This document shows, piece after piece, positions 1 through 64,000 of a stretch of DNA of 64,000 nt. Position 1 is the stretch's first letter. The number at the start of each line of letters is the position of its first letter. This DNA is from Proteiniphilum propionicum (GTDB lineage: Bacteria; Bacteroidota; Bacteroidia; Bacteroidales; Dysgonomonadaceae), in contig NZ_CP073586.1 of the NCBI RefSeq assembly GCF_022267555.1, positions 186,001 through 250,000 of the forward strand, in the 5' to 3' direction. The position numbers and the translations under genes were made by a program. The notes under the pieces were generated by a model. The model saw only the letters and a list, made by a program, of their open reading frames with translations, searched no databases and was not told the origin of the DNA.

Positions 1-69
1 AAAAAATATCCAGGAATGCAGGTTGGCTCACTCGAAGTTGCTAATAATAATGCCGGTAACTGGGAATAA
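1..69 (+). CDS. C-terminal tail of an unidentified protein (partial)
   Basis: An open frame enters from the left edge and stops at 67-69 (TAA), giving 22 residues that end in NNNAGNWE. It lies just upstream of the DUF3822 gene on the same strand, so it is probably the last gene of the preceding transcription unit. The fragment is too short to assign a family, and it could be a chance open frame. Confidence 0.4.
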   Translation, partial: KKYPGMQVGSLEVANNNAGNWE

Positions 70-91
70 TTGACTGTCCCTTCCAATAATT

Positions 92-907
92 ATGTTTTTA
101 CCGGAAAATATCGATTTAGCTCACTCCGAAAATTATAATTTATCCATTCGGTTAACGCCGGATGGATTTTCTTTTTCTATATACAACCCTTCCGACCCCT
201 CAATCTTTTACTTTCAGGAGACAGGCCTGAGCTGTAAATTATCATTCATTGATAATATAAAAAAAGTAATCTTCGATCTAGGTTTTTTCAGTCAGGCATT
301 CAATAAAACCACTGTAACCATGGTTACAAGGGACTATACAATTGTTCCTACACCATTCTTCGACAAAAAACAGGCAAAAGAAATATTCGATTTTAATTTC
401 TACAACAGAGATGGTGCCATACTCACTGATACCTGCTCAAATGAAGAATATCATATTGTTTTTCAGGCCGACCGGGATGTTTATTCATTCCTGTATCGTA
501 ATTTGTGGAATCCGCATTTCCGTCATCACTGCTCTCCACTGTTGTCATTGTTCGAAAACTACCGGGACAAAGACAACAAAAGTTGCTGTTTTGTGAATTT
601 TCACGATAGCTACGAAACCATAATATGTTACTCTGAAAATGGGCTTCTATCGGCAAACACTTTTCCTGCCGTTAACCATCACGACTCCACTTATTGCATC
701 GCAAGTGTATGGGAGAGATTGGGATTGAATCAAACAACCGACAAGCTCTATCTCTCAGGAGATGCCGATTCTCAAAAAACAGTCACCGATATTCTAAAAA
801 AGCTAATCCGGCACGTTGGCACTATTGAGTTGAATCCTGTTACAGTGCTAACCGAAGAGCAGAGAAGAACAATACCTACCGATATGATTGCAGACCTATG
901 CGTATAA
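92..907 (+). CDS. DUF3822 family protein
   Basis: This 271-residue protein has no signal peptide or membrane segment and looks cytoplasmic. Size, sequence character and position directly before rsmD match the DUF3822 family, a Bacteroidetes-specific family of unknown function usually found in this place. Its end overlaps the rsmD start by 10 bp (898-907), so the two are probably translationally coupled and may serve a related role in ribosome or RNA biology; that is inference from position only. The family call is by recognition, not by a profile search. Confidence 0.75.
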   Translation: MFLPENIDLAHSENYNLSIRLTPDGFSFSIYNPSDPSIFYFQETGLSCKLSFIDNIKKVIFDLGFFSQAFNKTTVTMVTRDYTIVPTPFFDKKQAKEIFDFNFYNRDGAILTDTCSNEEYHIVFQADRDVYSFLYRNLWNPHFRHHCSPLLSLFENYRDKDNKSCCFVNFHDSYETIICYSENGLLSANTFPAVNHHDSTYCIASVWERLGLNQTTDKLYLSGDADSQKTVTDILKKLIRHVGTIELNPVTVLTEEQRRTIPTDMIADLCV

Positions 908-1431
908 TAAGCGGGAAATATAAATCAAGAAGGATTCAGGTGCCGCCCAATTTGAAGGCTCGTCCTACGACCGATTTTGCCAGAGAGAGTCTTTTCAATA
1001 TTCTGAATAACAGGGTATACTGGGAAGAGACCTCTGCACTTGATCTTTTTTCCGGCACAGGAAGTATTGCCCTTGAACTGGTTTCCAGAGGATGCCCTTA
1101 TGTTGTGAGTGTGGAACAGAATCAAAACCATTTCAACTTCATTTGCCGTACCCAGGAGATGCTTGGAGCAAAGGAGCTGTATCCAGTAAAAGCAGACGCT
1201 TTTAAATATTTACAGTCACTCGGGCAACAGTTTGATTTTATTTTCGCCGATCCGCCTTATGAACTTCCGGGTATCGACTCACTGCCTGCCATCATCTTTG
1301 AAAAAAAACTCCTTAAGCCGGGTGGCCTTTTTGTGCTGGAACATTCCAAAAAATTCAATTTTTCACTTCTACCTCATTTTAGTGAAGAGAGGGTGTACGG
1401 CAATGTACATTTTTCATTTTTTACATTTTAA
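898..1431 (+). CDS. rsmD: 16S rRNA (guanine(966)-N2)-methyltransferase RsmD
   Basis: This 177-residue class I SAM-dependent methyltransferase modifies G966 of 16S rRNA in the small subunit. The N-terminal RIISGKYKSRRI stretch is typical of RsmD. The SAM-binding loop LDLFSGTGSIALE lies near residues 48-60, and the catalytic DPPY motif of N2-guanine methyltransferases is at residues 118-121. The length is slightly below the usual 180-200. It overlaps the DUF3822 gene by 10 bp. A hairpin at 1532-1558 downstream could end the transcript. Confidence 0.93.
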   Translation: MRIISGKYKSRRIQVPPNLKARPTTDFARESLFNILNNRVYWEETSALDLFSGTGSIALELVSRGCPYVVSVEQNQNHFNFICRTQEMLGAKELYPVKADAFKYLQSLGQQFDFIFADPPYELPGIDSLPAIIFEKKLLKPGGLFVLEHSKKFNFSLLPHFSEERVYGNVHFSFFTF

Positions 1432-1468
1432 TCCTGCAATAATTTATCTTATTTTTGCAGCGCATTTG

Positions 1469-1597
1469 ATAACAATTCGGTAAAAAATTAGAAAAACCTC
1501 ATAATCGATCAGCTATATACAAAATAAACCTAGCAAAAAAGCTGCAGCTATTTTTGCTGATTGTAAAGGTGTTTAAAATATTTACCGAAATACTTAT
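1469..1597. repeat. 129-bp element with terminal inverted repeats (copy C, divergent)
   Basis: The left end ATAACAATTCGGTAA (1469-1483) is an imperfect inverted match of the right end TTACCGAAATACTTAT (1582-1597). The span is 129 bp, the same as the two elements at 3681-3809 and 17112-17240, and the TTACCGAA right end with its preceding A-rich run resembles theirs. The interior is not obviously alike, so membership in the same family is tentative. It ends 21 bp before the TonB-receptor start and contains a palindrome at 1532-1558. Confidence 0.4.
1532..1558 (+). terminator. Near-perfect palindrome, possible rsmD terminator
   Basis: The sequence AGCAAAAAAGCTGCAGCT followed by ATTTTTGCT folds into a long hairpin centred on GCTGCAGC. 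It lies 100 bp after rsmD and 60 bp before the TonB-receptor gene. There is no clean U-tract after it, so it could equally be a protein-binding palindrome within the 129-bp element. Confidence 0.35.
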
Positions 1598-1618
1598 TTA
1601 ATAAAAAATGAATTTATT

Positions 1619-3661
1619 ATGGACAAAAAACAATTGAACGTAGCGAAGGTATTTCGTTTTAAGCGATTCGCCCGCAAGTCTTACAGCGTTTTCAACAGTC
1701 TCCACAAAACCGTTACAATCGGTGTTTTGTCGGGTTGCACTTTGATGAGCGCCCATGCAGTATCGGTGGAACCCATGGAACAGATTTATGTGGAAATGTC
1801 AACAGACTCCATTCCCCCGACTGAACTTGATGAAGTTGTGGTTACCGCATCAAAGGTTAATCTACCATTGAGCCTGGCAGCCAAGCAGGTAACAATTATA
1901 TCAAGACAGGAAATTGAGCGGGCACCCGTTCGCAGTATAGAAGACCTTCTGAATTACGTAGCAGGCGTAGATATCCTGCAGCGCGGGCCGCACGGCGTAC
2001 AGGCGGACATCTCTCTTCGTGGCGGATCATTCGATCAGACGGCCATCCTCCTAAACGGTGTAAACCTCACCAACCCCCAAACAGGACATTACAGTTTTAA
2101 CATTCCGGTCAATCTGTCCGATATCGAACGTATCGAGATCGTGCATGGGCCATCATCCCTTGTGTATGGTGCCGGTGCATTTTCCGGCGGAGTGAATATC
2201 ATCACCAAAAAAGATTCCAGATCTAACGGGATTGCAAAACTGGAAGGCGGAATGCATGGACTCTTCGGTGCAGAAGCTCGGGGTGCACATAAAACAAACA
2301 GTTCCTTCCATTCTTTATCGGCTGGGTACAAACATTCGGACGGATATATTAGAAACAGTGATTATAACATATTGAATCTTCTCTGGCAAAGCCGATTCAA
2401 TATCAACGGCTCTCACCTTGATTTTCAAGCCGGGCTGAACGATAAGAAGCAGGGAGCCAACACCTTTTATAGTGCCGCATATCCCAACCAGTTTGACGAC
2501 ACAAGGGGTGTTTTCATATCGGTCAGGGGAGAGACGGCCGGAAAGCTGAAAATTATCCCACACCTTTACTGGAGTCGTCATTTTGATGAATTTCAACTAA
2601 TACGTGAAGGTACTCCCGACATACCGGACTGGTATAAAGATCACAATTATCACAGGAGCGACGTTTTTGGTATGAACATAAATATGCAGTATGCCTCTCG
2701 TTGGGGTATCACAGGCTTCGGAGGAGAGTTCCGCAATGAAGGTATCATGAGCAGTGTGCTGGGAAGACCTATGGAAGAAAAGAACGGAAAATATACAAAA
2801 TCGGATAACCGCAGCAACATCAGCTTTTTTCTGGAACACAATTTTATCTTCAACAAGCTCACCTTCTCGATAGGTGGTTTACTTAATCATAATACTGCTG
2901 TTATCAATAAATTCGACCTCTATCCGGCGCTGAACGCGTCATACAGGCCTTTTGAGCTGTTAAAGTTTTATGCCTCGTGGAATAAAGCTTCGCGTATGCC
3001 CACCTTCACCGATCTTTATTATACAACTAAAACACACATCGGCAACAGCAACCTTGCATCCGAACAGTCCGAAGCATTTGAAACCGGTGCAAAATACACA
3101 CATCCTGTGGTAAAAGGGAGCCTTGCAGTTTTCTACCTGAAGGGGAGAAATATGATCGACTGGGTAAAACCTTCTCCCGATGCTTTATGGGAGTCCAGAA
3201 ATCACACCAAACTAAACACAAAGGGTTTTGAAGCCAACCTTGGTCTGGATCTTAAGGAATTGTTAGGTGCTGATCAGCCATTTAGGTCCATCAATACCGG
3301 ATATATGTATCTTTACCAGAATAAGGTTGAAGATGAATTGATATCCAACTACACGCTGAATCATCTCCGCCACAAATTCACTGCAACCCTTCATCACGAA
3401 GTGGTGAGGAACATCACCTTGTCGTGGAATTTCCGCTGGCAAGAGCGTGCCGGGTCTTATGTAAAATATGTTGCCCTTCAGCCGGGAGAACGGGTGGAGT
3501 TCACTCCATTCGCTTTATTGGATGTAAAGGCAAATTACACTCTCCGCAAATTTGATCTATTTGTCAACGCAAACAACATCTTCCACACCACTCATGTCGA
3601 TTTCGGCAATATTCCCCAACCGGGATTCTGGTTGTCTGGCGGGGCAAGTGTTCAATTTTAA
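1619..3661 (+). CDS. TonB-dependent outer-membrane receptor, BtuB-like
   Basis: This 680-residue outer-membrane receptor imports a ligand with energy from TonB. An N-terminal export segment is followed by a TonB-box-like ELDEVVVTAS near residue 70, then the plug domain (RSIEDLLNYVAGVDI, SLRGGSFDQTAILLNGV, IEIVHGPSSLVYGAGAFSGGVNI, about residues 95-195) and a 22-strand-type barrel ending in aromatic Phe. The long arginine-rich N-terminus and the plug resemble cobalamin-type (BtuB) receptors of Bacteroidales. I see no B12 riboswitch box upstream, so the ligand is not established. It stands alone, bracketed by two 129-bp repeat elements. Confidence 0.85.
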   Translation: MDKKQLNVAKVFRFKRFARKSYSVFNSLHKTVTIGVLSGCTLMSAHAVSVEPMEQIYVEMSTDSIPPTELDEVVVTASKVNLPLSLAAKQVTIISRQEIERAPVRSIEDLLNYVAGVDILQRGPHGVQADISLRGGSFDQTAILLNGVNLTNPQTGHYSFNIPVNLSDIERIEIVHGPSSLVYGAGAFSGGVNIITKKDSRSNGIAKLEGGMHGLFGAEARGAHKTNSSFHSLSAGYKHSDGYIRNSDYNILNLLWQSRFNINGSHLDFQAGLNDKKQGANTFYSAAYPNQFDDTRGVFISVRGETAGKLKIIPHLYWSRHFDEFQLIREGTPDIPDWYKDHNYHRSDVFGMNINMQYASRWGITGFGGEFRNEGIMSSVLGRPMEEKNGKYTKSDNRSNISFFLEHNFIFNKLTFSIGGLLNHNTAVINKFDLYPALNASYRPFELLKFYASWNKASRMPTFTDLYYTTKTHIGNSNLASEQSEAFETGAKYTHPVVKGSLAVFYLKGRNMIDWVKPSPDALWESRNHTKLNTKGFEANLGLDLKELLGADQPFRSINTGYMYLYQNKVEDELISNYTLNHLRHKFTATLHHEVVRNITLSWNFRWQERAGSYVKYVALQPGERVEFTPFALLDVKANYTLRKFDLFVNANNIFHTTHVDFGNIPQPGFWLSGGASVQF

Positions 3662-3680
3662 AATCAGCGTCTTTAAATAT

Positions 3681-3809
3681 AATGCTTCGTTAAAACTTCA
3701 TTTATAATACTGACAGTCAATAATTTATGCCAAATCTTCAGAAAGCGCCATAGTCTATTGATATTCAGTGTAATAGAAGAACTGTTTTAAAAAAATTACC
3801 GAAGTATTG
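3681..3809. repeat. 129-bp MITE-like element (copy A)
   Basis: It begins AATGCTTCGTTAA and ends TTACCGAAGTATTG; the ends are imperfect inverted repeats (11 of 13 positions for AATGCTTCGTTAA against AATACTTCGGTAA). A second copy of the same length sits at 17112-17240, with about 51 of the first 52 bases identical, a diverged middle and a conserved last 40 bases. No coding frame is present. Size, non-coding interior and inverted ends suggest a miniature inverted-repeat element. No clear target duplication was found at this copy. Confidence 0.65.
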
Positions 3810-3869
3810 ATAATAAGAATTTAATGCTGTTACAGACTTATTGCCCCCGTGTTAAGGCAGGCAATCTGT

Positions 3870-3888
3870 GCTGTAGCAGCTTTTTTTT
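3870..3888 (+). terminator. Weak hairpin with T8 tract
   Basis: A short GCTG-TAG-CAGC stem is followed directly by eight T residues. It lies 209 bp after the TonB-receptor stop. The stem is only 4 bp, so this is a weak candidate intrinsic terminator placed before the promoter at 3941. Confidence 0.35.
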
Positions 3889-3940
3889 GATAAAACCTTA
3901 AAAGGACAAGAGTTGCCCAAACGCAATACCGTAAATTGCC

Positions 3941-3972
3941 TTTGGTAGAATAAGATCAAAATCGTATATTTG
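3941..3972 (+). promoter_or_regulatory. Bacteroidetes sigma-ABfr-type promoter for the 4122 gene
   Basis: TTTG at 3941-3944 is separated by 20 bp from TATATTTG at 3965-3972, matching the Bacteroidetes consensus TTTG-N19-21-TAnnTTTG. The predicted start of transcription is near 3978, giving a 5' leader of about 144 nt before the ATG at 4122. Confidence 0.65.
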
Positions 3973-3978
3973 ATCTTT

Positions 3979-4087
3979 GAGTCCTCTCCGAAAACCTCAA
4001 AACTCATTTTTATTGGTTTGCAACTTATTGAAAATCAATGTTCATATTGTGAAATTTTCAAGAAAAAAGACTTATCGGAGGAGACTC
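3979..4087 (+). other. 109-bp segment closed by a 12-bp inverted repeat: structured leader or mobile remnant
   Basis: GAGTCCTCTCCG (3979-3990) pairs with CGGAGGAGACTC (4076-4087), ten Watson-Crick pairs plus one wobble and one mismatch. The left arm begins at the predicted transcription start of the promoter at 3941-3972, so the RNA would open with a stem enclosing about 85 nt. An inner ATTGAAAATCAAT hairpin sits near 4028-4040. The similarity of the ends reaches further inward (CCGAAAA against CCGATAA), so a small transposon remnant with terminal inverted repeats is an alternative. It matches no riboswitch class I recognise. Confidence 0.45.
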
Positions 4088-4121
4088 ATCTTTCATCAAT
4101 AAAAATCCAAACAGTACCGAT

Positions 4122-5018
4122 ATGTTTCAAAAACTAGTTGCGATAGAGCCTGTCAGTTTAATTCCTTCTGCAGAAAAAAAACTGCATTCATTCGCAAAAG
4201 AGGTTATCCTCTACCCCGATATTCCAAAAGATGATCATGAGATTGCAGCACGAATAGGAGATGCCGACGCAGTATTGCTTAGCTATACCTCCCAACTTGG
4301 GAAGGCCTCCCTTGAGCAATGTTCCAATGTGAAATATATAGGCATGTGCAACTCTCTTTACTCTCCCAAGAGCGCCAACGTGGATATCACTTATGCTAAT
4401 AGCCGGAATATAACTGTTACCGGCATCCGGGATTATGGCGATGAGGGCGTGGTGGAGTATGTAATCAGTGAGTTGATACGATGCCTGCACGGTTTTGGCC
4501 AAACACCATGGGATGGTGTGGCAAGGGAGATTACCGGTCTGAAAGCCGGAATTGTGGGACTGGGTAAGTCGGGGGGCATGATTGCTGATGCTCTTCACTT
4601 CTTCGGTGCAGAGATATCATATTTTGCCAGGAGTGAGAAGGCTACAGCCAGAACAAAAGGGTATCGTTTTCTTCCATTAGATGAACTGCTTGAAGAGAGC
4701 GAATCGGTTTTTTGCTGTCTCAACAAAAATACAGTTTTATTACACGAGGCCCAGTTTGAAAAGCTGGGTAATAAGAAGATTCTATTCAACACGGGACTCT
4801 CCCCTGCATGGGATGAAACATCTTTTTTGAAATGGCTCGAAGGCGATAATATATGTTTTTGCGACACAGTAGGTGCCTTGGGAGGCGAACATCTAATCGA
4901 CCACCCGAAAGTGCGCTGCATGCGGGTATCTACCGGACGTACCCGGCAGGCTTTCGACCGGTTAAGCAAAAAGGTATTGCAGAACCTTTCCGTCTATACC
5001 GGAATAGAGTTGCTATAA
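4122..5018 (+). CDS. D-isomer-specific 2-hydroxyacid dehydrogenase-like protein
   Basis: This 298-residue cytoplasmic protein has a two-part layout: a flavodoxin-like substrate half (residues 1 to about 100 and the C-terminus) around a Rossmann NAD-binding half. The dinucleotide loop is GLKAGIVGLGKSGGMIADAL near residues 142-161, and ADAVLLSYTSQL and FNTGLSP resemble the family's strand-loop elements. The catalytic Arg/Glu/His set is not clearly recognisable, and the C-terminal third is short for the family, so substrate and activity are uncertain. It is transcribed alone from a good promoter behind an unusual leader, convergent with the next gene. Confidence 0.7.
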   Translation: MFQKLVAIEPVSLIPSAEKKLHSFAKEVILYPDIPKDDHEIAARIGDADAVLLSYTSQLGKASLEQCSNVKYIGMCNSLYSPKSANVDITYANSRNITVTGIRDYGDEGVVEYVISELIRCLHGFGQTPWDGVAREITGLKAGIVGLGKSGGMIADALHFFGAEISYFARSEKATARTKGYRFLPLDELLEESESVFCCLNKNTVLLHEAQFEKLGNKKILFNTGLSPAWDETSFLKWLEGDNICFCDTVGALGGEHLIDHPKVRCMRVSTGRTRQAFDRLSKKVLQNLSVYTGIELL

Positions 5019-5087
5019 ACGCCGGTCAAACGGATAGAAGCCTTTAATAAAAAAGCGACTGGCCGCTTCTCATCAACCTGTTCAAAA

Positions 5088-5876
5088 TCAAAATACAATG
5101 GGAGAAGCAATGTTTTGCAAGGTGCTTACCACCGACCAGGCGGCAATTTCGGGAGTGGCACTAAATACATCAACCACAGCGTGCACCTGATCGTTCTTTA
5201 TCTCCACCCGCTGCCTGTCGCCCGTGAAATCTGGAGTCGACTTCATAGTCACCTGTAAGTTCTCCGGCCCAACGGTCGCCAGTGAGGCAGCTACGGCCAC
5301 ATTCAAACCGGTGGGAAAAGTTTCAATTGCTTCACGGGTTGTACCGGAAAAAATAACCTTATTGCTTGTTTCCATATCAGGAGTGTAGAAGGAAGACTCT
5401 CTAAGTGCCTTCACCCCTTTCACATTCAGGAATCCGGCAGCTGCATTACCCATGAGGGTGGCTGTTCTGAGCACATCAAATCCTCCCGTAGCACCGGAGG
5501 CAATATAAACACGCGCACCGTAGTCTTTTGCAGTTCTCTTTACCTCCTCGCAAAAATGAGTATCAGCCAAAGCCCCGATAGATAGTGTAACGATAGACGT
5601 ACCGTTTTTAAGTGTCGGCAATGCAAGCTCCTTCATTGCTGCTGGAGATGCAGCCTCCACCAGAAAATCTGGTTTTAAAGTGAGCAGCTTTTCCAGCGAT
5701 TTGCATGCTTTGCACTTATACCCATGCTTCTCCATCTTTGCGGCAAGTCGATCTGCCTTTGCCGCCGTTCTCGAATAAACACCAATCAAAACATAGCCGG
5801 GCAACAAGCCCTTCAATAGCGCATCAGCCACAATATCCGCCAGATAACCGCATCCAACAATCACTAATTTTTTCAT
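5088..5876 (-). CDS. Aspartate dehydrogenase-like protein (DUF108 family)
   Basis: The protein is 262 residues from the ATG at 5876; an upstream extension to 5912 is rejected because the promoter overlaps it. The N-terminus KKLVIVGCGYLADIVADALL is a Rossmann NAD(P) loop. SGATGGFDVLRTATLMGNAA corresponds to the SGAxGGxDALRAA signature of L-aspartate dehydrogenase (NadX/TM1643 type), which oxidises L-aspartate to iminoaspartate or oxaloacetate. NVAVAASLATVGPENLQVTM matches the C-terminal domain. No nadA or nadC is adjacent, so a role in NAD synthesis is not supported by context. The mRNA appears leaderless. Confidence 0.78.
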   Translation of the reverse strand: MKKLVIVGCGYLADIVADALLKGLLPGYVLIGVYSRTAAKADRLAAKMEKHGYKCKACKSLEKLLTLKPDFLVEAASPAAMKELALPTLKNGTSIVTLSIGALADTHFCEEVKRTAKDYGARVYIASGATGGFDVLRTATLMGNAAAGFLNVKGVKALRESSFYTPDMETSNKVIFSGTTREAIETFPTGLNVAVAASLATVGPENLQVTMKSTPDFTGDRQRVEIKNDQVHAVVDVFSATPEIAAWSVVSTLQNIASPIVF

Positions 5877-5881
5877 AGCTG

Positions 5882-5913
5882 CAAAGTTAGTGTCTTTTAG
5901 CTGAATGCCCAAA
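5882..5913 (-). promoter_or_regulatory. Promoter giving a leaderless mRNA for the aspartate dehydrogenase-like gene
   Basis: On the minus strand TTTG (5910-5913), a 20-bp spacer and TAACTTTG (5882-5889) match the Bacteroidetes promoter consensus exactly. The start codon begins at 5876, about 6 nt after the -7 box, which is where transcription should start, so the mRNA probably begins at or within one or two bases of the AUG. Confidence 0.65.
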
Positions 5914-6066
5914 CACCCTTCATGAGCAATCTACACATTGCCTGTCCATAAATATACAATATCACATTCTTTTTCAGTATTACAGCATACAAATTAAAAT
6001 TTTTTATTCGAATCATTTTTGCTTAATTTGCATTTATATTTATTTTAAATACATTTTATAAATTTG

Positions 6067-6609
6067 GTGAAAATAGAGAATGATATTGCTTTAGTTTACA
6101 ATCTCTATGTGGATGATCTGTTCACATACGGAACCTACCTCGGTTTTAATGGAGAGGTTGTAAAAGATGCAATACACGATATTTTTGTGAAAATAACTAT
6201 TGATAGAGATATCCTGAACGACGTATCAAATATAAAGTTCTATCTTCTCAGATCACTAAAAAATAGGCTAATAGACATATACAAACGCCAGAAAGGACAG
6301 ATTCCCCTTGAAGAGATTGATGCAGCGGTGGAAGTCCCATTCAACATACATGTAAACGTTGAGGACCTTATAATTGAAAGAGAGGAGAAGATACAGATAA
6401 AAGCTGATATAGAACAAATGCTCAATGCTCTCACCGACCGGCAGCGCGAAATTATTTATCTCCGCTATGTACAAGAGTATGACTATCTGCAAATTGCCGA
6501 ACTTCTGCAAATCAGTGTTCACGGCTGCCGCAAACTTGTATCGAAAGCTATCCTCAGCCTCCGTGAAAAATTTGGATCCCTCACCCTGCTTTTGGCTCTC
6601 TTATCGTAA
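6067..6609 (+). CDS. ECF-type RNA polymerase sigma-70 factor
   Basis: This is a 180-residue ECF sigma factor read from GTG at 6067 (TTG at 6064 is the other choice; no ATG is available). Region 2 is around residues 10-75 (YVDDLFTYGTYLGFNGEVVKD) and region 4 around 115-170 (LTDRQREIIYLRYV, then a helix-turn-helix AELLQISVHGCRKLVSKA). It is followed by FecR, SusC and SusD, the standard trans-envelope signalling order in which a ligand at SusC releases this factor from FecR to drive the locus. A TAAATTTG -7-like box touches the start codon at 6059-6066, so the true start may need checking. Confidence 0.9.
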   Translation: MKIENDIALVYNLYVDDLFTYGTYLGFNGEVVKDAIHDIFVKITIDRDILNDVSNIKFYLLRSLKNRLIDIYKRQKGQIPLEEIDAAVEVPFNIHVNVEDLIIEREEKIQIKADIEQMLNALTDRQREIIYLRYVQEYDYLQIAELLQISVHGCRKLVSKAILSLREKFGSLTLLLALLS

Positions 6610-6886
6610 TCTCATTTGGACATGACTTATATTTATTCTTTTGCCTTCATTCTGTAACTGCTCTGCTAATGATCCTTTCTTATTTTATCACCACACATCA
6701 TAATATCAAGGAATTTGTTCTTCTTCTCGGATTTCATCATTTCCCAGCTACTTTTACCTGTCATTTTTAATCTTCGAATGTTAAATTTACAAGATTTTTC
6801 AAATACAAGGGGATAAATTTTTCCCGTAGTCGTCTATTTAATAAACGCGCTTCTAACTGGTATAAGCCGCATGAAATGAATTTACG

Positions 6887-8071
6887 ATGCCAACTTATAT
6901 ACGATATACCGATTTTCTAAAAGACAAGCAGTTTATCCGGTGGCAACTAGCCCCGAATAGGGAGCTAGAAGCGCATTGGGAAGATTTTATCAAAAAAAAT
7001 CAACACCTGAACTATGAACTTCAACAAGCGATTGATTACCTTAAAACAAACGGACTGAACAAAAGCACCTTAAACGAGGATGAACGGTTACGCTTGTTGA
7101 ATGAAATTAAATCCACCGTCGAACGGTCGTTGAAAAAAACAAAACACCGCCGGCTTATCCAACTCTCCGTTGCTTCGTGCGCTGCTATAGCCCTACTTAT
7201 TATTGGATTAAACCACTTTGTTTTTCAAGAAAAAGAAACCCGATTTTCACCGGAACAAGAACTCATAGTTGGAAATCTATTAAACAATGAAGATATTCAA
7301 CTGATTACGGACGAAGATTCGTTGTCTTTTCAAAACGATGTACAGGTAGAATTCTATGAAAGCGGAAAAGTAAAAATCACACATGGTAACAATGAAGAAA
7401 AAACCGCAGAATTAACTGGAAGTAAACAAAATACACTAATCGTTCCGTACGGAAAACGCTCCACACTTACCCTTTCCGACGGTAGTAAAGTATGGCTTAA
7501 CTCCGGATCCGTTCTCGAATTTCCAGCACAATTCGGCAGCAAAAAAAGAGAAATACGTCTTACATCCGGAGAGATGTACATCGAAGTGATACCCGACAGT
7601 CAAAAACCGTTTCACGTGCATACCTCCGATTTTAACGTAAAGGTGTACGGCACCAAATTCAACGTCTCGGCATACGCCGACTCCCCTCGATCGGTTGTGC
7701 TGGTGGAAGGCCGGGTGAGTTTGCAACCCGTGAATAAAAAGGAAACCTTTTTGTCACCCAGCGAACAGGCTGTTTATTCAGACAACGGAACCTTCAACAC
7801 GCAAAAAGTAGACGTGACTCAGTTTATCAGCTGGAAAAACGGTTACCTGGAATTCGATAAAACCCCCATGACGGAAGTACTGAAACAGATCGGAAGATAT
7901 TACAACCTCTCTTTTGACTTCGACAACGATGTGAATCTACAGAAACGCACCTGTACCGGAAAGATCTTCCTTTCAGAAAACCTGGATAACGTAATGACCA
8001 CGGTAGGACTTCTTTCCTCAACCAAATACATAAAGGACAACAATCAAGTATTTATAATTAATGAACCCTAA
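6887..8071 (+). CDS. FecR-family anti-sigma factor
   Basis: This 394-residue inner-membrane signalling protein has a cytoplasmic N-terminal part (about 1-85), one transmembrane helix near 87-107 (LIQLSVASCAAIALLIIGLNHF), a periplasmic FecR domain around 180-280 (VPYGKRSTLTLSDGSKVWLN, SGEMYIEV, FHVHTSDFNVKVYGTKFNV) and a C-terminal DUF4974 region (FDKTPMTEVLKQIGRYYNL). FecR proteins hold the partner ECF factor until the STN domain of the cognate SusC contacts the periplasmic part. The 277-bp gap from the sigma gene holds no other recognisable gene. Confidence 0.92.
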   Translation: MPTYIRYTDFLKDKQFIRWQLAPNRELEAHWEDFIKKNQHLNYELQQAIDYLKTNGLNKSTLNEDERLRLLNEIKSTVERSLKKTKHRRLIQLSVASCAAIALLIIGLNHFVFQEKETRFSPEQELIVGNLLNNEDIQLITDEDSLSFQNDVQVEFYESGKVKITHGNNEEKTAELTGSKQNTLIVPYGKRSTLTLSDGSKVWLNSGSVLEFPAQFGSKKREIRLTSGEMYIEVIPDSQKPFHVHTSDFNVKVYGTKFNVSAYADSPRSVVLVEGRVSLQPVNKKETFLSPSEQAVYSDNGTFNTQKVDVTQFISWKNGYLEFDKTPMTEVLKQIGRYYNLSFDFDNDVNLQKRTCTGKIFLSENLDNVMTTVGLLSSTKYIKDNNQVFIINEP

Positions 8072-8107
8072 TTAAACTTTAAGCCTATGCACAAAGATAG
8101 ATGATAA

Positions 8108-8150
8108 TAAAAAAACAAAAAGCCGAACGATACCGTGAATATCGTCCGGC
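8108..8150 (-). terminator. Intrinsic terminator reading leftwards between fecR and susC
   Basis: On the minus strand GCCGGACGATA, a short loop, and TATCGTTCGGC are followed by a T-rich tract (complement of the A-run at 8108-8121). The stem is long and the tract lies only on the minus-strand 3' side, so it would terminate transcription running leftward, not the susCD mRNA. No annotated minus-strand gene ends here, which points to an antisense RNA. Confidence 0.6.
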
Positions 8151-8190
8151 CAGATTGAATTTAATTACCTTGATTATTAATAATTAAAAT
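8112..8190 (-). ncRNA. Candidate cis-antisense small RNA over the susC leader
   Basis: A TATCTTTG -7 box lies on the minus strand at 8195-8202 (CAAAGATA on the plus strand), overlapping the susC ATG. RNA starting near 8189 would run about 78 nt to the terminator hairpin at 8122-8150 and its U-tract. Cis-antisense RNAs of similar size and place (DonS type) are known at Bacteroides PULs, where they repress susC. No good -33 TTTG is seen, so the promoter is only half supported. Confidence 0.45.
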
Positions 8191-8201
8191 CATACAAAGA
8201 T

Positions 8202-11200
8202 ATGAATAAACATTGTATTGAGGGGAGAGAACCCCTCAATAATTTAATACGCGTTCTAAAAATCATGAGAATAACCCTGTCCTTCTTGTTTTTTTGCATA
8301 CTGTTTTCATCAGCGTCAAACAGTTATTCGCAAAAACTCACTTTTAAGCTAAGATCAACCTCAATAAAGGAGTTATGCAATGAGATTGAGAAAAAGAGTA
8401 ATTATATCTTCGTTTTTTCCGATAATAGCGAAGAAGCATTGGAAAAAAAAGTAAACGTTGAAGCCAACTCAAAGAACGTAAGGGAAATTCTGGACGCAGT
8501 ATTATCCGAGACTGGACTTACGTATAAGATTTTAGACAAACAAATCGTTATTTACGAATCTACAAAAGTTGCATCATCCAAAACTGTTAATGAAGCGAAT
8601 GTCGTCACCCTGCAACAACCAGCTAAAAAACAAATAACCGGTAAAGTGGTGGATATACAAGGAGAAGCCATAATTGGAGCAAATATTTTTGAAACCGGGA
8701 CAACCAATGGAACCGTTACCGATATAGATGGAAAATTTTCGCTAAGTGTGGAAGATAATGCTAAAATTCGTATTTCGTATATCGGATATTTAGGGCAGAG
8801 TATTAATACCGATGAAAGAACGAGTTTTAATATTGTACTGTTAGAAGATACACAGGCATTGGATGAGCTTGTGGTTGTAGGTTACGGGACACAGCGGAAA
8901 ATTCATATGACGGGAGCTGTTTCCCAAATTACGAATAATGATTTAATGAAAGCGCCGATGCAAAATGTGTCAAATATGCTTACAGGTAAAATCCCCGGAT
9001 TAACAAGTATCCAGCGCTCAGGCAAGCCAGGAGAAGATGGTGCCACTCTTTATATACGAGGTCTTAACTCGTTCACCGGGAACAATGGCCCAATGATTAT
9101 AGTGGATGGCGTTCCCCGTCCGTTGGATTATATCAACCCCAACGATATTGAGTCGGTTTCAGTTTTAAAGGATGCCTCCGCAGCTATATATGGCGTTCAG
9201 GGAGCGAATGGAGTGATTGTAGTTACTACCAAATCGGGTGGAGAAGGACCTGCAACAATTGCATATGATGGCTCTGTCACATTTACACAAAACACAGCGA
9301 TGCCCGAAATGTTGAATGCTGCGGATTATATGTACTGGCACAATAAAGCCCGGTCAATGGATGGCCTTACGCCAATCTGGACTGCTGATATTCAGAACAA
9401 AGTGATGAGGAATGATCCAAACAGTGTTTGGGGTGAGACTGACTGGTTAGACAAAATATTCAGACTCGGCGTCATGAATCAGCATAATTTATCTGCAACA
9501 GGAGGAACGGAAAGAACGAAATACTATGCAAGTCTTGGAATCATGAATCAAGAAGGTACAATGATCAATACAGATTTTACTCGTTATAATATCCGCACCA
9601 ACCTGGATGTGAAAGTCGCAAAAAATATGAAAATGACAGCCAGTATCGCTGGTTATCGTTCCGACCGTAATTGGCCCGGGACTGCCATTAGCATTCAGGG
9701 GGAATTCAATCCGGTTAAACAGACTATCCATTCCGTTCCGGTATTAAAATCTGATTTTAATGGTTATCCGGTAGCATGGAACGGTTCAACCTATCTGGTC
9801 AACGGTTATGCTGCGCTAACAGAGTCAGGATATAAACGACAAAACCGATGGAATATTGATTCAAATGTAAAACTTGAATATGATTTCTCGGATCTGGCAG
9901 CTGCCTTAAAAGGATTAAGAGTATCCATATTTGGAACCTATAATTACCAGAATACCGTTGATTCTAATTATGACCGTTATTATGAACTCTATTACGTGAA
10001 CCAAAAGTTTGATGAGGGTGTCGGTGGTGCCAGTGGATTTCTTCCTGGCAATGGATATGCCAAGTCTGCGTCGTGGGGTGACACCTGGCTTGTTCGACCA
10101 CGACTGGACTATTCTCGTGACTTCGATCAACATTTTGTAGGAGCTATGATCTCATATGAAGCCAAAAAGAGCTATTCAAATACCATGACCGGTATAAAAA
10201 GAGGTTACTATAGTGATAATCCGGTTGATTTGTCTCTGGGTACAATACTACCGGAAACACCTATTACCGGTTCACATGCTTTTTCAGGCGGTCAACTCTC
10301 CTGGCTGGGTCGTTTCAACTATGCATACAGTGCAAAATATCTGGCAGAAATGGCATTCCGTTATGACGGATCTTACATTTTTGCACCGGAAAACCGATGG
10401 GGGTTCTTTCCTTCGATTTCATTGGGTTGGGTTATTTCAGAAGAAGATTTTTTCAAGAGTTCACTACCAATGATAGATTATCTGAAAATAAGAAGTAGCT
10501 ACGGAAGAAGCGGAAATAATAGTGTTTCACCTTTCCAGCATTTTTCGCTCTATGCCCTGGCCAACAACAGCATGGTCCTGGGGAACCAGGCAATCTCTCA
10601 ATTTTATTCCACCAACCCCTATGTATACCATGATCTTACCTGGGCCACAACCAACAATTACAACGTGGGCATTGACTTCGATATGTGGAACCAAAAGTTA
10701 GGTATGGAGTTGAACCTGTTTTATAAACTGACCAAAGATATTCTGGAAGAACAAAGCGGCAACTTCCCTTCTTCACTGGGAGGCTTCTATCCGAGATTCA
10801 AAAATTCCGGGAAAGTGGAAAACAAAGGTTTTGAACTCACACTCAAACATCACAATCGGATAAACTCCGATTGGAACTACTCTGTAAGAGCTGACTTTGC
10901 TTATGCGCGCAACAAGGTGCTTTCCCGCATCATCAGTGACAACAGGCCAAATTACAGAGCTATCGTCGGCGAATCAATCGGAGTCAGATACGGTTACAAA
11001 GCTCTGGGACTCTTTCAGGATTACGAGGAGATTGAGAATTATCCCTCAGCCCCGTCCGGATTTCTCAGACCCGGAGATTTAAAATATTTGGATGTGAACG
11101 GCGACGGAATCATCAACGCTCAATATGATTACATCAAAACCGGTTATGGTCCCATACCTGAAATAAACTTTGCTCTGAACATGGAGATAAACTACAGAAA

Positions 11201-11660
11201 CTTTTATGCGACTATGTTATGGCAAGGAGTCACTCACACCGACTATGAGCTATCCGGTGTATATGATACAGGGGTGACATCATCCACGGTTTATACCGCG
11301 CCTTTCAGCGCAAACGGGAACTCCCCCTACTATCTTGTCGTGGATGCTTGGACTCCCGAAAACAGAAATGCTAAATACCCGCGTCTTAGCACCGTGAGCA
11401 ACGGAAACAATGCGTGGCAATCAACATGGTGGGTAGTGAATGGAGAATATTTACGACTAAAAAATGCCAATATCGGGTACAACATTCCTAAGACATTGTT
11501 GAAAAATACTCCTTTTAGTCGCATCAATATTTATTTAGCCGGCACTAATCTGCTCACATTTAGTCATTTTAAATATGTTGACCCGGAAAGTCCATCTGTT
11601 AGTAACGGATACTATCCGCAACAAAAAACATATGCAATGGGGATTAATATAACATTTTAA
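8202..11660 (+). CDS. SusC/RagA-type TonB-linked outer-membrane transporter with STN signalling domain
   Basis: This 1152-residue transporter imports oligosaccharide with energy from TonB. A long N-terminus with a hydrophobic segment (about 22-45) is followed by an STN domain (about 48-125; KLRSTSIKELCNEIEKKSNYIFVFSD), which in this family contacts FecR. A carboxypeptidase-regulatory-like domain (about 145-222; ITGKVVDIQGEAIIGANIFE), the motif DELVVVGYGTQRK, a plug (about 240-345) and the barrel follow, ending in aromatic Phe. The STN domain and the sigma/FecR genes upstream fit ligand-induced self-activation. The start follows the long N-termini common in this class; ATG codons inside the signal region are alternatives. 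Confidence 0.95.
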   Translation: MNKHCIEGREPLNNLIRVLKIMRITLSFLFFCILFSSASNSYSQKLTFKLRSTSIKELCNEIEKKSNYIFVFSDNSEEALEKKVNVEANSKNVREILDAVLSETGLTYKILDKQIVIYESTKVASSKTVNEANVVTLQQPAKKQITGKVVDIQGEAIIGANIFETGTTNGTVTDIDGKFSLSVEDNAKIRISYIGYLGQSINTDERTSFNIVLLEDTQALDELVVVGYGTQRKIHMTGAVSQITNNDLMKAPMQNVSNMLTGKIPGLTSIQRSGKPGEDGATLYIRGLNSFTGNNGPMIIVDGVPRPLDYINPNDIESVSVLKDASAAIYGVQGANGVIVVTTKSGGEGPATIAYDGSVTFTQNTAMPEMLNAADYMYWHNKARSMDGLTPIWTADIQNKVMRNDPNSVWGETDWLDKIFRLGVMNQHNLSATGGTERTKYYASLGIMNQEGTMINTDFTRYNIRTNLDVKVAKNMKMTASIAGYRSDRNWPGTAISIQGEFNPVKQTIHSVPVLKSDFNGYPVAWNGSTYLVNGYAALTESGYKRQNRWNIDSNVKLEYDFSDLAAALKGLRVSIFGTYNYQNTVDSNYDRYYELYYVNQKFDEGVGGASGFLPGNGYAKSASWGDTWLVRPRLDYSRDFDQHFVGAMISYEAKKSYSNTMTGIKRGYYSDNPVDLSLGTILPETPITGSHAFSGGQLSWLGRFNYAYSAKYLAEMAFRYDGSYIFAPENRWGFFPSISLGWVISEEDFFKSSLPMIDYLKIRSSYGRSGNNSVSPFQHFSLYALANNSMVLGNQAISQFYSTNPYVYHDLTWATTNNYNVGIDFDMWNQKLGMELNLFYKLTKDILEEQSGNFPSSLGGFYPRFKNSGKVENKGFELTLKHHNRINSDWNYSVRADFAYARNKVLSRIISDNRPNYRAIVGESIGVRYGYKALGLFQDYEEIENYPSAPSGFLRPGDLKYLDVNGDGIINAQYDYIKTGYGPIPEINFALNMEINYRNFYATMLWQGVTHTDYELSGVYDTGVTSSTVYTAPFSANGNSPYYLVVDAWTPENRNAKYPRLSTVSNGNNAWQSTWWVVNGEYLRLKNANIGYNIPKTLLKNTPFSRINIYLAGTNLLTFSHFKYVDPESPSVSNGYYPQQKTYAMGINITF
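8220..8237 (+). other. Small GC-rich hairpin at the 5' end of susC
   Basis: GAGGGG-AGAGAA-CCCCTC forms a 6-bp GC-rich stem 18 bases after the chosen start codon, in an AT-rich surround, followed by AATAATTT. It could slow translation, stabilise the mRNA or act with the antisense RNA. If translation starts at a later ATG, it would lie in the leader. Confidence 0.4.
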
Positions 11661-11675
11661 AGGAAGGAGAAAAAA

Positions 11676-13385
11676 ATGAAAAACAGATCAATTATACTTA
11701 TCATCACTATTGCCATCCTGGGATTTTATCTCTCTTCCTGCGTCGAAGACGTACTGGACATCGATGACACAAAAAACCTTTCAGATCTGGCAATATGGAG
11801 CACCGAGGGTGCAGCTGAAATGTATATCACAGCTGCATACAAAACATTTACAGACGTTTCTCAAGTTGCAAATAGCCGCCATCAATTTTTTGACAGCTAT
11901 TCAGACATCATGAAATCCACCTCTTGGGATATCTACGGCCACCCCTACAACAAATCATTGTTACAGGCAAGTGCCTTTACAACTGGCAGTGCCGGGGCCT
12001 TTGAATGCTGGAGTCATGTTTATAATGACCGGATTCGCCGTGCAAACGTTCTTTTGACAGAGATCAAACGATATGGCGTTGAGAAATTTGGAGAAGAATG
12101 GAGCAATGTAAGAATGGCTGAGGTTCGTTTTGCACGCGCTTTCTCTTATTACCGACTGATCCGGGTTTATGGGGGAATCATTTTGCGTACTGATATATCG
12201 GGTACCAACGGGGGGGTAGATGATGGAGCTTATCAGGAAGATATTCATCGTGCCCGAGCAACAGAATCAGAAAGCTGGGATTTTGTGATCAAAGAACTGC
12301 TCTGGGCTGCCGAACACCTTCCGGAACAGTGGCCAGACAAATGGGACGGACGAGCCACAAAAAAAGCAGCATATGGCTTACTATCGCGCATGGCTTTACA
12401 TGCTGGGGAATGGGAGACAGCTATCGATGTTGCACAAAAGGTGAAAGAACTGGGTGGTGCACTGGCACCGGACTATGCCAAAGTATTTCAGGTGGATGGT
12501 GGACAAGATAACACTTCCGAAATATTGTTCTCTTTGAACTTCTTAAGTGGAAGCGTTACACATCATTTTGACAGTTATAACCGACCATTTGGAGACAGAG
12601 CTGTACACAACACTTCAGCGATCTATGCGGAACATGTCCCAACAGGCGATCTGGCTGATCTTTACGAATTTTCCGACGGGACGCCTTTTTCTTGGGAATC
12701 CTACCAAGATCAATATGCTGACCCATATACTAATCGTGAACCTCGTTTTCACGCTACCATCCTCTACAATGGCAGTCAATGGGAAGGACGGGAAATTCAA
12801 ACATATATTGGAGGCAGTGATGGTTTTGTTGCTTTCGAACAATCAGTATCAACGGGTGCTCATACATGCACAGGATATTATTTACGAAAATATCTGCAGG
12901 AAGGGAATACAGATTTTGTCACCAAGGGCAGTTACCAGTATGATGCCGTTTTACGCTACGCAGAAGTGTTACTGAACAAAGCGGAAGCGTATGCACAGCT
13001 TGACTATGCAACCTACCAGTCAGAAGCTCTCTCCGCGTTGAATGAGGTAAGAGCAAGAGTAGGGCTACCCCCAATAAAAGCAACAGATGCACCAAATAAA
13101 GACGCATTTATGGCATTTCTACGCAAGGAGCGATGCGTAGAGTTGGCAGGAGAAGGTTTTCGCTATTGGGACCTGCGTCGTTGGAAACTGGCAGAAAATG
13201 TAATAAACGATAAAAACGCACACGGTGTGAAAATCACAAAAAACGAAGACAATACGCTTACTTACGAAAAAGTAACTGTTGACGGAGGATCCAAACGCAT
13301 TTTCCTTGAGAAATATTATTATTTTTCTCTACCCACTTCTGAAACAGCCAACAACAATCTTTGTGAAAACAATCCTTATTGGTGA
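11676..13385 (+). CDS. SusD/RagB-family surface glycan-binding lipoprotein
   Basis: This 569-residue protein has a lipoprotein signal ending in LSSC (Cys22) followed by acidic residues, suiting surface export. The N-terminal SusD-like helical region contains WSTEGAAEMYITAAYKTF and RRANVLLTEIKRYG; RMAEVRFARAFSYYRLIRVYGGI and the C-terminal VLLNKAEAYAQL, ALNEVRARVGLPPI and RKERCVELAGEGFRYWDLRRW are hallmark RagB/SusD segments. It caps the SusC barrel and captures the glycan. It lies 15 bp after susC and is surely co-transcribed. Confidence 0.95.
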   Translation: MKNRSIILIITIAILGFYLSSCVEDVLDIDDTKNLSDLAIWSTEGAAEMYITAAYKTFTDVSQVANSRHQFFDSYSDIMKSTSWDIYGHPYNKSLLQASAFTTGSAGAFECWSHVYNDRIRRANVLLTEIKRYGVEKFGEEWSNVRMAEVRFARAFSYYRLIRVYGGIILRTDISGTNGGVDDGAYQEDIHRARATESESWDFVIKELLWAAEHLPEQWPDKWDGRATKKAAYGLLSRMALHAGEWETAIDVAQKVKELGGALAPDYAKVFQVDGGQDNTSEILFSLNFLSGSVTHHFDSYNRPFGDRAVHNTSAIYAEHVPTGDLADLYEFSDGTPFSWESYQDQYADPYTNREPRFHATILYNGSQWEGREIQTYIGGSDGFVAFEQSVSTGAHTCTGYYLRKYLQEGNTDFVTKGSYQYDAVLRYAEVLLNKAEAYAQLDYATYQSEALSALNEVRARVGLPPIKATDAPNKDAFMAFLRKERCVELAGEGFRYWDLRRWKLAENVINDKNAHGVKITKNEDNTLTYEKVTVDGGSKRIFLEKYYYFSLPTSETANNNLCENNPYW

Positions 13386-13405
13386 TCATAACAATAAAAA
13401 GAGAT

Positions 13406-13855
13406 ATGATGAAAATTATTGATAAAATAGGAATATTGATTATTCCTTTTGCATTGGCACTTTCATTGTGGAGTTGTGCCGAAGTGAATGACGAATATGT
13501 ATTTATTCATGATACAAATACCATCTCACAGATGGTATGCAGAGCTTCTCACTCATCAGGTGAATACAGAGGCGAGATCACTGAATTTGACAAAGATGAC
13601 AACATTGTTGAAGGTCCATTCAATCAGGAAGATATTGAGGGCGGATATGGCCTAATATTGTTTAAAATTCCCAAAACACTGGAGAAAGATGTGGATCTGA
13701 CAAATGTTTACCTTATTGCAACGGTGACATATGATGTATTCATCACACCGTCACTAACCGGAAAACATGATATTACCAGTGATGGAATAATCATCACAGT
13801 GAAGTCAGGTGTCGGAACCACTCGTCAATACCGGGTAAGAGGGTATTATGAATAG
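13406..13855 (+). CDS. Small PUL lipoprotein of unknown function
   Basis: The protein is about 149 residues from ATG 13406; a longer frame from 13379 would overlap susD and lacks a better signal peptide. A hydrophobic signal ends in LWSC. The mature part is beta-rich and ends TTRQYRVRGYYE, which resembles the small repeated beta domains found in DUF5018-type PUL lipoproteins. It sits 20 bp after susD, suggesting an accessory surface glycan-binding or scaffold role. No catalytic motif is visible. Confidence 0.65.
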   Translation: MMKIIDKIGILIIPFALALSLWSCAEVNDEYVFIHDTNTISQMVCRASHSSGEYRGEITEFDKDDNIVEGPFNQEDIEGGYGLILFKIPKTLEKDVDLTNVYLIATVTYDVFITPSLTGKHDITSDGIIITVKSGVGTTRQYRVRGYYE

Positions 13856-13910
13856 AAAATTCATTGAATCGTTACTGGTTCATATTACAAACAATAAAAT
13901 TTTCTTCGTA

Positions 13911-15368
13911 ATGAAAAAAAATAAGATAAAATTACATAGTATATTACTCATTCTTGTTTTGGGACTTCTGAGTGCCTGTGACCAGGAAAAACTGTGCAAC
14001 GAAGCAGCAATTATTCACTCATTTTCAGTAGTGGGCAAAGATAACACATATTACAAGGCACTTATTAACGATGACAACACGATCACCGTGAAAGTATCTC
14101 CATATGTCGATGCATCTGTTGCATTAGACTCAGCTAAGGCCACGTTTTATCTTTCTAAGGGTGCCACGGTATCTCCTGACCCATCTATTCCGCAGAATTT
14201 CGCACAAGAGGGAGGAATTAAATACACAGTCACTTCAGAAGATAAGAAAAACAGTCAAGATTATGTCATTTCGTGGGATATTTCAGATCACCTACCCTCG
14301 GGAGCAGGATTTAGTTATGCAGAAATTGGCCCCAGAAAATATTTCGATGAACTGGGCTACCCGGGAAAAGTGAGAAATTTCGGTTTTGCAGACTCTAAAA
14401 TGTATGGTGACTTAAAAATGTACCACGCCTATTGCGGTGACTTTATTGTAATGCTGTCACGTGCATATATTGAAGCTGACCCGAACTCCCCCTATGGAAT
14501 AAAGGTGCTAGATAAGAACAGTTTAAACGAAGCCGGATCTCTGAATCTCGGTTCAATAGCGATGATTGACTTAAAGGTGATTACCTCGGACTACAAGGGA
14601 AATATGGTAGGGATGGTAACAAAAGATGGGGAAACAGAACTTTTCTACTGGTCCACGCCCACCGATGCACCTATATCCATTGGTAAAATCGCCATAAACA
14701 TGGCATCCACCAGTGACGGATCAAGCAATTTCCAGGTAGCAGGAGATGTCACATCAAACGCATGGATTACCGCAATGGCACCGCGTAATGTGAAGGGAGA
14801 GCATTATCGCGCAAAAATTTCTGCCGGAAAGTTGTCATCCAACTATTCAATTGTGGAAACTGGTTATCGGAGCGATGATTGTACTGGTTTTCAGATGATC
14901 TCACCTCTTGACAATTCTGACGAACCAAGTTTTGTTGTGGGTGACAGTGAGGGTACGGCAAATGCCGCAAATTCTAACCACGCTTACATAAATACATACG
15001 CTGGCTCAACAGTATCAGTTATGCCGGGACTTTGGCAGAATATTCTTCGATCCTGGTGGGTTGGCACCGGCTTTTCCACAGCACGCATGGGTGGCCGTTC
15101 ACCGGTTGTATCTGCATTGGTCATCAACGGGAAAAGCTACGTGGTGGTTACAAGTGGAACAGCATGGTGGCACGCAGCCGCTGTGCTATCGCCTGACCTA
15201 CAGACATTGGCACATGAAAATCTCAATATTGCTGACAGCGTTAGCCGTGGTTGGAGTTTGGGAGCCTGGGTCGATTGGTACTGGAATGAGGAAGACAAAG
15301 AAGCCTATCTGGCCGTTTGGTTTGAAAGGCTAGGTTTATATACGTACAAGCTGACCTGTTTTGAATAA
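13911..15368 (+). CDS. DUF5018-type PUL surface lipoprotein
   Basis: It is 485 residues from ATG 13911 (an upstream in-frame ATG at 13848 gives no signal peptide). The signal ends in LLSACDQEKLCNE, with Cys as the lipidation site. Residues about 30-115 form a DUF5018-like beta domain (AAIIHSFSV, ITVKVSPYVD, YTVTSEDKKNSQDYVISW); the rest resembles a beta-propeller-like binding protein (repeats such as SYVVVTSGTAWWHAAAVLSP). The likely role is surface glycan binding in the susCD operon. It overlaps or closely follows the small lipoprotein gene. The propeller idea is inference. Confidence 0.7.
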   Translation: MKKNKIKLHSILLILVLGLLSACDQEKLCNEAAIIHSFSVVGKDNTYYKALINDDNTITVKVSPYVDASVALDSAKATFYLSKGATVSPDPSIPQNFAQEGGIKYTVTSEDKKNSQDYVISWDISDHLPSGAGFSYAEIGPRKYFDELGYPGKVRNFGFADSKMYGDLKMYHAYCGDFIVMLSRAYIEADPNSPYGIKVLDKNSLNEAGSLNLGSIAMIDLKVITSDYKGNMVGMVTKDGETELFYWSTPTDAPISIGKIAINMASTSDGSSNFQVAGDVTSNAWITAMAPRNVKGEHYRAKISAGKLSSNYSIVETGYRSDDCTGFQMISPLDNSDEPSFVVGDSEGTANAANSNHAYINTYAGSTVSVMPGLWQNILRSWWVGTGFSTARMGGRSPVVSALVINGKSYVVVTSGTAWWHAAAVLSPDLQTLAHENLNIADSVSRGWSLGAWVDWYWNEEDKEAYLAVWFERLGLYTYKLTCFE

Positions 15369-15637
15369 ATTTCTTTATAAATGGAGAGATGTATTACAGC
15401 CTCTCTCCATTTAAGGAATCTGAGCCGATCAATTGTTTATAGCTTTAACAATGAATACATTGAATATGCCATCAAGAGAGCAAATCGATATATTGGCGAT
15501 GAATGCTCGGTTATTGGTACCATATATGGAGAAAATAATGAGTTCAATAAAGAGGATGCCGTATATGTATGCCTTACTGAAAACGATTTTAGAAAAAACC
15601 ATCCATAATAAAATTTCTTTTACAACAACAATAAAAA

Positions 15638-16957
15638 ATGAAGAAATACATATTTTTGCTAATAATACTGGCAGCTACCATCTTTACCGGCTTTACCGAT
15701 TGTAAAAAAGATGAAGTGAGTAACTGTGAGAATAAACATGAGATTCCAATCGATATTGAGAAGCCCGATATAGTGATGAAACCCATACAAATGTGGATTG
15801 ATGCACATGCAAATCTGAGTCGTTTTTCCCAAAAATCCAGTATTACCTCCTACCTGAAGAAAATGAAAGAAACCGGATTCAACGAGGTCTATGTCGATGT
15901 AAAACCGGGAATCGGATATGCGCTCTACAATAGTGATATACTCCCCCCACTCACAAAATGGGGCGATGTAACTGTTGAACGTGATTGGGATTACCTGGCT
16001 TACTGGATTGAAGAGGCCGAACGACTCGATATGAAGGTAATTGCAAGCTTATCGGTATTGGGATATGGTTATACCAAAACCAAAGAAGGGCTGGTTTATG
16101 AAGATGACAGGTGGAATGGAAAAACCCAAGAGGAAATGCCGGATAGCAGCAAACCTGATTTGCTCGTGGATATGCGTGACCAAACGAATGTGGACGCTGT
16201 AATGCTAAATCCGGCCATTCCCGAAGTACAAGTCTTTATCATCTCAATCATTGAAGAGATTGCTACCAAATATCCGAAACTGAAAGGAATCTGTCTCGAT
16301 TATTGTCGCTGGTATGGCGGAAGGTATGGCTTTGGAGATGCAACCATTGCTGCATTTGAAGCCTACAGTGGAGTTAAAGTTAACGATAACAACCAAATTA
16401 TCACCAGTAATGGAGGTGTCGGCCCGCTATACAAACATTGGATTGAATTCCGCTCCATGACAATAACCAATTTCATCACAAACATCAGTTCGAAAGTAAA
16501 GGGTGTTAATCCAGATCTAGAACTTCATCTTTGGGCATCGGCTGATTGGAGATCGCGATACATTGTGGGACAAAATTGGGCCAGCAAAAAATACAAACCA
16601 GCCGGCAGTAGTAGTATATATACAGATTCGTATAGCAAAACAGGTTTTGCCGATCAGATTGATGTCTTCTCGTTGGGAGCTTATACAAAGAAAATTTGGA
16701 TCAAAGAAGATCCCAATTCCGTCTGGACCGTTGAAAACTTTGTGACCACCTATTCTGACTTTACCAGGGGTGACTGTGATGTACATGGTTCATTCGCTTC
16801 ATACGCCTACGGAAACGATCAGGAGAAGATATCGGATGTAGTCTATCTCTGTCTGAAAAACACCGATGGTCTGATGGTATTTGAGATATCGCATGTTATC
16901 AACAACAATCAATGGGGTGCGATCGAAGATGGCATTAACCGTGTTTATAAAAAATAG
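15638..16957 (+). CDS. GHL10-like (family 10 hydrolase-like) TIM-barrel lipoprotein
   Basis: This 439-residue exported protein has a signal ending near FTDC, a loose Bacteroidetes lipobox. The barrel carries MKPIQMWIDAHANLSRF, SITSYLKKMKETGFNEVYVDVKP, RDWDYLAYWIEEAERLDMKVIAS, NPAIPEVQVFIISIIEEI and GICLDYCRWYGGRYGF, the segment order of the putative glycosyl hydrolases called GHL10 or 'alpha-amylase family protein' in Bacteroides PULs. The Asp of LDYCR is a candidate catalytic residue. As the last gene of the susCD run it is probably the locus enzyme. The exact substrate is unknown. Confidence 0.75.
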   Translation: MKKYIFLLIILAATIFTGFTDCKKDEVSNCENKHEIPIDIEKPDIVMKPIQMWIDAHANLSRFSQKSSITSYLKKMKETGFNEVYVDVKPGIGYALYNSDILPPLTKWGDVTVERDWDYLAYWIEEAERLDMKVIASLSVLGYGYTKTKEGLVYEDDRWNGKTQEEMPDSSKPDLLVDMRDQTNVDAVMLNPAIPEVQVFIISIIEEIATKYPKLKGICLDYCRWYGGRYGFGDATIAAFEAYSGVKVNDNNQIITSNGGVGPLYKHWIEFRSMTITNFITNISSKVKGVNPDLELHLWASADWRSRYIVGQNWASKKYKPAGSSSIYTDSYSKTGFADQIDVFSLGAYTKKIWIKEDPNSVWTVENFVTTYSDFTRGDCDVHGSFASYAYGNDQEKISDVVYLCLKNTDGLMVFEISHVINNNQWGAIEDGINRVYKK

Positions 16958-17111
16958 AAAAATAAAATTAACCTTCCATTTATTGCTCAAATAACCAATC
17001 CAATTGACAATAAACTATTTCAAAACAATACAAAGATCGTTGAGATTGACATGGAATCAAAATCTACAGTGCTATTGCGAATTGATCCTCTTTAATTCAT
17101 ATATTAAAATT

Positions 17112-17240
17112 AATGCTTAGTTAAAACTTCATTTATAATACTGACAGTCAATAATTTATGCCATGCCCCTAAAAAACGTCATACTCAATTGATATTCAGC
17201 GAATTATAAGAACTATTTTAAAAAAATTACCGAAGTATTG
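17112..17240. repeat. 129-bp MITE-like element (copy B)
   Basis: This is the second copy of the element at 3681-3809, same length and orientation, starting AATGCTTAGTTAA and ending TTACCGAAGTATTG. It is flanked by TAAAATTA on both sides (17105-17112 and 17241-17248), a possible 8-bp target duplication that overlaps the left end by one base. It ends 13 bp before the next gene start, so it may supply or displace that gene's promoter. Confidence 0.65.
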
Positions 17241-17253
17241 TAAAATTAGAAAA

Positions 17254-19530
17254 ATGAAAAAAAAATATAACTTTATCTTAATAACAATTTTCACTTTTTT
17301 TACTATTACTCTATTTTATCAATGCAAGAGTAGTAACTCAGACAATATTGTTTTTATTGAAAATGGAAAAATTAAATTGGGGTTCGAAAAAAAGACCGGT
17401 AAATTTTTAGTTTTTAACGACTTGATCACCGGGTATGAATTTATTGATCAAACCTTGGTTCGCAAGTTACCATGGGAAATAAACACTCAATCATCGGCAG
17501 ACAATTCTTCTACAGTAAAAGAATTTTCACCTGCAAAATTCTCTTTTTCAAAGGTTGATCCATTTACTCTCATTTTGAAATGGGAAAAATTTGAAAATAT
17601 GAACAATTTAAATGTAAAGGCCGAGATATCACTAGACAAAAATGATTCTTTTTCCTATTGGAATATTTCTGTGAACGGATTTGACAATGCTATAATCTCA
17701 AATGTGGTTTTCCCCAGAATTGAAGGAATAAAAGACATGGAGAATGAAGAATTGGTTATTCCTACATGGATGGGGAGCCTGATGAAAGATCCGAGAGCAG
17801 TTCTCTCAGGTGGAAATGGCAGAATGGAATGGCGTTATCCTGGCTCTTTGTCAAGTCAAGTCATCGCAGTTTATAATGCAGATAAAAATGGTTTCTACGC
17901 ATCTTGTAATGACTCTCTATCATATGCTAAAAATTTTTCATTAAATCTCGACACATTAAATACGCTAGTATATGAAATGATAAATTATCCGTCCTCTTCC
18001 AATCCCAAATCAGACACGTATACTCCAAATTACAAAGGGGTAATAGGTTCTTTTGAGGGTGACTGGATTGACGTTGCAAACATATACAGCAAATTTGCTT
18101 TAAACCAAAAATGGGCAAAAGAAAGTAGGTTTAAAAATGGGTTAACCCCTTCTTGGCTTGAAAAAACAGCTTTATGGGTTTGGAACAGAGGGAAATCCGC
18201 TAACGTTCTTGAACCTGCTATTGAACTAAAACAGGCCCTGGGGCTACCCGTAAATGTTCTCTGGCATTGGTGGCACAATTGCTCATATGACGATAACTTT
18301 CCTGAATATCTACCTCCAAGGGAAGGCAAACAGCCATTTATTCATGCAGTTAGATCAGCACAAGATGCAGGTGTAAATTCAATTGTTTATATGAACGCAA
18401 TTCAATGGGGAGAAGCAACCGAAGGATGGAAATCAGGCGAAGTTAAGCCCTACACAGTAAAAGATATAAATGGAAATGAACGTTCACATGTTTTTAATAT
18501 ATTCTCCGGTAAAGCCCTGATAAACATGTGTATCGGTACAAAATTCTGGAGAGATCATTATTCTTCATTATGTGATAGTGTTGTCAACATCTATGAAACG
18601 AATGGGGTCTATATGGACCAAACTTGTTTGAGTGTGATGTGTTACGATAAGAGCCATAATCACGATATTGGAGGAGGAAACTACTGGGTGGAAAATTCAG
18701 GAAAACTCATTAACCAAATTCGTTCCAAGGATTTCGGGGTAAAAAAACCCATTTTCACCGGAGAGGGATCCTCTGAAAATTGGCTTCCACATCTTGATGC
18801 TTTTCTAACCTTACAGGCAAGCAAGGAAAGATATGCAGGTATTGGCAATACTGAAACAATTCCTTTTTTTCAGGCCGTTTTTCATCAATATGGAATTACT
18901 TTTGGTAGCTATTCGTCCTTAGTTACTCCTCCTTATGATGAATTATGGCCAAAAAAATATGCTCCAAGCAACACAGAACAGCCATTAGATGAAATGTTTA
19001 ATAAACAATTTTTAATGGAACAAGCAAAGTCTTTTGTATGGGGTATGCAGCCTACAATTGCAAATTACCATAGTTTTCTTGCATCAGAGAGAAGAGAAGA
19101 AATTGATTATTTAACAGAAATAGTCAAAACAAGATACAATGCCTTAGATTACTTGTTGTATGGTGAGTTTTGCAGAAATCCTGATTTGAAAATTCCCAGA
19201 GAAAATATAAAAATTTCCAAGCTTTCCATATATGCTGGTAAGACCGAGGAAAGTGTAACTACCTTTGAAAAAAATGTTCCATCACTATATGTTGGAACAT
19301 GGAAAGCTAAAAATGGAAATATCGCCGTTGCTTTAGCAAGTATCAGTGATGAAGTTATTCCTGTAGATTTCACAATTGATCCTGAGAAATACAATATCTC
19401 TGCAGAAGGGGATGTCAACATAATTAAGGCAAGCGGGAAAATGCACTTGGAAACGTATTTAAATAATATTCACATTGAGATGAAATTGAATCCTAAAGAT
19501 ATAACCATAATTGAGATTGTGCCACAATAA
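17254..19530 (+). CDS. DUF6259-like glycoside-hydrolase-type lipoprotein
   Basis: This 758-residue surface lipoprotein has a signal ending FYQC followed by KSSNSD. An N-terminal beta-sandwich (about 25-280) is followed by a TIM barrel (about 295-620; WVWNRGKSANVLEPAIELKQ, VNVLWHWWHN, NGVYMDQTC, KPIFTGEGSSENW) and a C-terminal beta domain. The layout matches DUF6259 proteins, predicted hydrolases of clan GH-D-like fold without assigned activity. D in VYMDQ and E in FTGEG are candidate catalytic residues (inference). The gene is markedly AT-rich compared with its neighbours and directly follows a 129-bp repeat element, so it may be a later arrival. Confidence 0.65.
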   Translation: MKKKYNFILITIFTFFTITLFYQCKSSNSDNIVFIENGKIKLGFEKKTGKFLVFNDLITGYEFIDQTLVRKLPWEINTQSSADNSSTVKEFSPAKFSFSKVDPFTLILKWEKFENMNNLNVKAEISLDKNDSFSYWNISVNGFDNAIISNVVFPRIEGIKDMENEELVIPTWMGSLMKDPRAVLSGGNGRMEWRYPGSLSSQVIAVYNADKNGFYASCNDSLSYAKNFSLNLDTLNTLVYEMINYPSSSNPKSDTYTPNYKGVIGSFEGDWIDVANIYSKFALNQKWAKESRFKNGLTPSWLEKTALWVWNRGKSANVLEPAIELKQALGLPVNVLWHWWHNCSYDDNFPEYLPPREGKQPFIHAVRSAQDAGVNSIVYMNAIQWGEATEGWKSGEVKPYTVKDINGNERSHVFNIFSGKALINMCIGTKFWRDHYSSLCDSVVNIYETNGVYMDQTCLSVMCYDKSHNHDIGGGNYWVENSGKLINQIRSKDFGVKKPIFTGEGSSENWLPHLDAFLTLQASKERYAGIGNTETIPFFQAVFHQYGITFGSYSSLVTPPYDELWPKKYAPSNTEQPLDEMFNKQFLMEQAKSFVWGMQPTIANYHSFLASERREEIDYLTEIVKTRYNALDYLLYGEFCRNPDLKIPRENIKISKLSIYAGKTEESVTTFEKNVPSLYVGTWKAKNGNIAVALASISDEVIPVDFTIDPEKYNISAEGDVNIIKASGKMHLETYLNNIHIEMKLNPKDITIIEIVPQ

Positions 19531-19570
19531 GAACCATTTTAAATCAATATTTAAAAAATATCAAAGTCAA

Positions 19571-19630
19571 CAATCCTGATAATTGTATATCTAATAAATA
19601 TTTTAGTAATAATACGATTATCAGGTATTG
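19571..19630. promoter_or_regulatory. Inverted repeat upstream of the solute symporter
   Basis: CAATCCTGATAAT (19571-19583) and ATTATCAGGTATTG (19617-19630) are inverted copies with one inserted base, spaced by 33 bp of AT-rich DNA, ending 21 bp before the symporter ATG. It could be a paired operator or an mRNA hairpin. Confidence 0.4.
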
Positions 19631-19651
19631 TATACTATTTATAAAAAGATC

Positions 19652-21136
19652 ATGCAGTCGGCATTTATATTGATAGTAATAGCAGTGTACTTCTCTGTAC
19701 TGATGCTTATCTCTTATTTTACCAGCAGGAAAGGGTCGGGTAATGATGAGTTCTTCCGTGCAAACAAATCATCGAAGTGGTATGTGGTAGCAGTAGCGAT
19801 GATAGGGACATCGATCTCGGGAGTGACCTTTGTATCTGTCCCCGGGATGGTGAGGAACCTTGATATGACCTATATGCAGATGGTGTTCGGGTTCTTTTTC
19901 GGGTATCTGGTTATCGCCTTTGTGTTGCTGCCTCTTTATTATCGGTTGAACCTGACTACCATTTATGGCTACCTGGATCAACGATATGGACCGAAATCGT
20001 ACAAGACGGGAGCATGGTTTTTCCTTATATCAAAGATTGTGGGAGCTGCAGCAAGGCTTTACCTGGTCGCTTTTATACTGCAGTCACTGGTGTTCGACTC
20101 GTGGGGAGTGCCTTTCGTGGTGACGGTGACAGGTATAATATTGGTGATATGGCTCTATAGCCACAGGAGCGGGATTAAGACTATTATATGGACGGATTGG
20201 CTGCAGACGATACTTTTTATTACTGCACTTGTACTTATAGTGTGGCAGGTGGGCATGAGGATGGACCTTAATGTGGCGGGGATGGTGAAGACCATAAGGG
20301 AGAGCAGCCACTCCCGGATTTTTGTGTTCGACGACTGGGCATCGACGCAGAATTTCTTTAAACAGTTCTTCAGCGGGATGTTTATTACTATTGTGATGAC
20401 GGGGCTGGATCAGGACCAGATGCAGAAGAACCTGACAATCCGCACGCTGAGGGATGCTCAGAAGAATGTGGTGTCGTATGGGCTTGCATTTATGCCGATA
20501 AACTTTCTGTTTCTTTGCCTTGGGGTGCTGATGATTATTTTCGCCGGCCAAACCGGTATTGAGCTGCCGGAGGTGTCGGACAATATACTGCCGGTGATAG
20601 CGAGCGAGCATCTGGGGCCGGTGGTGTTGGGTATTTTTGTATTGGGAATTGTGGCTGCTGCTTTTTCGAGCGCGGACTCGGCGTTGACGGCACTCACCAC
20701 CTCGTTCTGCGTAGATATTCTGAATATGAAGGCTGTAAGGCAGTCCGAAGTGCAGGCGGAGAGGGATGTGAAAATACGGCGGAGAGTGCATGTAGGAATA
20801 AGTGCAGTGTTTGTGCTTATAATCCTGTTGATAAAGGCGATCGGCTCTGACAGCATAATAACTGCAATATATAAGCTTGCATCATACACCTATGGACCGC
20901 TGTTGGGACTATATTTCTTTGGGCTCTACTCAAGGGTGAAGCCTGAGGACAGATATGTGCCTTATGTGGCTTTCTCAGCCCCGGTGCTATGCTTTGTTAT
21001 TGAGACGCTGATGATGCACTTTTTCAATTACAGGGTGGGGTATGAGCTTCTGCTTATGAACGGGCTGCTGACTGGGATTGGGCTCTGGCTTATTAATAAG
21101 GGTAAGAGACAGCTAAAAAAATGTATAAGAAAATGA
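19652..21136 (+). CDS. Sodium:solute symporter family transporter
   Basis: It is about 494 residues from ATG 19652; the upstream TTG frame is not preferred. The sequence shows some 13 hydrophobic helices and the SSS family pattern: N-terminal YFTSRKGSGNDEFFRANKSSKWYVVAVAMIGTSISGVTF, helix-2 loop ATTIYGYLDQRYGPKSYKTG-like region, and FSSADSALTALTTSFCVDI near residue 345. It probably imports a monosaccharide or sialic-acid-like solute released by the locus with Na+. Codon use is visibly G- and GC-rich on this strand against the very AT-rich gene before it. Confidence 0.88.
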   Translation: MQSAFILIVIAVYFSVLMLISYFTSRKGSGNDEFFRANKSSKWYVVAVAMIGTSISGVTFVSVPGMVRNLDMTYMQMVFGFFFGYLVIAFVLLPLYYRLNLTTIYGYLDQRYGPKSYKTGAWFFLISKIVGAAARLYLVAFILQSLVFDSWGVPFVVTVTGIILVIWLYSHRSGIKTIIWTDWLQTILFITALVLIVWQVGMRMDLNVAGMVKTIRESSHSRIFVFDDWASTQNFFKQFFSGMFITIVMTGLDQDQMQKNLTIRTLRDAQKNVVSYGLAFMPINFLFLCLGVLMIIFAGQTGIELPEVSDNILPVIASEHLGPVVLGIFVLGIVAAAFSSADSALTALTTSFCVDILNMKAVRQSEVQAERDVKIRRRVHVGISAVFVLIILLIKAIGSDSIITAIYKLASYTYGPLLGLYFFGLYSRVKPEDRYVPYVAFSAPVLCFVIETLMMHFFNYRVGYELLLMNGLLTGIGLWLINKGKRQLKKCIRK

Positions 21137-21199
21137 AACAGAAATAATCAAAATTATTTCAGCCCTTTGTTCTGAAAATCAAATAAGAATAAAAAAAAC

Positions 21200-21494
21200 A
21201 TGCCAAATTCAAGCAGAATTTTTTTAAAATAGCTGCAATTACAACATCTGGTATCACAATTGCACCCAATTCCATATTGGGTAAATCACACGGTCACCTA
21301 TCGCAAAGCGATAAATTAAACATCGCAGGTACCGGTTATACGGATTAGAAACTATTGAGTCGGATGAAATGCCGGCATTACATACACCCATCACTGGTGA
21401 TGTCGGATGTTACATCAGGACCGGCAAACATGATGTGACGGAGTACGACTGGGAACGCCATCTGGATTCTGCCGACAAATGTTTCAAAAACTAA
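21200..21494 (+). pseudogene. Remnant of a secreted Gfo/Idh/MocA-type oxidoreductase
   Basis: ATG at 21200 opens a short N-terminus (NSSRIFLK) that is shifted out of frame, and the reading continues as AAITTSGITIAPNSILGK and SHGHLSQSDKLNIAGTGY to a stop at 21346. This is the Tat-signal and first Rossmann strand of Bacteroidetes Gfo/Idh/MocA proteins. A separate frame before the stop at 21492 (VGCYIRTGKHDVTEYDWERH) may be another piece. The body of the gene is missing, so it is a decayed remnant between the symporter and GH92. Confidence 0.55.
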
Positions 21495-21634
21495 TTTGTT
21501 TTGCTTATTTTCGCTGGTGAATCCATTTTTGGCAGATATGAAAGGGAGCTCATTCTTTATCTAATATTGGAAACATGAGGTTTTCCAGACTGTCAAATTA
21601 AACAAAATTGAATTTTGAAATTTCAGCAAAAAAA

Positions 21635-23833
21635 ATGAAATTAATTTATCCGATTACTTTTTTGTCGATCGTTTTATTCGGTTGCACAGGTACAGCAGAG
21701 AAAAAACTCACTGACTATGTAAACCCTTTCTTAGGTACAGCCACCCTATGGGAACCCGAAGATCTGGGATATGTACGTACCTGGAAAAATCGCACCTGGG
21801 GAGCCGAGGTCTTTCCAGGCGCTTCACTACCCAATGCAATGGTGCAGCTAAGCCCGGTAACACAGTTCAGAAGCGGTGCCGGTTATCAGTACGAAGACAC
21901 GGTAATCTACGGATTTGCCCACACCAACAAAGGTCACTGGAACCTGTTGCATATTCCCCTGCTGCCAGTCACGGGAGAGGTCACGCCTGGAAATTATGCT
22001 TCCGCTTTCAGTCATGATAACGAATCGGCTCATCCGGGATACTACCGGGTATTTCTCGAAACATACGGTATCGACGCGGAACTGACCTCCACACTGCGTT
22101 GCGGGTTTCATCAATATACTTATCCAAAGGGAGCAAAAAAGAAGTTGATTGCCGATATGGCACGTTCCAACAACCGGGTGAAGGATTGGAAGATTGAGAA
22201 GGTGGGCAAGTACGTCTTTTCCGGTTTCCAGGATGCTGAAGGGAAAATGTATTTCTACGCGATCTCCAATTATCCCATAGAGGATATTCGAACTCTGAAA
22301 GACAAACGGCATGAGGTCTCGTTGGTGGAGTTTGAAGAGAATGAAAACTTTGTTGTGTCGGGTGGAAATAATAAGAACAAAGGGAGAGGAAAAGATAAAC
22401 CGCTGGAACTAAAAATAGGATTTTCCTTTGTGAGCGTGGAAAATGCAAAGATGAACCTGGAGAAGGAGATGATCGACAAGAGCTTTACGCAGGTAGCGAA
22501 GGAGGCTGATAAAACATGGGAGGAATTATTATCACATATTAAGGTTACAGGAGGAACAGCACGTGAAAAAGGGATTTTTTATTCTACCCTTTACCGTTCA
22601 TTCCTATGGCCTGCACTACGCAGTGATGTAAACGGTGACTTCACCGACGAACGGGGAAACGTGGTAAATGAAGGGTTCCGCTATTATACCAATCCCTCGT
22701 TTTGGGACGACTACCGGAACAAGCTTGTGCTGCTGGGAATGATCTCTCCGGATGTCACGACGGACATCATCAAATCAATCACCGATAAGGGTGAGAAAAG
22801 AGGAGGCTATATGCCCATCTTCTTCCATGGCGACCATGCTTCGTTGTTTGTAGCCGGAAGCTGGTTACGCGGCATTACAGGGTTTGATCTGGAGCGTGCT
22901 TATAAATTGCTGCTCAAAAATGCAACTGTTCCCGGTCAGGGTGGAAGGCCCTATCTCGATGAATATCTGAAGCGGGGATGGATTGCAGAAAAAGATACTA
23001 CCCACGTCCCCACCTGGGACGAGTACAAGGCGGCCGTCACCAAAACAGTGGAATATGCTTATGACGACTATGCGACAGCATTGATTGCCAAGGAGCTTGG
23101 GGATCAGGAGAATCATAACCTGCTGATGCGTCACTCCGGAAATTACAAAAACCTGTTCGACCCATCAACCGGCTTCTGGCGTGGCAAGATAGAGGATGGC
23201 ACCTGGATAGCCGATTTCGATCCCTACTACCCCTATTTCGCCTATATGTACCGGGAAGCCAACGCCTGGAACTCACTCTTCTTTGCTCCCCACGATCCGG
23301 AAGGGATGATTGCTCTCTATCCTGATCACAAGGCGGTGGAGCAGAAGCTCGACTCACTCTTCACCGAACCATGGCGGGGTTATGAAGCGCACAACATGAC
23401 CGGCTTTATCGGTAACTACTGTCATGGCAACCAACCCTCCCACTCGATTCCATACACCTACTACTTCATCGGGAAACAGGAGAAGGCGCAATGCGTATTG
23501 GACAGCATCATGGACCGATTCTATGATATGGGAGAGGAGAAGCTGGCTTACGCCGGCATGGACGATGCGGGAGAGATGTCAGCCTGGTATGTCCTCAATG
23601 CGATCGGATTATATACCTACTCACCTGCTAACCCGGAATACATCGTGTCGGTGCCGCTTTTCGACAGGGTGACATTCACCCTGGGTGACAATACCACTTT
23701 CACCATCCTGAAAGAAGGAAATGGAAAGAAGATCAGACAAATCAGATATGATGGTGATGTAATAAACGGGTGGTTTGTCACGCATGATCAACTCAAAAAA
23801 GGCCGGAAGTTGGTGATCACAACCACCGAATAG
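21635..23833 (+). CDS. GH92 family alpha-1,2-mannosidase (full length)
   Basis: It is 732 residues from ATG 21635, a signal ending LFGC marking a surface or periplasmic lipoprotein. The N-terminal beta-sandwich (DYVNPFLGT, AEVFPGASLPNAMVQLSP) and the (alpha/alpha)6 catalytic part (GFRYYTNPSFWDDYRNKLVLLGM, GDHASLFVAGSWLRGI, NMTGFIGNYCHGNQPSHSIPY, AYAGMDDAGEMSAWYVLNAIGLYTYSP) are typical of the calcium-dependent exo-alpha-mannosidases. The Glu and Asp of DDAGEMSAWY and the QPSHSIPY motif lie in the active-site region. It converges on recG with only 7 bp between. Residues 291-732 recur almost unchanged at 53130-54458. Confidence 0.93.
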   Translation: MKLIYPITFLSIVLFGCTGTAEKKLTDYVNPFLGTATLWEPEDLGYVRTWKNRTWGAEVFPGASLPNAMVQLSPVTQFRSGAGYQYEDTVIYGFAHTNKGHWNLLHIPLLPVTGEVTPGNYASAFSHDNESAHPGYYRVFLETYGIDAELTSTLRCGFHQYTYPKGAKKKLIADMARSNNRVKDWKIEKVGKYVFSGFQDAEGKMYFYAISNYPIEDIRTLKDKRHEVSLVEFEENENFVVSGGNNKNKGRGKDKPLELKIGFSFVSVENAKMNLEKEMIDKSFTQVAKEADKTWEELLSHIKVTGGTAREKGIFYSTLYRSFLWPALRSDVNGDFTDERGNVVNEGFRYYTNPSFWDDYRNKLVLLGMISPDVTTDIIKSITDKGEKRGGYMPIFFHGDHASLFVAGSWLRGITGFDLERAYKLLLKNATVPGQGGRPYLDEYLKRGWIAEKDTTHVPTWDEYKAAVTKTVEYAYDDYATALIAKELGDQENHNLLMRHSGNYKNLFDPSTGFWRGKIEDGTWIADFDPYYPYFAYMYREANAWNSLFFAPHDPEGMIALYPDHKAVEQKLDSLFTEPWRGYEAHNMTGFIGNYCHGNQPSHSIPYTYYFIGKQEKAQCVLDSIMDRFYDMGEEKLAYAGMDDAGEMSAWYVLNAIGLYTYSPANPEYIVSVPLFDRVTFTLGDNTTFTILKEGNGKKIRQIRYDGDVINGWFVTHDQLKKGRKLVITTTE

Positions 23834-23840
23834 GGTTTTC

Positions 23841-25934
23841 TCAACTGATCCGGCTCCAGTCGTAACGGTTTCCGCTCAAGCGGCTTAACTGCTGTTTCAG
23901 GACCAGGTGCCCCGGCTGTTCCAGCTTTGGATCGTCACCAATGACACTTTCAGCTATCTCACGGGCGCGATAGAGGATGGCATTGTCGCGCACCAAGTCG
24001 GCAATACGCAGGTTGAAGGGGATACCACTCTGCTGTGTACCCTCGAGGTCTCCCGGGCCACGAAGCTTCAGGTCAGCCTCAGCTATCACAAAACCGTCAT
24101 TGCTTTCAGTCATTATCTCAATCCGCTTACGAGTATCGGTAGATAGTTCGTAGGGAGTGATAAGTACGCAGAAAGACTGATCAGCCCCACGCCCTACCCT
24201 GCCCCGTAGCTGATGAAGCTGTGAGAGTCCAAAACGCTGTGCACTCTCAATCACCATCACACTCGCGTTTGGCACATTAACCCCTACCTCGATAACAGTG
24301 GTGGAAACCATAATCTGCGCATCGTTGCTCACGAACTGCTGCATAACCTCATCTTTCTCGGCGGGCTTCATTCGTCCATGCATCTTACAGACGCAAAATT
24401 CTGGAAATATCTCTTTTACGTGCAGATATCCCTCTTCCAGATTTTTCAGATCGAGTTTTTCACTCTCTTCAATCAACGGATAAACGATATATGCCTGCCG
24501 GCCTTCATTTATCTGATCACGGATAAACTGATAAAGAGCGCCACGTTTATTATCGTAACGGTGCAATGTATGTACAGGCTTTCTGCCAGGCGGCAGCTCG
24601 TCTATAACCGAAACATCAAGATCGCCATACACCGTCATAGCCAGCGTACGGGGGATAGGAGTGGCAGTCATTACCAGCACATGCGGGGGCCTGCAGCTTT
24701 TGGTCCACAATTTTGCACGCTGCGCCACACCAAAGCGATGCTGCTCATCAATCACCACAAATCCCAGTTTACTGAACTGAACCACATCCTCAATAAGAGC
24801 ATGTGTGCCAATTAGTATATCAATCACTCCCGATTGCAGTTCTTTATGCATCACCTCGCGCTCTTTTTTCTTAGTAGAACCTGTAAGAAGAGCCACCTTC
24901 ACCTTCATTCCTGAAAGCATTTTCGTAAAAGTCTCGAAGTGTTGTGATGCAAGAATCTCGGTAGGCGCCATCAGGCATGATTGAAACCCGTTATCCAGGG
25001 CTATCAGCATACACATAATAGCCACCAGTGTTTTGCCGCTTCCCACATCTCCCTGTAACAAGCGGTTCATCTGCTTCCCTGAAGCCGTGTCTTTCCTGAT
25101 CTCTTTAATCACACGCTTCTGTGCACCTGTCAACGGGAACGGGAGCTTATACTTATAGAATGAATTGAGATGGTTTCCCACTTTACGGAAGACAAAACCG
25201 TTAAGTTTCATTTTCCTGTCGGAAGCATACCGCACAATACTGAGCTGTATATAGAAGAGTTCCTCAAACTTGAGGCGAAATTCAGCATCACGAAGGAGTG
25301 CCTGCGTTTTTGGAAAATGAATATTCTCAACCGCATCATGAAACGCCATCAGCTTTGCTGTCCTCACAACATCAGATGAAAGTGATTCTGGCAGCCTCTC
25401 CCTGATCATACCGAAAGCACTGCCTATTATCTTTTGCATTGCCTTAGAGTTAAGATAATGGTTTTTCATCTTCTCCGTGGTGTTATACATCGCCATCAGC
25501 CCCTCGGGGCGGGCAGAATCGTCCATGAAAGGGTCTATATCAGGATGGGCGATATTCCACCTTCCGTTGAAAAGGCTTGGCTTTCCAAAGACAATATACT
25601 CGGTGTTCAGCTTATATTTGCTTTCAATAAAGCGAATTCCCTGAAACCATACCAAATCAACAAAACCGGTTCCATCGGTAAAATGTGCTACTAAACGCCT
25701 TCTTCTTCCTTCGCCAAAGGTCTCAAACGCAGTGATACGTCCTTTCAACTGGATGAATGCCACAGAGTTATCGATCTCGTGCACATAATATATGCGTGAT
25801 CTGTCCACATACCGGTAAGGGTACCAACGCAGAAGATCACCAAGCGTGAACACATCGATCTCCTTGTTGAGGATCTCGGCTCTTTTGGGTCCCACGCCGG
25901 GAATAAACTTTATGTCTGTCTGAAGTATATTCAT
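23841..25934 (-). CDS. recG: ATP-dependent DNA helicase RecG (copy 1)
   Basis: It is 697 residues from ATG 25934; a longer frame to 26033 is rejected because the second copy starts at the same residue. The protein has an N-terminal wedge/OB domain (about 60-160), Walker A GDVGSGKT (295-302), the DEQH box in VVIDEQHRFG (396-399), TATPIPRTLAM, and the RecG-specific QRFGLSQLHQLRGRVGRG. It remodels stalled replication forks and Holliday junctions. A second full-length copy lies at 54466-56559, gapless, roughly 85% identical by eye. The gene is probably expressed apart from glyA, on the same strand. Confidence 0.95.
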   Translation of the reverse strand: MNILQTDIKFIPGVGPKRAEILNKEIDVFTLGDLLRWYPYRYVDRSRIYYVHEIDNSVAFIQLKGRITAFETFGEGRRRRLVAHFTDGTGFVDLVWFQGIRFIESKYKLNTEYIVFGKPSLFNGRWNIAHPDIDPFMDDSARPEGLMAMYNTTEKMKNHYLNSKAMQKIIGSAFGMIRERLPESLSSDVVRTAKLMAFHDAVENIHFPKTQALLRDAEFRLKFEELFYIQLSIVRYASDRKMKLNGFVFRKVGNHLNSFYKYKLPFPLTGAQKRVIKEIRKDTASGKQMNRLLQGDVGSGKTLVAIMCMLIALDNGFQSCLMAPTEILASQHFETFTKMLSGMKVKVALLTGSTKKKEREVMHKELQSGVIDILIGTHALIEDVVQFSKLGFVVIDEQHRFGVAQRAKLWTKSCRPPHVLVMTATPIPRTLAMTVYGDLDVSVIDELPPGRKPVHTLHRYDNKRGALYQFIRDQINEGRQAYIVYPLIEESEKLDLKNLEEGYLHVKEIFPEFCVCKMHGRMKPAEKDEVMQQFVSNDAQIMVSTTVIEVGVNVPNASVMVIESAQRFGLSQLHQLRGRVGRGADQSFCVLITPYELSTDTRKRIEIMTESNDGFVIAEADLKLRGPGDLEGTQQSGIPFNLRIADLVRDNAILYRAREIAESVIGDDPKLEQPGHLVLKQQLSRLSGNRYDWSRIS

Positions 25935-26080
25935 TATACAATACTTGGCACTCGTTCCGGATAGCGAGTCTTGTGCAAAAATATAAAAAAATGAGGAACA
26001 GGTCAACCATTCCTCATTACATAAATCAAACACATCCCCGTAACCCTAATCACGGGATATCCATGGGTGAAAGCAGTTGC

Positions 26081-27361
26081 TTACCACGCGAAAAGCGGAT
26101 ATTGCTTCATGGTTGCATTCACCTTTCCCCGGACTGATGAAATTATTTTATCATCATCGGGATTAGAAAGCACCGTATCTATAAATTCCACAATTTCGCC
26201 CATAAGCTTCTCCTTGGCTCCACGAGTGGTGATAGCAGGCGTGCCGAATCGCAGGCCCGATGTTTGAAATGGAGAGCGGCTATCAAAAGGTACCATATTT
26301 TTATTGGCCGTGATATCGGCTTCTACAAGTACTTTTTCGCCCACTTTGCCAGTCAAGGCAGGGAATTTGGTGCGTAAATCTACTAGAACAATATGATTGT
26401 CAGTGCCTCCGGAAACAACTTTATAGCCTTTATCAATAAAGGCCTGTGCCATCACAGCTGCATTTTTCCTCACCTGTACCTGATAGGTTTTGTAGTCAGG
26501 CTGCAGAGCTTCATAAAAGGATACTGCCTTAGAGGCTATCACATGCTCCAGCGGCCCTCCCTGCATTCCCGGGAATACTGCTGAATCGAGCACCGCCGAC
26601 ATCATTTTCACTTCTCCTTTCGGTGTTGTCAGCCCCCACGGATTTTCAAAATCTTTACCCATCAAAATGATACCTCCCCTAGGGCCTCGCAACGTTTTAT
26701 GGGTAGTAGATGTAACAATATGCGCATATTTAAGTGGATTCTCAAGCAATCCGGCGGCGATCAATCCTGCAGGATGCGCCATATCAACCATAAAAATAGC
26801 TCCTATCTCATCGGCTACCCTGCGGATACGTGCATAGTCCCACTCACGGGAATAGGCAGAAGCCCCGCCAATTATCAGTTTAGGCCTCTCTCTGCGGGCA
26901 ACCTCATCAAGCTGATCATAATCTACCCGTTGATCATCCTCATGCACATTATATTCCAACGGCTGAAACATTATACCGGAAAAATTTACCGGAGAACCGT
27001 GTGAAAGATGGCCTCCGTGCGAAAGATTCAATCCAAGGAACTTATCTCCAGCCTTAAGGCATGCAAGAAACACTGCTGCATTGGCTTGTGCTCCGGAGTG
27101 CGGTTGCACGTTTACCCACTCTGCTCCGAACAATTCCTTTAACCTGTCGATGGCGAGCTGTTCGCTCATATCAACCACCTCACAACCTCCGTAATAACGT
27201 CTGCCAGGATAGCCTTCGGCATATTTATTAGTCAGCACAGACCCCATAGCCTGCATTACCTGTTCACTTACAAAATTCTCAGAAGCAATCAGCTCAATAC
27301 CCTTCAGCTGCCGATCCCTCTCTTTTGCGATAATCTCAAAGATTTGTGTATCTTGATTCAT
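26081..27361 (-). CDS. glyA: Serine hydroxymethyltransferase (copy 1)
   Basis: This 426-residue cytosolic PLP enzyme interconverts serine and glycine and makes 5,10-methylene-tetrahydrofolate. Motifs: [21 protein letters not shown] at the N-terminus, [22 protein letters not shown], and [13 protein letters not shown] with the PLP lysine at residue 222. It lies upstream of recG on the same strand and diverges from the tyrosine phenol-lyase gene. A second complete copy at 56647-57927 is about nine-tenths identical. A TACATTTG -7 box lies 33 bp upstream of its start. Confidence 0.96.
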
Positions 27362-27393
27362 TCAAACTGTAAATTTATTTTTAAAACAGAATG

Positions 27394-27401
27394 CAAATGT
27401 A
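27394..27401 (-). promoter_or_regulatory. -7 promoter box of glyA copy 1
   Basis: TACATTTG on the minus strand matches TAnnTTTG and predicts a leader of about 25 nt. No ideal -33 TTTG is seen. An equivalent box (TACCTTTG) lies at the same place before glyA copy 2, which supports both. Confidence 0.45.
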
Positions 27402-27525
27402 AGAAGATTAAGCCAAAAAACAGTGCATTTTCACTAACCAATGTGATAAGAAAACGAAAATTGGAAAAAAAATTCATAAGCATAAAAATATCTCTCAATT
27501 TCTATGAGGAAACATAAATTTTATA

Positions 27526-27533
27526 TACATTTG
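27526..27533 (+). promoter_or_regulatory. -7 promoter box of the tyrosine phenol-lyase gene
   Basis: TACATTTG matches the Bacteroidetes -7 element and lies 30 bp before the ATG at 27564, in the divergent region with glyA. The -33 element is not clear. Confidence 0.4.
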
Positions 27534-27536
27534 TAA

Positions 27537-28946
<1,410 letters not shown>

Positions 28947-28976
28947 AAAAACATGTAATGTTTCCGAAAACAACAA

Positions 28977-30032
28977 TTACATTTTATACATCTCCCGGTA
29001 ATAATTTTGATACTCACCACTGGTAACGCTATCCAGCCAATCCTGATGATCGATGTACCACCGGACGGTCTTTTCAATCCCCTCTTCAAACTGGAGGGAG
29101 GGTTGCCATCCAAGTTCATCCTTTATCTTCGATGCATCGATGGCGTAACGTAAATCATGTCCGGCCCGGTCGGCTACATAGGTGATTAGTTTCTCCGACA
29201 CACCCTCTTCCCTTCCGAGTAAACGGTCTGTAGTTTTAACAAGAAGGCGAATCAGATCGATATTTTTCCATTCGTTAAAGCCACCTATATTGTATGTATC
29301 GCCTTTTCGCCCATTATGAAAGACCAGGCATATAGCTCGGGCATGGTCCTCAACATAAAGCCAGTCGCGTACATTTACTCCTTCTCCATAAACAGGCAAC
29401 GGCTTATTCCGGCGAATATTATTGATGAAAAGCGGAATCAGCTTCTCCGGGAACTGGTAAGGCCCGTAATTATTTGAGCAGTTGGTAATAACAACCGGAA
29501 GGCCGTAGGTATCGTGATAAGCTCTGACAAAATGATCGGAAGATGCCTTGGAAGCGGAGTATGGACTATGGGGATCGTAACGTGTCTCTTCAGTAAATAG
29601 TGTATTATCAAATTCCAATGCTCCATAAACTTCATCTGTGGAGACATGATAGAAAAGTTTATTCTCGAAGTTATCCTTCCAGCACTCCCTTGCAGCCTGT
29701 AACAGGTTAAGGGTGCCCATGACATTGGTTTCGGCAAAAGAAAATGGATCTGTAATTGATCGGTCCACATGACTTTCGGCAGCAAGGTGAATGACATTAT
29801 CGATCTTGAATGTTTTGAAAACCTCTTTTATCTTATCAAAATCGCAGATATCGGCTTTCACAAAAGTGTAGTTAGGCTTATCCTCTACATCCTTCAGGTT
29901 AGCCAGATTCCCCGCATAGGTAAGTTTATCAAGATTTATGATATGATATTCCGGATAACTGTTCACGAACAGCCGTACAACATGTGAGCCTATAAAACCG
30001 GCTCCTCCGGTAATAAGGACATTTTTTTTCAT
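28977..30032 (-). CDS. rfbB: dTDP-glucose 4,6-dehydratase RmlB
   Basis: It is 351 residues from ATG 30032; the frame extends to 30062, but the NAD loop KNVLITGGAGFIGSHV then lies too far in. Extended SDR features: TGGAGFIGS near residue 10, STDEVYG, the catalytic YSASKASSD (Tyr-x-x-x-Lys) and NNYGPYQFPEKLIP. It is the second step of dTDP-L-rhamnose synthesis, removing water from dTDP-glucose. It follows rmlC and rmlA on the same strand; rmlD is not in the run. Confidence 0.95.
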   Translation of the reverse strand: MKKNVLITGGAGFIGSHVVRLFVNSYPEYHIINLDKLTYAGNLANLKDVEDKPNYTFVKADICDFDKIKEVFKTFKIDNVIHLAAESHVDRSITDPFSFAETNVMGTLNLLQAARECWKDNFENKLFYHVSTDEVYGALEFDNTLFTEETRYDPHSPYSASKASSDHFVRAYHDTYGLPVVITNCSNNYGPYQFPEKLIPLFINNIRRNKPLPVYGEGVNVRDWLYVEDHARAICLVFHNGRKGDTYNIGGFNEWKNIDLIRLLVKTTDRLLGREEGVSEKLITYVADRAGHDLRYAIDASKIKDELGWQPSLQFEEGIEKTVRWYIDHQDWLDSVTSGEYQNYYREMYKM

Positions 30033-30095
30033 AACAACTATTTTACTTTGATTAACAGACATTTATCAGAACATGAAAGCAGAATTGCCGGATAT

Positions 30096-30632
30096 TTACA
30101 AACTGGATAAACAGGGATTTTTCTTATCTTTTTCCGACAGAATGATATCGTTAAACGGCAGCCCCCAATCGATATTCAGCTGCGGATCATTCCAGATTAT
30201 AGCCCCTTCATAACCAGGCGCATAGTAATTGTCACATTTATACTGAAAGATGGCTTCCTCACTCAGTACAGAATATCCGTGCGCGAATCCGCGGGGAATA
30301 AAAAGCTGTTGTTTGTTTTCATCTGACAATTCTGTTGAAACATATTTCCCGAATGTTGGGGAGTCTTTTCTAATATCTACCGCCACATCAAGGACGCAGC
30401 CTTTTACAACACGCACCAGCTTAGCCTGCTCAAAAGGGGGCTTTTGAAAATGCAGACCCCGCAACACTCCATAACATGATTTACTCTCGTTATCCTGTAC
30501 AAAAAGAGTCCTGCTCACCTTCTCTTCGAACAGCCTATGGGAAAATGATTCAAAAAAGTATCCACGTTTATCAACAAACACTTTAGGTTCAATTATCACA
30601 ACTCCCTTAATATCGGTTTCAATAATATTCAT
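30096..30632 (-). CDS. rfbC: dTDP-4-dehydrorhamnose 3,5-epimerase RmlC
   Basis: This 178-residue cupin epimerase acts third in dTDP-L-rhamnose synthesis. Visible signatures are KRGYFFESF-like DKRGYFFESFSH, the substrate-binding VLRGLHFQKPPFEQAKLVRV with its catalytic His, and FIPRGFAHGYSVLSEEAIFQYKCD. Its end lies 63 bp before the rmlB start and its start 15 bp from the rmlA stop, so the three genes form one operon read from rmlA. Confidence 0.95.
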   Translation of the reverse strand: MNIIETDIKGVVIIEPKVFVDKRGYFFESFSHRLFEEKVSRTLFVQDNESKSCYGVLRGLHFQKPPFEQAKLVRVVKGCVLDVAVDIRKDSPTFGKYVSTELSDENKQQLFIPRGFAHGYSVLSEEAIFQYKCDNYYAPGYEGAIIWNDPQLNIDWGLPFNDIILSEKDKKNPCLSSL

Positions 30633-30647
30633 ATCACATATAAAATT

Positions 30648-31520
30648 TCAGTCCATCAGCTTAAGAAGATATTGTCCGTAAGGATTATTCTTCATCGACT
30701 CTCCGATCCTCTTCAGATCATCATCAGAGATCCAGCCGTTACGCCATGCTATCTCTTCAAGACAGGAGATTTTGAGTCCCTGCCGTTTCTCCAGCACTTC
30801 TATAAAGGTAGATGCTTCCGAAAGTGAGTCGTGCGTACCGGTATCGAGCCATGCAAACCCCCTGCCAAACAGTTTTACCTGGAGCTGTTTCTCTTTTAAA
30901 AAAGCCTGGTTAATTGAAGTAATCTCTAACTCACCACGTGCAGAGGGCCTTATTTGCTTCGCGATCTCCACAACACTGTTAGGGTAGAAATAGAGTCCTG
31001 TTACAGCCCAGTTCGATCTCGGGTTTACAGGCTTCTCTTCTATACTGATCACCCGTCCGGCGTCATCGAATTCAGCAACACCATACCTCTCTGGATTATT
31101 CACGTAATATCCGAACACTGTAGCCAGCATATTTTCTTCCGCACTTTCCAGAGCTTCCCTTAATAGTGCAGGAAACCCGTTTCCATAGAAAATATTGTCG
31201 CCCAGGACAAGGCAGACAGCATCGTTACCAATAAACTCTTCACCAATAATGAACGCTTGCGCCAAACCGTCGGGAGAAGGTTGTACTGCATAACTGAAAC
31301 TCACGCCATAGTCGGACCCATCACCAAGTAAACGCTGAAAACCAGGCAGATCTGCTGGTGTGGAGATAATAAGAATATCTCTTATCCCTGCAAGCATTAA
31401 AGCGGAAATTGGATAATATACCATTGGTTTATCAAAAATGGGGAGTAGCTGCTTTGATATACCTTTAGTGATAGGATACAGCCGCGTTCCTGAGCCTCCG
31501 GCTAAAACAATTCCCTTCAT
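30648..31520 (-). CDS. rfbA: Glucose-1-phosphate thymidylyltransferase RmlA
   Basis: This 290-residue nucleotidyltransferase makes dTDP-glucose from dTTP and glucose-1-phosphate. It opens [18 protein letters not shown] with the GGxGTRL nucleotide loop, followed by [25 protein letters not shown] and the C-terminal [15 protein letters not shown] and [10 protein letters not shown]. It is the first gene of the rml operon. A TATTTTTG -7 box lies about 100 bp upstream. Confidence 0.96.
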
Positions 31521-31616
31521 ATGATTAATCTATAATTTTTCAATTCAAAACTTACAATAACAATCCAGTTGTGCAGAATAAACTTATATACTACTTATGC
31601 ACGATTCGTTATTTCA

Positions 31617-31624
31617 CAAAAATA
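31617..31624 (-). promoter_or_regulatory. -7 promoter box of the rml operon
   Basis: TATTTTTG on the minus strand fits TAnnTTTG; a partial TTG lies 19 bp further upstream. It is the best candidate start for rmlA-rmlC-rmlB, with a leader of about 90 nt. Confidence 0.35.
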
Positions 31625-31649
31625 TACAAATTTCCGCAAAGGCAACCTG

Positions 31650-32324
31650 TTATTCTGTTAAATCGGGCCTTAGCCGTTTTGTTCTTTCAATAGACTGCTC
31701 CAGTCGCCACTCCTGTATTTTTCGTTCATGCCCCGACAACAGTATATCGGGTACTTTCCACCCTTTGTATTCGGCGGGACGGGTATAAACTGGCGGTGCC
31801 AGCAGTCCATCCTGAAACGTATCGGAAAGTGCAGACTGTTCATCGCCTATAGCCCCTGGAATAACTCGCACAATAGCGTCTGCAATCATTGCAGCCACAA
31901 GCTCTCCGCCTGTAAGCACAAAATCGCCGATGGAGATCTCCCGAGTGATAAGATGTTCTCTTACACGGTAATCAACACCTTTGTAGTGGCCACACAATAT
32001 AATAATATTTTGTTTAAGAGATAGCTCGTTGGCAGTAGCCTGAGTGAACTGTTCCCCATCTGGAGAGGTGAAAATCACCTCATCATACCGGCGCTGCGAT
32101 TTCAAATAAGAGATAGCTCTGTCAATCGGTTCAATCTGCAACACCATTCCTGCTTCCCCGCCAAAAGGGTAATCATCTACCCGTCTATGCCTGTCGAGGC
32201 TGTAATCACGTAGGTTATGAAGGCCTATCTCTACAAGCCCCTTCTCCTGTGCCCGCTTCAGTATGCTCGTATAAAACGCACCTTCGATAATCTCTGGAAG
32301 CACTGTTATTACATCTATTCTCAT
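31650..32324 (-). CDS. trmD: tRNA (guanine(37)-N1)-methyltransferase TrmD
   Basis: This 224-residue SPOUT methyltransferase makes m1G37 in tRNA, protecting the reading frame. Motifs: [33 protein letters not shown], the knot segment [14 protein letters not shown] and [25 protein letters not shown]. In this family the C-terminal part (residues 160 onwards) binds tRNA. It is separated by 129 bp from rmlA downstream and 96 bp from the TonB receptor upstream, so it may be read alone. Confidence 0.96.
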
Positions 32325-32420
32325 TTTATCCGTAGGTAAAAGCCTTTCTGTTATTGTTTAGTTTCTATAATGATTATGCGCAAAAGATCAAAGATATTGT
32401 AATCGTCTCTCTACTATTGT

Positions 32421-34877
32421 TTAGTTTCCCCCTGCAGGAGGTGTAGTTGTATTTTGCTGCGATCCTTCACCTTGCATTAGATCTTCGTTAGAGATAGTCC
32501 TTTGTACCTTTTTCATAGATGCTTTCAGCTCACCGAAGCGATATGACACACTCAGGCGGATGCTCCGCATCGGGTAATGAAAAATATTTTCCTGCCAGAA
32601 TCCTTCACCTGTTGTAGTTGAGGATATCTTCCGGTTTTTCGATAATACATCCTGCAGGTTGAGAGAAAGATCAAGTTTCTTGTTAAGGAAGCTCTTCATT
32701 AGGCTGAAAGAGTAGAAATAGAAGGGAGACTGCTTTGTCTGAAGCTGAATACGATTAAGAAACAAGCCGCCATTTGCACCAACTCTGAAATCACCGGGAA
32801 ATGTAAAGGTAAGCCCTCCAAATGCTCGCCCGGAAAAACCGCTGTTCCGCAGCTCACTTTTTTCGGTACTCCGGATATCGGTATAATTTATACCACCATT
32901 CAGATATGTACGAACAACTTGGGTAGGCGTCCAGCTCACATACAGGTTTGTTCCCACCGTCTGATTTTTCCCTATATTGGCATAAGTATTGTGTGTAACG
33001 CCATTTTCAATAAAGCTGTACCCTGTCACCGCATTTCTGGCAAAAGCATAACTGAGCGTAACGTTGAAATTGAGTTTCTGCGAAAAGGCCCCGTAGTTAA
33101 TATTGAAGTTATGCTGCTTTTCTGCGTCGAGATTGGGGTTCCCATAACTGATATTGTTAGGATCTACATCGTTCACATACGGATTCAGGTACCATATACC
33201 TGGACGGGAAATACGCATGTTGTAGCCGCCACGCAATGTACGGGTCATTCCCAGCTGATAGGAAAGTGTAACCGAGGGAACAAGATCAAAAAAATTGGTC
33301 TGCACTATCGTATCCAGCTGGCTACCCATAAAGTGGATCTCCTGTTGAGTATATTCGCCTCTAAATCCCAGCTTCACCCCTGTTTTTCCCGATTTAAACC
33401 CGTAGCCGGCATATCCTGAAGTAATATTTTGCGTATGATCGAGATCATTTTTACGGCTTACATCTGGTTTCCATACACCCTCCTCCGTATCGAAGAATGT
33501 GTGGTCGGCGCGACTGGTATTATCGCGGAATATATATTTTAATCCAGTCTCGATGCTGTGTTTTCCGTTCAGCGGATTAACATAGTCCAACTGTCCCGTA
33601 TGCTCTTTTCCTCCTGCATTATTAACACTTCTCAGTTTATAACCGTCAGTGTAATAAAATACTCCTGTAACATTCTCATACTCGCTGTCGTACTCGCTAT
33701 CATTCGGATTATCCTCAAACCGGTATGAGATGGTAAGCATCTCACCCTTCCGTTTAAAACTTCTCTGATAATCTGCCGACAGGCTCATTCCGCCATATTC
33801 AACAGTACTATTGGAACGAGTGTTGTAACTGTATGGTCTTGCTCCTGAGGATAGCGCATCCTGCATAGAGTGTGATTTGAATTTTCCGCCATATCTTGAA
33901 CCCGACAGGTTGAACAGATTCAGTGTATCGGGTTCAAAGCTGAGTGCACCGCTAAGGAACAGCCCGCCTCCATCGCTCTTATTTTTACCATTTAGGGTCA
34001 GTAAATTCTGCGGGCTGAACTCTTCCCTGGTAAAACCCGATTCCGACTCGGGCCGTTCATGATGGAAGTATCCTGCGTTACCGGTAAAACCAAACTTGCC
34101 GTATTTTGTAGCCAGATAAGCATTCCCTCCGTAGCCTCCGAAATTATCGCCGTTAGCTCCAACAGATCCGGAATAGCCGTCATCGACACGCTTATCGGTA
34201 ACAATGTTGATAATGCCTCCAACCCCTTCTGCATCATACTTAACACCTGGATCCGTAATCACTTCTATATCCTTTACGCTGTTGGCAGGCATACTCTTCA
34301 GTACCTGCGATGGGTTACCTGAAATCATATTTGATGGTTTTCCGTTCAGATATATTTTAAAGTTGCTTGAACCTTTCAACTGAATTTCATCTTCACCGTC
34401 CACTGTAACAAGCGGTACTTTACGTAACAGGTCTAGTACGTTTGAGGTTGATGATTCAGGATCGTCCTTTGCACTGTAGGTCAGCTTATCTATCTCAACC
34501 TTCACCAAAGGCTTTTGAGCGGTCACGCTCACCTCTTCGAGTTCAATTGAGCTCTCGTCCATTGCAATCTCTCCCAGGTCTAGCGGATTCTGAGAAGTGG
34601 ATACTTCAACAAGTTTCTTCAGGCCGTTCATCCCAACAAAATGGAAAATAAATATGTATTTTCCGGGGGTTAGCGCAGTGGAGAAGGTACCGTTCTCTTG
34701 TGTTGCCAGCCTTTTTACTGTATTGGCCGGATTAGACTCACGTGCAACCGAGATGGTAACATATGGCAGTCCGGCCTTGTCATCAGCCGAAACCAGTTTA
34801 CCTTTTACGGTGACATTTTGAGCAGTCATACTCATTGATATGACACAGAATAGAACTAAAATCTGAAATAGTTTCAT
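32421..34877 (-). CDS. TonB-dependent outer-membrane receptor with carboxypeptidase-regulatory N-domain
   Basis: This 818-residue protein has a signal peptide (about 1-19), a carboxypeptidase-regulatory-like beta-sandwich (about 20-105; VTVKGKLVSADDKAGLPYVTISV), a plug-like region (LDLLRKVPLVTVDGEDEIQLKGSSNFKIYLNGKPSNMI, about 145-215) and a large outer-membrane barrel of the 'OMP beta-barrel' class, ending in an odd QQNTTTPPAGGN tail. It diverges from the beta-helix genes with only 41 bp between starts. No SusD partner follows, so it probably handles a small ligand or peptide rather than a glycan, but the ligand is unknown. Confidence 0.85.
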   Translation of the reverse strand: MKLFQILVLFCVISMSMTAQNVTVKGKLVSADDKAGLPYVTISVARESNPANTVKRLATQENGTFSTALTPGKYIFIFHFVGMNGLKKLVEVSTSQNPLDLGEIAMDESSIELEEVSVTAQKPLVKVEIDKLTYSAKDDPESSTSNVLDLLRKVPLVTVDGEDEIQLKGSSNFKIYLNGKPSNMISGNPSQVLKSMPANSVKDIEVITDPGVKYDAEGVGGIINIVTDKRVDDGYSGSVGANGDNFGGYGGNAYLATKYGKFGFTGNAGYFHHERPESESGFTREEFSPQNLLTLNGKNKSDGGGLFLSGALSFEPDTLNLFNLSGSRYGGKFKSHSMQDALSSGARPYSYNTRSNSTVEYGGMSLSADYQRSFKRKGEMLTISYRFEDNPNDSEYDSEYENVTGVFYYTDGYKLRSVNNAGGKEHTGQLDYVNPLNGKHSIETGLKYIFRDNTSRADHTFFDTEEGVWKPDVSRKNDLDHTQNITSGYAGYGFKSGKTGVKLGFRGEYTQQEIHFMGSQLDTIVQTNFFDLVPSVTLSYQLGMTRTLRGGYNMRISRPGIWYLNPYVNDVDPNNISYGNPNLDAEKQHNFNINYGAFSQKLNFNVTLSYAFARNAVTGYSFIENGVTHNTYANIGKNQTVGTNLYVSWTPTQVVRTYLNGGINYTDIRSTEKSELRNSGFSGRAFGGLTFTFPGDFRVGANGGLFLNRIQLQTKQSPFYFYSFSLMKSFLNKKLDLSLNLQDVLSKNRKISSTTTGEGFWQENIFHYPMRSIRLSVSYRFGELKASMKKVQRTISNEDLMQGEGSQQNTTTPPAGGN

Positions 34878-34918
34878 TTAGTTTTTATGATTATGTGAAA
34901 TTTAAAAAATTACAAAAG

Positions 34919-37612
34919 ATGAGAGCCATTATAAAGATTCTAATTGGATGCCTTATTTGTACTTGTTATTGCTTTGTATCTTCATGCACAAACTATACAG
35001 AGCAAATTCCCGAAAACCAAGATACTATAACGGCAGTGAAAACCCGCGCTACACAAATATTATGGATTGCGGCAAATAATAGCAGTACAGCCGACAAGGT
35101 ATCAGCCAACTATGTATGCGACGGAGTCAATGACAATCAGGAAATTCAAACTGCACTTGACGCCCTGTCATCAGGTGGAATTGTCCACCTGTTCAATGGT
35201 ACATATAATTGTACTGGGATCATCAAACCCAAGGCAAGTACAACTCTTGAAGGAGGAGGTGAATCGGGAACCTCTCTAAAATTCACAAATGATGGACGTA
35301 TCAACGTTGACCATGAGTACGTGACTCTGGATGGCTTTAACATACAGGGGAGTGGGTACAGTATTGGAGTCAAATGGTTGGGAGTGATAACCATCCGTGC
35401 AAGTCATGCAAAGATCCACAACATTAAGGGTACGGCGGATGCTAGCATCCAAGCTGTATTCCTCCTTCTCCATGATCCTGCGGTGTATAACCCTGTCCTC
35501 GAAGACGTAGAGTTCATAAATTGTAAAGCCATTGATACCGGAACCTATGGATTTATACATAATGCGTGGGGTACAACAAATAAAGAGATTAATAATATCC
35601 GGTACGAAAACTGCCAGGCTATCAATTGCGGCAGGTTTGGAGCATTTAACCCTTGGGTAACCGGATTTGACTTCGCAGAACTCAATGACATCAAAGGGCT
35701 CCGGGTAAAAAATTGTCTTGCCGAAGGCACACTTGAATCCGGATTTCATTTCGAGTTTGATCCAAAGAAAGTGGATTGTATACTTGAAGACTGCATTAGT
35801 CGTAACAACGGAAAGAAACCTTATCCGACGAAACCTTACAACCCAAGTGATATGTCAACCCACTACTTCGGATGTGGTTACTACGCACCAAACGCCGACG
35901 TGAAGTTTATCCGCTGCACTGCTGAAGGCAACTCCATGAATGGGTTTCTATCAACCAACGGGGGTAAGCTCTACAACTGTATTGAGAAAACGACCGGTGC
36001 CGGAAAGACAAATTATGACTACAGAAAGCCGGCAGGATACTATGCCCTCCCATGTCGGACAACCAATCCATCCTTGGTGATGGAAAATTGCACAAGTATT
36101 GATTCCTATGCTTACGGAATATGGATCAACAATGCATCAAATATGCAGATCCTTAATTTTCATCTGGTAAACCCGGCAGGGGTCAACGGGAAAGGAACTT
36201 GTCTGGGCGGCGAACAGTTCGACAATGCCACGATAAGCATCTACGCCTCAGGAGAACGTGCGGAAACACTGATCTGGGCTAAAAACCAAAAAAACACTGT
36301 CTTTTCAGGCCAGATAGTCTCAGATTGTGCAAAACCCTTCCTGATCGAGGGCACACGTACTTCCAACATGCTCGTTAAAAACATGGAAATTGTTTCAAAT
36401 ACCCTGCCTCCCGGTCCGGGTGGCGTTACTGTTGCAAGCGATGTTACAGCCGGTCAAGTAACACTCCAGAACGTTTATGTAACTCCCCCATCGGTACCTA
36501 CAGACAAGCCTGATCTGGTGATTACCGATATCTCCTGGGAACCGGCAAGTCCGGAAAACGGAAATGCAGTAATCCTGAGGGCAACAATCAAAAATCAAGG
36601 TAGTGTATCCACACCTGCGGGGGTGATACATGGCGTGCTTTTTACGTTCGATGACGGAGCAGCCGGGCCGGGAGTCTGGTCAGACACCCATACCGGTCCA
36701 CTCGCACCCGGTGCATCAGTTACACTGACTGCCAACGGCGGTTCGGCCGGAGCAACATGGACGGCAGTCGATGGCACCCACACGGTGAAAGCTAACGTAG
36801 ATGATATTAACCGGATAACGGAGAGTGATGAAACAAACAATATCATGAACAAACAAATTGTTGTCAGTCCTGGAAAGCCTGATCTGGTGGTTACCGACAT
36901 CTCATGGGACCCTGCGAGCCCCGCAAGTGGTTATGCGGTGACCATGAGGGCAACAATCAAAAATCAGGGCAGTGTATCCACACCTGCGGGAGTGATACAT
37001 GGCGTGCTTTTTACGTTCGATGACGGAGCAGCCGGGCCGGGAGTCTGGTCAGACACCCATACCGGTCCACTCGCACCCGGTGCATCGGTTACGCTGACTG
37101 CCAACGGCGGTTCGGCCGGAGCAACATGGACGGCAGTAGCCGGCACCCACACGGTGAAGGCTAACATAGACGATGCCAACCGGATAACGGAAAGCAATGA
37201 GACAAACAATATCGTGAGTAAACAGATTGTCGTTGGCTCCGGAAAGCCTGATCTGGTAGTTACCGATATTTCCTGGGAACCGGCAAGTCCGACAAACGGA
37301 AATGCAGTAACCATGAGGGCAACAATCAAAAATCAGGGCAGTGTATCCACACCTGCGGGAGTGATACATGGCGTGCTTTTTACGTTCGATGACGGGGCAG
37401 CCGGGCCGGGAGTCTGGTCAGACACCCATACCGGTTCGCTCGCACCCGGCGCATCGGTTACGCTGACTGCCAACGGCGGTTCGGCCGGATCAAAATGGAC
37501 GGCAGTAGCCGGCACCCACACGGTGAAGGCTAACGTAGATGATATTAACCGGATAACGGAAAGCAATGAGACAAACAATATTATGAGCAAACAGATTGTC
37601 GTCGAAAACTAG
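34919..37612 (+). CDS. Right-handed beta-helix lipoprotein with three CARDB repeats
   Basis: It is 897 residues from ATG 34919, a lipoprotein with signal ending VSSC. Residues about 45-520 are a right-handed parallel beta-helix of the pectate-lyase type, opening with the same LWIAANNSSTADKV and YVCDGVNDNQEIQTALDAL pattern as its neighbour. Then three CARDB-like beta modules of 123 residues each, nearly identical, fill 36506-37612. Beta-helix proteins of this kind are often polysaccharide lyases or hydrolases; no catalytic set is certain here. A paralogue without CARDB modules follows at 37737. Divergent with the TonB receptor. Confidence 0.8.
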   Translation: MRAIIKILIGCLICTCYCFVSSCTNYTEQIPENQDTITAVKTRATQILWIAANNSSTADKVSANYVCDGVNDNQEIQTALDALSSGGIVHLFNGTYNCTGIIKPKASTTLEGGGESGTSLKFTNDGRINVDHEYVTLDGFNIQGSGYSIGVKWLGVITIRASHAKIHNIKGTADASIQAVFLLLHDPAVYNPVLEDVEFINCKAIDTGTYGFIHNAWGTTNKEINNIRYENCQAINCGRFGAFNPWVTGFDFAELNDIKGLRVKNCLAEGTLESGFHFEFDPKKVDCILEDCISRNNGKKPYPTKPYNPSDMSTHYFGCGYYAPNADVKFIRCTAEGNSMNGFLSTNGGKLYNCIEKTTGAGKTNYDYRKPAGYYALPCRTTNPSLVMENCTSIDSYAYGIWINNASNMQILNFHLVNPAGVNGKGTCLGGEQFDNATISIYASGERAETLIWAKNQKNTVFSGQIVSDCAKPFLIEGTRTSNMLVKNMEIVSNTLPPGPGGVTVASDVTAGQVTLQNVYVTPPSVPTDKPDLVITDISWEPASPENGNAVILRATIKNQGSVSTPAGVIHGVLFTFDDGAAGPGVWSDTHTGPLAPGASVTLTANGGSAGATWTAVDGTHTVKANVDDINRITESDETNNIMNKQIVVSPGKPDLVVTDISWDPASPASGYAVTMRATIKNQGSVSTPAGVIHGVLFTFDDGAAGPGVWSDTHTGPLAPGASVTLTANGGSAGATWTAVAGTHTVKANIDDANRITESNETNNIVSKQIVVGSGKPDLVVTDISWEPASPTNGNAVTMRATIKNQGSVSTPAGVIHGVLFTFDDGAAGPGVWSDTHTGSLAPGASVTLTANGGSAGSKWTAVAGTHTVKANVDDINRITESNETNNIMSKQIVVEN
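36506..37612 (+). repeat. Three tandem 369-bp CARDB repeats
   Basis: Units start at 36506, 36875 and 37244, each exactly 369 bp (123 codons). The middle of each unit (for example around the GVLFTFDDGAAGPGVW segment) is almost base-for-base identical between copies. The high identity points to recent amplification or gene conversion. Confidence 0.9.
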
Positions 37613-37640
37613 GAATTATCGCCTAAGGAGAAATGACAAA

Positions 37641-37669
37641 AATACAACAACAATAATTATCGTTGTATT
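37641..37669 (+). terminator. AT-rich hairpin between the two beta-helix genes
   Basis: AATACAAC (37641-37648) and GTTGTATT (37662-37669) form an 8-bp stem 29 bp after the first gene. It lacks a U-tract, so it may be an mRNA-stabilising or processing hairpin rather than a terminator. Confidence 0.35.
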
Positions 37670-37736
37670 ATCATGATCCCGTTGAACTGACACATAAACA
37701 GTGAACATATCAATTATTTTTAATTACTAAAAAAAG

Positions 37737-39320
37737 ATGAAAAATATGTCATCAATCCTTTTTGTTATTCTCTTCATTTTTACATTATGTTCAGAAAATG
37801 GTATCACGGAAAGACCTCCTGTAAACAGTGAGCCTGATGAACCTAAAAAACCGCCAGTGTCCAATGTGTTATGGGTAGCGGCCAGTAACAGCAGCGCGGC
37901 AGATAAGGCACAGGCTGACTACATATGTGACGGGAGTAATGATCAACAGGAGATACAATCAGCGCTAAATAAGTTACCGCCATCAGGAGGTGTGATCAAC
38001 CTGCACAGTGGTACGTACCACTGTGCAGGGATCATCACCCCTAAAACAGGATCAACTCTGAAAGGAAAGGGTGAATCTGAAACTTATCTGAAGTTCACCA
38101 ATGATGGACGTATCAACGTGGATAACGAGAATGTTACTCTGGATGGCCTCAATCTTCATGGGAGTAACTATAGTGTAGGTGTTAAATGGCTGGGCGTATT
38201 AACCATACGTGCGAGCCATGCGAAAATTCACAACATTACAGGAACGGCAGACGCAAGCATTCAGGCAGTATTTCTTCTGATTCACGATCCTTCGATTTAC
38301 TCTCCTACTCTCGAAGATGTAGAGTTCATTCATTGTAAGGCAACAGATACAGGGACTTATGGATTCCTTCATAATGCCTGGGGAACGGAGAATAAGGTGA
38401 TGAAGAACATCCGCTACGAAGACTGCCAAGCAGTCAACTGCGGTAGATTTGGGGCATTCAACCCCTGGGTGACCGGGTTTAATTTTGCTGAGCTCAACAG
38501 CATTGAGGGGCTCCGTGTAAAAAATTGCGTTGCTGAAGGTACTCTTGAATCCGGATTTCATTTCGAGTTTGATCCCGCAAAAAAAGACTGCATTCTTGAA
38601 AATTGTGTGAGTCGTAATAACGGCAATAAACCTTACCCGTCTAAACCTTACGACAATAGCGATATGTCAACCCACTACTTCGGATGTGGTTACTATGCAC
38701 CAAATGCCGATGTAACATTCATTAATTGCACGGCAGAAGCCAACTCTATGAACGGATTTTATACGACGAATGGCGGTAAGCTATACAACTGTGCGGAGAA
38801 AGAGACCGGGGTCGGGAGAACTGATTTTTCTTATCGGGTACCTGCCGGTTTCTATAGTCTTCCTACCCGTTCGGTAAATCCCTCTCTTGTGATGGATCAC
38901 TGCAAGAGCATAAATTCGAATGGCTACGGAATTCAGGTAGATCTCGCGAATAACGTGAAAATTATAGACTTTCAACTGACTAATCCTTCCGGGCATAATG
39001 GAAAAGGTTCAAGCTTTGGCGGCACGCATAATGTGTTTGACAATTCAGAGGTAAATATTTATGCATCGGGTGATCGGGCGGAGACATTGATATGGGCAAA
39101 AAATAATATAAACACCGTTTTCTCCGGAAAGATCATCTCCAATAGCACTAAGCCTTTTCTAATCGAAGGTGCTCGTACTTCCAATGTCCTTGTTAAGGAT
39201 ATGGAAATTATTTCAGATGTGCTCCCGCCCGGCCCGGGAGGTATCACTGTTGAAAATAGTGTTCCGCCAGATCAGGTGAATCTCCAAAATGTGTATGTAA
39301 CACCTCCTTCTGCTCCTTAA
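37737..39320 (+). CDS. Right-handed beta-helix lipoprotein, paralogue without CARDB
   Basis: This 527-residue lipoprotein has a signal ending FTLC and a proline-rich linker (about 25-45). It is a close paralogue of the preceding beta-helix protein along its whole length and ends VTPPSAP at exactly the point where the first protein passes into its CARDB modules (VTPPSVPTDKPDLV). The shared core includes FTNDGRINVD, KWLGVLTIRASHAKIHNI, ESGFHFEFDP and DMSTHYFGCGYYAPNADV. The probable role is binding or cleavage of a pectin-like or galactan-containing glycan next to the GH27 gene (inference). Confidence 0.8.
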   Translation: MKNMSSILFVILFIFTLCSENGITERPPVNSEPDEPKKPPVSNVLWVAASNSSAADKAQADYICDGSNDQQEIQSALNKLPPSGGVINLHSGTYHCAGIITPKTGSTLKGKGESETYLKFTNDGRINVDNENVTLDGLNLHGSNYSVGVKWLGVLTIRASHAKIHNITGTADASIQAVFLLIHDPSIYSPTLEDVEFIHCKATDTGTYGFLHNAWGTENKVMKNIRYEDCQAVNCGRFGAFNPWVTGFNFAELNSIEGLRVKNCVAEGTLESGFHFEFDPAKKDCILENCVSRNNGNKPYPSKPYDNSDMSTHYFGCGYYAPNADVTFINCTAEANSMNGFYTTNGGKLYNCAEKETGVGRTDFSYRVPAGFYSLPTRSVNPSLVMDHCKSINSNGYGIQVDLANNVKIIDFQLTNPSGHNGKGSSFGGTHNVFDNSEVNIYASGDRAETLIWAKNNINTVFSGKIISNSTKPFLIEGARTSNVLVKDMEIISDVLPPGPGGITVENSVPPDQVNLQNVYVTPPSAP

Positions 39321-39389
39321 GAGATGTTAGACTTCCTGATATGGACATTTCCCCAGGAGAATTTATATAAAATTAAACGTGGCAATGCT

Positions 39390-39977
39390 ATGCAGTTATC
39401 AAAAAATAATTCAGAGACTATTATATATTTCCTCTTTTTGAGTTTGTTCCCTGTTTTACAACCTTTAACGTTAAAATCCCAGTCTTTAAATAGTAACCGG
39501 GTTATTAAACTTTCATCTAACGGGACATTGGAGATCAAGAATATTGATGTGAATTCAAACCGGATTGGCCTGTATGAAAAGTTTGAAATTACGCTCGATT
39601 TTGACGATGGTACCCCTTTCTTTGGAGTAGGCATGGATCGGGAGCAAGGCAACACCTATCCCAATGAACAGATTTATTGCTGTTTTGCAAACACGGGTGG
39701 AAACTTTAACCGCCTGTTTCTGACAAACGGGACGCTTAACCTGGGAGAGATCAACCCAAACAATCCACAGCCCGACCGTGGAATAGGGAAAATAAACCTT
39801 GAGGGTACATGGCACCTCGATCAGGTAATGGAGGCAGGAGAAAGACAGGGAATATACCATATGCTATCATTGACCAACCAATGGACCTTTAACCAGAGAT
39901 GGAAAAATCACTTTACTGAAGATCGGGAAAAAATGCAATTCAGGATGATGGAAAAAAACAAGAGCTACTATTATTGA
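39390..39977 (+). pseudogene. Truncated glycoside-hydrolase-like gene
   Basis: It is about 195 residues from ATG 39390 (signal-like YFLFLSLFPVLQPLTLKSQS). After a short N-terminal beta part (YEKFEITLDFDDGTPF), residues near 140-175 read INLEGTWHLDQVMEAGERQGIYHMLSLTNQW-like, resembling the beta-strand 2 to 3 region of clan GH-A enzymes with an N-terminal DUF5060-type domain; the segment stops soon after. Such enzymes have 500-700 residues, so this looks like a remnant with internal deletion and a lost catalytic C-terminus. The family match is by eye only, and it could be a small intact protein of unknown role. Confidence 0.45.
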
Positions 39978-40015
39978 TAAAAATCATCTAATGTATAAAT
40001 TTAAAAAAGTTAAAC

Positions 40016-41182
40016 ATGAAAAAAATAATTATTGCTGTGTTATTATTCATAGGGATATACTGTTATGGGCAAAAGTATGAAGGATTGGCGTTAACTCCTC
40101 CTATGGGGTGGAACTCCTGGAACATATTCAGGTGTGATATTAGTGAAGATTTAATTAAGGATATTGCCGATAAGTTTGTTGAATCGGGAATGAAAGATGC
40201 CGGTTACGAGTACATCGTGATTGATGACTGCTGGCAAATAAACAGAGATGAAAAAGGAAAGATAGTACCCGACCCGGAACGATTTCCTTCGGGTATAAAG
40301 GCTCTGGCAGATTATGTCCACTCAAAGGGACTGAAATTTGGAATTTATTCGTGTGCCGGAACAAAAACGTGTCAAAATCGGCCCGGGAGCAATGGGTATG
40401 AGATAATTGATGCCAATACCTATGCTGAATGGGGCGTTGATTATTTAAAGTATGATTGGTGCAATTCCGAAGGTATCGACCCACATAAAGCATATATCGA
40501 TATGAGTAAAGCCCTTGCAGATACAGGCAGGCCAATAGTTTTCAGCATGTGTGAATGGGGCAACAGCCGTCCCTGGAGTTGGGCGCAAAATGTGGGTCAT
40601 TTATGGCGTACAACAAACGATATTTTGGATTGCTGGGATTGCAGGCGAGAATGGGGAGGTATGGGCTGGACAATCATCCTTGACTCACAGGTAGGTTTGG
40701 AAAAATATGCCGGCCCGGGACATTGGAATGATCCTGATATGCTTGAAGTGGGAAACGGGAAAATGAGCTATAATGAATATGTAGCACACTTCAGCTTTTG
40801 GTGTTTGCTTGCTGCACCCTTAATGGCAGGAAATGATCTTCGCAAAATGGATGCTAATATAAAAGAGATTCTTCTGAATAAAGATGCCATTGCCATCAAT
40901 CAGGATACTGCAGGGATTCAGGGGAAAAAAGTATATGATGAAGGAGACTTTGAAATATGGCAAAAAGAACTCGATAACGATGATATTGCCGTGATATATT
41001 TTAACAGGAATCAACGCTCCTTCACCTTTCCCACTCTCTGGGAAGAGATTGGCATTGCTGGTGATATGAGCGTATATGATATTTGGAAACATGAGAATAT
41101 CGGTGAGGTTAATCAGTTAAAGAATCTTGAGATAGAGGGACACTCCGTTAAATTCTTTCGGTTATCCGGTTCGGCAAAATGA
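40016..41182 (+). CDS. GH27 alpha-galactosidase
   Basis: This 388-residue exported enzyme (signal 1 to about 18) removes terminal alpha-galactose. It opens with ALTPPMGWNSWNIFRCDISE, the classic GH27 start. The nucleophile Asp147 lies in YLKYDWC and the acid/base Asp202 in LWRTTNDI; DDCWQ and CEWGNSRPWSWA line the pocket. Length and order are normal. It begins a run of same-strand genes to 53 kb, next to beta-helix proteins and ahead of an alpha/beta hydrolase. Confidence 0.93.
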   Translation: MKKIIIAVLLFIGIYCYGQKYEGLALTPPMGWNSWNIFRCDISEDLIKDIADKFVESGMKDAGYEYIVIDDCWQINRDEKGKIVPDPERFPSGIKALADYVHSKGLKFGIYSCAGTKTCQNRPGSNGYEIIDANTYAEWGVDYLKYDWCNSEGIDPHKAYIDMSKALADTGRPIVFSMCEWGNSRPWSWAQNVGHLWRTTNDILDCWDCRREWGGMGWTIILDSQVGLEKYAGPGHWNDPDMLEVGNGKMSYNEYVAHFSFWCLLAAPLMAGNDLRKMDANIKEILLNKDAIAINQDTAGIQGKKVYDEGDFEIWQKELDNDDIAVIYFNRNQRSFTFPTLWEEIGIAGDMSVYDIWKHENIGEVNQLKNLEIEGHSVKFFRLSGSAK

Positions 41183-41226
41183 TGAATCTCTTAATATAAT
41201 AAACTCGATAACAGAGATATGATTCT

Positions 41227-43569
41227 ATGAAGATACAATACATATGTCTCATCCTGATTATGCTTATTGGTTTATCAGACCTGGGTTTTTTACAGGGACA
41301 AAACACAATAATTCAGGAACAAAACTTAACGGGAGAAGAATATTTAAAAGATACCAAGCCTCTGGAACTGGAAAGTATCGAAGTGCTCCGTTCCGAAATG
41401 ATTGGAGGGATGTTCAGCTATTTTTCCAAGGTGTTAGAATCGGGCAGTCTGAATAAAAATCAATATTGGAACCAAAATTATTCTTCTACACATGAGTATG
41501 AAGCATCAATTGCCTCCAACAGGGAAAGGTTTAAAAAAATTACCAGGATAGTAGATGGGCGTTTACCATTTGACGGGTTAGTTCTATTGGAAAGCACAGC
41601 TCATAAAGCACTGGTAGCACAAACAGACAACTATTCGGTTTATCGCGTAAAATGGCCAGTCTTGGAGGGTGTTACAGGTACAGGTTTGTGGATTGAACCT
41701 CACAAAAACGTTCAGGCACAGATAGTGGTTATACCTGATGCAGATCAGTCGCCCGAAATGTTGATGGGGTTAAATCCCGGAATCCCGGATGAATCCTTGC
41801 TTGCACCGCGACTGGCGAATGCCGGTTGCAGACTGATTATACCGCTGATAATCGACAGGGACGATACTTGGTCGGGAAACCCTGAGGTAGTCATGACAAA
41901 CCAGCCTCACAGGGAGTTTATTTATCGGCGTGCTTATCAGGTAGGAAGGCATATCATCGGATATGAAGTTCAGAAAGTGCTGGCGGCTGTTGATTGGTTC
42001 AAACAGCAGGCACCCGAACTACCCGTAGGCGTAGCCGGATATGGTGAAGGAGGGCTATTGGCATTTTACAGTGGCGCCGCAGACACCCGTATTGACGGTG
42101 TGTTGGTAAGCGGTTATTTTCAAGAGCGAGAAAAAGTATGGGAAGAACCTTTATACAGAAATGTGTGGGGTTTACTGGAAGAATTCGGAGATGCGGAAAT
42201 TGCCGGCCTGATAGCTCCCAGGTTATTGGTGGTAGAGGCCTGTCAAGGTCCTGAAGTGAAAGGCCCTCCCAACGCCGTCGGCGGTCGAAAAGAGGTTGCA
42301 GCTCCGGGTCGTTTAACCACACCTCCATTAAACTCGGTACTTAATGAAGCTCACCAGGCAGAAGAACTATTTCGCAAATTGGGAATACCTTCAAAATTTC
42401 AATTGATAGTAAATGATAAAGGAAGGGGAATTCCTGGCTCAATGGCTGCTACAGAAAAATTATTTACCGGCCTCGGAGTCAATGCAGAGATATCAACCGG
42501 ACCGAATCAACGCCCTATTCGTTTAACCACAGGTTTCAATTTCGATACTCGAATGCAGCAACAATTTTATGAGTTGATGAATCACATTGAATTGCTTGTA
42601 AAGAAGAGTCCAAAACAGCGGGAAAAATTCTGGAGCAAGGCAGACCCTTCGTCAGTGGAAAAATGGGAAGAATCAACTGAGTTTTACAGAGATTATTTCT
42701 GGAAAGAAATTATCGGAAAAATGCCTTCACCTGATCAGCCATTTAACCCCCAATCTAAACTGATATACGAAAATTCCAAGTGGAAAGGCTACCTGATAAA
42801 GCTGGATGTTTGGGAAGGGATACCCGCGGGTGGAATCATGTTGATCCCGAATAACCTGAAACAGGGAGAACAGTATCCTCTCGTGGTACTTCAGCATGGT
42901 CTGGGTGGACGTGCCGAATCTTATGTAAATTCTGAAAGGGACTCATTCGGATCTAAATTGATCGATATGGGCTACATTGTATATGCCCCACAGAATCCTT
43001 ACGGTTTGGAAAATTTCAGAATATTTCAGCGAATGGCCAATCCTTTGAAACAATCGATCTTTTCAGTCACTATCGGTCAACACGACCAGACGTTACAATG
43101 GTTAAAAACGTTGCCTTTCGTAGACGAAGATCGTATCGGGTTTTATGGATTATCTTATGGAGGAAAAAGCGCCGTCCGGATACCGGCTGTTCTAAAAGAT
43201 TATAAAGTAGTAGTTTGCTCAGGAGATTTTAATGAATGGGTATGGAAGACTACCTCATTGGATTTTCCTGCCAGCTATATGTTCGTGGGGGAATATGAGG
43301 TGTTTGAGTTTAACCTTGGGAACAGGGTAAATTACGCGGAAATGGCAGGGTTGATTGCCCCAAGAGCGTTTATGGTTGAACGGGGGCACTGGGACCCGGT
43401 TGCACCCGATGAGTGGGTTGCTTACGAATATGCCAAAGTCAGAAGGCTGTATACACAATTAGGTATCGGGGAGTGTACTGATATCGAATTCTTCGACGGA
43501 GGACACAAGATTAACGGAGTGAAAACCTTAGAGTTCCTTGAAAAACACCTTAAGAAAATAGCAGAATAA
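41227..43569 (+). CDS. Exported two-domain alpha/beta hydrolase (acetyl-esterase type), N-domain inactive
   Basis: This 780-residue protein has an N-terminal signal (about 1-25). Two alpha/beta hydrolase halves follow. In the second half the nucleophile is Ser643 in FYGLSYGGK, with HGLGGRAESYV as the oxyanion strand, PRAFMVERGHWDPVAPD for the acid region and a late GGHKING His. In the first half the elbow reads AGYGEGG with Gly273 where serine should be, so it is probably non-catalytic. It resembles acetyl-xylan-esterase-like proteins of PULs; the ester removed is unknown. It follows GH27 by 45 bp. Confidence 0.78.
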   Translation: MKIQYICLILIMLIGLSDLGFLQGQNTIIQEQNLTGEEYLKDTKPLELESIEVLRSEMIGGMFSYFSKVLESGSLNKNQYWNQNYSSTHEYEASIASNRERFKKITRIVDGRLPFDGLVLLESTAHKALVAQTDNYSVYRVKWPVLEGVTGTGLWIEPHKNVQAQIVVIPDADQSPEMLMGLNPGIPDESLLAPRLANAGCRLIIPLIIDRDDTWSGNPEVVMTNQPHREFIYRRAYQVGRHIIGYEVQKVLAAVDWFKQQAPELPVGVAGYGEGGLLAFYSGAADTRIDGVLVSGYFQEREKVWEEPLYRNVWGLLEEFGDAEIAGLIAPRLLVVEACQGPEVKGPPNAVGGRKEVAAPGRLTTPPLNSVLNEAHQAEELFRKLGIPSKFQLIVNDKGRGIPGSMAATEKLFTGLGVNAEISTGPNQRPIRLTTGFNFDTRMQQQFYELMNHIELLVKKSPKQREKFWSKADPSSVEKWEESTEFYRDYFWKEIIGKMPSPDQPFNPQSKLIYENSKWKGYLIKLDVWEGIPAGGIMLIPNNLKQGEQYPLVVLQHGLGGRAESYVNSERDSFGSKLIDMGYIVYAPQNPYGLENFRIFQRMANPLKQSIFSVTIGQHDQTLQWLKTLPFVDEDRIGFYGLSYGGKSAVRIPAVLKDYKVVVCSGDFNEWVWKTTSLDFPASYMFVGEYEVFEFNLGNRVNYAEMAGLIAPRAFMVERGHWDPVAPDEWVAYEYAKVRRLYTQLGIGECTDIEFFDGGHKINGVKTLEFLEKHLKKIAE

Positions 43570-43606
43570 ATGATTATCATTACTTCCGCACACAAAAATA
43601 GAAAAA

Positions 43607-45850
43607 ATGAGGAAAAGAATAATTTTAAAAAAAACGGCAGTGCCGGTTATACTTATAGCGCTTATCTTGAGCGCAGTAGGATGCACTAACAACAGTAGAG
43701 CAGAGGATAACGACATAGTTATTGAAAATAGTGAGTTAAAACTCATTTTAAGCAGTAACGGAACCGCGAAAAGCCTTATTCATAAACCAACCCAACAGGA
43801 ATGCTTATTAAGAGGGGCTAATCTGCCGGTCTTCTCAATCAGGCAGGAAAGGCCCTATGATAATGAGCATCAGCTGGCTTATCCGGCTATCAGCAAAGAG
43901 TTCTCTTCAGATACGATATACCAGGTGGATGATCAACTTGTCGTCGGTTTCGAGTTGATAGATTATCAAGCATATATTGATCTGAAAATAACGGATCACT
44001 ATATTGGTTTTGCTCTTGAGAAGCTGGAATATCACATGGACGATATCGGCATAAAACGAAAGACTGAAATAGATGAATTCACACTCCTGCAAATTCCATT
44101 GAAAGAGAGAAGCAATTTTGGGGAGTGGCTGAACGTGATGTGGGACGAAAATGTGGCAGTAAATTTACTGGCTGCCAATCCCACAACTAAAATTGAATCA
44201 AAAACAAGAGACGGTTGTAAAGTTGTCCGTGCAGGAGGTGTTGCAGAAGTACAGATTGAAGGGATAGAAGCTGTACTGATTGCCACGGAAACTGCTGCAC
44301 TTCTCGACCGTATCGACAGGGTCGAACGTGACTACGGCCTCCCTTTGGGGGTTGAAAGCAGGCGCTGCAAAGAATATAAAAATTCATATTATGAACTCAG
44401 AAATGTCACCACGCAAAATATAGATGAGCACATATCCTTTGCAAAGCAGGGAGGATTCAAGCAGATGGTGATTTATTATACTGATTTTGCTGCATCTATG
44501 GGGCATTTTCCGTGGAAATTCCAATATCCGGGAGGGATGAAGGATTTACAGGAAATTGTGAAAAAGATTGAGGATGCCGGCATGATCGCCGGACTCCATC
44601 TTCATTATAATAAAGCAGGGATAAACGATTCCTATGTTACTCCTATCCCGGATTCCCGGTTAAACGTACGGAACGTTTTCACACTGTCGAAAAATGTTAA
44701 TAGGAGTGATACTGTTATCACTGTAGAAGAAAACCCGGACGGGACTACTTTGGAGGATGGAAGGCGTTATCTGAAGATTGGAAATGAATTGGTCAGTTAT
44801 AAAGGCTACACGACTTCTCCACCCTATCAATTTACAGGATGTCAACGGGGTGCATTGCACACATCTCCCAACAATTTAGATGCCGGTTACATGCTTGGAA
44901 TATTGGATGTAGACACATGGCCGGTTTTTGTACGGTTTAATCAGAGAACCGGCATTCAGGAAGAGGTAGCGGAAAGGCTTGCGAATATCTATGATCAGGC
45001 AGGATTTAAGTTCATATATTTCGATGGGGCAGAAGATGTTCCACCTCCCTATTGGTATAATGTCTCGAAAGCTCAACTGGACGTATATAAAGCGTTTAAA
45101 AATAAGCCCCTCTTTTCGGAAGGGGCATGTAAATCGCACTTCAGCTGGCATATTCTGACCCGTGGGAATGCTTTTGACATATTTCGTCCCGAAGTAATCA
45201 AAGAAGCCACACGGATTCATCCTGTAGCAGAAGCGAGACTGGTTTCAAATGATTTCACCGGTATTGATTTCGGTTGGGTCGGCTATGTGGCCCCGGATAA
45301 AAGTACGATAGGTATCCAACCTGACATGCTCGAGTATATCACCAGCCGTGCAGCCGGGTGGAACTCGATTATTTCACTTATTGGAAATCTTGATCAGTTG
45401 AAAGCTCACCCCAGAACGGGAGATAATCTGGAAGTGATCAGAAGGTGGGAGGAAGTACGAGAAAAAGATATCCTGACAGCCGAGCAAAAGAGAGAGCTCC
45501 GGGAGTCTGGGCAAGAACATATACTGCTGGTAAATGAAAATGGGGATTATGAACTTGTACCATACCAGCAAATAACTGATCTTGCTGATGGAAGTCAGGA
45601 AATTCGGGCATTTATATTTGAACGGAACAGTAAAATATGGGTCGTTTACTGGCATATCTCAGGAGAATCAAACATCCTGTTGCCGGTAAATTATGAGAAC
45701 ATAAAACTTTTTGAAGAATTAGGAAAAGAGATCCCGGTCGAAGAAAATGGCAACGGAATTAATTTACCCGTTGGAAACCGAAAATACGCGCAATTTGATC
45801 TGCCAAGGGAAAAAGTAATCGAGATATTCTCACAAGCAGTTTTACAATAA
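43607..45850 (+). CDS. Unclassified TIM-barrel glycoside-hydrolase-like lipoprotein
   Basis: This 747-residue lipoprotein has a signal ending SAVGC followed by TNNSRAEDND, an acid-rich tail that suits surface export. N-terminal beta-sandwich (about 40-250), TIM-barrel strands (KQMVIYYTDFAASM, AGMIAGLHLHYNKAG, FKFIYFDGAEDVPPP, KPLFSEGACKSHFSWH), and a C-terminal beta domain. Between strands 2 and 3 sits an inserted beta module (about 365-430; SDTVITVEENPDG, YLKIGNELVSYKGYT, FTGCQRGALHTSP). Asp and Glu in YFDGAED and FSEGACK are the best candidate catalytic residues. I do not recognise an assigned CAZy family. Confidence 0.6.
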   Translation: MRKRIILKKTAVPVILIALILSAVGCTNNSRAEDNDIVIENSELKLILSSNGTAKSLIHKPTQQECLLRGANLPVFSIRQERPYDNEHQLAYPAISKEFSSDTIYQVDDQLVVGFELIDYQAYIDLKITDHYIGFALEKLEYHMDDIGIKRKTEIDEFTLLQIPLKERSNFGEWLNVMWDENVAVNLLAANPTTKIESKTRDGCKVVRAGGVAEVQIEGIEAVLIATETAALLDRIDRVERDYGLPLGVESRRCKEYKNSYYELRNVTTQNIDEHISFAKQGGFKQMVIYYTDFAASMGHFPWKFQYPGGMKDLQEIVKKIEDAGMIAGLHLHYNKAGINDSYVTPIPDSRLNVRNVFTLSKNVNRSDTVITVEENPDGTTLEDGRRYLKIGNELVSYKGYTTSPPYQFTGCQRGALHTSPNNLDAGYMLGILDVDTWPVFVRFNQRTGIQEEVAERLANIYDQAGFKFIYFDGAEDVPPPYWYNVSKAQLDVYKAFKNKPLFSEGACKSHFSWHILTRGNAFDIFRPEVIKEATRIHPVAEARLVSNDFTGIDFGWVGYVAPDKSTIGIQPDMLEYITSRAAGWNSIISLIGNLDQLKAHPRTGDNLEVIRRWEEVREKDILTAEQKRELRESGQEHILLVNENGDYELVPYQQITDLADGSQEIRAFIFERNSKIWVVYWHISGESNILLPVNYENIKLFEELGKEIPVEENGNGINLPVGNRKYAQFDLPREKVIEIFSQAVLQ

Positions 45851-45909
45851 AAAATAATGAGAATTTATCAAACACTATTAAGAAGTTGAATTAATTAAAA
45901 CAAAAAATT

Positions 45910-46788
45910 ATGATTAAGGTAACATGTGGATTCACGATTCCGATAACCTTATATGGTTTGCCTCCAAGTGTAAATAATCTTTTAAAAGTGATGGGAGAGA
46001 TAAGCGAAGCCGGGTTTGACACCATCGAAATGGAAATAGATGCCGGTGAGTGCCAAACTTATGCCGATAAATGGCAAACGATAATAGATCGTTCAAAGAG
46101 CCTGAAACTGGATGTTGTAAGTATCATGGCTGTTACCTACGAACTTTTTTCCTTTGATGAGGAAAAACGGCGAAATTCGTTGGAACGATTTTCCCAAATT
46201 TGTGAAATGACGGCTGCCATAGGAGCAAAAATGGTGACCAACTGCTTCTATCTCCCACCGGAAATGGTTCCCAAGGAAAGAACATCCCTCTATCACGGCG
46301 GGCCTGCCGATGCCGTTGCTATACCTGAAGGGTTTGTATGGGAAGAACTCAGGAATAATGTCATCGCCCAATTAAGAAAAGCATCAGGTATTGCCGAAAA
46401 GAATGGGCTGCAGTTTGCGATGGAGATGAGGGCGGGCGATTTTATTTCATCCGTCGATGGTGTTATCTCTATATTTAAAGATGTAGGCGTGGAGAATATC
46501 GGCATGGTATACGATGTTGCCCATGCAAACGCTATAGGAGAATATCTGGATTTAGGCATATATAAACTGAACAATTACCTCAAACTGGTTCATCTCTCCG
46601 ATAACGATGGTACTAGACCGTACCACTACCAGCCTGGCAGGGGAAATATTAATTTCAGGAATATCATTCACACTTTAAAGAAGGTTAAATATGAAGGGTA
46701 TGTAGTGGTTGATATCAGTGGAATTGATAACATCATGCAGGAGGCTGTAAAAATGAAAGAAATGTTGGAAAAACTGATAGCAGAGTGA
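45910..46788 (+). CDS. Sugar phosphate isomerase/epimerase-like TIM barrel (first of two)
   Basis: This 292-residue cytoplasmic protein belongs to the xylose-isomerase-like/AP-endonuclease-2 superfamily. Probable metal ligands occur in FAMEMRAGD (Glu), YDVAHANAIG (Asp/His) and LVHLSDNDGTRPYHYQPGRGNINF (His, Asp and the GxG-N-F end motif). It probably isomerises, epimerises or dehydrates a sugar or sugar acid. It is followed after 32 bp by a second member of the same superfamily, suggesting two consecutive steps. Confidence 0.8.
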   Translation: MIKVTCGFTIPITLYGLPPSVNNLLKVMGEISEAGFDTIEMEIDAGECQTYADKWQTIIDRSKSLKLDVVSIMAVTYELFSFDEEKRRNSLERFSQICEMTAAIGAKMVTNCFYLPPEMVPKERTSLYHGGPADAVAIPEGFVWEELRNNVIAQLRKASGIAEKNGLQFAMEMRAGDFISSVDGVISIFKDVGVENIGMVYDVAHANAIGEYLDLGIYKLNNYLKLVHLSDNDGTRPYHYQPGRGNINFRNIIHTLKKVKYEGYVVVDISGIDNIMQEAVKMKEMLEKLIAE

Positions 46789-46820
46789 GATCTTATGTTC
46801 AATAATGAAAAATCAATCGT

Positions 46821-47675
46821 ATGAAGTTAAGTGTATCATCTAAACTATATCAGAATTACAGGTTGGAGGAAACTATTAAACGGATTGCCAAACTCGGCTA
46901 CGACGGCATAGAGATTTGGGGTGGACGTCCGCATGCATATTACCGGGATATCAACCAGACGACTGTTTCATCTATGAGAGATATAATCGAAAAGGCCGGA
47001 CTTGAAATATCCGGCTTTATCCCAGCGCAGTTTGGTTACCCGACAAGTTTATGCAGCCCAATCCCATCTATCCGGAAAGATAGCGTGGAATACATCAAAA
47101 ATAGTATCGACACATCCCTTTTACTGGGATGCAGGAAAGTAAGTCTTTGTCCTGGCCGCACCCTGTACGGGCAGGGCTATAACAGTGGAATGGCCGAATT
47201 AACAAGTAGTCTCGATGAGCTGGTGGACTATGCAGTTGCGAAAGAGGTGCTTCTGTTATTGGAACCGGCCCATATGATGGAAAGTGATCTGGTTCTCACG
47301 GTGGAAGACGGGGTAAGGCTCATCGAAGATCAAAAATACCCAAATATGGGCATCGCTCTAGACACCGGTCATTGTCACGTGAACAAGGAATCATTGGTAG
47401 ACTCTCTGTTACTTTTGAAGAGAAAAAACATTCCACTGCATGTTCACTTGGATGATAACAACGGGCTGGCCGATCAGCATAAGATTCCGGGGGAGGGAAC
47501 AATCTGTTTTGCACCATTTTTTCAAACCTTGCTTGAAACCGGATATAAAGGATTTTTGACCGTGGAATTGGGTTTCGATTATACTTCCAGTCCGGATGAA
47601 GCTGCCCACCAAAGCAGAGAATTTGTCCTGTCAGTTCTGAAAGATACCCATATTCGTATCAAAAAAGGGCAATAA
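46821..47675 (+). CDS. Sugar phosphate isomerase/epimerase-like TIM barrel (second of two)
   Basis: This 284-residue cytoplasmic member of the xylose-isomerase-like superfamily is only distantly similar to the one before it. Candidate metal-binding residues: VLLLLEPAH (Glu), IALDTGHCHV (Asp, His), PLHVHLDDNNGLADQHKIPG (His, Asp) and GFLTVELGFDY (Glu). GYDGIEIWGGRPHAYYRD gives the first strand. It is probably co-transcribed with its neighbour and the ceramidase-like gene 19 bp on. Confidence 0.82.
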   Translation: MKLSVSSKLYQNYRLEETIKRIAKLGYDGIEIWGGRPHAYYRDINQTTVSSMRDIIEKAGLEISGFIPAQFGYPTSLCSPIPSIRKDSVEYIKNSIDTSLLLGCRKVSLCPGRTLYGQGYNSGMAELTSSLDELVDYAVAKEVLLLLEPAHMMESDLVLTVEDGVRLIEDQKYPNMGIALDTGHCHVNKESLVDSLLLLKRKNIPLHVHLDDNNGLADQHKIPGEGTICFAPFFQTLLETGYKGFLTVELGFDYTSSPDEAAHQSREFVLSVLKDTHIRIKKGQ

Positions 47676-47693
47676 TAATGAAAAAATAATCCA

Positions 47694-49244
47694 ATGACTT
47701 TAAAGGAGAAGATTGCAGGCAGAAAAAGGAGAAATGCTAAAATCATCCTTCTTTTATTCATTTCTCTCTTTTTCAGCCATTATGAAGTAATGGCACAGAT
47801 AAAAGCCGGAACAGGAAAAAGCAATATAACGACAGATTCGGGAAATATCAACGACTCCCTGTATGTGAAAACCCTGGTTCTGGAGAACGGAGAGTTAAAG
47901 ATAGCTATCATTACCATGGATGTAGTTGCCATTGGAACCATAGGGAATATTCCGGATGATTTTTTACATGATGTTAGAAATGAAATTGAAGAGAAGTTCG
48001 GTATTGATAGAGATCATGTTTTGGTAAGTGCTTCACATAATCATCATGACGGATTTTTAACCGGTGAAAACAGCTTGCGCGACGATATCCGGGAGAGGAC
48101 TGTCTCGGCTTTAGGGAGAGCAATTTTAAACCTTGAACCGGTAAAAATTGGAGTGGGAACAAGCTTTGAAGATCGTTTCGCGATGAATCGCCGTATCAAT
48201 CTCAAAAACGGCAAGGTTTTTACGATTCGGCATGCGAATCCAAATATGCCGGATGAAGAAATTACCGGTTTGGGAGAGATTGACCCCGAAATAGGAATTC
48301 TGAAAATAGACCGGTTAGACGGTACTCCCAAAGCCGTACTTTATAATTATGGCTGTCATCCTTACACGGGAGTTCCGAATAAAGGAGTAACCGCCGAATA
48401 CCCCGGATTTGCCTCCCGTTTAATTGAGGAACAACTCGGGCAGGGAGCTTTGGCTTTTTTTCTACAGGGTGCAGCAGGAGATATAACAGAAATAATGTAT
48501 AAGGATGTAAACCATCCGAGAGATAGTGAACCTTTTGGTCAAATGCTCGGACTAAATGTACTAAACAGGACAAGAGAAATAGCCACCTGCGAAACTAAAC
48601 GGTTATCTGTGGTTAACAAGGTCATCTATCTTCCACTTCGTTCGGATTTTGCTTCGAATCTGAATGCTTTGGAAATGGAAACTCAGATACTTTTGGACTC
48701 TCTCAGATCAACAAGTTTGAACTTAAAAACATTTCTTCCTTTATACTTGAAATACAAAATTTCCGAATCCTATCCTTCCTATTATAAATATCTATATCTG
48801 GATGAAGAGAAAAAAGGAACAGAAGATTTCAAGAAACTGGATGAATCAAATAGGAGAGATATCGATAAATATATCCGCAATATCCATATAATGGAGAGGC
48901 TATCTCATATTCGTGAAGATATCTATTGGTTAAAACTTAGAAAGGAGTTGGCCAACAAAACTGGAGGAACGAGTATTCCTGTAGAGATTTTGGGAATCCG
49001 CATCGGAGACTTTATACTTGTTTCTTTTCCGGGAGAAGCATTTGCAGCTGTAGGACTTAGCATCAAGAAAATGTCGCCATATCCTTTTACTTTTCTTTCA
49101 GCTTATTCCAACGGTTACATACATTATGCTCCCGACAAAGAGGCCTTTCAAAAAGGCGGATATGAAGTGACAAATTGCATTCTTGCACCCGAATGGCAGG
49201 AGACTTATGAAAAAGAGATACTGAGAGTGATAAAGCAATTATAA
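47694..49244 (+). CDS. Exported ceramidase-like protein without the ceramidase serine
   Basis: This 516-residue protein has a signal (about 15-35, ending EVMAQ). The neutral/alkaline ceramidase N-terminal fold is evident: IKAGTGKSNIT at the start, the zinc-ligand region LVSASHNHHDG (His115, His117) and YGCHPYTG (His). Where active neutral ceramidases carry serine in SNAGDVSPN, this protein has QGAAGDI (about 258-264), so the amidase nucleophile is absent. Many Bacteroidetes and Planctomycetes homologues vary here too. It may be a zinc-dependent hydrolase of another substrate. It is part of the isomerase-LarA gene run. Confidence 0.72.
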   Translation: MTLKEKIAGRKRRNAKIILLLFISLFFSHYEVMAQIKAGTGKSNITTDSGNINDSLYVKTLVLENGELKIAIITMDVVAIGTIGNIPDDFLHDVRNEIEEKFGIDRDHVLVSASHNHHDGFLTGENSLRDDIRERTVSALGRAILNLEPVKIGVGTSFEDRFAMNRRINLKNGKVFTIRHANPNMPDEEITGLGEIDPEIGILKIDRLDGTPKAVLYNYGCHPYTGVPNKGVTAEYPGFASRLIEEQLGQGALAFFLQGAAGDITEIMYKDVNHPRDSEPFGQMLGLNVLNRTREIATCETKRLSVVNKVIYLPLRSDFASNLNALEMETQILLDSLRSTSLNLKTFLPLYLKYKISESYPSYYKYLYLDEEKKGTEDFKKLDESNRRDIDKYIRNIHIMERLSHIREDIYWLKLRKELANKTGGTSIPVEILGIRIGDFILVSFPGEAFAAVGLSIKKMSPYPFTFLSAYSNGYIHYAPDKEAFQKGGYEVTNCILAPEWQETYEKEILRVIKQL

Positions 49245-49307
49245 TTAAATCTATAAAACGAATTAAATCATTAATTAATAGATATTCACACATCAAACGA
49301 TTTGCAT

Positions 49308-50588
49308 ATGAAAAAGGAACATACAAAAGAGAAAACCGTAAAGGTTATTCCTGTTCATTTCGGAGAAAAACTCATCGAACTGCGAATTCCTGAAAAAAAT
49401 CTTTGTTTCAGTCTACAAAGAAATGAGTTTAGTCCACCTGAAAATCCCGGTGATGAAATAAAAAGAGCCTTACAGAATCCAATAGGGACAAAAAGATTAA
49501 GAGAGATAGTTTCAAAGAATTCGTCCGTGGTTATCTTGGCAGATGACAGGACAAGAGTTACACCCCAGAAAGTAATTATTCCGTTAATTCTTGATGAATT
49601 GCATGAAGCGGGAATTGGCAACGAACAGATCAAGCTGGTTATAGCCTACGGCACTCACAGGCCTATGACAGATAAAGAGATACTGGAACGGTTCGGGCAG
49701 GACATTATTGATCAAATTGAAATAAAACATCACGATTGCCAGGGGAATCTGGTAAACAGAGGAATAACCAAGAGAGGAACAAGAATAGTTGTCAACAAAG
49801 ATGTTCTCAATGCCGACATACGTATTGGAGTTGGTGGAGTGCTACCGCATCATCCTGTCGGCTGGAGCGGTGGTGCCAAAATCCTGCTCCCCGGAGTGGC
49901 AGGAACTGAAACAGTTCATGCCATGCACCTGCTGGGAGCAACTGAACAACAACTAGGCAAAGTGTTGACTCCCTGTCGGGAAGAAATGGAAGATTTTGCA
50001 AGAGACGTAGGGCTTCATTTTATCGTGAATGTTATACAGACTGATAAAGGAGAGCTGCTGAAAGCTGTGGCAGGTCACTTTATTGAAGCACATCGTGAAG
50101 CTGTAAGGTGGGGAATGAAAATTTTCGGTTCAAGATTCACTGAAGCAGCCGATATCACCATCAGTAGCGCTTATCCGTCCGATTTTGATTTCACACAAGC
50201 CGATAAAGGGTTGTTCTCGGCAGAGATTGCCACCAAACCCAAGGGTGAAATTATCCTTCTGTCACCTTGTTATGAAGGAATTGCACCTACTCATGGAGAA
50301 GAGATTGCCCGCCTTGCCAAATATGATGATACCACGCTTTTCAAAATGCTGGATGACAATGCAATAGAGGATCGGTTTGGAGCTTCGGAGTGTATGTACC
50401 TGAACCATATTAAGCGGAATTTCAAAGCAACTTTAACAATGGATCCTATACTGACCAATCTGCTTGGATTTCATTATTTGAGAATAGATGATCTACAAGA
50501 GTATTTGAGTGAACGCATCAATCTGGAAAAAGATATTCAAATTGGAATAGTACATAATAGCAGTGAGGTCTTACCGGTTCAGGAATAA
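49308..50588 (+). CDS. LarA-family nickel-pincer racemase/epimerase homologue
   Basis: It is 426 residues from ATG 49308. The family motifs are present: VILADDRTRVTP (substrate-binding Arg), AYGTHRPM (His), and GGVLPHHPVGWSGGAKILLPG, with the histidine and the lysine that carries the nickel-pincer nucleotide in LarA. Lactate racemase is the founding activity, but homologues act on other 2-hydroxy acids; placement after two sugar isomerases suggests a sugar-derived acid (inference). larB, larC and larE, needed to build the cofactor, are not in this window. The long N-terminus before VIPVHFGEKLIELRIP is unremarkable. Confidence 0.8.
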   Translation: MKKEHTKEKTVKVIPVHFGEKLIELRIPEKNLCFSLQRNEFSPPENPGDEIKRALQNPIGTKRLREIVSKNSSVVILADDRTRVTPQKVIIPLILDELHEAGIGNEQIKLVIAYGTHRPMTDKEILERFGQDIIDQIEIKHHDCQGNLVNRGITKRGTRIVVNKDVLNADIRIGVGGVLPHHPVGWSGGAKILLPGVAGTETVHAMHLLGATEQQLGKVLTPCREEMEDFARDVGLHFIVNVIQTDKGELLKAVAGHFIEAHREAVRWGMKIFGSRFTEAADITISSAYPSDFDFTQADKGLFSAEIATKPKGEIILLSPCYEGIAPTHGEEIARLAKYDDTTLFKMLDDNAIEDRFGASECMYLNHIKRNFKATLTMDPILTNLLGFHYLRIDDLQEYLSERINLEKDIQIGIVHNSSEVLPVQE

Positions 50589-50648
50589 ACTGAAAGTATA
50601 ACCATTCACATATAAAAATAAATCAACAATTGAAAAACAGAAAATTTC

Positions 50649-51917
50649 ATGTCTGAAATAAAGTCAGTTTTGAAGCGATCCGGGAATTCTCTGAGATCCG
50701 TAGGACCCGGTCTATTCCTTGTAGGATATAGCATCGGCACAGGAAGTGTGGTTGCAATGGCCTCAGCAGGATCCCGTTATGGAATGTCTATGCTTTGGGC
50801 TTTAGCCCTTTCCTGCATATTCAGTTTTTTCTTATTGGAAGCTTATGGACGGTATACCATTGTAACGGGAGAAGGAGCACTGTATGGTTATAAGAAACAT
50901 TTCAAATCTCTGGGTAAACTGGCAGCTTTGATAACTTTGGTTGGATTGGTTTTTGTCGAGATTCTGGCACTTATTGGTATAATGGGGATTGCTTCCGACC
51001 TTATGAGACAAATATCCATCCGTCTGTTTGGGGAGCCGGGATGGAATCCGGTTTATATTGCATTTGGAGTAATTATTTTTTTATATCTATTCCTGCTGAC
51101 AGGAAAATATTCCTCTTTTGAGAAATTAATGATAGTTTTCGTCTCCATCATGGGTATCAGTTTTATTATCTCCATGTTTGTTGTTTTTCCTGATCCTAAT
51201 ACTGTAATAGAAGGACTTATCCCCAACATACCGGACGAAAAAAATGCTCCGATGATCATTGCGGCGTTAGTAGGGACTACGTTAACGGCACCGACCTTTG
51301 TAGTAAGGAGCATGTTGATGAAAGAGAAAAAATGGACAACGAAACACTCGAAACTTCAAACAAAAGATGCCTTTGTGGCAGCGTTGTTGATGTTTATCAT
51401 AAGCGGTTCTATTATGGCATGTGCCGCAGGTACTTTATATATTGCCGACAAACCGGTTGAAGATATACTCACGATGGTAAGTATGCTGGAGCCGTTCCTG
51501 GGACATCTGGCTTTATCTGTTTTTATCATGGGAATATTTGGCGCAGCCCTCTCTTCTGTTTTTCCAATCGTGATGCTTGCACCTTTATTGATCAGTGACT
51601 ACGAAAACAGACCTGTTATATATAAAGGATTCCGTTTTCGATTAATGACCGGCATTGCGCTTCTTTTTGGGTTAATTGTTCCCGCATTTGGATTTAAGTC
51701 GGTCTATGCCATGTTGATCAGCCAATTGTTTCAAATATTTGTATTGCCGATTGTAGTTATTGCCATTATATATCTGTTAAACAGAAAAAGTATAATGGGA
51801 AAATATAAGGCGGGATTCTGGTTTAATCTTGGACTTTTGCTAACACTCCTTTTTTCCTTATATATTTCTTATCAATCCATTGTAGGCTTTATAGAATCAT
51901 CCCATACAATTTTCTAA
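50649..51917 (+). CDS. Nramp-superfamily membrane transporter lacking the canonical metal motifs
   Basis: This 422-residue inner-membrane protein has about 11 hydrophobic helices. The overall fold pattern is Nramp-like: RSVGPGLFLVGYSIGTGSVVAMASAG in the first helix and MIIAALVGTTLTAPTFVVRS in the sixth. However, the DPGN triad of helix 1 is replaced by YSIGTGS, and the M-P-H metal site of helix 6 by LTAPTF. Metal transport is thus doubtful; an organic solute such as a hydroxy acid is an alternative (inference). It follows the LarA homologue by 60 bp. Confidence 0.7.
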   Translation: MSEIKSVLKRSGNSLRSVGPGLFLVGYSIGTGSVVAMASAGSRYGMSMLWALALSCIFSFFLLEAYGRYTIVTGEGALYGYKKHFKSLGKLAALITLVGLVFVEILALIGIMGIASDLMRQISIRLFGEPGWNPVYIAFGVIIFLYLFLLTGKYSSFEKLMIVFVSIMGISFIISMFVVFPDPNTVIEGLIPNIPDEKNAPMIIAALVGTTLTAPTFVVRSMLMKEKKWTTKHSKLQTKDAFVAALLMFIISGSIMACAAGTLYIADKPVEDILTMVSMLEPFLGHLALSVFIMGIFGAALSSVFPIVMLAPLLISDYENRPVIYKGFRFRLMTGIALLFGLIVPAFGFKSVYAMLISQLFQIFVLPIVVIAIIYLLNRKSIMGKYKAGFWFNLGLLLTLLFSLYISYQSIVGFIESSHTIF

Positions 51918-52095
51918 AGAGACAAATTTTTTATTTACTCCTAATAATAAAACCGGTAAAACTCTATTTATACAATCAGAACCAACTTATCATCCTTGTC
52001 GATGAAATGACGATTATTCTTATGGCAGTTAAAACAAATCGTGGAAAATTTAAATGATTTATATTTATGTGAAACGAAAAAATGAAACAAAGGAG

Positions 52096-53115
52096 ATGAA
52101 TTTTATAAAATATGGCATAATATACACGGCTGTGTCTTTATTTATTATATTCGCCAACGTGAGATCGCAAGTAAATTTAAATGATATTCCAATGATTGGT
52201 GCAGAAATATTCATAGAACCCGGGCAGTCGGATGAAAATGTAGAGAACTGGTTTAAAATTCTCAGGAAAAACAATATGAAGGTTACACGTATCCGCATGT
52301 TCGAAAATTATATGAAGGATGTAAATGGCGACTGGGATTTCAGCTTATTTGACAAGGCATTCTCTTATGCGGAAAAATATCATATTAAAGTCTATGCCAA
52401 TCTTTTCCCGGCTACAGATTTTACAGATGTAGGAGGATTTAAATTTCCGTATAACGAAGAACATCTTAACCGTATAGCCGATTATATAAAAAATGTAGTT
52501 CTTCATTTTAAACAACACTCATCTCTCTATGGTTGGATTCCCATTAACGAACTAGGGGGAGGGAACATAAATGACCCTTTGGCAAGGACAATCTACAAAA
52601 AATGGCGAGATAACTATGAAGACACCCAGCAGATCTATAAACTCACTGCTTACAACCAGCTGTCATTTGATAATGAGAAGTTCTTGTTGCATTATAACAC
52701 ATGGTATTTAAAATGGTTGTCGGATGAAATACGCAAATATGACAAAGAAAAGCCCATCCACGTAAATAACCATCAGATTTTTACACTGGCCGCACAGTAT
52801 GATTTCCCAAGTTGGAGAACTTTTCTGTCCAGCTTAGGAGGTTCAGCCCATGCCAGTTGGCATTTTGGTTTTTTCCCCAGAAACAGGTATGCCATAGCCA
52901 TGTCTGCAAATAGCGAGATTCTTCGTTCGGGCGCCGGTAACATTCCCTGGCTGATGACTGAATTACAGGGAGGAAATAATATTTACAGCGGTACCAACCC
53001 AATGTGTCCTACAAAGGAGGAAATAGGTCAGTGGTTTTGGATAACTATAGGTTCAGGGAGTAAAGGAGCAATCTACTGGTGTTTAAACCCAAGAGCATCC
53101 GGTGCTGAATTTTGA
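52096..53115 (+). pseudogene. Truncated GH42-like (clan GH-A) beta-galactosidase
   Basis: It is 339 residues from ATG 52096 (signal MNFIKYGIIYTAVSLFIIF...; an upstream ATG at 52054 is less good). The TIM barrel retains both probable catalytic glutamates: acid/base Glu166 in IPINELGG and nucleophile Glu303 in MTELQGG. Full-length relatives run to 600 residues or more, with trimerisation and beta domains after the barrel; here the frame ends at GAEF shortly after IYWCLNPRAS. The break coincides with the start of a GH92 tail at 53130, so the truncation is a rearrangement or assembly junction. Confidence 0.7.
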
Positions 53116-53129
53116 GAATCAACCTACAG
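53116..53129. other. Breakpoint between truncated GH42-like gene and GH92 tail
   Basis: The 14 bases between the GH42-like stop (53113-53115) and the first base matching GH92 residue 291 (53130) belong to neither gene clearly. From 53130 rightwards the sequence follows the block at 22505 with a constant offset of 30,625 bp through the recG stop. Confidence 0.7.
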
Positions 53130-54458
53130 GCTGATAAAACATGGGAGGAATTATTATCGCATATCAAGGTTACAGGAGGAACAACACGTGAAAAAGGAAT
53201 TTTTTATTCTACCCTATACCGTTCATTCCTATGGCCTGCACTACGCAGTGATGTAAACGGCGACTTCACCGACGAACGGGGAAACGTGGTAAATGAAGGG
53301 TTCCGCTATTATACCAATCCCTCGTTTTGGGACGACTACCGGAACAAGCTTGTGCTGCTGGGAATGATCTCTCCGGATGTCACGACGGACATCATCAAAT
53401 CAATCACCGATAAGGGTGAGAAAAGAGGAGGCTATATGCCCACCTTCTTCCATGGCGACCATGCTTCGGTGTTTGTAGCCGGAAGCTGGTTACGCGGTAT
53501 TACAGGGTTTGATCTGGAGCGTGCTTATAAATTGCTGCTCAAAAATGCAACCGTTCCCGGTCAGGGTGGAAGGCCCTATCTCGATGAATATCTGAAGCGG
53601 GGATGGATTGCAGAAAAAGATACTACCCACGTCCCCACCTGGGACGAGTACAAGGCGGCCGTCACCAAAACAGTGGAATATGCCTACGACGACTATGCGA
53701 CAGCATTGATTGCCAAGGAGCTTGGGGATCAGGAGAATCACGACCTGCTGATGCGTCACTCCGGAAATTACAAAAACCTGTTCGACCCTTCTACCGGCTT
53801 CTTTCGCGGAAAGATTGAAACAGGAAGCTGGATAGCCGATTTCGATCCCTACTACCCCTATTTCGCCTATATGTACCGGGAAGCCAACGCCTGGAACTCA
53901 CTCTTCTTTGCTCCCCACGATCCGGAAGGAATGATTGCTCTCTATCCTGATCACAAGGCGGTGGAGCAGAAGCTCGACTCACTCTTCACCGAACCATGGC
54001 GGGGTTATGAGGCACACAACATGACCGGCTTTATCGGTAACTACTGCCATGGCAACCAGCCCTCCCACTCGATTCCATACACCTACTACTTCATCGGGAA
54101 ACAGGAGAAGGCGCAATGCGTACTGGACAGCATCATGGGCCGATTCTATGATATGGGAGAGGAGAAGCTGGCTTACGCCGGCATGGACGATGCGGGAGAG
54201 ATGTCAGCCTGGTATGTCCTCAATGCGATCGGATTATATACCTACTCACCTGCCGATCCGGAATACATCGTGTCGGTGCCGCTTTTCGACAAGGTGACAT
54301 TCACCCTGGGTGACAATACCACTTTCACCATCCTGAAAGAAGTAAATGGAAAGAAGATCAGACAAATCAGATATGATGGTGATGTAATAAACGGGTGGTT
54401 TGTCACGCATGATCAACTCAAAAAAGGCCGGGAATTGGTGATCACAACCGCCGAATAG
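53130..54458 (+). pseudogene. GH92 alpha-mannosidase, C-terminal 442 residues only
   Basis: An open frame of 442 residues corresponds to residues 291-732 of the GH92 enzyme at 21635-23833. By eye there are 13 amino-acid differences and no gaps. The signal peptide and N-terminal sandwich are absent, and the only in-frame start is a TTG at 53112, so it is unlikely to be expressed as an exported enzyme. It converges on recG copy 2 with 7 bp between, as in the first block. Confidence 0.85.
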
Positions 54459-54465
54459 GATTTTC

Positions 54466-56559
54466 TCAGCTGATCCGGCTCCAGTCGTACCGGTTACCGC
54501 CAAGGCGGCTGAGCTGCTGCTTCAGCACCTGGTGCTCCGGCTGCTCCAGCGCCGGATCTTTTTCAATCACCCGCTCCGCAATCTCGCGGGCATTATAGAG
54601 GATGGCGTTGTCGCGTACCAGGTCCGCAATGCGCAGGTTAAAAGGGATGCCGCTCTGCTGCGTTCCCTCCAGGTCGCCCGGGCCGCGCAGCTTCAGGTCG
54701 GCTTCGGCGATCACGAAGCCGTCGTTACTTTCGGTCATGATCTCCATCCGACGGCGAGTATCAGCAGAGAGTTCGTAGGGCGTAATCAGTATGCAGTAAG
54801 ACTGATCAGCGCCCCTTCCCACCCTGCCTCTCAGCTGATGTAGCTGCGAAAGGCCAAACCGCTGGGCACTTTCGATCACCATCACGCTGGCATTCGGCAC
54901 ATTCACTCCTACTTCGATCACGGTAGTGGATACCATGATCTGCACCTCACCCGAGACAAACCGCCGCATCACCTCCTCCTTTTCGGCAGGTTTCATCCGC
55001 CCGTGCATCTTGCAGACGGTGAATTCCGGAAAGGCCGCTTTGACATGCTCGTATCCCTCCTCCAGGTTCTTCAGATCGAGTGTCTCGCTCTCCTCGATCA
55101 GCGGGTAGACCATGTAGGCCTGTCGCCCGGCACCAATCTGATCGCGGATAAACTGATAGAGGGCACCCCTTTTCTTGTCGTAACGGTGCAGCGTCTGCAC
55201 CGGCTTACGGCCTGGAGGAAGTTCGTCGATCACCGAGACATCGAGGTCGCCATAGACCGTCATGGCCAGTGTGCGGGGAATGGGTGTGGCGGTCATCACA
55301 AGCATGTGGGGCGGATGGCTGCTTTTCTCCCACAGCCTGGCGCGCTGCACCACGCCAAATCGGTGCTGCTCATCGATCACCACGAAGCCCAGGTTGCGAA
55401 ACTGTACTATATCCTCAATCAAAGCGTGGGTGCCAATCAGGATATTTACTTTCCCGGAGAGCAGCCCTGCGTGGATCTCCTCCCGCTCTTTCTTTCTCGT
55501 GGAGCCAGTCAGCAATGCTACCCCCACATTCATGCCGGAGAGCATCTGCGTGAATGTATCATAATGCTGTGCCGCCAGGATCTCCGTGGGTGCCATCAGG
55601 CAGGACTGAAATCCATTGTCGAGGGCAATCAGCATGCACATAATCGCCACCATGGTCTTGCCGCTTCCCACGTCACCCTGCAACAGGCGGTTCATCTGCC
55701 TCCCGGAGGCGGTATCCTTCCGGATCTCCCGGATTACTCTCTTCTGGGCATTTGTCAACGGAAAGGGTAGTTTCTTTTTGTAAAATGAATTGAGATAATC
55801 TCCAACCTTGGGGAAAAGGATCCCTTTCAGCTTTGCTTTCCGGTCGGATGAGTAACGCACGATGCTTAGCTGGATATAGAACAGCTCTTCAAACTTCAGC
55901 CGGAACTCGGCATCGCGCAGCTGCGCCGGCGACTTGGGAAAGTGAATATTTTCCACCGCATCGTGAAAAGACATCAACCGGGCCTCCTTTACCACATCGG
56001 GTGAAAGTGATTCCGGCAGCGGCTCCTTAATCAGCCCGAATGCATTTTCCATGATCTTCTGCATCGCCCTGGAGTTGAGGTAATGGTTCTTCATCTTTTC
56101 CGTGGTATTGTACATCGCCATCAACCCTTCCGGCCGGTCCGATTCATCCATGAAAGGATCGATCTCGGGATGCGGAATATTCCACTTGCCGTTGAAGAGA
56201 TTGGGTTTTCCGAAGATGATGTACTCCTGGTTGAGCTTGTACTTGCTTTCGATGAAACGGACACCCTGAAACCAGACCAGGTCGACGAAGCCGGTACCGT
56301 CGGTAAAATGCGCCACCAGCCTCCTTTTCCTTCCTTCTCCAAAGGCTTCAAAGGCGGTGATCTTCCCCTTCAACTGGATGTAGGCCTGCGACTGGTCAAT
56401 CTCGTGCACGTAGTACATCCGCGTCCGGTCGATATATCGATAGGGGTACCACCGAAGCAGGTCTCCCAGCGTAAAGACATCGAGCTCCTTCTGCAGGATA
56501 TCGGCTCTTTTGGGTCCCACGCCGGGAACATATTTTATTTCGGTCTGAAGAATATGCAT
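54466..56559 (-). CDS. recG: ATP-dependent DNA helicase RecG (copy 2)
   Basis: This full-length 697-residue RecG aligns without gaps to copy 1. Walker A GDVGSGKT is at 295-302, DEQH at 396-399, and QRFGLSQLHQLRGRVGRG is intact, so both copies should be active. Differences are spread along the protein and mostly conservative, as between orthologues of sister species. The codons are visibly GC-richer than in copy 1. Bacteria normally hold one recG, so this copy is either xenologous or evidence of a chimeric contig. Confidence 0.95.
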   Translation of the reverse strand: MHILQTEIKYVPGVGPKRADILQKELDVFTLGDLLRWYPYRYIDRTRMYYVHEIDQSQAYIQLKGKITAFEAFGEGRKRRLVAHFTDGTGFVDLVWFQGVRFIESKYKLNQEYIIFGKPNLFNGKWNIPHPEIDPFMDESDRPEGLMAMYNTTEKMKNHYLNSRAMQKIMENAFGLIKEPLPESLSPDVVKEARLMSFHDAVENIHFPKSPAQLRDAEFRLKFEELFYIQLSIVRYSSDRKAKLKGILFPKVGDYLNSFYKKKLPFPLTNAQKRVIREIRKDTASGRQMNRLLQGDVGSGKTMVAIMCMLIALDNGFQSCLMAPTEILAAQHYDTFTQMLSGMNVGVALLTGSTRKKEREEIHAGLLSGKVNILIGTHALIEDIVQFRNLGFVVIDEQHRFGVVQRARLWEKSSHPPHMLVMTATPIPRTLAMTVYGDLDVSVIDELPPGRKPVQTLHRYDKKRGALYQFIRDQIGAGRQAYMVYPLIEESETLDLKNLEEGYEHVKAAFPEFTVCKMHGRMKPAEKEEVMRRFVSGEVQIMVSTTVIEVGVNVPNASVMVIESAQRFGLSQLHQLRGRVGRGADQSYCILITPYELSADTRRRMEIMTESNDGFVIAEADLKLRGPGDLEGTQQSGIPFNLRIADLVRDNAILYNAREIAERVIEKDPALEQPEHQVLKQQLSRLGGNRYDWSRIS

Positions 56560-56646
56560 TGCTTATCGCGAGTTTCATGCAAATGTAAATAAAAAATGGG
56601 GAATGGCTAAGCCACTCCCCATCTCTTTATCAGTTATCCGGGCATC

Positions 56647-57927
56647 CTACCAGGCGAAAAGCGGATATTGCTTCATGGTCACGTTCACTTTTTCGCGCAC
56701 CGATGCGATGGTCTTCGGGTCGTCCACGCGAGAGAGCACGGTGTCGATCAATTCCACGATCTCTCCCATCAGTTCTTCTTTTGCTCCGCGGGTGGTGATG
56801 GCCGGCGTACCGAAACGGAGGCCCGATGTCTGGAATGGCGAGCGGCTGTCGAAAGGCACCATGTTCTTGTTGGTGGTGATATCGGCCTCCACAAGTACCT
56901 TCTCCGCTACCTTACCGGTCAGATCAGGGAACTTGGTGCGCAGGTCTACCAGCACGATGTGGTTATCGGTACCGCCCGAGACGACATTATATCCCTTGTC
57001 GGCGAAGGCCTGCGCCATTACGGCCGCATTCTTTTTCACCTGTGTCTGATAGGTCTTGTATTCCGGCTGGAGTGCCTCGTAAAAAGAAACCGCTTTCGAG
57101 GCAATCACATGTTCAAGGGGACCGCCTTGCATGCCAGGAAAAACAGCTGAATCCAGCAGTGCCGACATCATCTTAACCTCTCCCTTGGGTGTGGTGAGGC
57201 CCCAGGGGTTTTCAAAATCCTTACCCATCAGGATCACGCCTCCACGGGGACCACGCAGTGTCTTATGGGTGGTAGAGGTCACGATGTGTGCGTGTTTAAG
57301 CGGATTTTCGAGCAGTCCGGCCGCAATCAGGCCGGCGGGGTGCGCCATATCCACCATGAAGATGGCACCGATCTCGTCGGCTATTTTGCGGATACGAGCA
57401 TAATCCCATTCACGTGAATAGGCCGAGGCACCGGCAATAATGAGTTTGGGTCTTTCAGAGCGTGCCAGTGATTCCAGCTGGTCGTAATCCACTCGCTGAT
57501 CCTCTTCACGCACATTGTATGCTACAGGTTCAAACATCAGACCGGAGAAGTTGACGGGTGAACCGTGTGAAAGATGGCCACCGTGAGACAGGTTCAGTCC
57601 AAGGAATTTATCCCCTGCCTTCAGGCATGCCAGGAAAACAGCAGCGTTTGCCTGCGCTCCCGAGTGTGGTTGCACGTTGGCCCATTCGGCGCCAAAAATC
57701 TCTTTTAACCGGTCAATGGCAAGCTGTTCGCCCAGGTCAACCACCTCACAACCGCCATAATACCTTCTTCCGGGATATCCTTCGGCATACTTGTTTGTCA
57801 GCACAGAGCCCATGGCCTGCATCACCTGTTCACTAACAAAGTTCTCGGAAGCAATAAGCTCAATACCTTTAAGTTGCCGTTCCTGTTCTTTTCGAATTAT
57901 CGCGAAGATTTCTCTATCTTGTGTCAT
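56647..57927 (-). CDS. glyA: Serine hydroxymethyltransferase (copy 2)
   Basis: It is 426 residues from ATG 57927; the longer frame to 57999 is rejected because the promoter at 57956-57963 would then lie inside the gene, and copy 1 begins at the same residue. PLP lysine in [13 protein letters not shown] at residue 222, [21 protein letters not shown] and YPGRRYYGG are intact. It is about nine-tenths identical to copy 1 and richer in GC. It lies upstream of recG copy 2 as in the first block, but its other flank is murQ rather than tyrosine phenol-lyase. Confidence 0.96.
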
Positions 57928-57955
57928 AGCGTCATATGTTGCAAAAAAATATCTG

Positions 57956-57963
57956 CAAAGGTA
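57956..57963 (-). promoter_or_regulatory. -7 promoter box of glyA copy 2
   Basis: TACCTTTG on the minus strand matches TAnnTTTG, 29 bp before the start codon, at the same relative place as the box before glyA copy 1. The -33 element is weak (ATTG, 17 bp upstream). Confidence 0.45.
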
Positions 57964-58179
57964 AGGAACATTTTCGTAAGCAATGTAAGCAAAGGACAAA
58001 TTTATTTGGGTTTGCTATTGCGAGAATTGAAAATCGAGGAGCGAAAGCGACTCAAAATGTCTAACTTTAGTGAACATTTTCGTATCATCCGACTTTTTGT
58101 TATTACCGGGAAGAGGGCGGGAACAGTTTATTTGTAAAACCTAGAAGAAGTATTCCTGAATATAAAAAATTCGTGTCAG

Positions 58180-58998
58180 CTAAGAATGCGAAGCTTCTAT
58201 CTTATCAAGTGCTTCTTTAACGCTTCCGTACTTAAAAAGTAACTTTTTTGCTTCTTCGTAGTCAGTAATCATCGCTTTTTCCATTAAGATTTTTATCGCT
58301 CTGTCGGTAATTTTATTGTTGATTAACTGCACATTCCACATACTATTATCCAAAACTCTTCCCATCTGTATCATCACGGTAGTGCTTATCATATCGAAAA
58401 TCATTTTTTGGGAAGTACCTGCTTTCATTCTTGTGCTGCCGGTTACAAATTCAGGGCCGGTGATGACTTCTACCGGATAGTCGGATTGTTCCGCGATGGG
58501 CGAGTCGGGATTATTCACAACGCAGCACGTGGCGATACCATTTTCTCTACATTTTTTCAAGCCTTGTAAAACAAACGGCGTGGTACCGCTTGCAGATATT
58601 CCCACGACGATGTCCTTTTCAGATATGTCTTTTTCTTGTAGCGATTTCCACGCTTCTTCCGTATCGTCCTCTTTTTCTTCCAACGCCAAAACCAACTTAT
58701 CCACTCCTCCGGCCAAAACTACGTCAATCATCCCGTTTTCCATCCCATAGGTTGTGGGTAACTCAAGAACATCCAATACCGAAAGTCGCCCTCCCGTGCC
58801 TGCTCCTAAATAAATCATTCTACCACCGGTTTGTATTTTTTGAACCACGGCAGTGATAAGTTTATCCAATTGAGGTTTTGCTTTTTCCACTGCCAAAGCA
58901 ATGGTTTTATACTCCGTGATTAACTCACCTGTTAACTCTTTAACTGTTTGAGTTTCTAAATGCCTGTAACGGGAAGGCTGTTCAGTTATTTTGTTCAT
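58180..58998 (-). CDS. murQ: N-acetylmuramic acid 6-phosphate etherase MurQ
   Basis: This 272-residue cytosolic SIS-domain enzyme removes the lactyl ether from MurNAc-6-phosphate, giving GlcNAc-6-phosphate and D-lactate. Signatures: ITEQPSRYRHLE at the start, YLGAGTGGRLSVLDVLELP containing the catalytic Glu region, VVGISASGTTPFV, and VITGPEFVTGSTRMKAGTSQKMIFDMISTTVMI. Length is normal for Bacteroidetes. With the MFS transporter and hydrolase downstream on the same strand it suggests peptidoglycan amino-sugar salvage. Confidence 0.94.
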   Translation of the reverse strand: MNKITEQPSRYRHLETQTVKELTGELITEYKTIALAVEKAKPQLDKLITAVVQKIQTGGRMIYLGAGTGGRLSVLDVLELPTTYGMENGMIDVVLAGGVDKLVLALEEKEDDTEEAWKSLQEKDISEKDIVVGISASGTTPFVLQGLKKCRENGIATCCVVNNPDSPIAEQSDYPVEVITGPEFVTGSTRMKAGTSQKMIFDMISTTVMIQMGRVLDNSMWNVQLINNKITDRAIKILMEKAMITDYEEAKKLLFKYGSVKEALDKIEASHS

Positions 58999-59061
58999 AT
59001 AAAAATTCTATGTTATTGATTGAAATAAATATTTAATTATTTTGCAAGTGTTCACATATTG

Positions 59062-59200
59062 TTATTGGCCGTTCTGTTCAACATACGAAACGATGATTCC
59101 GCCCACAGTATCGGGAAGTGTGCTTGGCATTCCGTACCAGTAGAATGAGTCGGGGCCTTCGTAATTTCCTTTGTGAATATTTTGACAACTCCTGGTCTGC
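59062..59200 (-). pseudogene. Possible C-terminal remnant of a lost gene
   Basis: On the minus strand one frame reads NIHKGNYEGPDSFYWYGMP then STLPDTVGGIIVSYVEQNGQ to a TAA at 59062-59064, a protein-like stretch with no start codon and with stops just upstream. It lies in the 271-bp gap between murQ and the aminotransferase gene. I do not recognise the family. Other frames of the same DNA look like shadows. Confidence 0.3.
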
Positions 59201-59269
59201 GATATTCATGATTTACCGGATGGGCGTTCTCACGTCCAGTGCGAGAGAGCGCCATACATTCAAAATGTA

Positions 59270-60625
59270 TCAGATCTTAGAGATTTCTCGCGACTGCCTG
59301 GCTATTTTCCGAATACCTTCCGCGATTTGTTCCATATCCGTTTTAGTACCTAAAAGCATGGTTTGAGCGAACCATACAGCTTCTTCATTGCACAATTTAT
59401 CATTCTGAGGACATGAGAGGCTTTCCAGCCATTCTTTCATTCTTTTTTCACCATAAATGGAAAGATAATGTTTATTATGAGCTAAGTTTGTAACATACTT
59501 TTCCTTAGGCATGGAAGTGTATCCAACGGAACATGGGACTCCTTCTGCATTCAACGCATTAATAAATTGTGCTCTTGACATTCCTGAAAATCTTTTTTTA
59601 TCATATCTGAACATATATAGATGATAAGCACTCTTAGTGGTACCAGCATAAAGTTTTGCCGGAGCTATTCCCGGTATTTCTTTTAGCATTTTAGTTAAAT
59701 ATTGAGCATTTTCCCATCTACGCTTCACTTGCTCCGAAAGTCTTGTCATTTGAGCAAGTAAAATGGCTGCCTGAAATTCAGTTAAACGGAAATTAGATCC
59801 TCTGCTCCCGGATCCAGGTACAAGACTTGCCGCATCCGCACCTTGACCCTGATGATGAAAACTATAGCAATCTTGGTAAAAAGCATCGTTATTTGTAATG
59901 ATAGCACCGCCCTCTCCCGAACTGAGATTTTTTGATTCTTGGAAACTGAATGCGCCTCCCAGACCCCAGTTACCAACACATTTTCCTTTCCATTCTGCCA
60001 AATGAGCTTGACATGCATCTTCAATTAAGGGTATGTTGTAATTTTTTGAAACTTCGAGAACTTTATCCACATCGAAAGGTGAGCCTGCGATATGTACGGG
60101 CATTAAGACTTTTGTATTCTTAGTAATGGCTGATTCTATTTTTTTTGCATCAACCTGGAAACTCTCAATATCCACATCAGCAAAAACAGGTAAAGCATAA
60201 TTCTGAACAATGACGTTGTAAGTGGCAATAAAAGTATAGGGTGGAATGATAACCTCATCGCCCGGGCCAACTTCCAAAGCTCCCAACATTGTTAGGAGGG
60301 CTGTCGTGCCGCTCGACACTCCTAAAGTTCTCTTGGCACCCACAAGATTTTGATATTCAGTCTCAAATCGAGGTGTAGTTTTATTCCCCAGCCGGCACCA
60401 TCCTCCACTGTTCAATACCTGAATCAATTCATCCCGTTCTGTCTGTCCAATAATTGGCCATCGGGACCAGTTTCCTGTAAATGCTTTCGGCCCACCCAAT
60501 ATCGCTGCTTTTTTAGCTTGTATATTCCCGGCATAGGTGAGGTGCGGTAATCCCATCGCCAAACCCATTCCTGCAAAGGAGGTTTGACGAATAAAATCTC
60601 TACGTTTGATTTTTTTATTTTTCAT
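59270..60625 (-). CDS. DegT/DnrJ/EryC1-type PLP aminotransferase with Tat signal
   Basis: This 451-residue protein begins with a twin-arginine signal, KRRDFIRQTSFAGMGLAMGLP (arginines 8 and 9). The rest is a DegT fold: SSGTTALLTMLGALEVGPGDEVIIPPYTFIAT, the PLP-pyridine aspartate in EDACQAH (Asp203), the PLP lysine at 232 in FQESKNLSSGEGG, and SNFRLTEFQAAILLAQ. The fold normally transaminates nucleotide-linked ketosugars in the cytosol. A Tat signal means it could be folded with PLP and then exported, which is odd for the family. A conserved leader is shared with the next gene upstream. Confidence 0.82.
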   Translation of the reverse strand: MKNKKIKRRDFIRQTSFAGMGLAMGLPHLTYAGNIQAKKAAILGGPKAFTGNWSRWPIIGQTERDELIQVLNSGGWCRLGNKTTPRFETEYQNLVGAKRTLGVSSGTTALLTMLGALEVGPGDEVIIPPYTFIATYNVIVQNYALPVFADVDIESFQVDAKKIESAITKNTKVLMPVHIAGSPFDVDKVLEVSKNYNIPLIEDACQAHLAEWKGKCVGNWGLGGAFSFQESKNLSSGEGGAIITNNDAFYQDCYSFHHQGQGADAASLVPGSGSRGSNFRLTEFQAAILLAQMTRLSEQVKRRWENAQYLTKMLKEIPGIAPAKLYAGTTKSAYHLYMFRYDKKRFSGMSRAQFINALNAEGVPCSVGYTSMPKEKYVTNLAHNKHYLSIYGEKRMKEWLESLSCPQNDKLCNEEAVWFAQTMLLGTKTDMEQIAEGIRKIARQSREISKI

Positions 60626-60660
60626 ACGATTAAAATATTTCTTACATTATGGCGTATGGA
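60626..60660 (-). promoter_or_regulatory. Leader motif shared with the 60867-62765 gene (copy 1)
   Basis: Read on the minus strand, CATAATGTAAGAAATATTTT and then AATCGT precede the ATG. A near-identical stretch precedes the start at 62765. Shared immediate leaders suggest co-regulation. Confidence 0.4.
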
Positions 60661-60866
60661 ATTGAGCGAAGCGAAATCGCCGACTTCTATTGAAAATCAT
60701 AGCGGGAGGCAACCTTTCGCTTTTAATCATCTACTTGGGCGTAATGATGTACATGCTCGTTTCATATGATTAAAACTTTTATTTTCATTCCATTAGACTT
60801 TTCCTATGTTCAACATAGTCAAAACAAGTTTTGTCTTTGTATTCACTTATCGAAAAACTTCAAAAG

Positions 60867-62765
60867 TCATTTTCCCCATTCTTTGATCACATTCCACCCA
60901 TCCGCGGGTATCGTTTCGTATCTAAACACCACTACCCCATCGGCGCCACCGGAGATAGAGAACTGTATCTGTTCATTCAACTGATCGGCCGTAACGCCAT
61001 CATATCCCTGGATACCCGTGAATATATCACACTGGTTTCCAACCAACGTTTTTGCCGTTTCCGTAATCGCTTTTAACCAACTGGTGGGTTTTCCGTACGC
61101 TTTAAAATAGGCCATCGGACTAATTACATCCAGGACGGATGCATTAAGCGCATAATTCTGGGCATAAAATACATCCGCGTATTTGGGATCGGTTATTCCG
61201 TCGGGCATAAAAGAAGCACTCAGGGTAAGTCCCGACTTCTCTTTATCCATTACTCCTTTGATGGCCACAATGTATTCATTGATTACTTTTTTTCGCATCT
61301 CCACCCATTTGACCACATCCTGGTCGTTATTTTTATAAAGATCCACAAAGCCGTTGTCTGTGGCGTACTTTTTGTAATCGGCTGCTGTTTGGAAAAAAGC
61401 CAATAGACGGGTCGTATTGCAACCCAGGGAGGAGGCTCTTTCAAGGGATTGCGGATCAAATGAATAAACAAAATGTCCATATCGTACATAGTCAAGATGC
61501 ACCCCGTCACAATCAAAATCCTTCACAAAACTCCGGATGTTGTCCAAAACATACTCTTTGTAACCCGGGTAAAGAAGATTTACCCGCTGATCGTTCATGG
61601 GATATGGCTCCAGGTCAACACCGGGTTTCGGACAGTGATAAATGGAAGCATTCGGATTTGCAGCCATGTATACACCGTCTTCATTGACGATATACCAAAA
61701 GTGGACTTTTATTTTTTTCTCATGGGCTTTTGCAATGAAGTCGGTGAGCCTGTTCGCTGCCGTTTTGGTTCCGGCGGTTCCCTTTACCAGCAGGTAGACC
61801 TCGTCAACATGGTTGCTTGCCAGCTTGTCGACAATCTCCCGGTTGTCGTCAGACAGCGTGTTTCCCCATATCCAGACCCCCATAGGTGTACCGCTGCTTG
61901 CTTTCAGGTATGATGACGAGAGTTTGGCAGGAAGGCTGCCGTTAACCTTGTAGTATGCCAGCGCCCTGGTCAGGACAACCGCACTCCTGTTAAACGAGAA
62001 CTGCCCATTGTATTTTTCACCTCCCGGCCCCACAAAGTTTTGCGGGTAAGAAACAAAGTTCGCGAACACGTTATTGTTCGCCGCATAATTCAATTGCCGC
62101 GTCGTCTGATTAAAGAGCAGCTCAATGGGTATTTCCTTCTCAATAAAACTATCGGCGTCGGGTGAAGCGGGCAGGGGATATCCCGTCAGAGTGATCGGGT
62201 CATCCACTCCTTTCTGAATTTGAAGCAACACCCTGCAGGCAGCTTCATAATAGGCAGATTTCTTGAGGGTTGCCCCGCTTACTTTGACTTCATCGGGTAG
62301 TTCGCCTGTAGCCTCAAACTGTGCGTACACGGTAGCCAATGCATTAATGATCGCGGACTGCGAGTAAGCAGACTGCTCAGCAATAAATGTGAAGATCTCA
62401 TCTGAGTAGAGCCCATGGATGGTGATCGCGTGAAACTTGATCTGCATTTTTTGAACGGTAATGGGAACTGTAAACTCCTTTTCAAAAACATAGAGTGCAG
62501 GGTCAGAGAAAGAGGTGATCGTTTCAATCACTTCATCAGGTTCCTCTTTTCCGGGAAATATTTTTTCAATCTTCACCTCTTTCAGTGCTTGATCCGAGGT
62601 AATGGATGCCGACACTGTATAGGTGCTCTCCATCGTTTCCACTATGCCGTCTTTAAAGGTAATCAGTGGCCGGGTAAGGATTTCTTCTTCCGCCTCATCA
62701 CTGCATCCCACGAACAGGAAGGATGCGGTCAGGCATACGAATAATAAAAAATTTATTGTTTTCAT
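60867..62765 (-). CDS. Surface lipoprotein with pseudomurein-binding-like repeats and GHL10-type barrel
   Basis: This 632-residue lipoprotein has signal end FVGC followed by SDEAEEE, an acidic surface-export tail. A beta domain (about 30-130) is followed by two PMBR-like helical repeats (about 135-180, YAQFEATGELPDEVKVSG; about 260-300, ALAYYKVNGSLPAKLSSSYL), then a GHL10-like TIM barrel (VDEVYLLVKG, KIKVHFWYIVNEDG, FDCDGVHLDYVRYGHFVY, LSASFMPDG, DVISPMAYFKAYG, GADGVVVFRYE). Asp in HLDYVRYG is a candidate catalytic residue. It probably binds and cleaves a cell-wall-type or host glycan. Its neighbours murQ and the MFS transporter fit amino-sugar uptake. Confidence 0.75.
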   Translation of the reverse strand: MKTINFLLFVCLTASFLFVGCSDEAEEEILTRPLITFKDGIVETMESTYTVSASITSDQALKEVKIEKIFPGKEEPDEVIETITSFSDPALYVFEKEFTVPITVQKMQIKFHAITIHGLYSDEIFTFIAEQSAYSQSAIINALATVYAQFEATGELPDEVKVSGATLKKSAYYEAACRVLLQIQKGVDDPITLTGYPLPASPDADSFIEKEIPIELLFNQTTRQLNYAANNNVFANFVSYPQNFVGPGGEKYNGQFSFNRSAVVLTRALAYYKVNGSLPAKLSSSYLKASSGTPMGVWIWGNTLSDDNREIVDKLASNHVDEVYLLVKGTAGTKTAANRLTDFIAKAHEKKIKVHFWYIVNEDGVYMAANPNASIYHCPKPGVDLEPYPMNDQRVNLLYPGYKEYVLDNIRSFVKDFDCDGVHLDYVRYGHFVYSFDPQSLERASSLGCNTTRLLAFFQTAADYKKYATDNGFVDLYKNNDQDVVKWVEMRKKVINEYIVAIKGVMDKEKSGLTLSASFMPDGITDPKYADVFYAQNYALNASVLDVISPMAYFKAYGKPTSWLKAITETAKTLVGNQCDIFTGIQGYDGVTADQLNEQIQFSISGGADGVVVFRYETIPADGWNVIKEWGK

Positions 62766-62800
62766 AGACTAAAATATTTTTTACACTATGGGTACATGAA
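62766..62800 (-). promoter_or_regulatory. Leader motif shared with the aminotransferase gene (copy 2)
   Basis: On the minus strand, CATAGTGTAAAAAATATTTT and then AGTCT lead into the ATG, matching the stretch before the gene starting at 60625 at about 21 of 25 positions. Confidence 0.4.
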
Positions 62801-62879
62801 ACATTCGCGTAAAGCTAAAACAAATGATTATGCGAGTGTAATATCAAGATTGTCTGATCTTTGCAATAGCGAACAATGA

Positions 62880-64000
62880 CTATTTATTTTTGGCTAACCC
62901 CACTTTATGCCCCGCTAACGCGTAATAAAGAATATAGAGATAACAAGGGATAAATATCCAGTAAGCCATTTGAAAATCATCGGGTAGAGGTGAAGCCTCG
63001 CCCCCTCTCACCGCATCCAGAATAAAACCGAAGAGCAACGGAAGAATAGCCCCACCCACGATAGCGGTAACCAATAGGGAGGCTCCTGATTTGGTCTTTT
63101 TCCCCAACTTGTCAATAGCGAGCGCCCAGATAGCCCCCCACATCAACGAGTGGGAAAAACCCAGCACGCCCAGACAATAGATGGCCTGTCGGGCAGGGAG
63201 CAGGATGAGACAGAAAGAAGCTGACAGGGCGATGAGTATGAAGAGGATCAGGGCGTTATTCTGGCGCATCACCTGCAACAGGAAGATGCTGAGGATATAG
63301 CCGATGACCAGCCCGATAGATACTATCCCCGAGTATTGGGCCGGATTATCCAACCCGATGGCATTGGCAAAGTCAATAGCCGATGCCATAGGCAGTGTCT
63401 CCACACCTACATAGATAAATAGGGCTATTGCGCCCAGAATCAGATGGGGATACTGCCACAAGCTTATTTTTTCACCGGATGCGGGAACCTCGGCGTTTCC
63501 GCTATCGGGATGCTGCGCTTCCTCTTCTTCCCCTGCTGCCTTCACTTCGGGCAGGGAGATGAAATAGATCAGTACTGCTAGCAATGTAATTACTCCTGCC
63601 GCAATACCAAAGGGGATATATGCCTGGTCTAATACCGGATTTGTGACATCAATAAAGAGACTGAGGAAGATGGGTCCAAGGTACCAGGCCGACTTGTTCA
63701 TGATTCCCATGACACACATGCGTTGGGCCGCTTTTTCTATCGGGCCGCAGATGGTGACGTACGGATTGACGGCTGCTTGCAGCAGCGTGTTTCCCATCCC
63801 TCCTACGAATGAGGCCGCGAGGAACAGGTAAAAACCCTGCATCGATGTGCCCATCTTCGCGGAAGGAATAAACAAGAGCATTCCCAACGACATGATAATC
63901 AAGGCAATTACCATGGATCGTTTATATCCTATCCGCTGTATCACTATTCCGGAAGGTCTTCCAAAAATCAAGAAAGCCGAAAAAGTGGCCGTGAGAACCA
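62880..64000 (-). CDS. MFS sugar transporter of the FucP/GlcNAc type (partial, start beyond the window)
   Basis: The frame stays open to the right edge (TATFSAFLIFGRPSG), so the N-terminus is outside the window; the visible part has about 373 residues. Hydrophobic helices, NTLLQAAVNPYVTICGPIEKAAQRM and the loop GRPSGIVIQRIGYKRSM (the MFS loop-2 motif) place it in the FHS family (fucose, glucose, galactose or N-acetylglucosamine/H+ symporters). A charged cytoplasmic loop (GEEEEAQHPDSGNAEVPASGEK) splits the halves. It likely imports the amino sugar handled by murQ and the neighbouring hydrolase (inference). Confidence 0.85.
   Translation of the reverse strand, partial: VLTATFSAFLIFGRPSGIVIQRIGYKRSMVIALIIMSLGMLLFIPSAKMGTSMQGFYLFLAASFVGGMGNTLLQAAVNPYVTICGPIEKAAQRMCVMGIMNKSAWYLGPIFLSLFIDVTNPVLDQAYIPFGIAAGVITLLAVLIYFISLPEVKAAGEEEEAQHPDSGNAEVPASGEKISLWQYPHLILGAIALFIYVGVETLPMASAIDFANAIGLDNPAQYSGIVSIGLVIGYILSIFLLQVMRQNNALILFILIALSASFCLILLPARQAIYCLGVLGFSHSLMWGAIWALAIDKLGKKTKSGASLLVTAIVGGAILPLLFGFILDAVRGGEASPLPDDFQMAYWIFIPCYLYILYYALAGHKVGLAKNK

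Follow-up and report, generated by a model that had tools for sequence, protein, structure and literature searches.

The genome of Proteiniphilum propionicum (GCF_022267555.1; one contig of 3,906,720 bp, here G000) carries a 46.4 kb segment that is very probably ordinary chromosome of a strain close to Proteiniphilum sp. UBA4977 (G026, a draft MAG), added beside its native counterpart and not swapped for it. The cell is an interspecies merodiploid, holding a foreign copy of a chromosomal region besides the native one. The window analysed here is a stretch of 64,000 nt (NZ_CP073586.1, 186,001–250,000, forward strand), and the segment ends 17 kb past it; positions above 64,000 are window-equivalent and lie beyond the window end. 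The whole is best explained, with a probability of roughly 0.7, by the entry of a closed foreign segment through a single crossover within a gene for a TonB-receptor-like beta-barrel protein (OMP), followed by local conversion.

Outside one 1.8 kb patch the segment is about 99.8–100% identical to UBA4977. There are 0 differences across 34,871–36,645, 9 in 1,472 bp covering the GH92 tail and the end of recG (contig C106 of UBA4977), 58 in the 26,632 bp of 54,569–81,200, and 123 in the 16,087 bp of 37,064–53,150; the tandem repeats at 36,646–37,063 were compared in part. As many as 118 of the 123 fall within the patch, at 46,686–48,470, and UBA4977 is for that reason not the exact donor. The sampled genome outside the segment and GH92 is only about 74% identical to UBA4977 at the DNA level: of the alignments outside the block that reach 300 bp, 74/75 lie at 65–80% identity and the remaining one is the GH92 tail (a count made on 684 kb of this genome and 448 kb of UBA4977, a part of each, and omitting alignments inside G000:C1 220,000–268,300). 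In a synteny alignment showing matches of about 250 bp or more, the flanks on both sides of the segment are syntenic with UBA4977, and its right part, with recG, glyA, rfbBCA, trmD and OMP, is syntenically placed there as well. The part between 34.9 and 53 kb is accessory, with only short or weak matches in the eight other genomes tested besides UBA4977, and it adjoins different neighbours in the two genomes. These last features would suit a mobile element or integrative island as the carrier. Such a carrier is nevertheless highly improbable, since no mobility gene (integrase, transposase or relaxase) was found in the 32 block ORFs scanned, the right seam was formed by homologous crossover within a chromosomal gene, and the right part keeps its chromosomal synteny. 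An Rfam scan of the window at gathering thresholds gave no match.

Part of the doubling had been recognised in an earlier note on this DNA as a GH92-recG-glyA block (plus, minus and minus strand) repeated 30.6 kb apart, and alignment agrees: 22,503–27,361 aligns with 53,128–57,927 in conserved order and strand at an offset of 30,625 bp. The block is present twice in the single contig, with no third copy there. On recounting, the GH92 tails are identical at 429/442 residues, with the 13 differences already noted, while computed identities of 591/697 (84.8%) for RecG and 382/426 (89.7%) for GlyA match the estimates of about 85% and 90%; copy 2 is indeed the GC-richer (GC3 of 0.709 for recG copy 2 and 0.505 for the copy 1 ORF). 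In 100-bp bins, identity is 95–100% along the GH92 tail (one bin at 85%) and drops at about 23,800, where a change from near-identity to divergence had been placed, to about 62–85% through recG and glyA and 45% in the spacer between them. The proposal of a sister-species block beside a native one also stands in outline, given the contrast between the match to UBA4977 and the rest of the genome. Its limits do not: the real insert runs from 34,879 to about 81,240 and not from 53,128 to 57,927, and the duplication extends beyond 57,927 and the window end to about 82.1 kb, with rfbB, rfbC, rfbA, trmD and OMP also doubled (Table 1). The junction between a truncated, 'GH42-like' ORF and the GH92 tail, suspected of being an insertion seam, arrived with the donor DNA, because UBA4977 has the identical junction; the truncated-ORF region is 100% identical to G026:C53:1–1151, and at E 0.001 the ORF matches nothing in Pfam or NCBIfam.

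Table 1. Native and donor-derived features of the doubled region, in window positions.
Feature	Position	Strand	Basis or match
Native GH92 copy 1, full length, mosaic	21608..23833	+	PF07971+PF17678; 50-bp identity scan; exact runs
GH92 copy 1 subsegment	about 21,658-21,757		nearest G014/G021
GH92 copy 1 subsegment	21,746-21,930		exact 185-bp UBA4977 tract
GH92 copy 1 subsegment	about 21,958-22,300		mostly nearest G007
GH92 copy 1 subsegment	about 22,400-23,830		UBA4977/G024-like
Native recG copy 1	23841..26033	-	Pfam RecG domains; separate branch in RecG tree
Native glyA copy 1	26081..27361	-	PF00464; G000:C1:212180-213358
Native rfbB, rfbC, rfbA, trmD	28977..32324	-	TrmD PF01746, RfbA TIGR01207, RfbB/RfbC by alignment
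Native OMP, recombination target	32421..34877	-	PF14905
115-bp donor tract inside native OMP	34037..34151		identical to UBA4977 C20:26673-26787
732-bp OMP stretch	34147..34878		identical at window-equivalent 81,351-82,082
Left seam, 8-bp microhomology GTTTCATT	34871..34878		OMP start vs donor contig C53
Donor-derived segment	34,879-64,000, on to about 81,240		G000:C1 220,879-267,240; matches UBA4977
Truncated ORF ('GH42-like')	52054..53115	+	junction with GH92 tail also in UBA4977
GH92 tail copy 2, 5' end missing, donor-derived	53128..54458	+	PF07971; 99.5% to UBA4977 C106
recG copy 2, donor-derived	54466..56559	-	residues 1-663 100% to UBA4977
glyA copy 2, donor-derived	56647..57999	-	profile search and match to UBA4977
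murQ (N-acetylmuramic acid 6-phosphate etherase-like), donor-derived	58180..58998	-	NF003915
Donor rfbB, rfbC, rfbA, trmD	window-equivalent 76,255-79,511		partners of native copies at 28977..32324

The note had also advised placing both RecG proteins in a tree. In a tree of 31 rows, where the two copies of this genome are joined by 29 other genomes, copy 2 groups with UBA4977 with 100/100 support, inside the clade of that genome, and copy 1 sits on a branch of its own. Ordinary duplication of a paralogue was considered separately and is ruled out by this tree and by the near-identity to UBA4977. Two full copies of TrmD, and two of SHMT (glyA), occur in this genome only among 39 genomes of the genus, and the same holds for two full copies of RecG among the matches listed from 61 genomes (37 of the genus), a list that ends at weak matches well short of full-length ones in strength. 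Extra partial recG copies are present in UBA4977, UBA4084 (G029) and G016.

The GH92 gene has a more complicated history. In its tail, copy 1 matches both copy 2 and UBA4977 at 97%, and over its 5' part, up to 22,502, it is nearest to G007 (81.7%, against 77.1% to UBA4977), as might be seen if gene conversion by copy 2 had homogenised copy 1 once the insert was in place, an idea raised in the earlier note; 13 differing sites crowded into 23,164–23,202 could then be an unconverted remnant. However, the UBA4977/G024-like stretch of copy 1 seems to start about 100 bp upstream of the truncation of copy 2 at 53,128 (equivalent to 22,503), a placement that depends on about 100 bp in which G024 is slightly nearer than UBA4977. 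In addition, about 3% of the tail sequence differs between the copies, affecting 24 codons synonymously and 13 non-synonymously, even though copy 2 itself follows UBA4977 closely, and copy 1 shows no excess of native alleles: at the 42 differing sites native-side alleles number 80/210 in copy 1 and 89/210 in copy 2, and donor-side alleles are fewer in copy 1 (45/126 vs 69/126; alleles from five native-side and three donor-side relatives, in alignment rows of more than 1,150 bp). Homogenisation by copy 2 therefore appears improbable, and a separate, older exchange is the more likely source of the similarity. The further exact UBA4977 tract of 185 bp in copy 1 also counts against homogenisation by copy 2.

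The two seams of the insert lie at the OMP gene, and the insert sits between the 732-bp copies, which form a direct repeat with a unit of 47,204 bp. At the right seam, produced by homologous crossover inside the second OMP, donor sequence gives way to native within the 8 bp of 81,237–81,244; the left seam is one of microhomology. Compared with UBA4977 in successive segments, the left (native) OMP copy is identical at 1174/1591 (74%), 115/115 and 531/722 (74%) positions, and the right copy at 1602/1604, 85/115 (74%) and 532/723 (74%), the 115-bp donor tract in the left copy beginning in the same 8 bp where the right copy turns native. This is a reciprocal donor/native switch, but a partial one, because the rest of the left OMP 5' end is native-type. 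The donor-type segments are nearer than the native-type ones to G024, G034 and G029 as well; speaking against the preferred reading, G015, a clade mate by rpoB, is identical to the 115-bp tract at 84/115 positions (73%), no nearer than distant relatives (among the 13 genomes compared, G005 and G012 gave no match and G010 and G016 partial ones, the fetched stretches being without all or part of the gene).

The same seams bear on the suggestion that an assembler had joined two species from one sample at GH92, as could be suspected from a foreign part nearly identical to a metagenome-derived genome. The true seams are elsewhere and share only about 8 bp, at the left join and at the right switch alike; a join on long shared sequence is found at neither. 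Assemblers usually join on far more shared sequence than this, and would not make the reciprocal donor tract of the native OMP, which, together with the single 3.9-Mb contig, points to real recombination. We consider an assembly chimera very unlikely.

For the preferred reading, we infer three steps of closure, crossover and conversion. The incoming molecule would have had its donor OMP start fused to the segment's far end through a 10-bp microhomology, TTGTTTCATT, giving a closed form that may have been a circle or a tandem duplication in the donor. The join itself we infer because contig C53 of UBA4977, a draft MAG and not the exact donor, holds other sequence past the left seam (C53:18626–18852). 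The donor and native OMP would then have recombined by a single homologous crossover within the 8 shared bp, integrating the segment. Later conversion or repair would have given both OMP copies native-type sequence over their last 732 bp, as far as homology extends at the start codon, with the 115-bp donor tract left behind in the native copy. The model requires one extra conversion to account for these native-type 732 bp in the left OMP. Given additive interspecies integration, we lean towards a single crossover with a closed molecule. Alternatively, by homology-facilitated illegitimate recombination or inter-chromatid integration, a linear donor fragment could have bridged two sister chromosomes, with an 8-bp illegitimate join at the native OMP start of one and a homologous OMP crossover on the other. 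This would yield one microhomology and one homologous seam, and would make both OMP 5' ends native-type and identical without later conversion; in pneumococcus, tandem merodiploids that arise by inter-chromatid integration have been described (PMC3784515). It is nonetheless unlikely, as the donor tract in the native OMP, starting at the other copy's switch, would be left unexplained.

Interspecies gene transfer is mostly recognised either as replacement or as mobile islands; in this case, plain chromosome stands beside its counterpart, and the recG, glyA, trmD, rfbBCA and OMP versions of two species coexist in one cell. Since most of the segment still matches a sequenced relative so closely, the seams are fresh, and both the microhomology and the reciprocal switch are resolved to a few bases. 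The locus thus offers a natural test case for how homeologous recombination leads to merodiploids and which copy is later lost, and a caution that doubled marker genes in a closed genome are not necessarily contamination. A wider reading, which is doubtful when taken whole with its later-stage genomes, holds that tens-of-kb chromosome pieces move between Proteiniphilum species as closed (circular or concatemeric) DNA, with single-crossover additions recurring at GH92-recG-OMP. If so, the merodiploid seen here would be a recent one, and UBA4977, UBA4084 and G016 would represent later stages in which one recG copy is decaying.

The case belongs to an already known type but is unusually well resolved; in the titles and abstract openings of the open-access literature searched, no natural interspecies merodiploid in Proteiniphilum is described. 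The merodiploids of Streptococcus pneumoniae transformation are likewise tandem, born of recombination during DNA exchange and able to keep both versions of an essential gene (PMC3784515), but they duplicate the recipient's own DNA, about 100–900 kb between repeats, whereas in this genome the unit is 47.2 kb and the second copy derives from another species, about 26% divergent. The transformation mosaics of Bacillus subtilis show short clustered donor patches comparable to those of GH92 copy 1 and to the 115-bp tract in OMP, in a laboratory setting and, in the abstract, without addition of a large segment (PMC13344027). Homology-facilitated illegitimate recombination, as outlined in PMC3240628, shares the combination of one homologous and one nearly homology-free seam and predicts a recipient deletion on the illegitimate side; the OMP locus instead has a duplication (732 bp) and a reciprocal switch, with no deletion. 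The nearest parallel to the closed molecule proposed here, with its one crossover and partial duplication of the target, is found in E. coli conjugation, where the same paper reports 56/60 clones interpreted as single crossovers with circular DNA minus part of the homology, the circle most likely having been cut and re-closed, and 109–950 bp of target duplicated in 14 sequenced clones, a range that includes our 732 bp (PMC3240628). That system used a small engineered plasmid with lacZ homology, while the recombination described here involved a 46-kb chromosomal segment and homeologous genes.

As the earlier note had said, the GH92 tail, recG and glyA occur in two blocks, spaced 30,625 bp apart. 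The host genome is a single contig of 3,906,720 bp, in which the window occupies C1:186,001–250,000, and it matches the block at these two places only. Between blocks the GH92 tail is near-identical in DNA and recG and glyA are about 75% identical; the proteins agree at 429/442 residues (GH92 tail), 591/697 (RecG) and 382/426 (GlyA). All eight native/donor pairs compared are open frames, with protein identities of 73–90% (RecG, GlyA, RfbB, RfbC, RfbA, TrmD and the outer-membrane gene, OMP) and 97% for the GH92 tail. Among 39 genomes, only this one has two full copies of TrmD (37 with a match; in G020 the second match covers a 30-residue fragment at the end of a contig) or two SHMT copies above the cut-off (36 with any), and among the matches listed from 61 genomes (37 of the genus) it alone has two full-length RecG copies.

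A scan of 39 genus genomes with both blocks found near-identical DNA only in G026, the metagenome-assembled Proteiniphilum sp. UBA4977, whose contigs C20, C67, C53 and C106 were compared with 284 kb of host contig sequence, window included. To either side of the interval from 34,871 to about 82.1 kb (numbering continued past the window), host and G026 are syntenic, at about 66–80% identity except for the GH92 tail. Inside this segment the host matches C53 (in reverse), then the GH92 tail, then C20 (see the table); from contig ends of the fragmented G026 assembly and the host's arrangement, we infer that these are joined alike in G026. In a sample of 684 kb of host and 448 kb of G026 sequence, 74 of the 75 alignments that fall outside the block and span 300 bp or more have 65–80% identity, the remaining one being the GH92 tail, and the length-weighted mean identity of all 85 alignments is 73.6%. 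Within the otherwise near-identical segment, differences from G026 are concentrated in a 1.8-kb patch, where either the host or G026 has undergone a local exchange. A 1.5-kb portion of rpoB sets the host apart, its identity to each of the 29 relatives compared being 80.6% or lower, and places G026 nearest to G024, G029, G034 and G015 (85.5–88.9%). In the RecG tree, copy 2 groups with G026 with full support, inside a clade holding G024, G034 and G015, and copy 1 is on a separate branch.

In its part beyond the window, the segment encodes a DeoR regulator, SusC/SusD and GH20, and partners of the native RfbB, RfbC, RfbA, TrmD and OMP genes. No integrase, transposase or relaxase was found among the 32 larger, non-overlapping block ORFs scanned. 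A CARDB-repeat gene contains three tandem copies (369-bp spacing, 91–93% over 300 bp), where G026 differs in repeat number or assembly. Upstream of glyA copy 2 lies a dispersed intergenic repeat, of which about 60–125 bp recur, roughly 78–87% identical, at many sites across several genomes of the genus; the window has no Rfam match at gathering thresholds.

Features of the window and of the donor segment (window-equivalent coordinates beyond 64,000)
Feature	Coordinates	Observation
GH92 copy 1, exact G026 tract	21,746–21,930	185 bp
GH92 copy 1, middle		mostly G007-like
GH92 copy 1, G026/G024-like stretch	about 22,400 to 23,830	
Segment vs G026	34,871–36,645	0 differences
Segment vs G026	37,064–53,150	123 differences in 16,087 bp; 118 within 46,686–48,470
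GH92 tail and recG end vs G026 C106		9 differences in 1,472 bp
Segment vs G026	54,569–81,200	58 differences in 26,632 bp
Patch of differences	46,686–48,470	1.8 kb
CARDB-repeat tandem	36,506–37,543	
Repeat upstream of glyA copy 2	57,958–58,083	
Direct repeat, intergenic	3,673–3,809 and 17,104–17,240	137 bp, 86% identical
Second OMP to next G026-aligning stretch	82,083–84,226	about 2.1 kb (about 0.3 kb in G026 C20); contains SPFH/Band 7 gene

The junction between the truncated GH42-like gene and GH92 copy 2 is also present in G026 (C53:1–1151), and so predates the transfer. GH92 copy 1 is a patchwork, with a 5' stretch resembling those of two other relatives (G014/G021), then an exact G026 tract, a mostly G007-like middle and a G026/G024-like end. 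Since this last stretch apparently starts about 100 bp upstream of the copy 2 truncation (few bases define the start) and is about 3% different from copy 2, its likelier origin is an older exchange, separate from this transfer and involving a longer GH92 from that same lineage. Exact runs of at least 40 bp in common with G026 outside the block number 18 in the sample: 11 in GH92, one in OMP and six elsewhere (40–95 bp). Additional partial recG copies are seen in relatives: in G026 C106 (1–1,800) a GH92 tail precedes a broken remnant of recG, in G029 three contigs (C102, C38, C101) carry recG sequence, and in G016 another recG 3' end (C73 15,509–15,577) lies about 4.5 kb away from the complete gene. 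Partial duplications may arise repeatedly at the recG/GH92 boundary.

At the left seam, identity between the native and second OMP ends at 34,878 and identity to C53 starts at 34,871, with 8 bp in common (GTTTCATT); the donor OMP start and C53 have 10 bp in common (TTGTTTCATT), by eye in the same alignments. The second OMP is donor-type first (1602/1604 to G026) and turns native-type at the right seam, from 81,237–81,244 (85/115, then 532/723 to G026, about 74%). In the native OMP, a native-type part (1174/1591 against G026) is followed by one identical to G026 at 34,037–34,151 (115/115) and by a further native-type part (531/722), and from 81,351 to 82,082 the two copies have zero differences. 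The 115-bp tract has 82–90% identity to the G034, G024, G003 and G029 OMPs and 70–73% to those of G021, G014, G023 and G015; the last is an exception, belonging by rpoB to the clade of G026. Because the donor tract in the native OMP and the type change in the second meet at the same 8 bp, the copies swap types there, as a single reciprocal crossover would leave them. The assembler join of two sources that the earlier note had offered as an alternative hardly accounts for this: 8 bp is hardly enough for a join, and a donor tract inside the native OMP is hardly an assembly product.

The reciprocal switch and the tandem target repeat are most simply explained by one crossover between the chromosome and a closed molecule. 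The incoming DNA would have been a circle, or a fragment spanning the junction of a tandem duplication in the donor; in either, microhomology would have linked the donor OMP start to C53, and one crossover with the native OMP would produce the tandem repeat. Since the left OMP has a 5' end of native type, this account also needs one later conversion reaching the end of homology. Inter-chromatid integration, as described in PMC3784515, would yield native-type OMP 5' ends trivially but leaves the matching 115-bp donor tract unexplained. The single crossover has a parallel in E. coli, where integrants are reported to have had a similar outcome, target duplication (PMC3240628). The duplication product was present in 56 of 60 unusual integrants, and the 14 sequenced had the target duplicated over 109–950 bp. 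The authors concluded that a single crossing-over had occurred with circular DNA minus part of its homology, a loss for which they considered cutting, degradation and re-closing of the circle more likely than a prior deletion.
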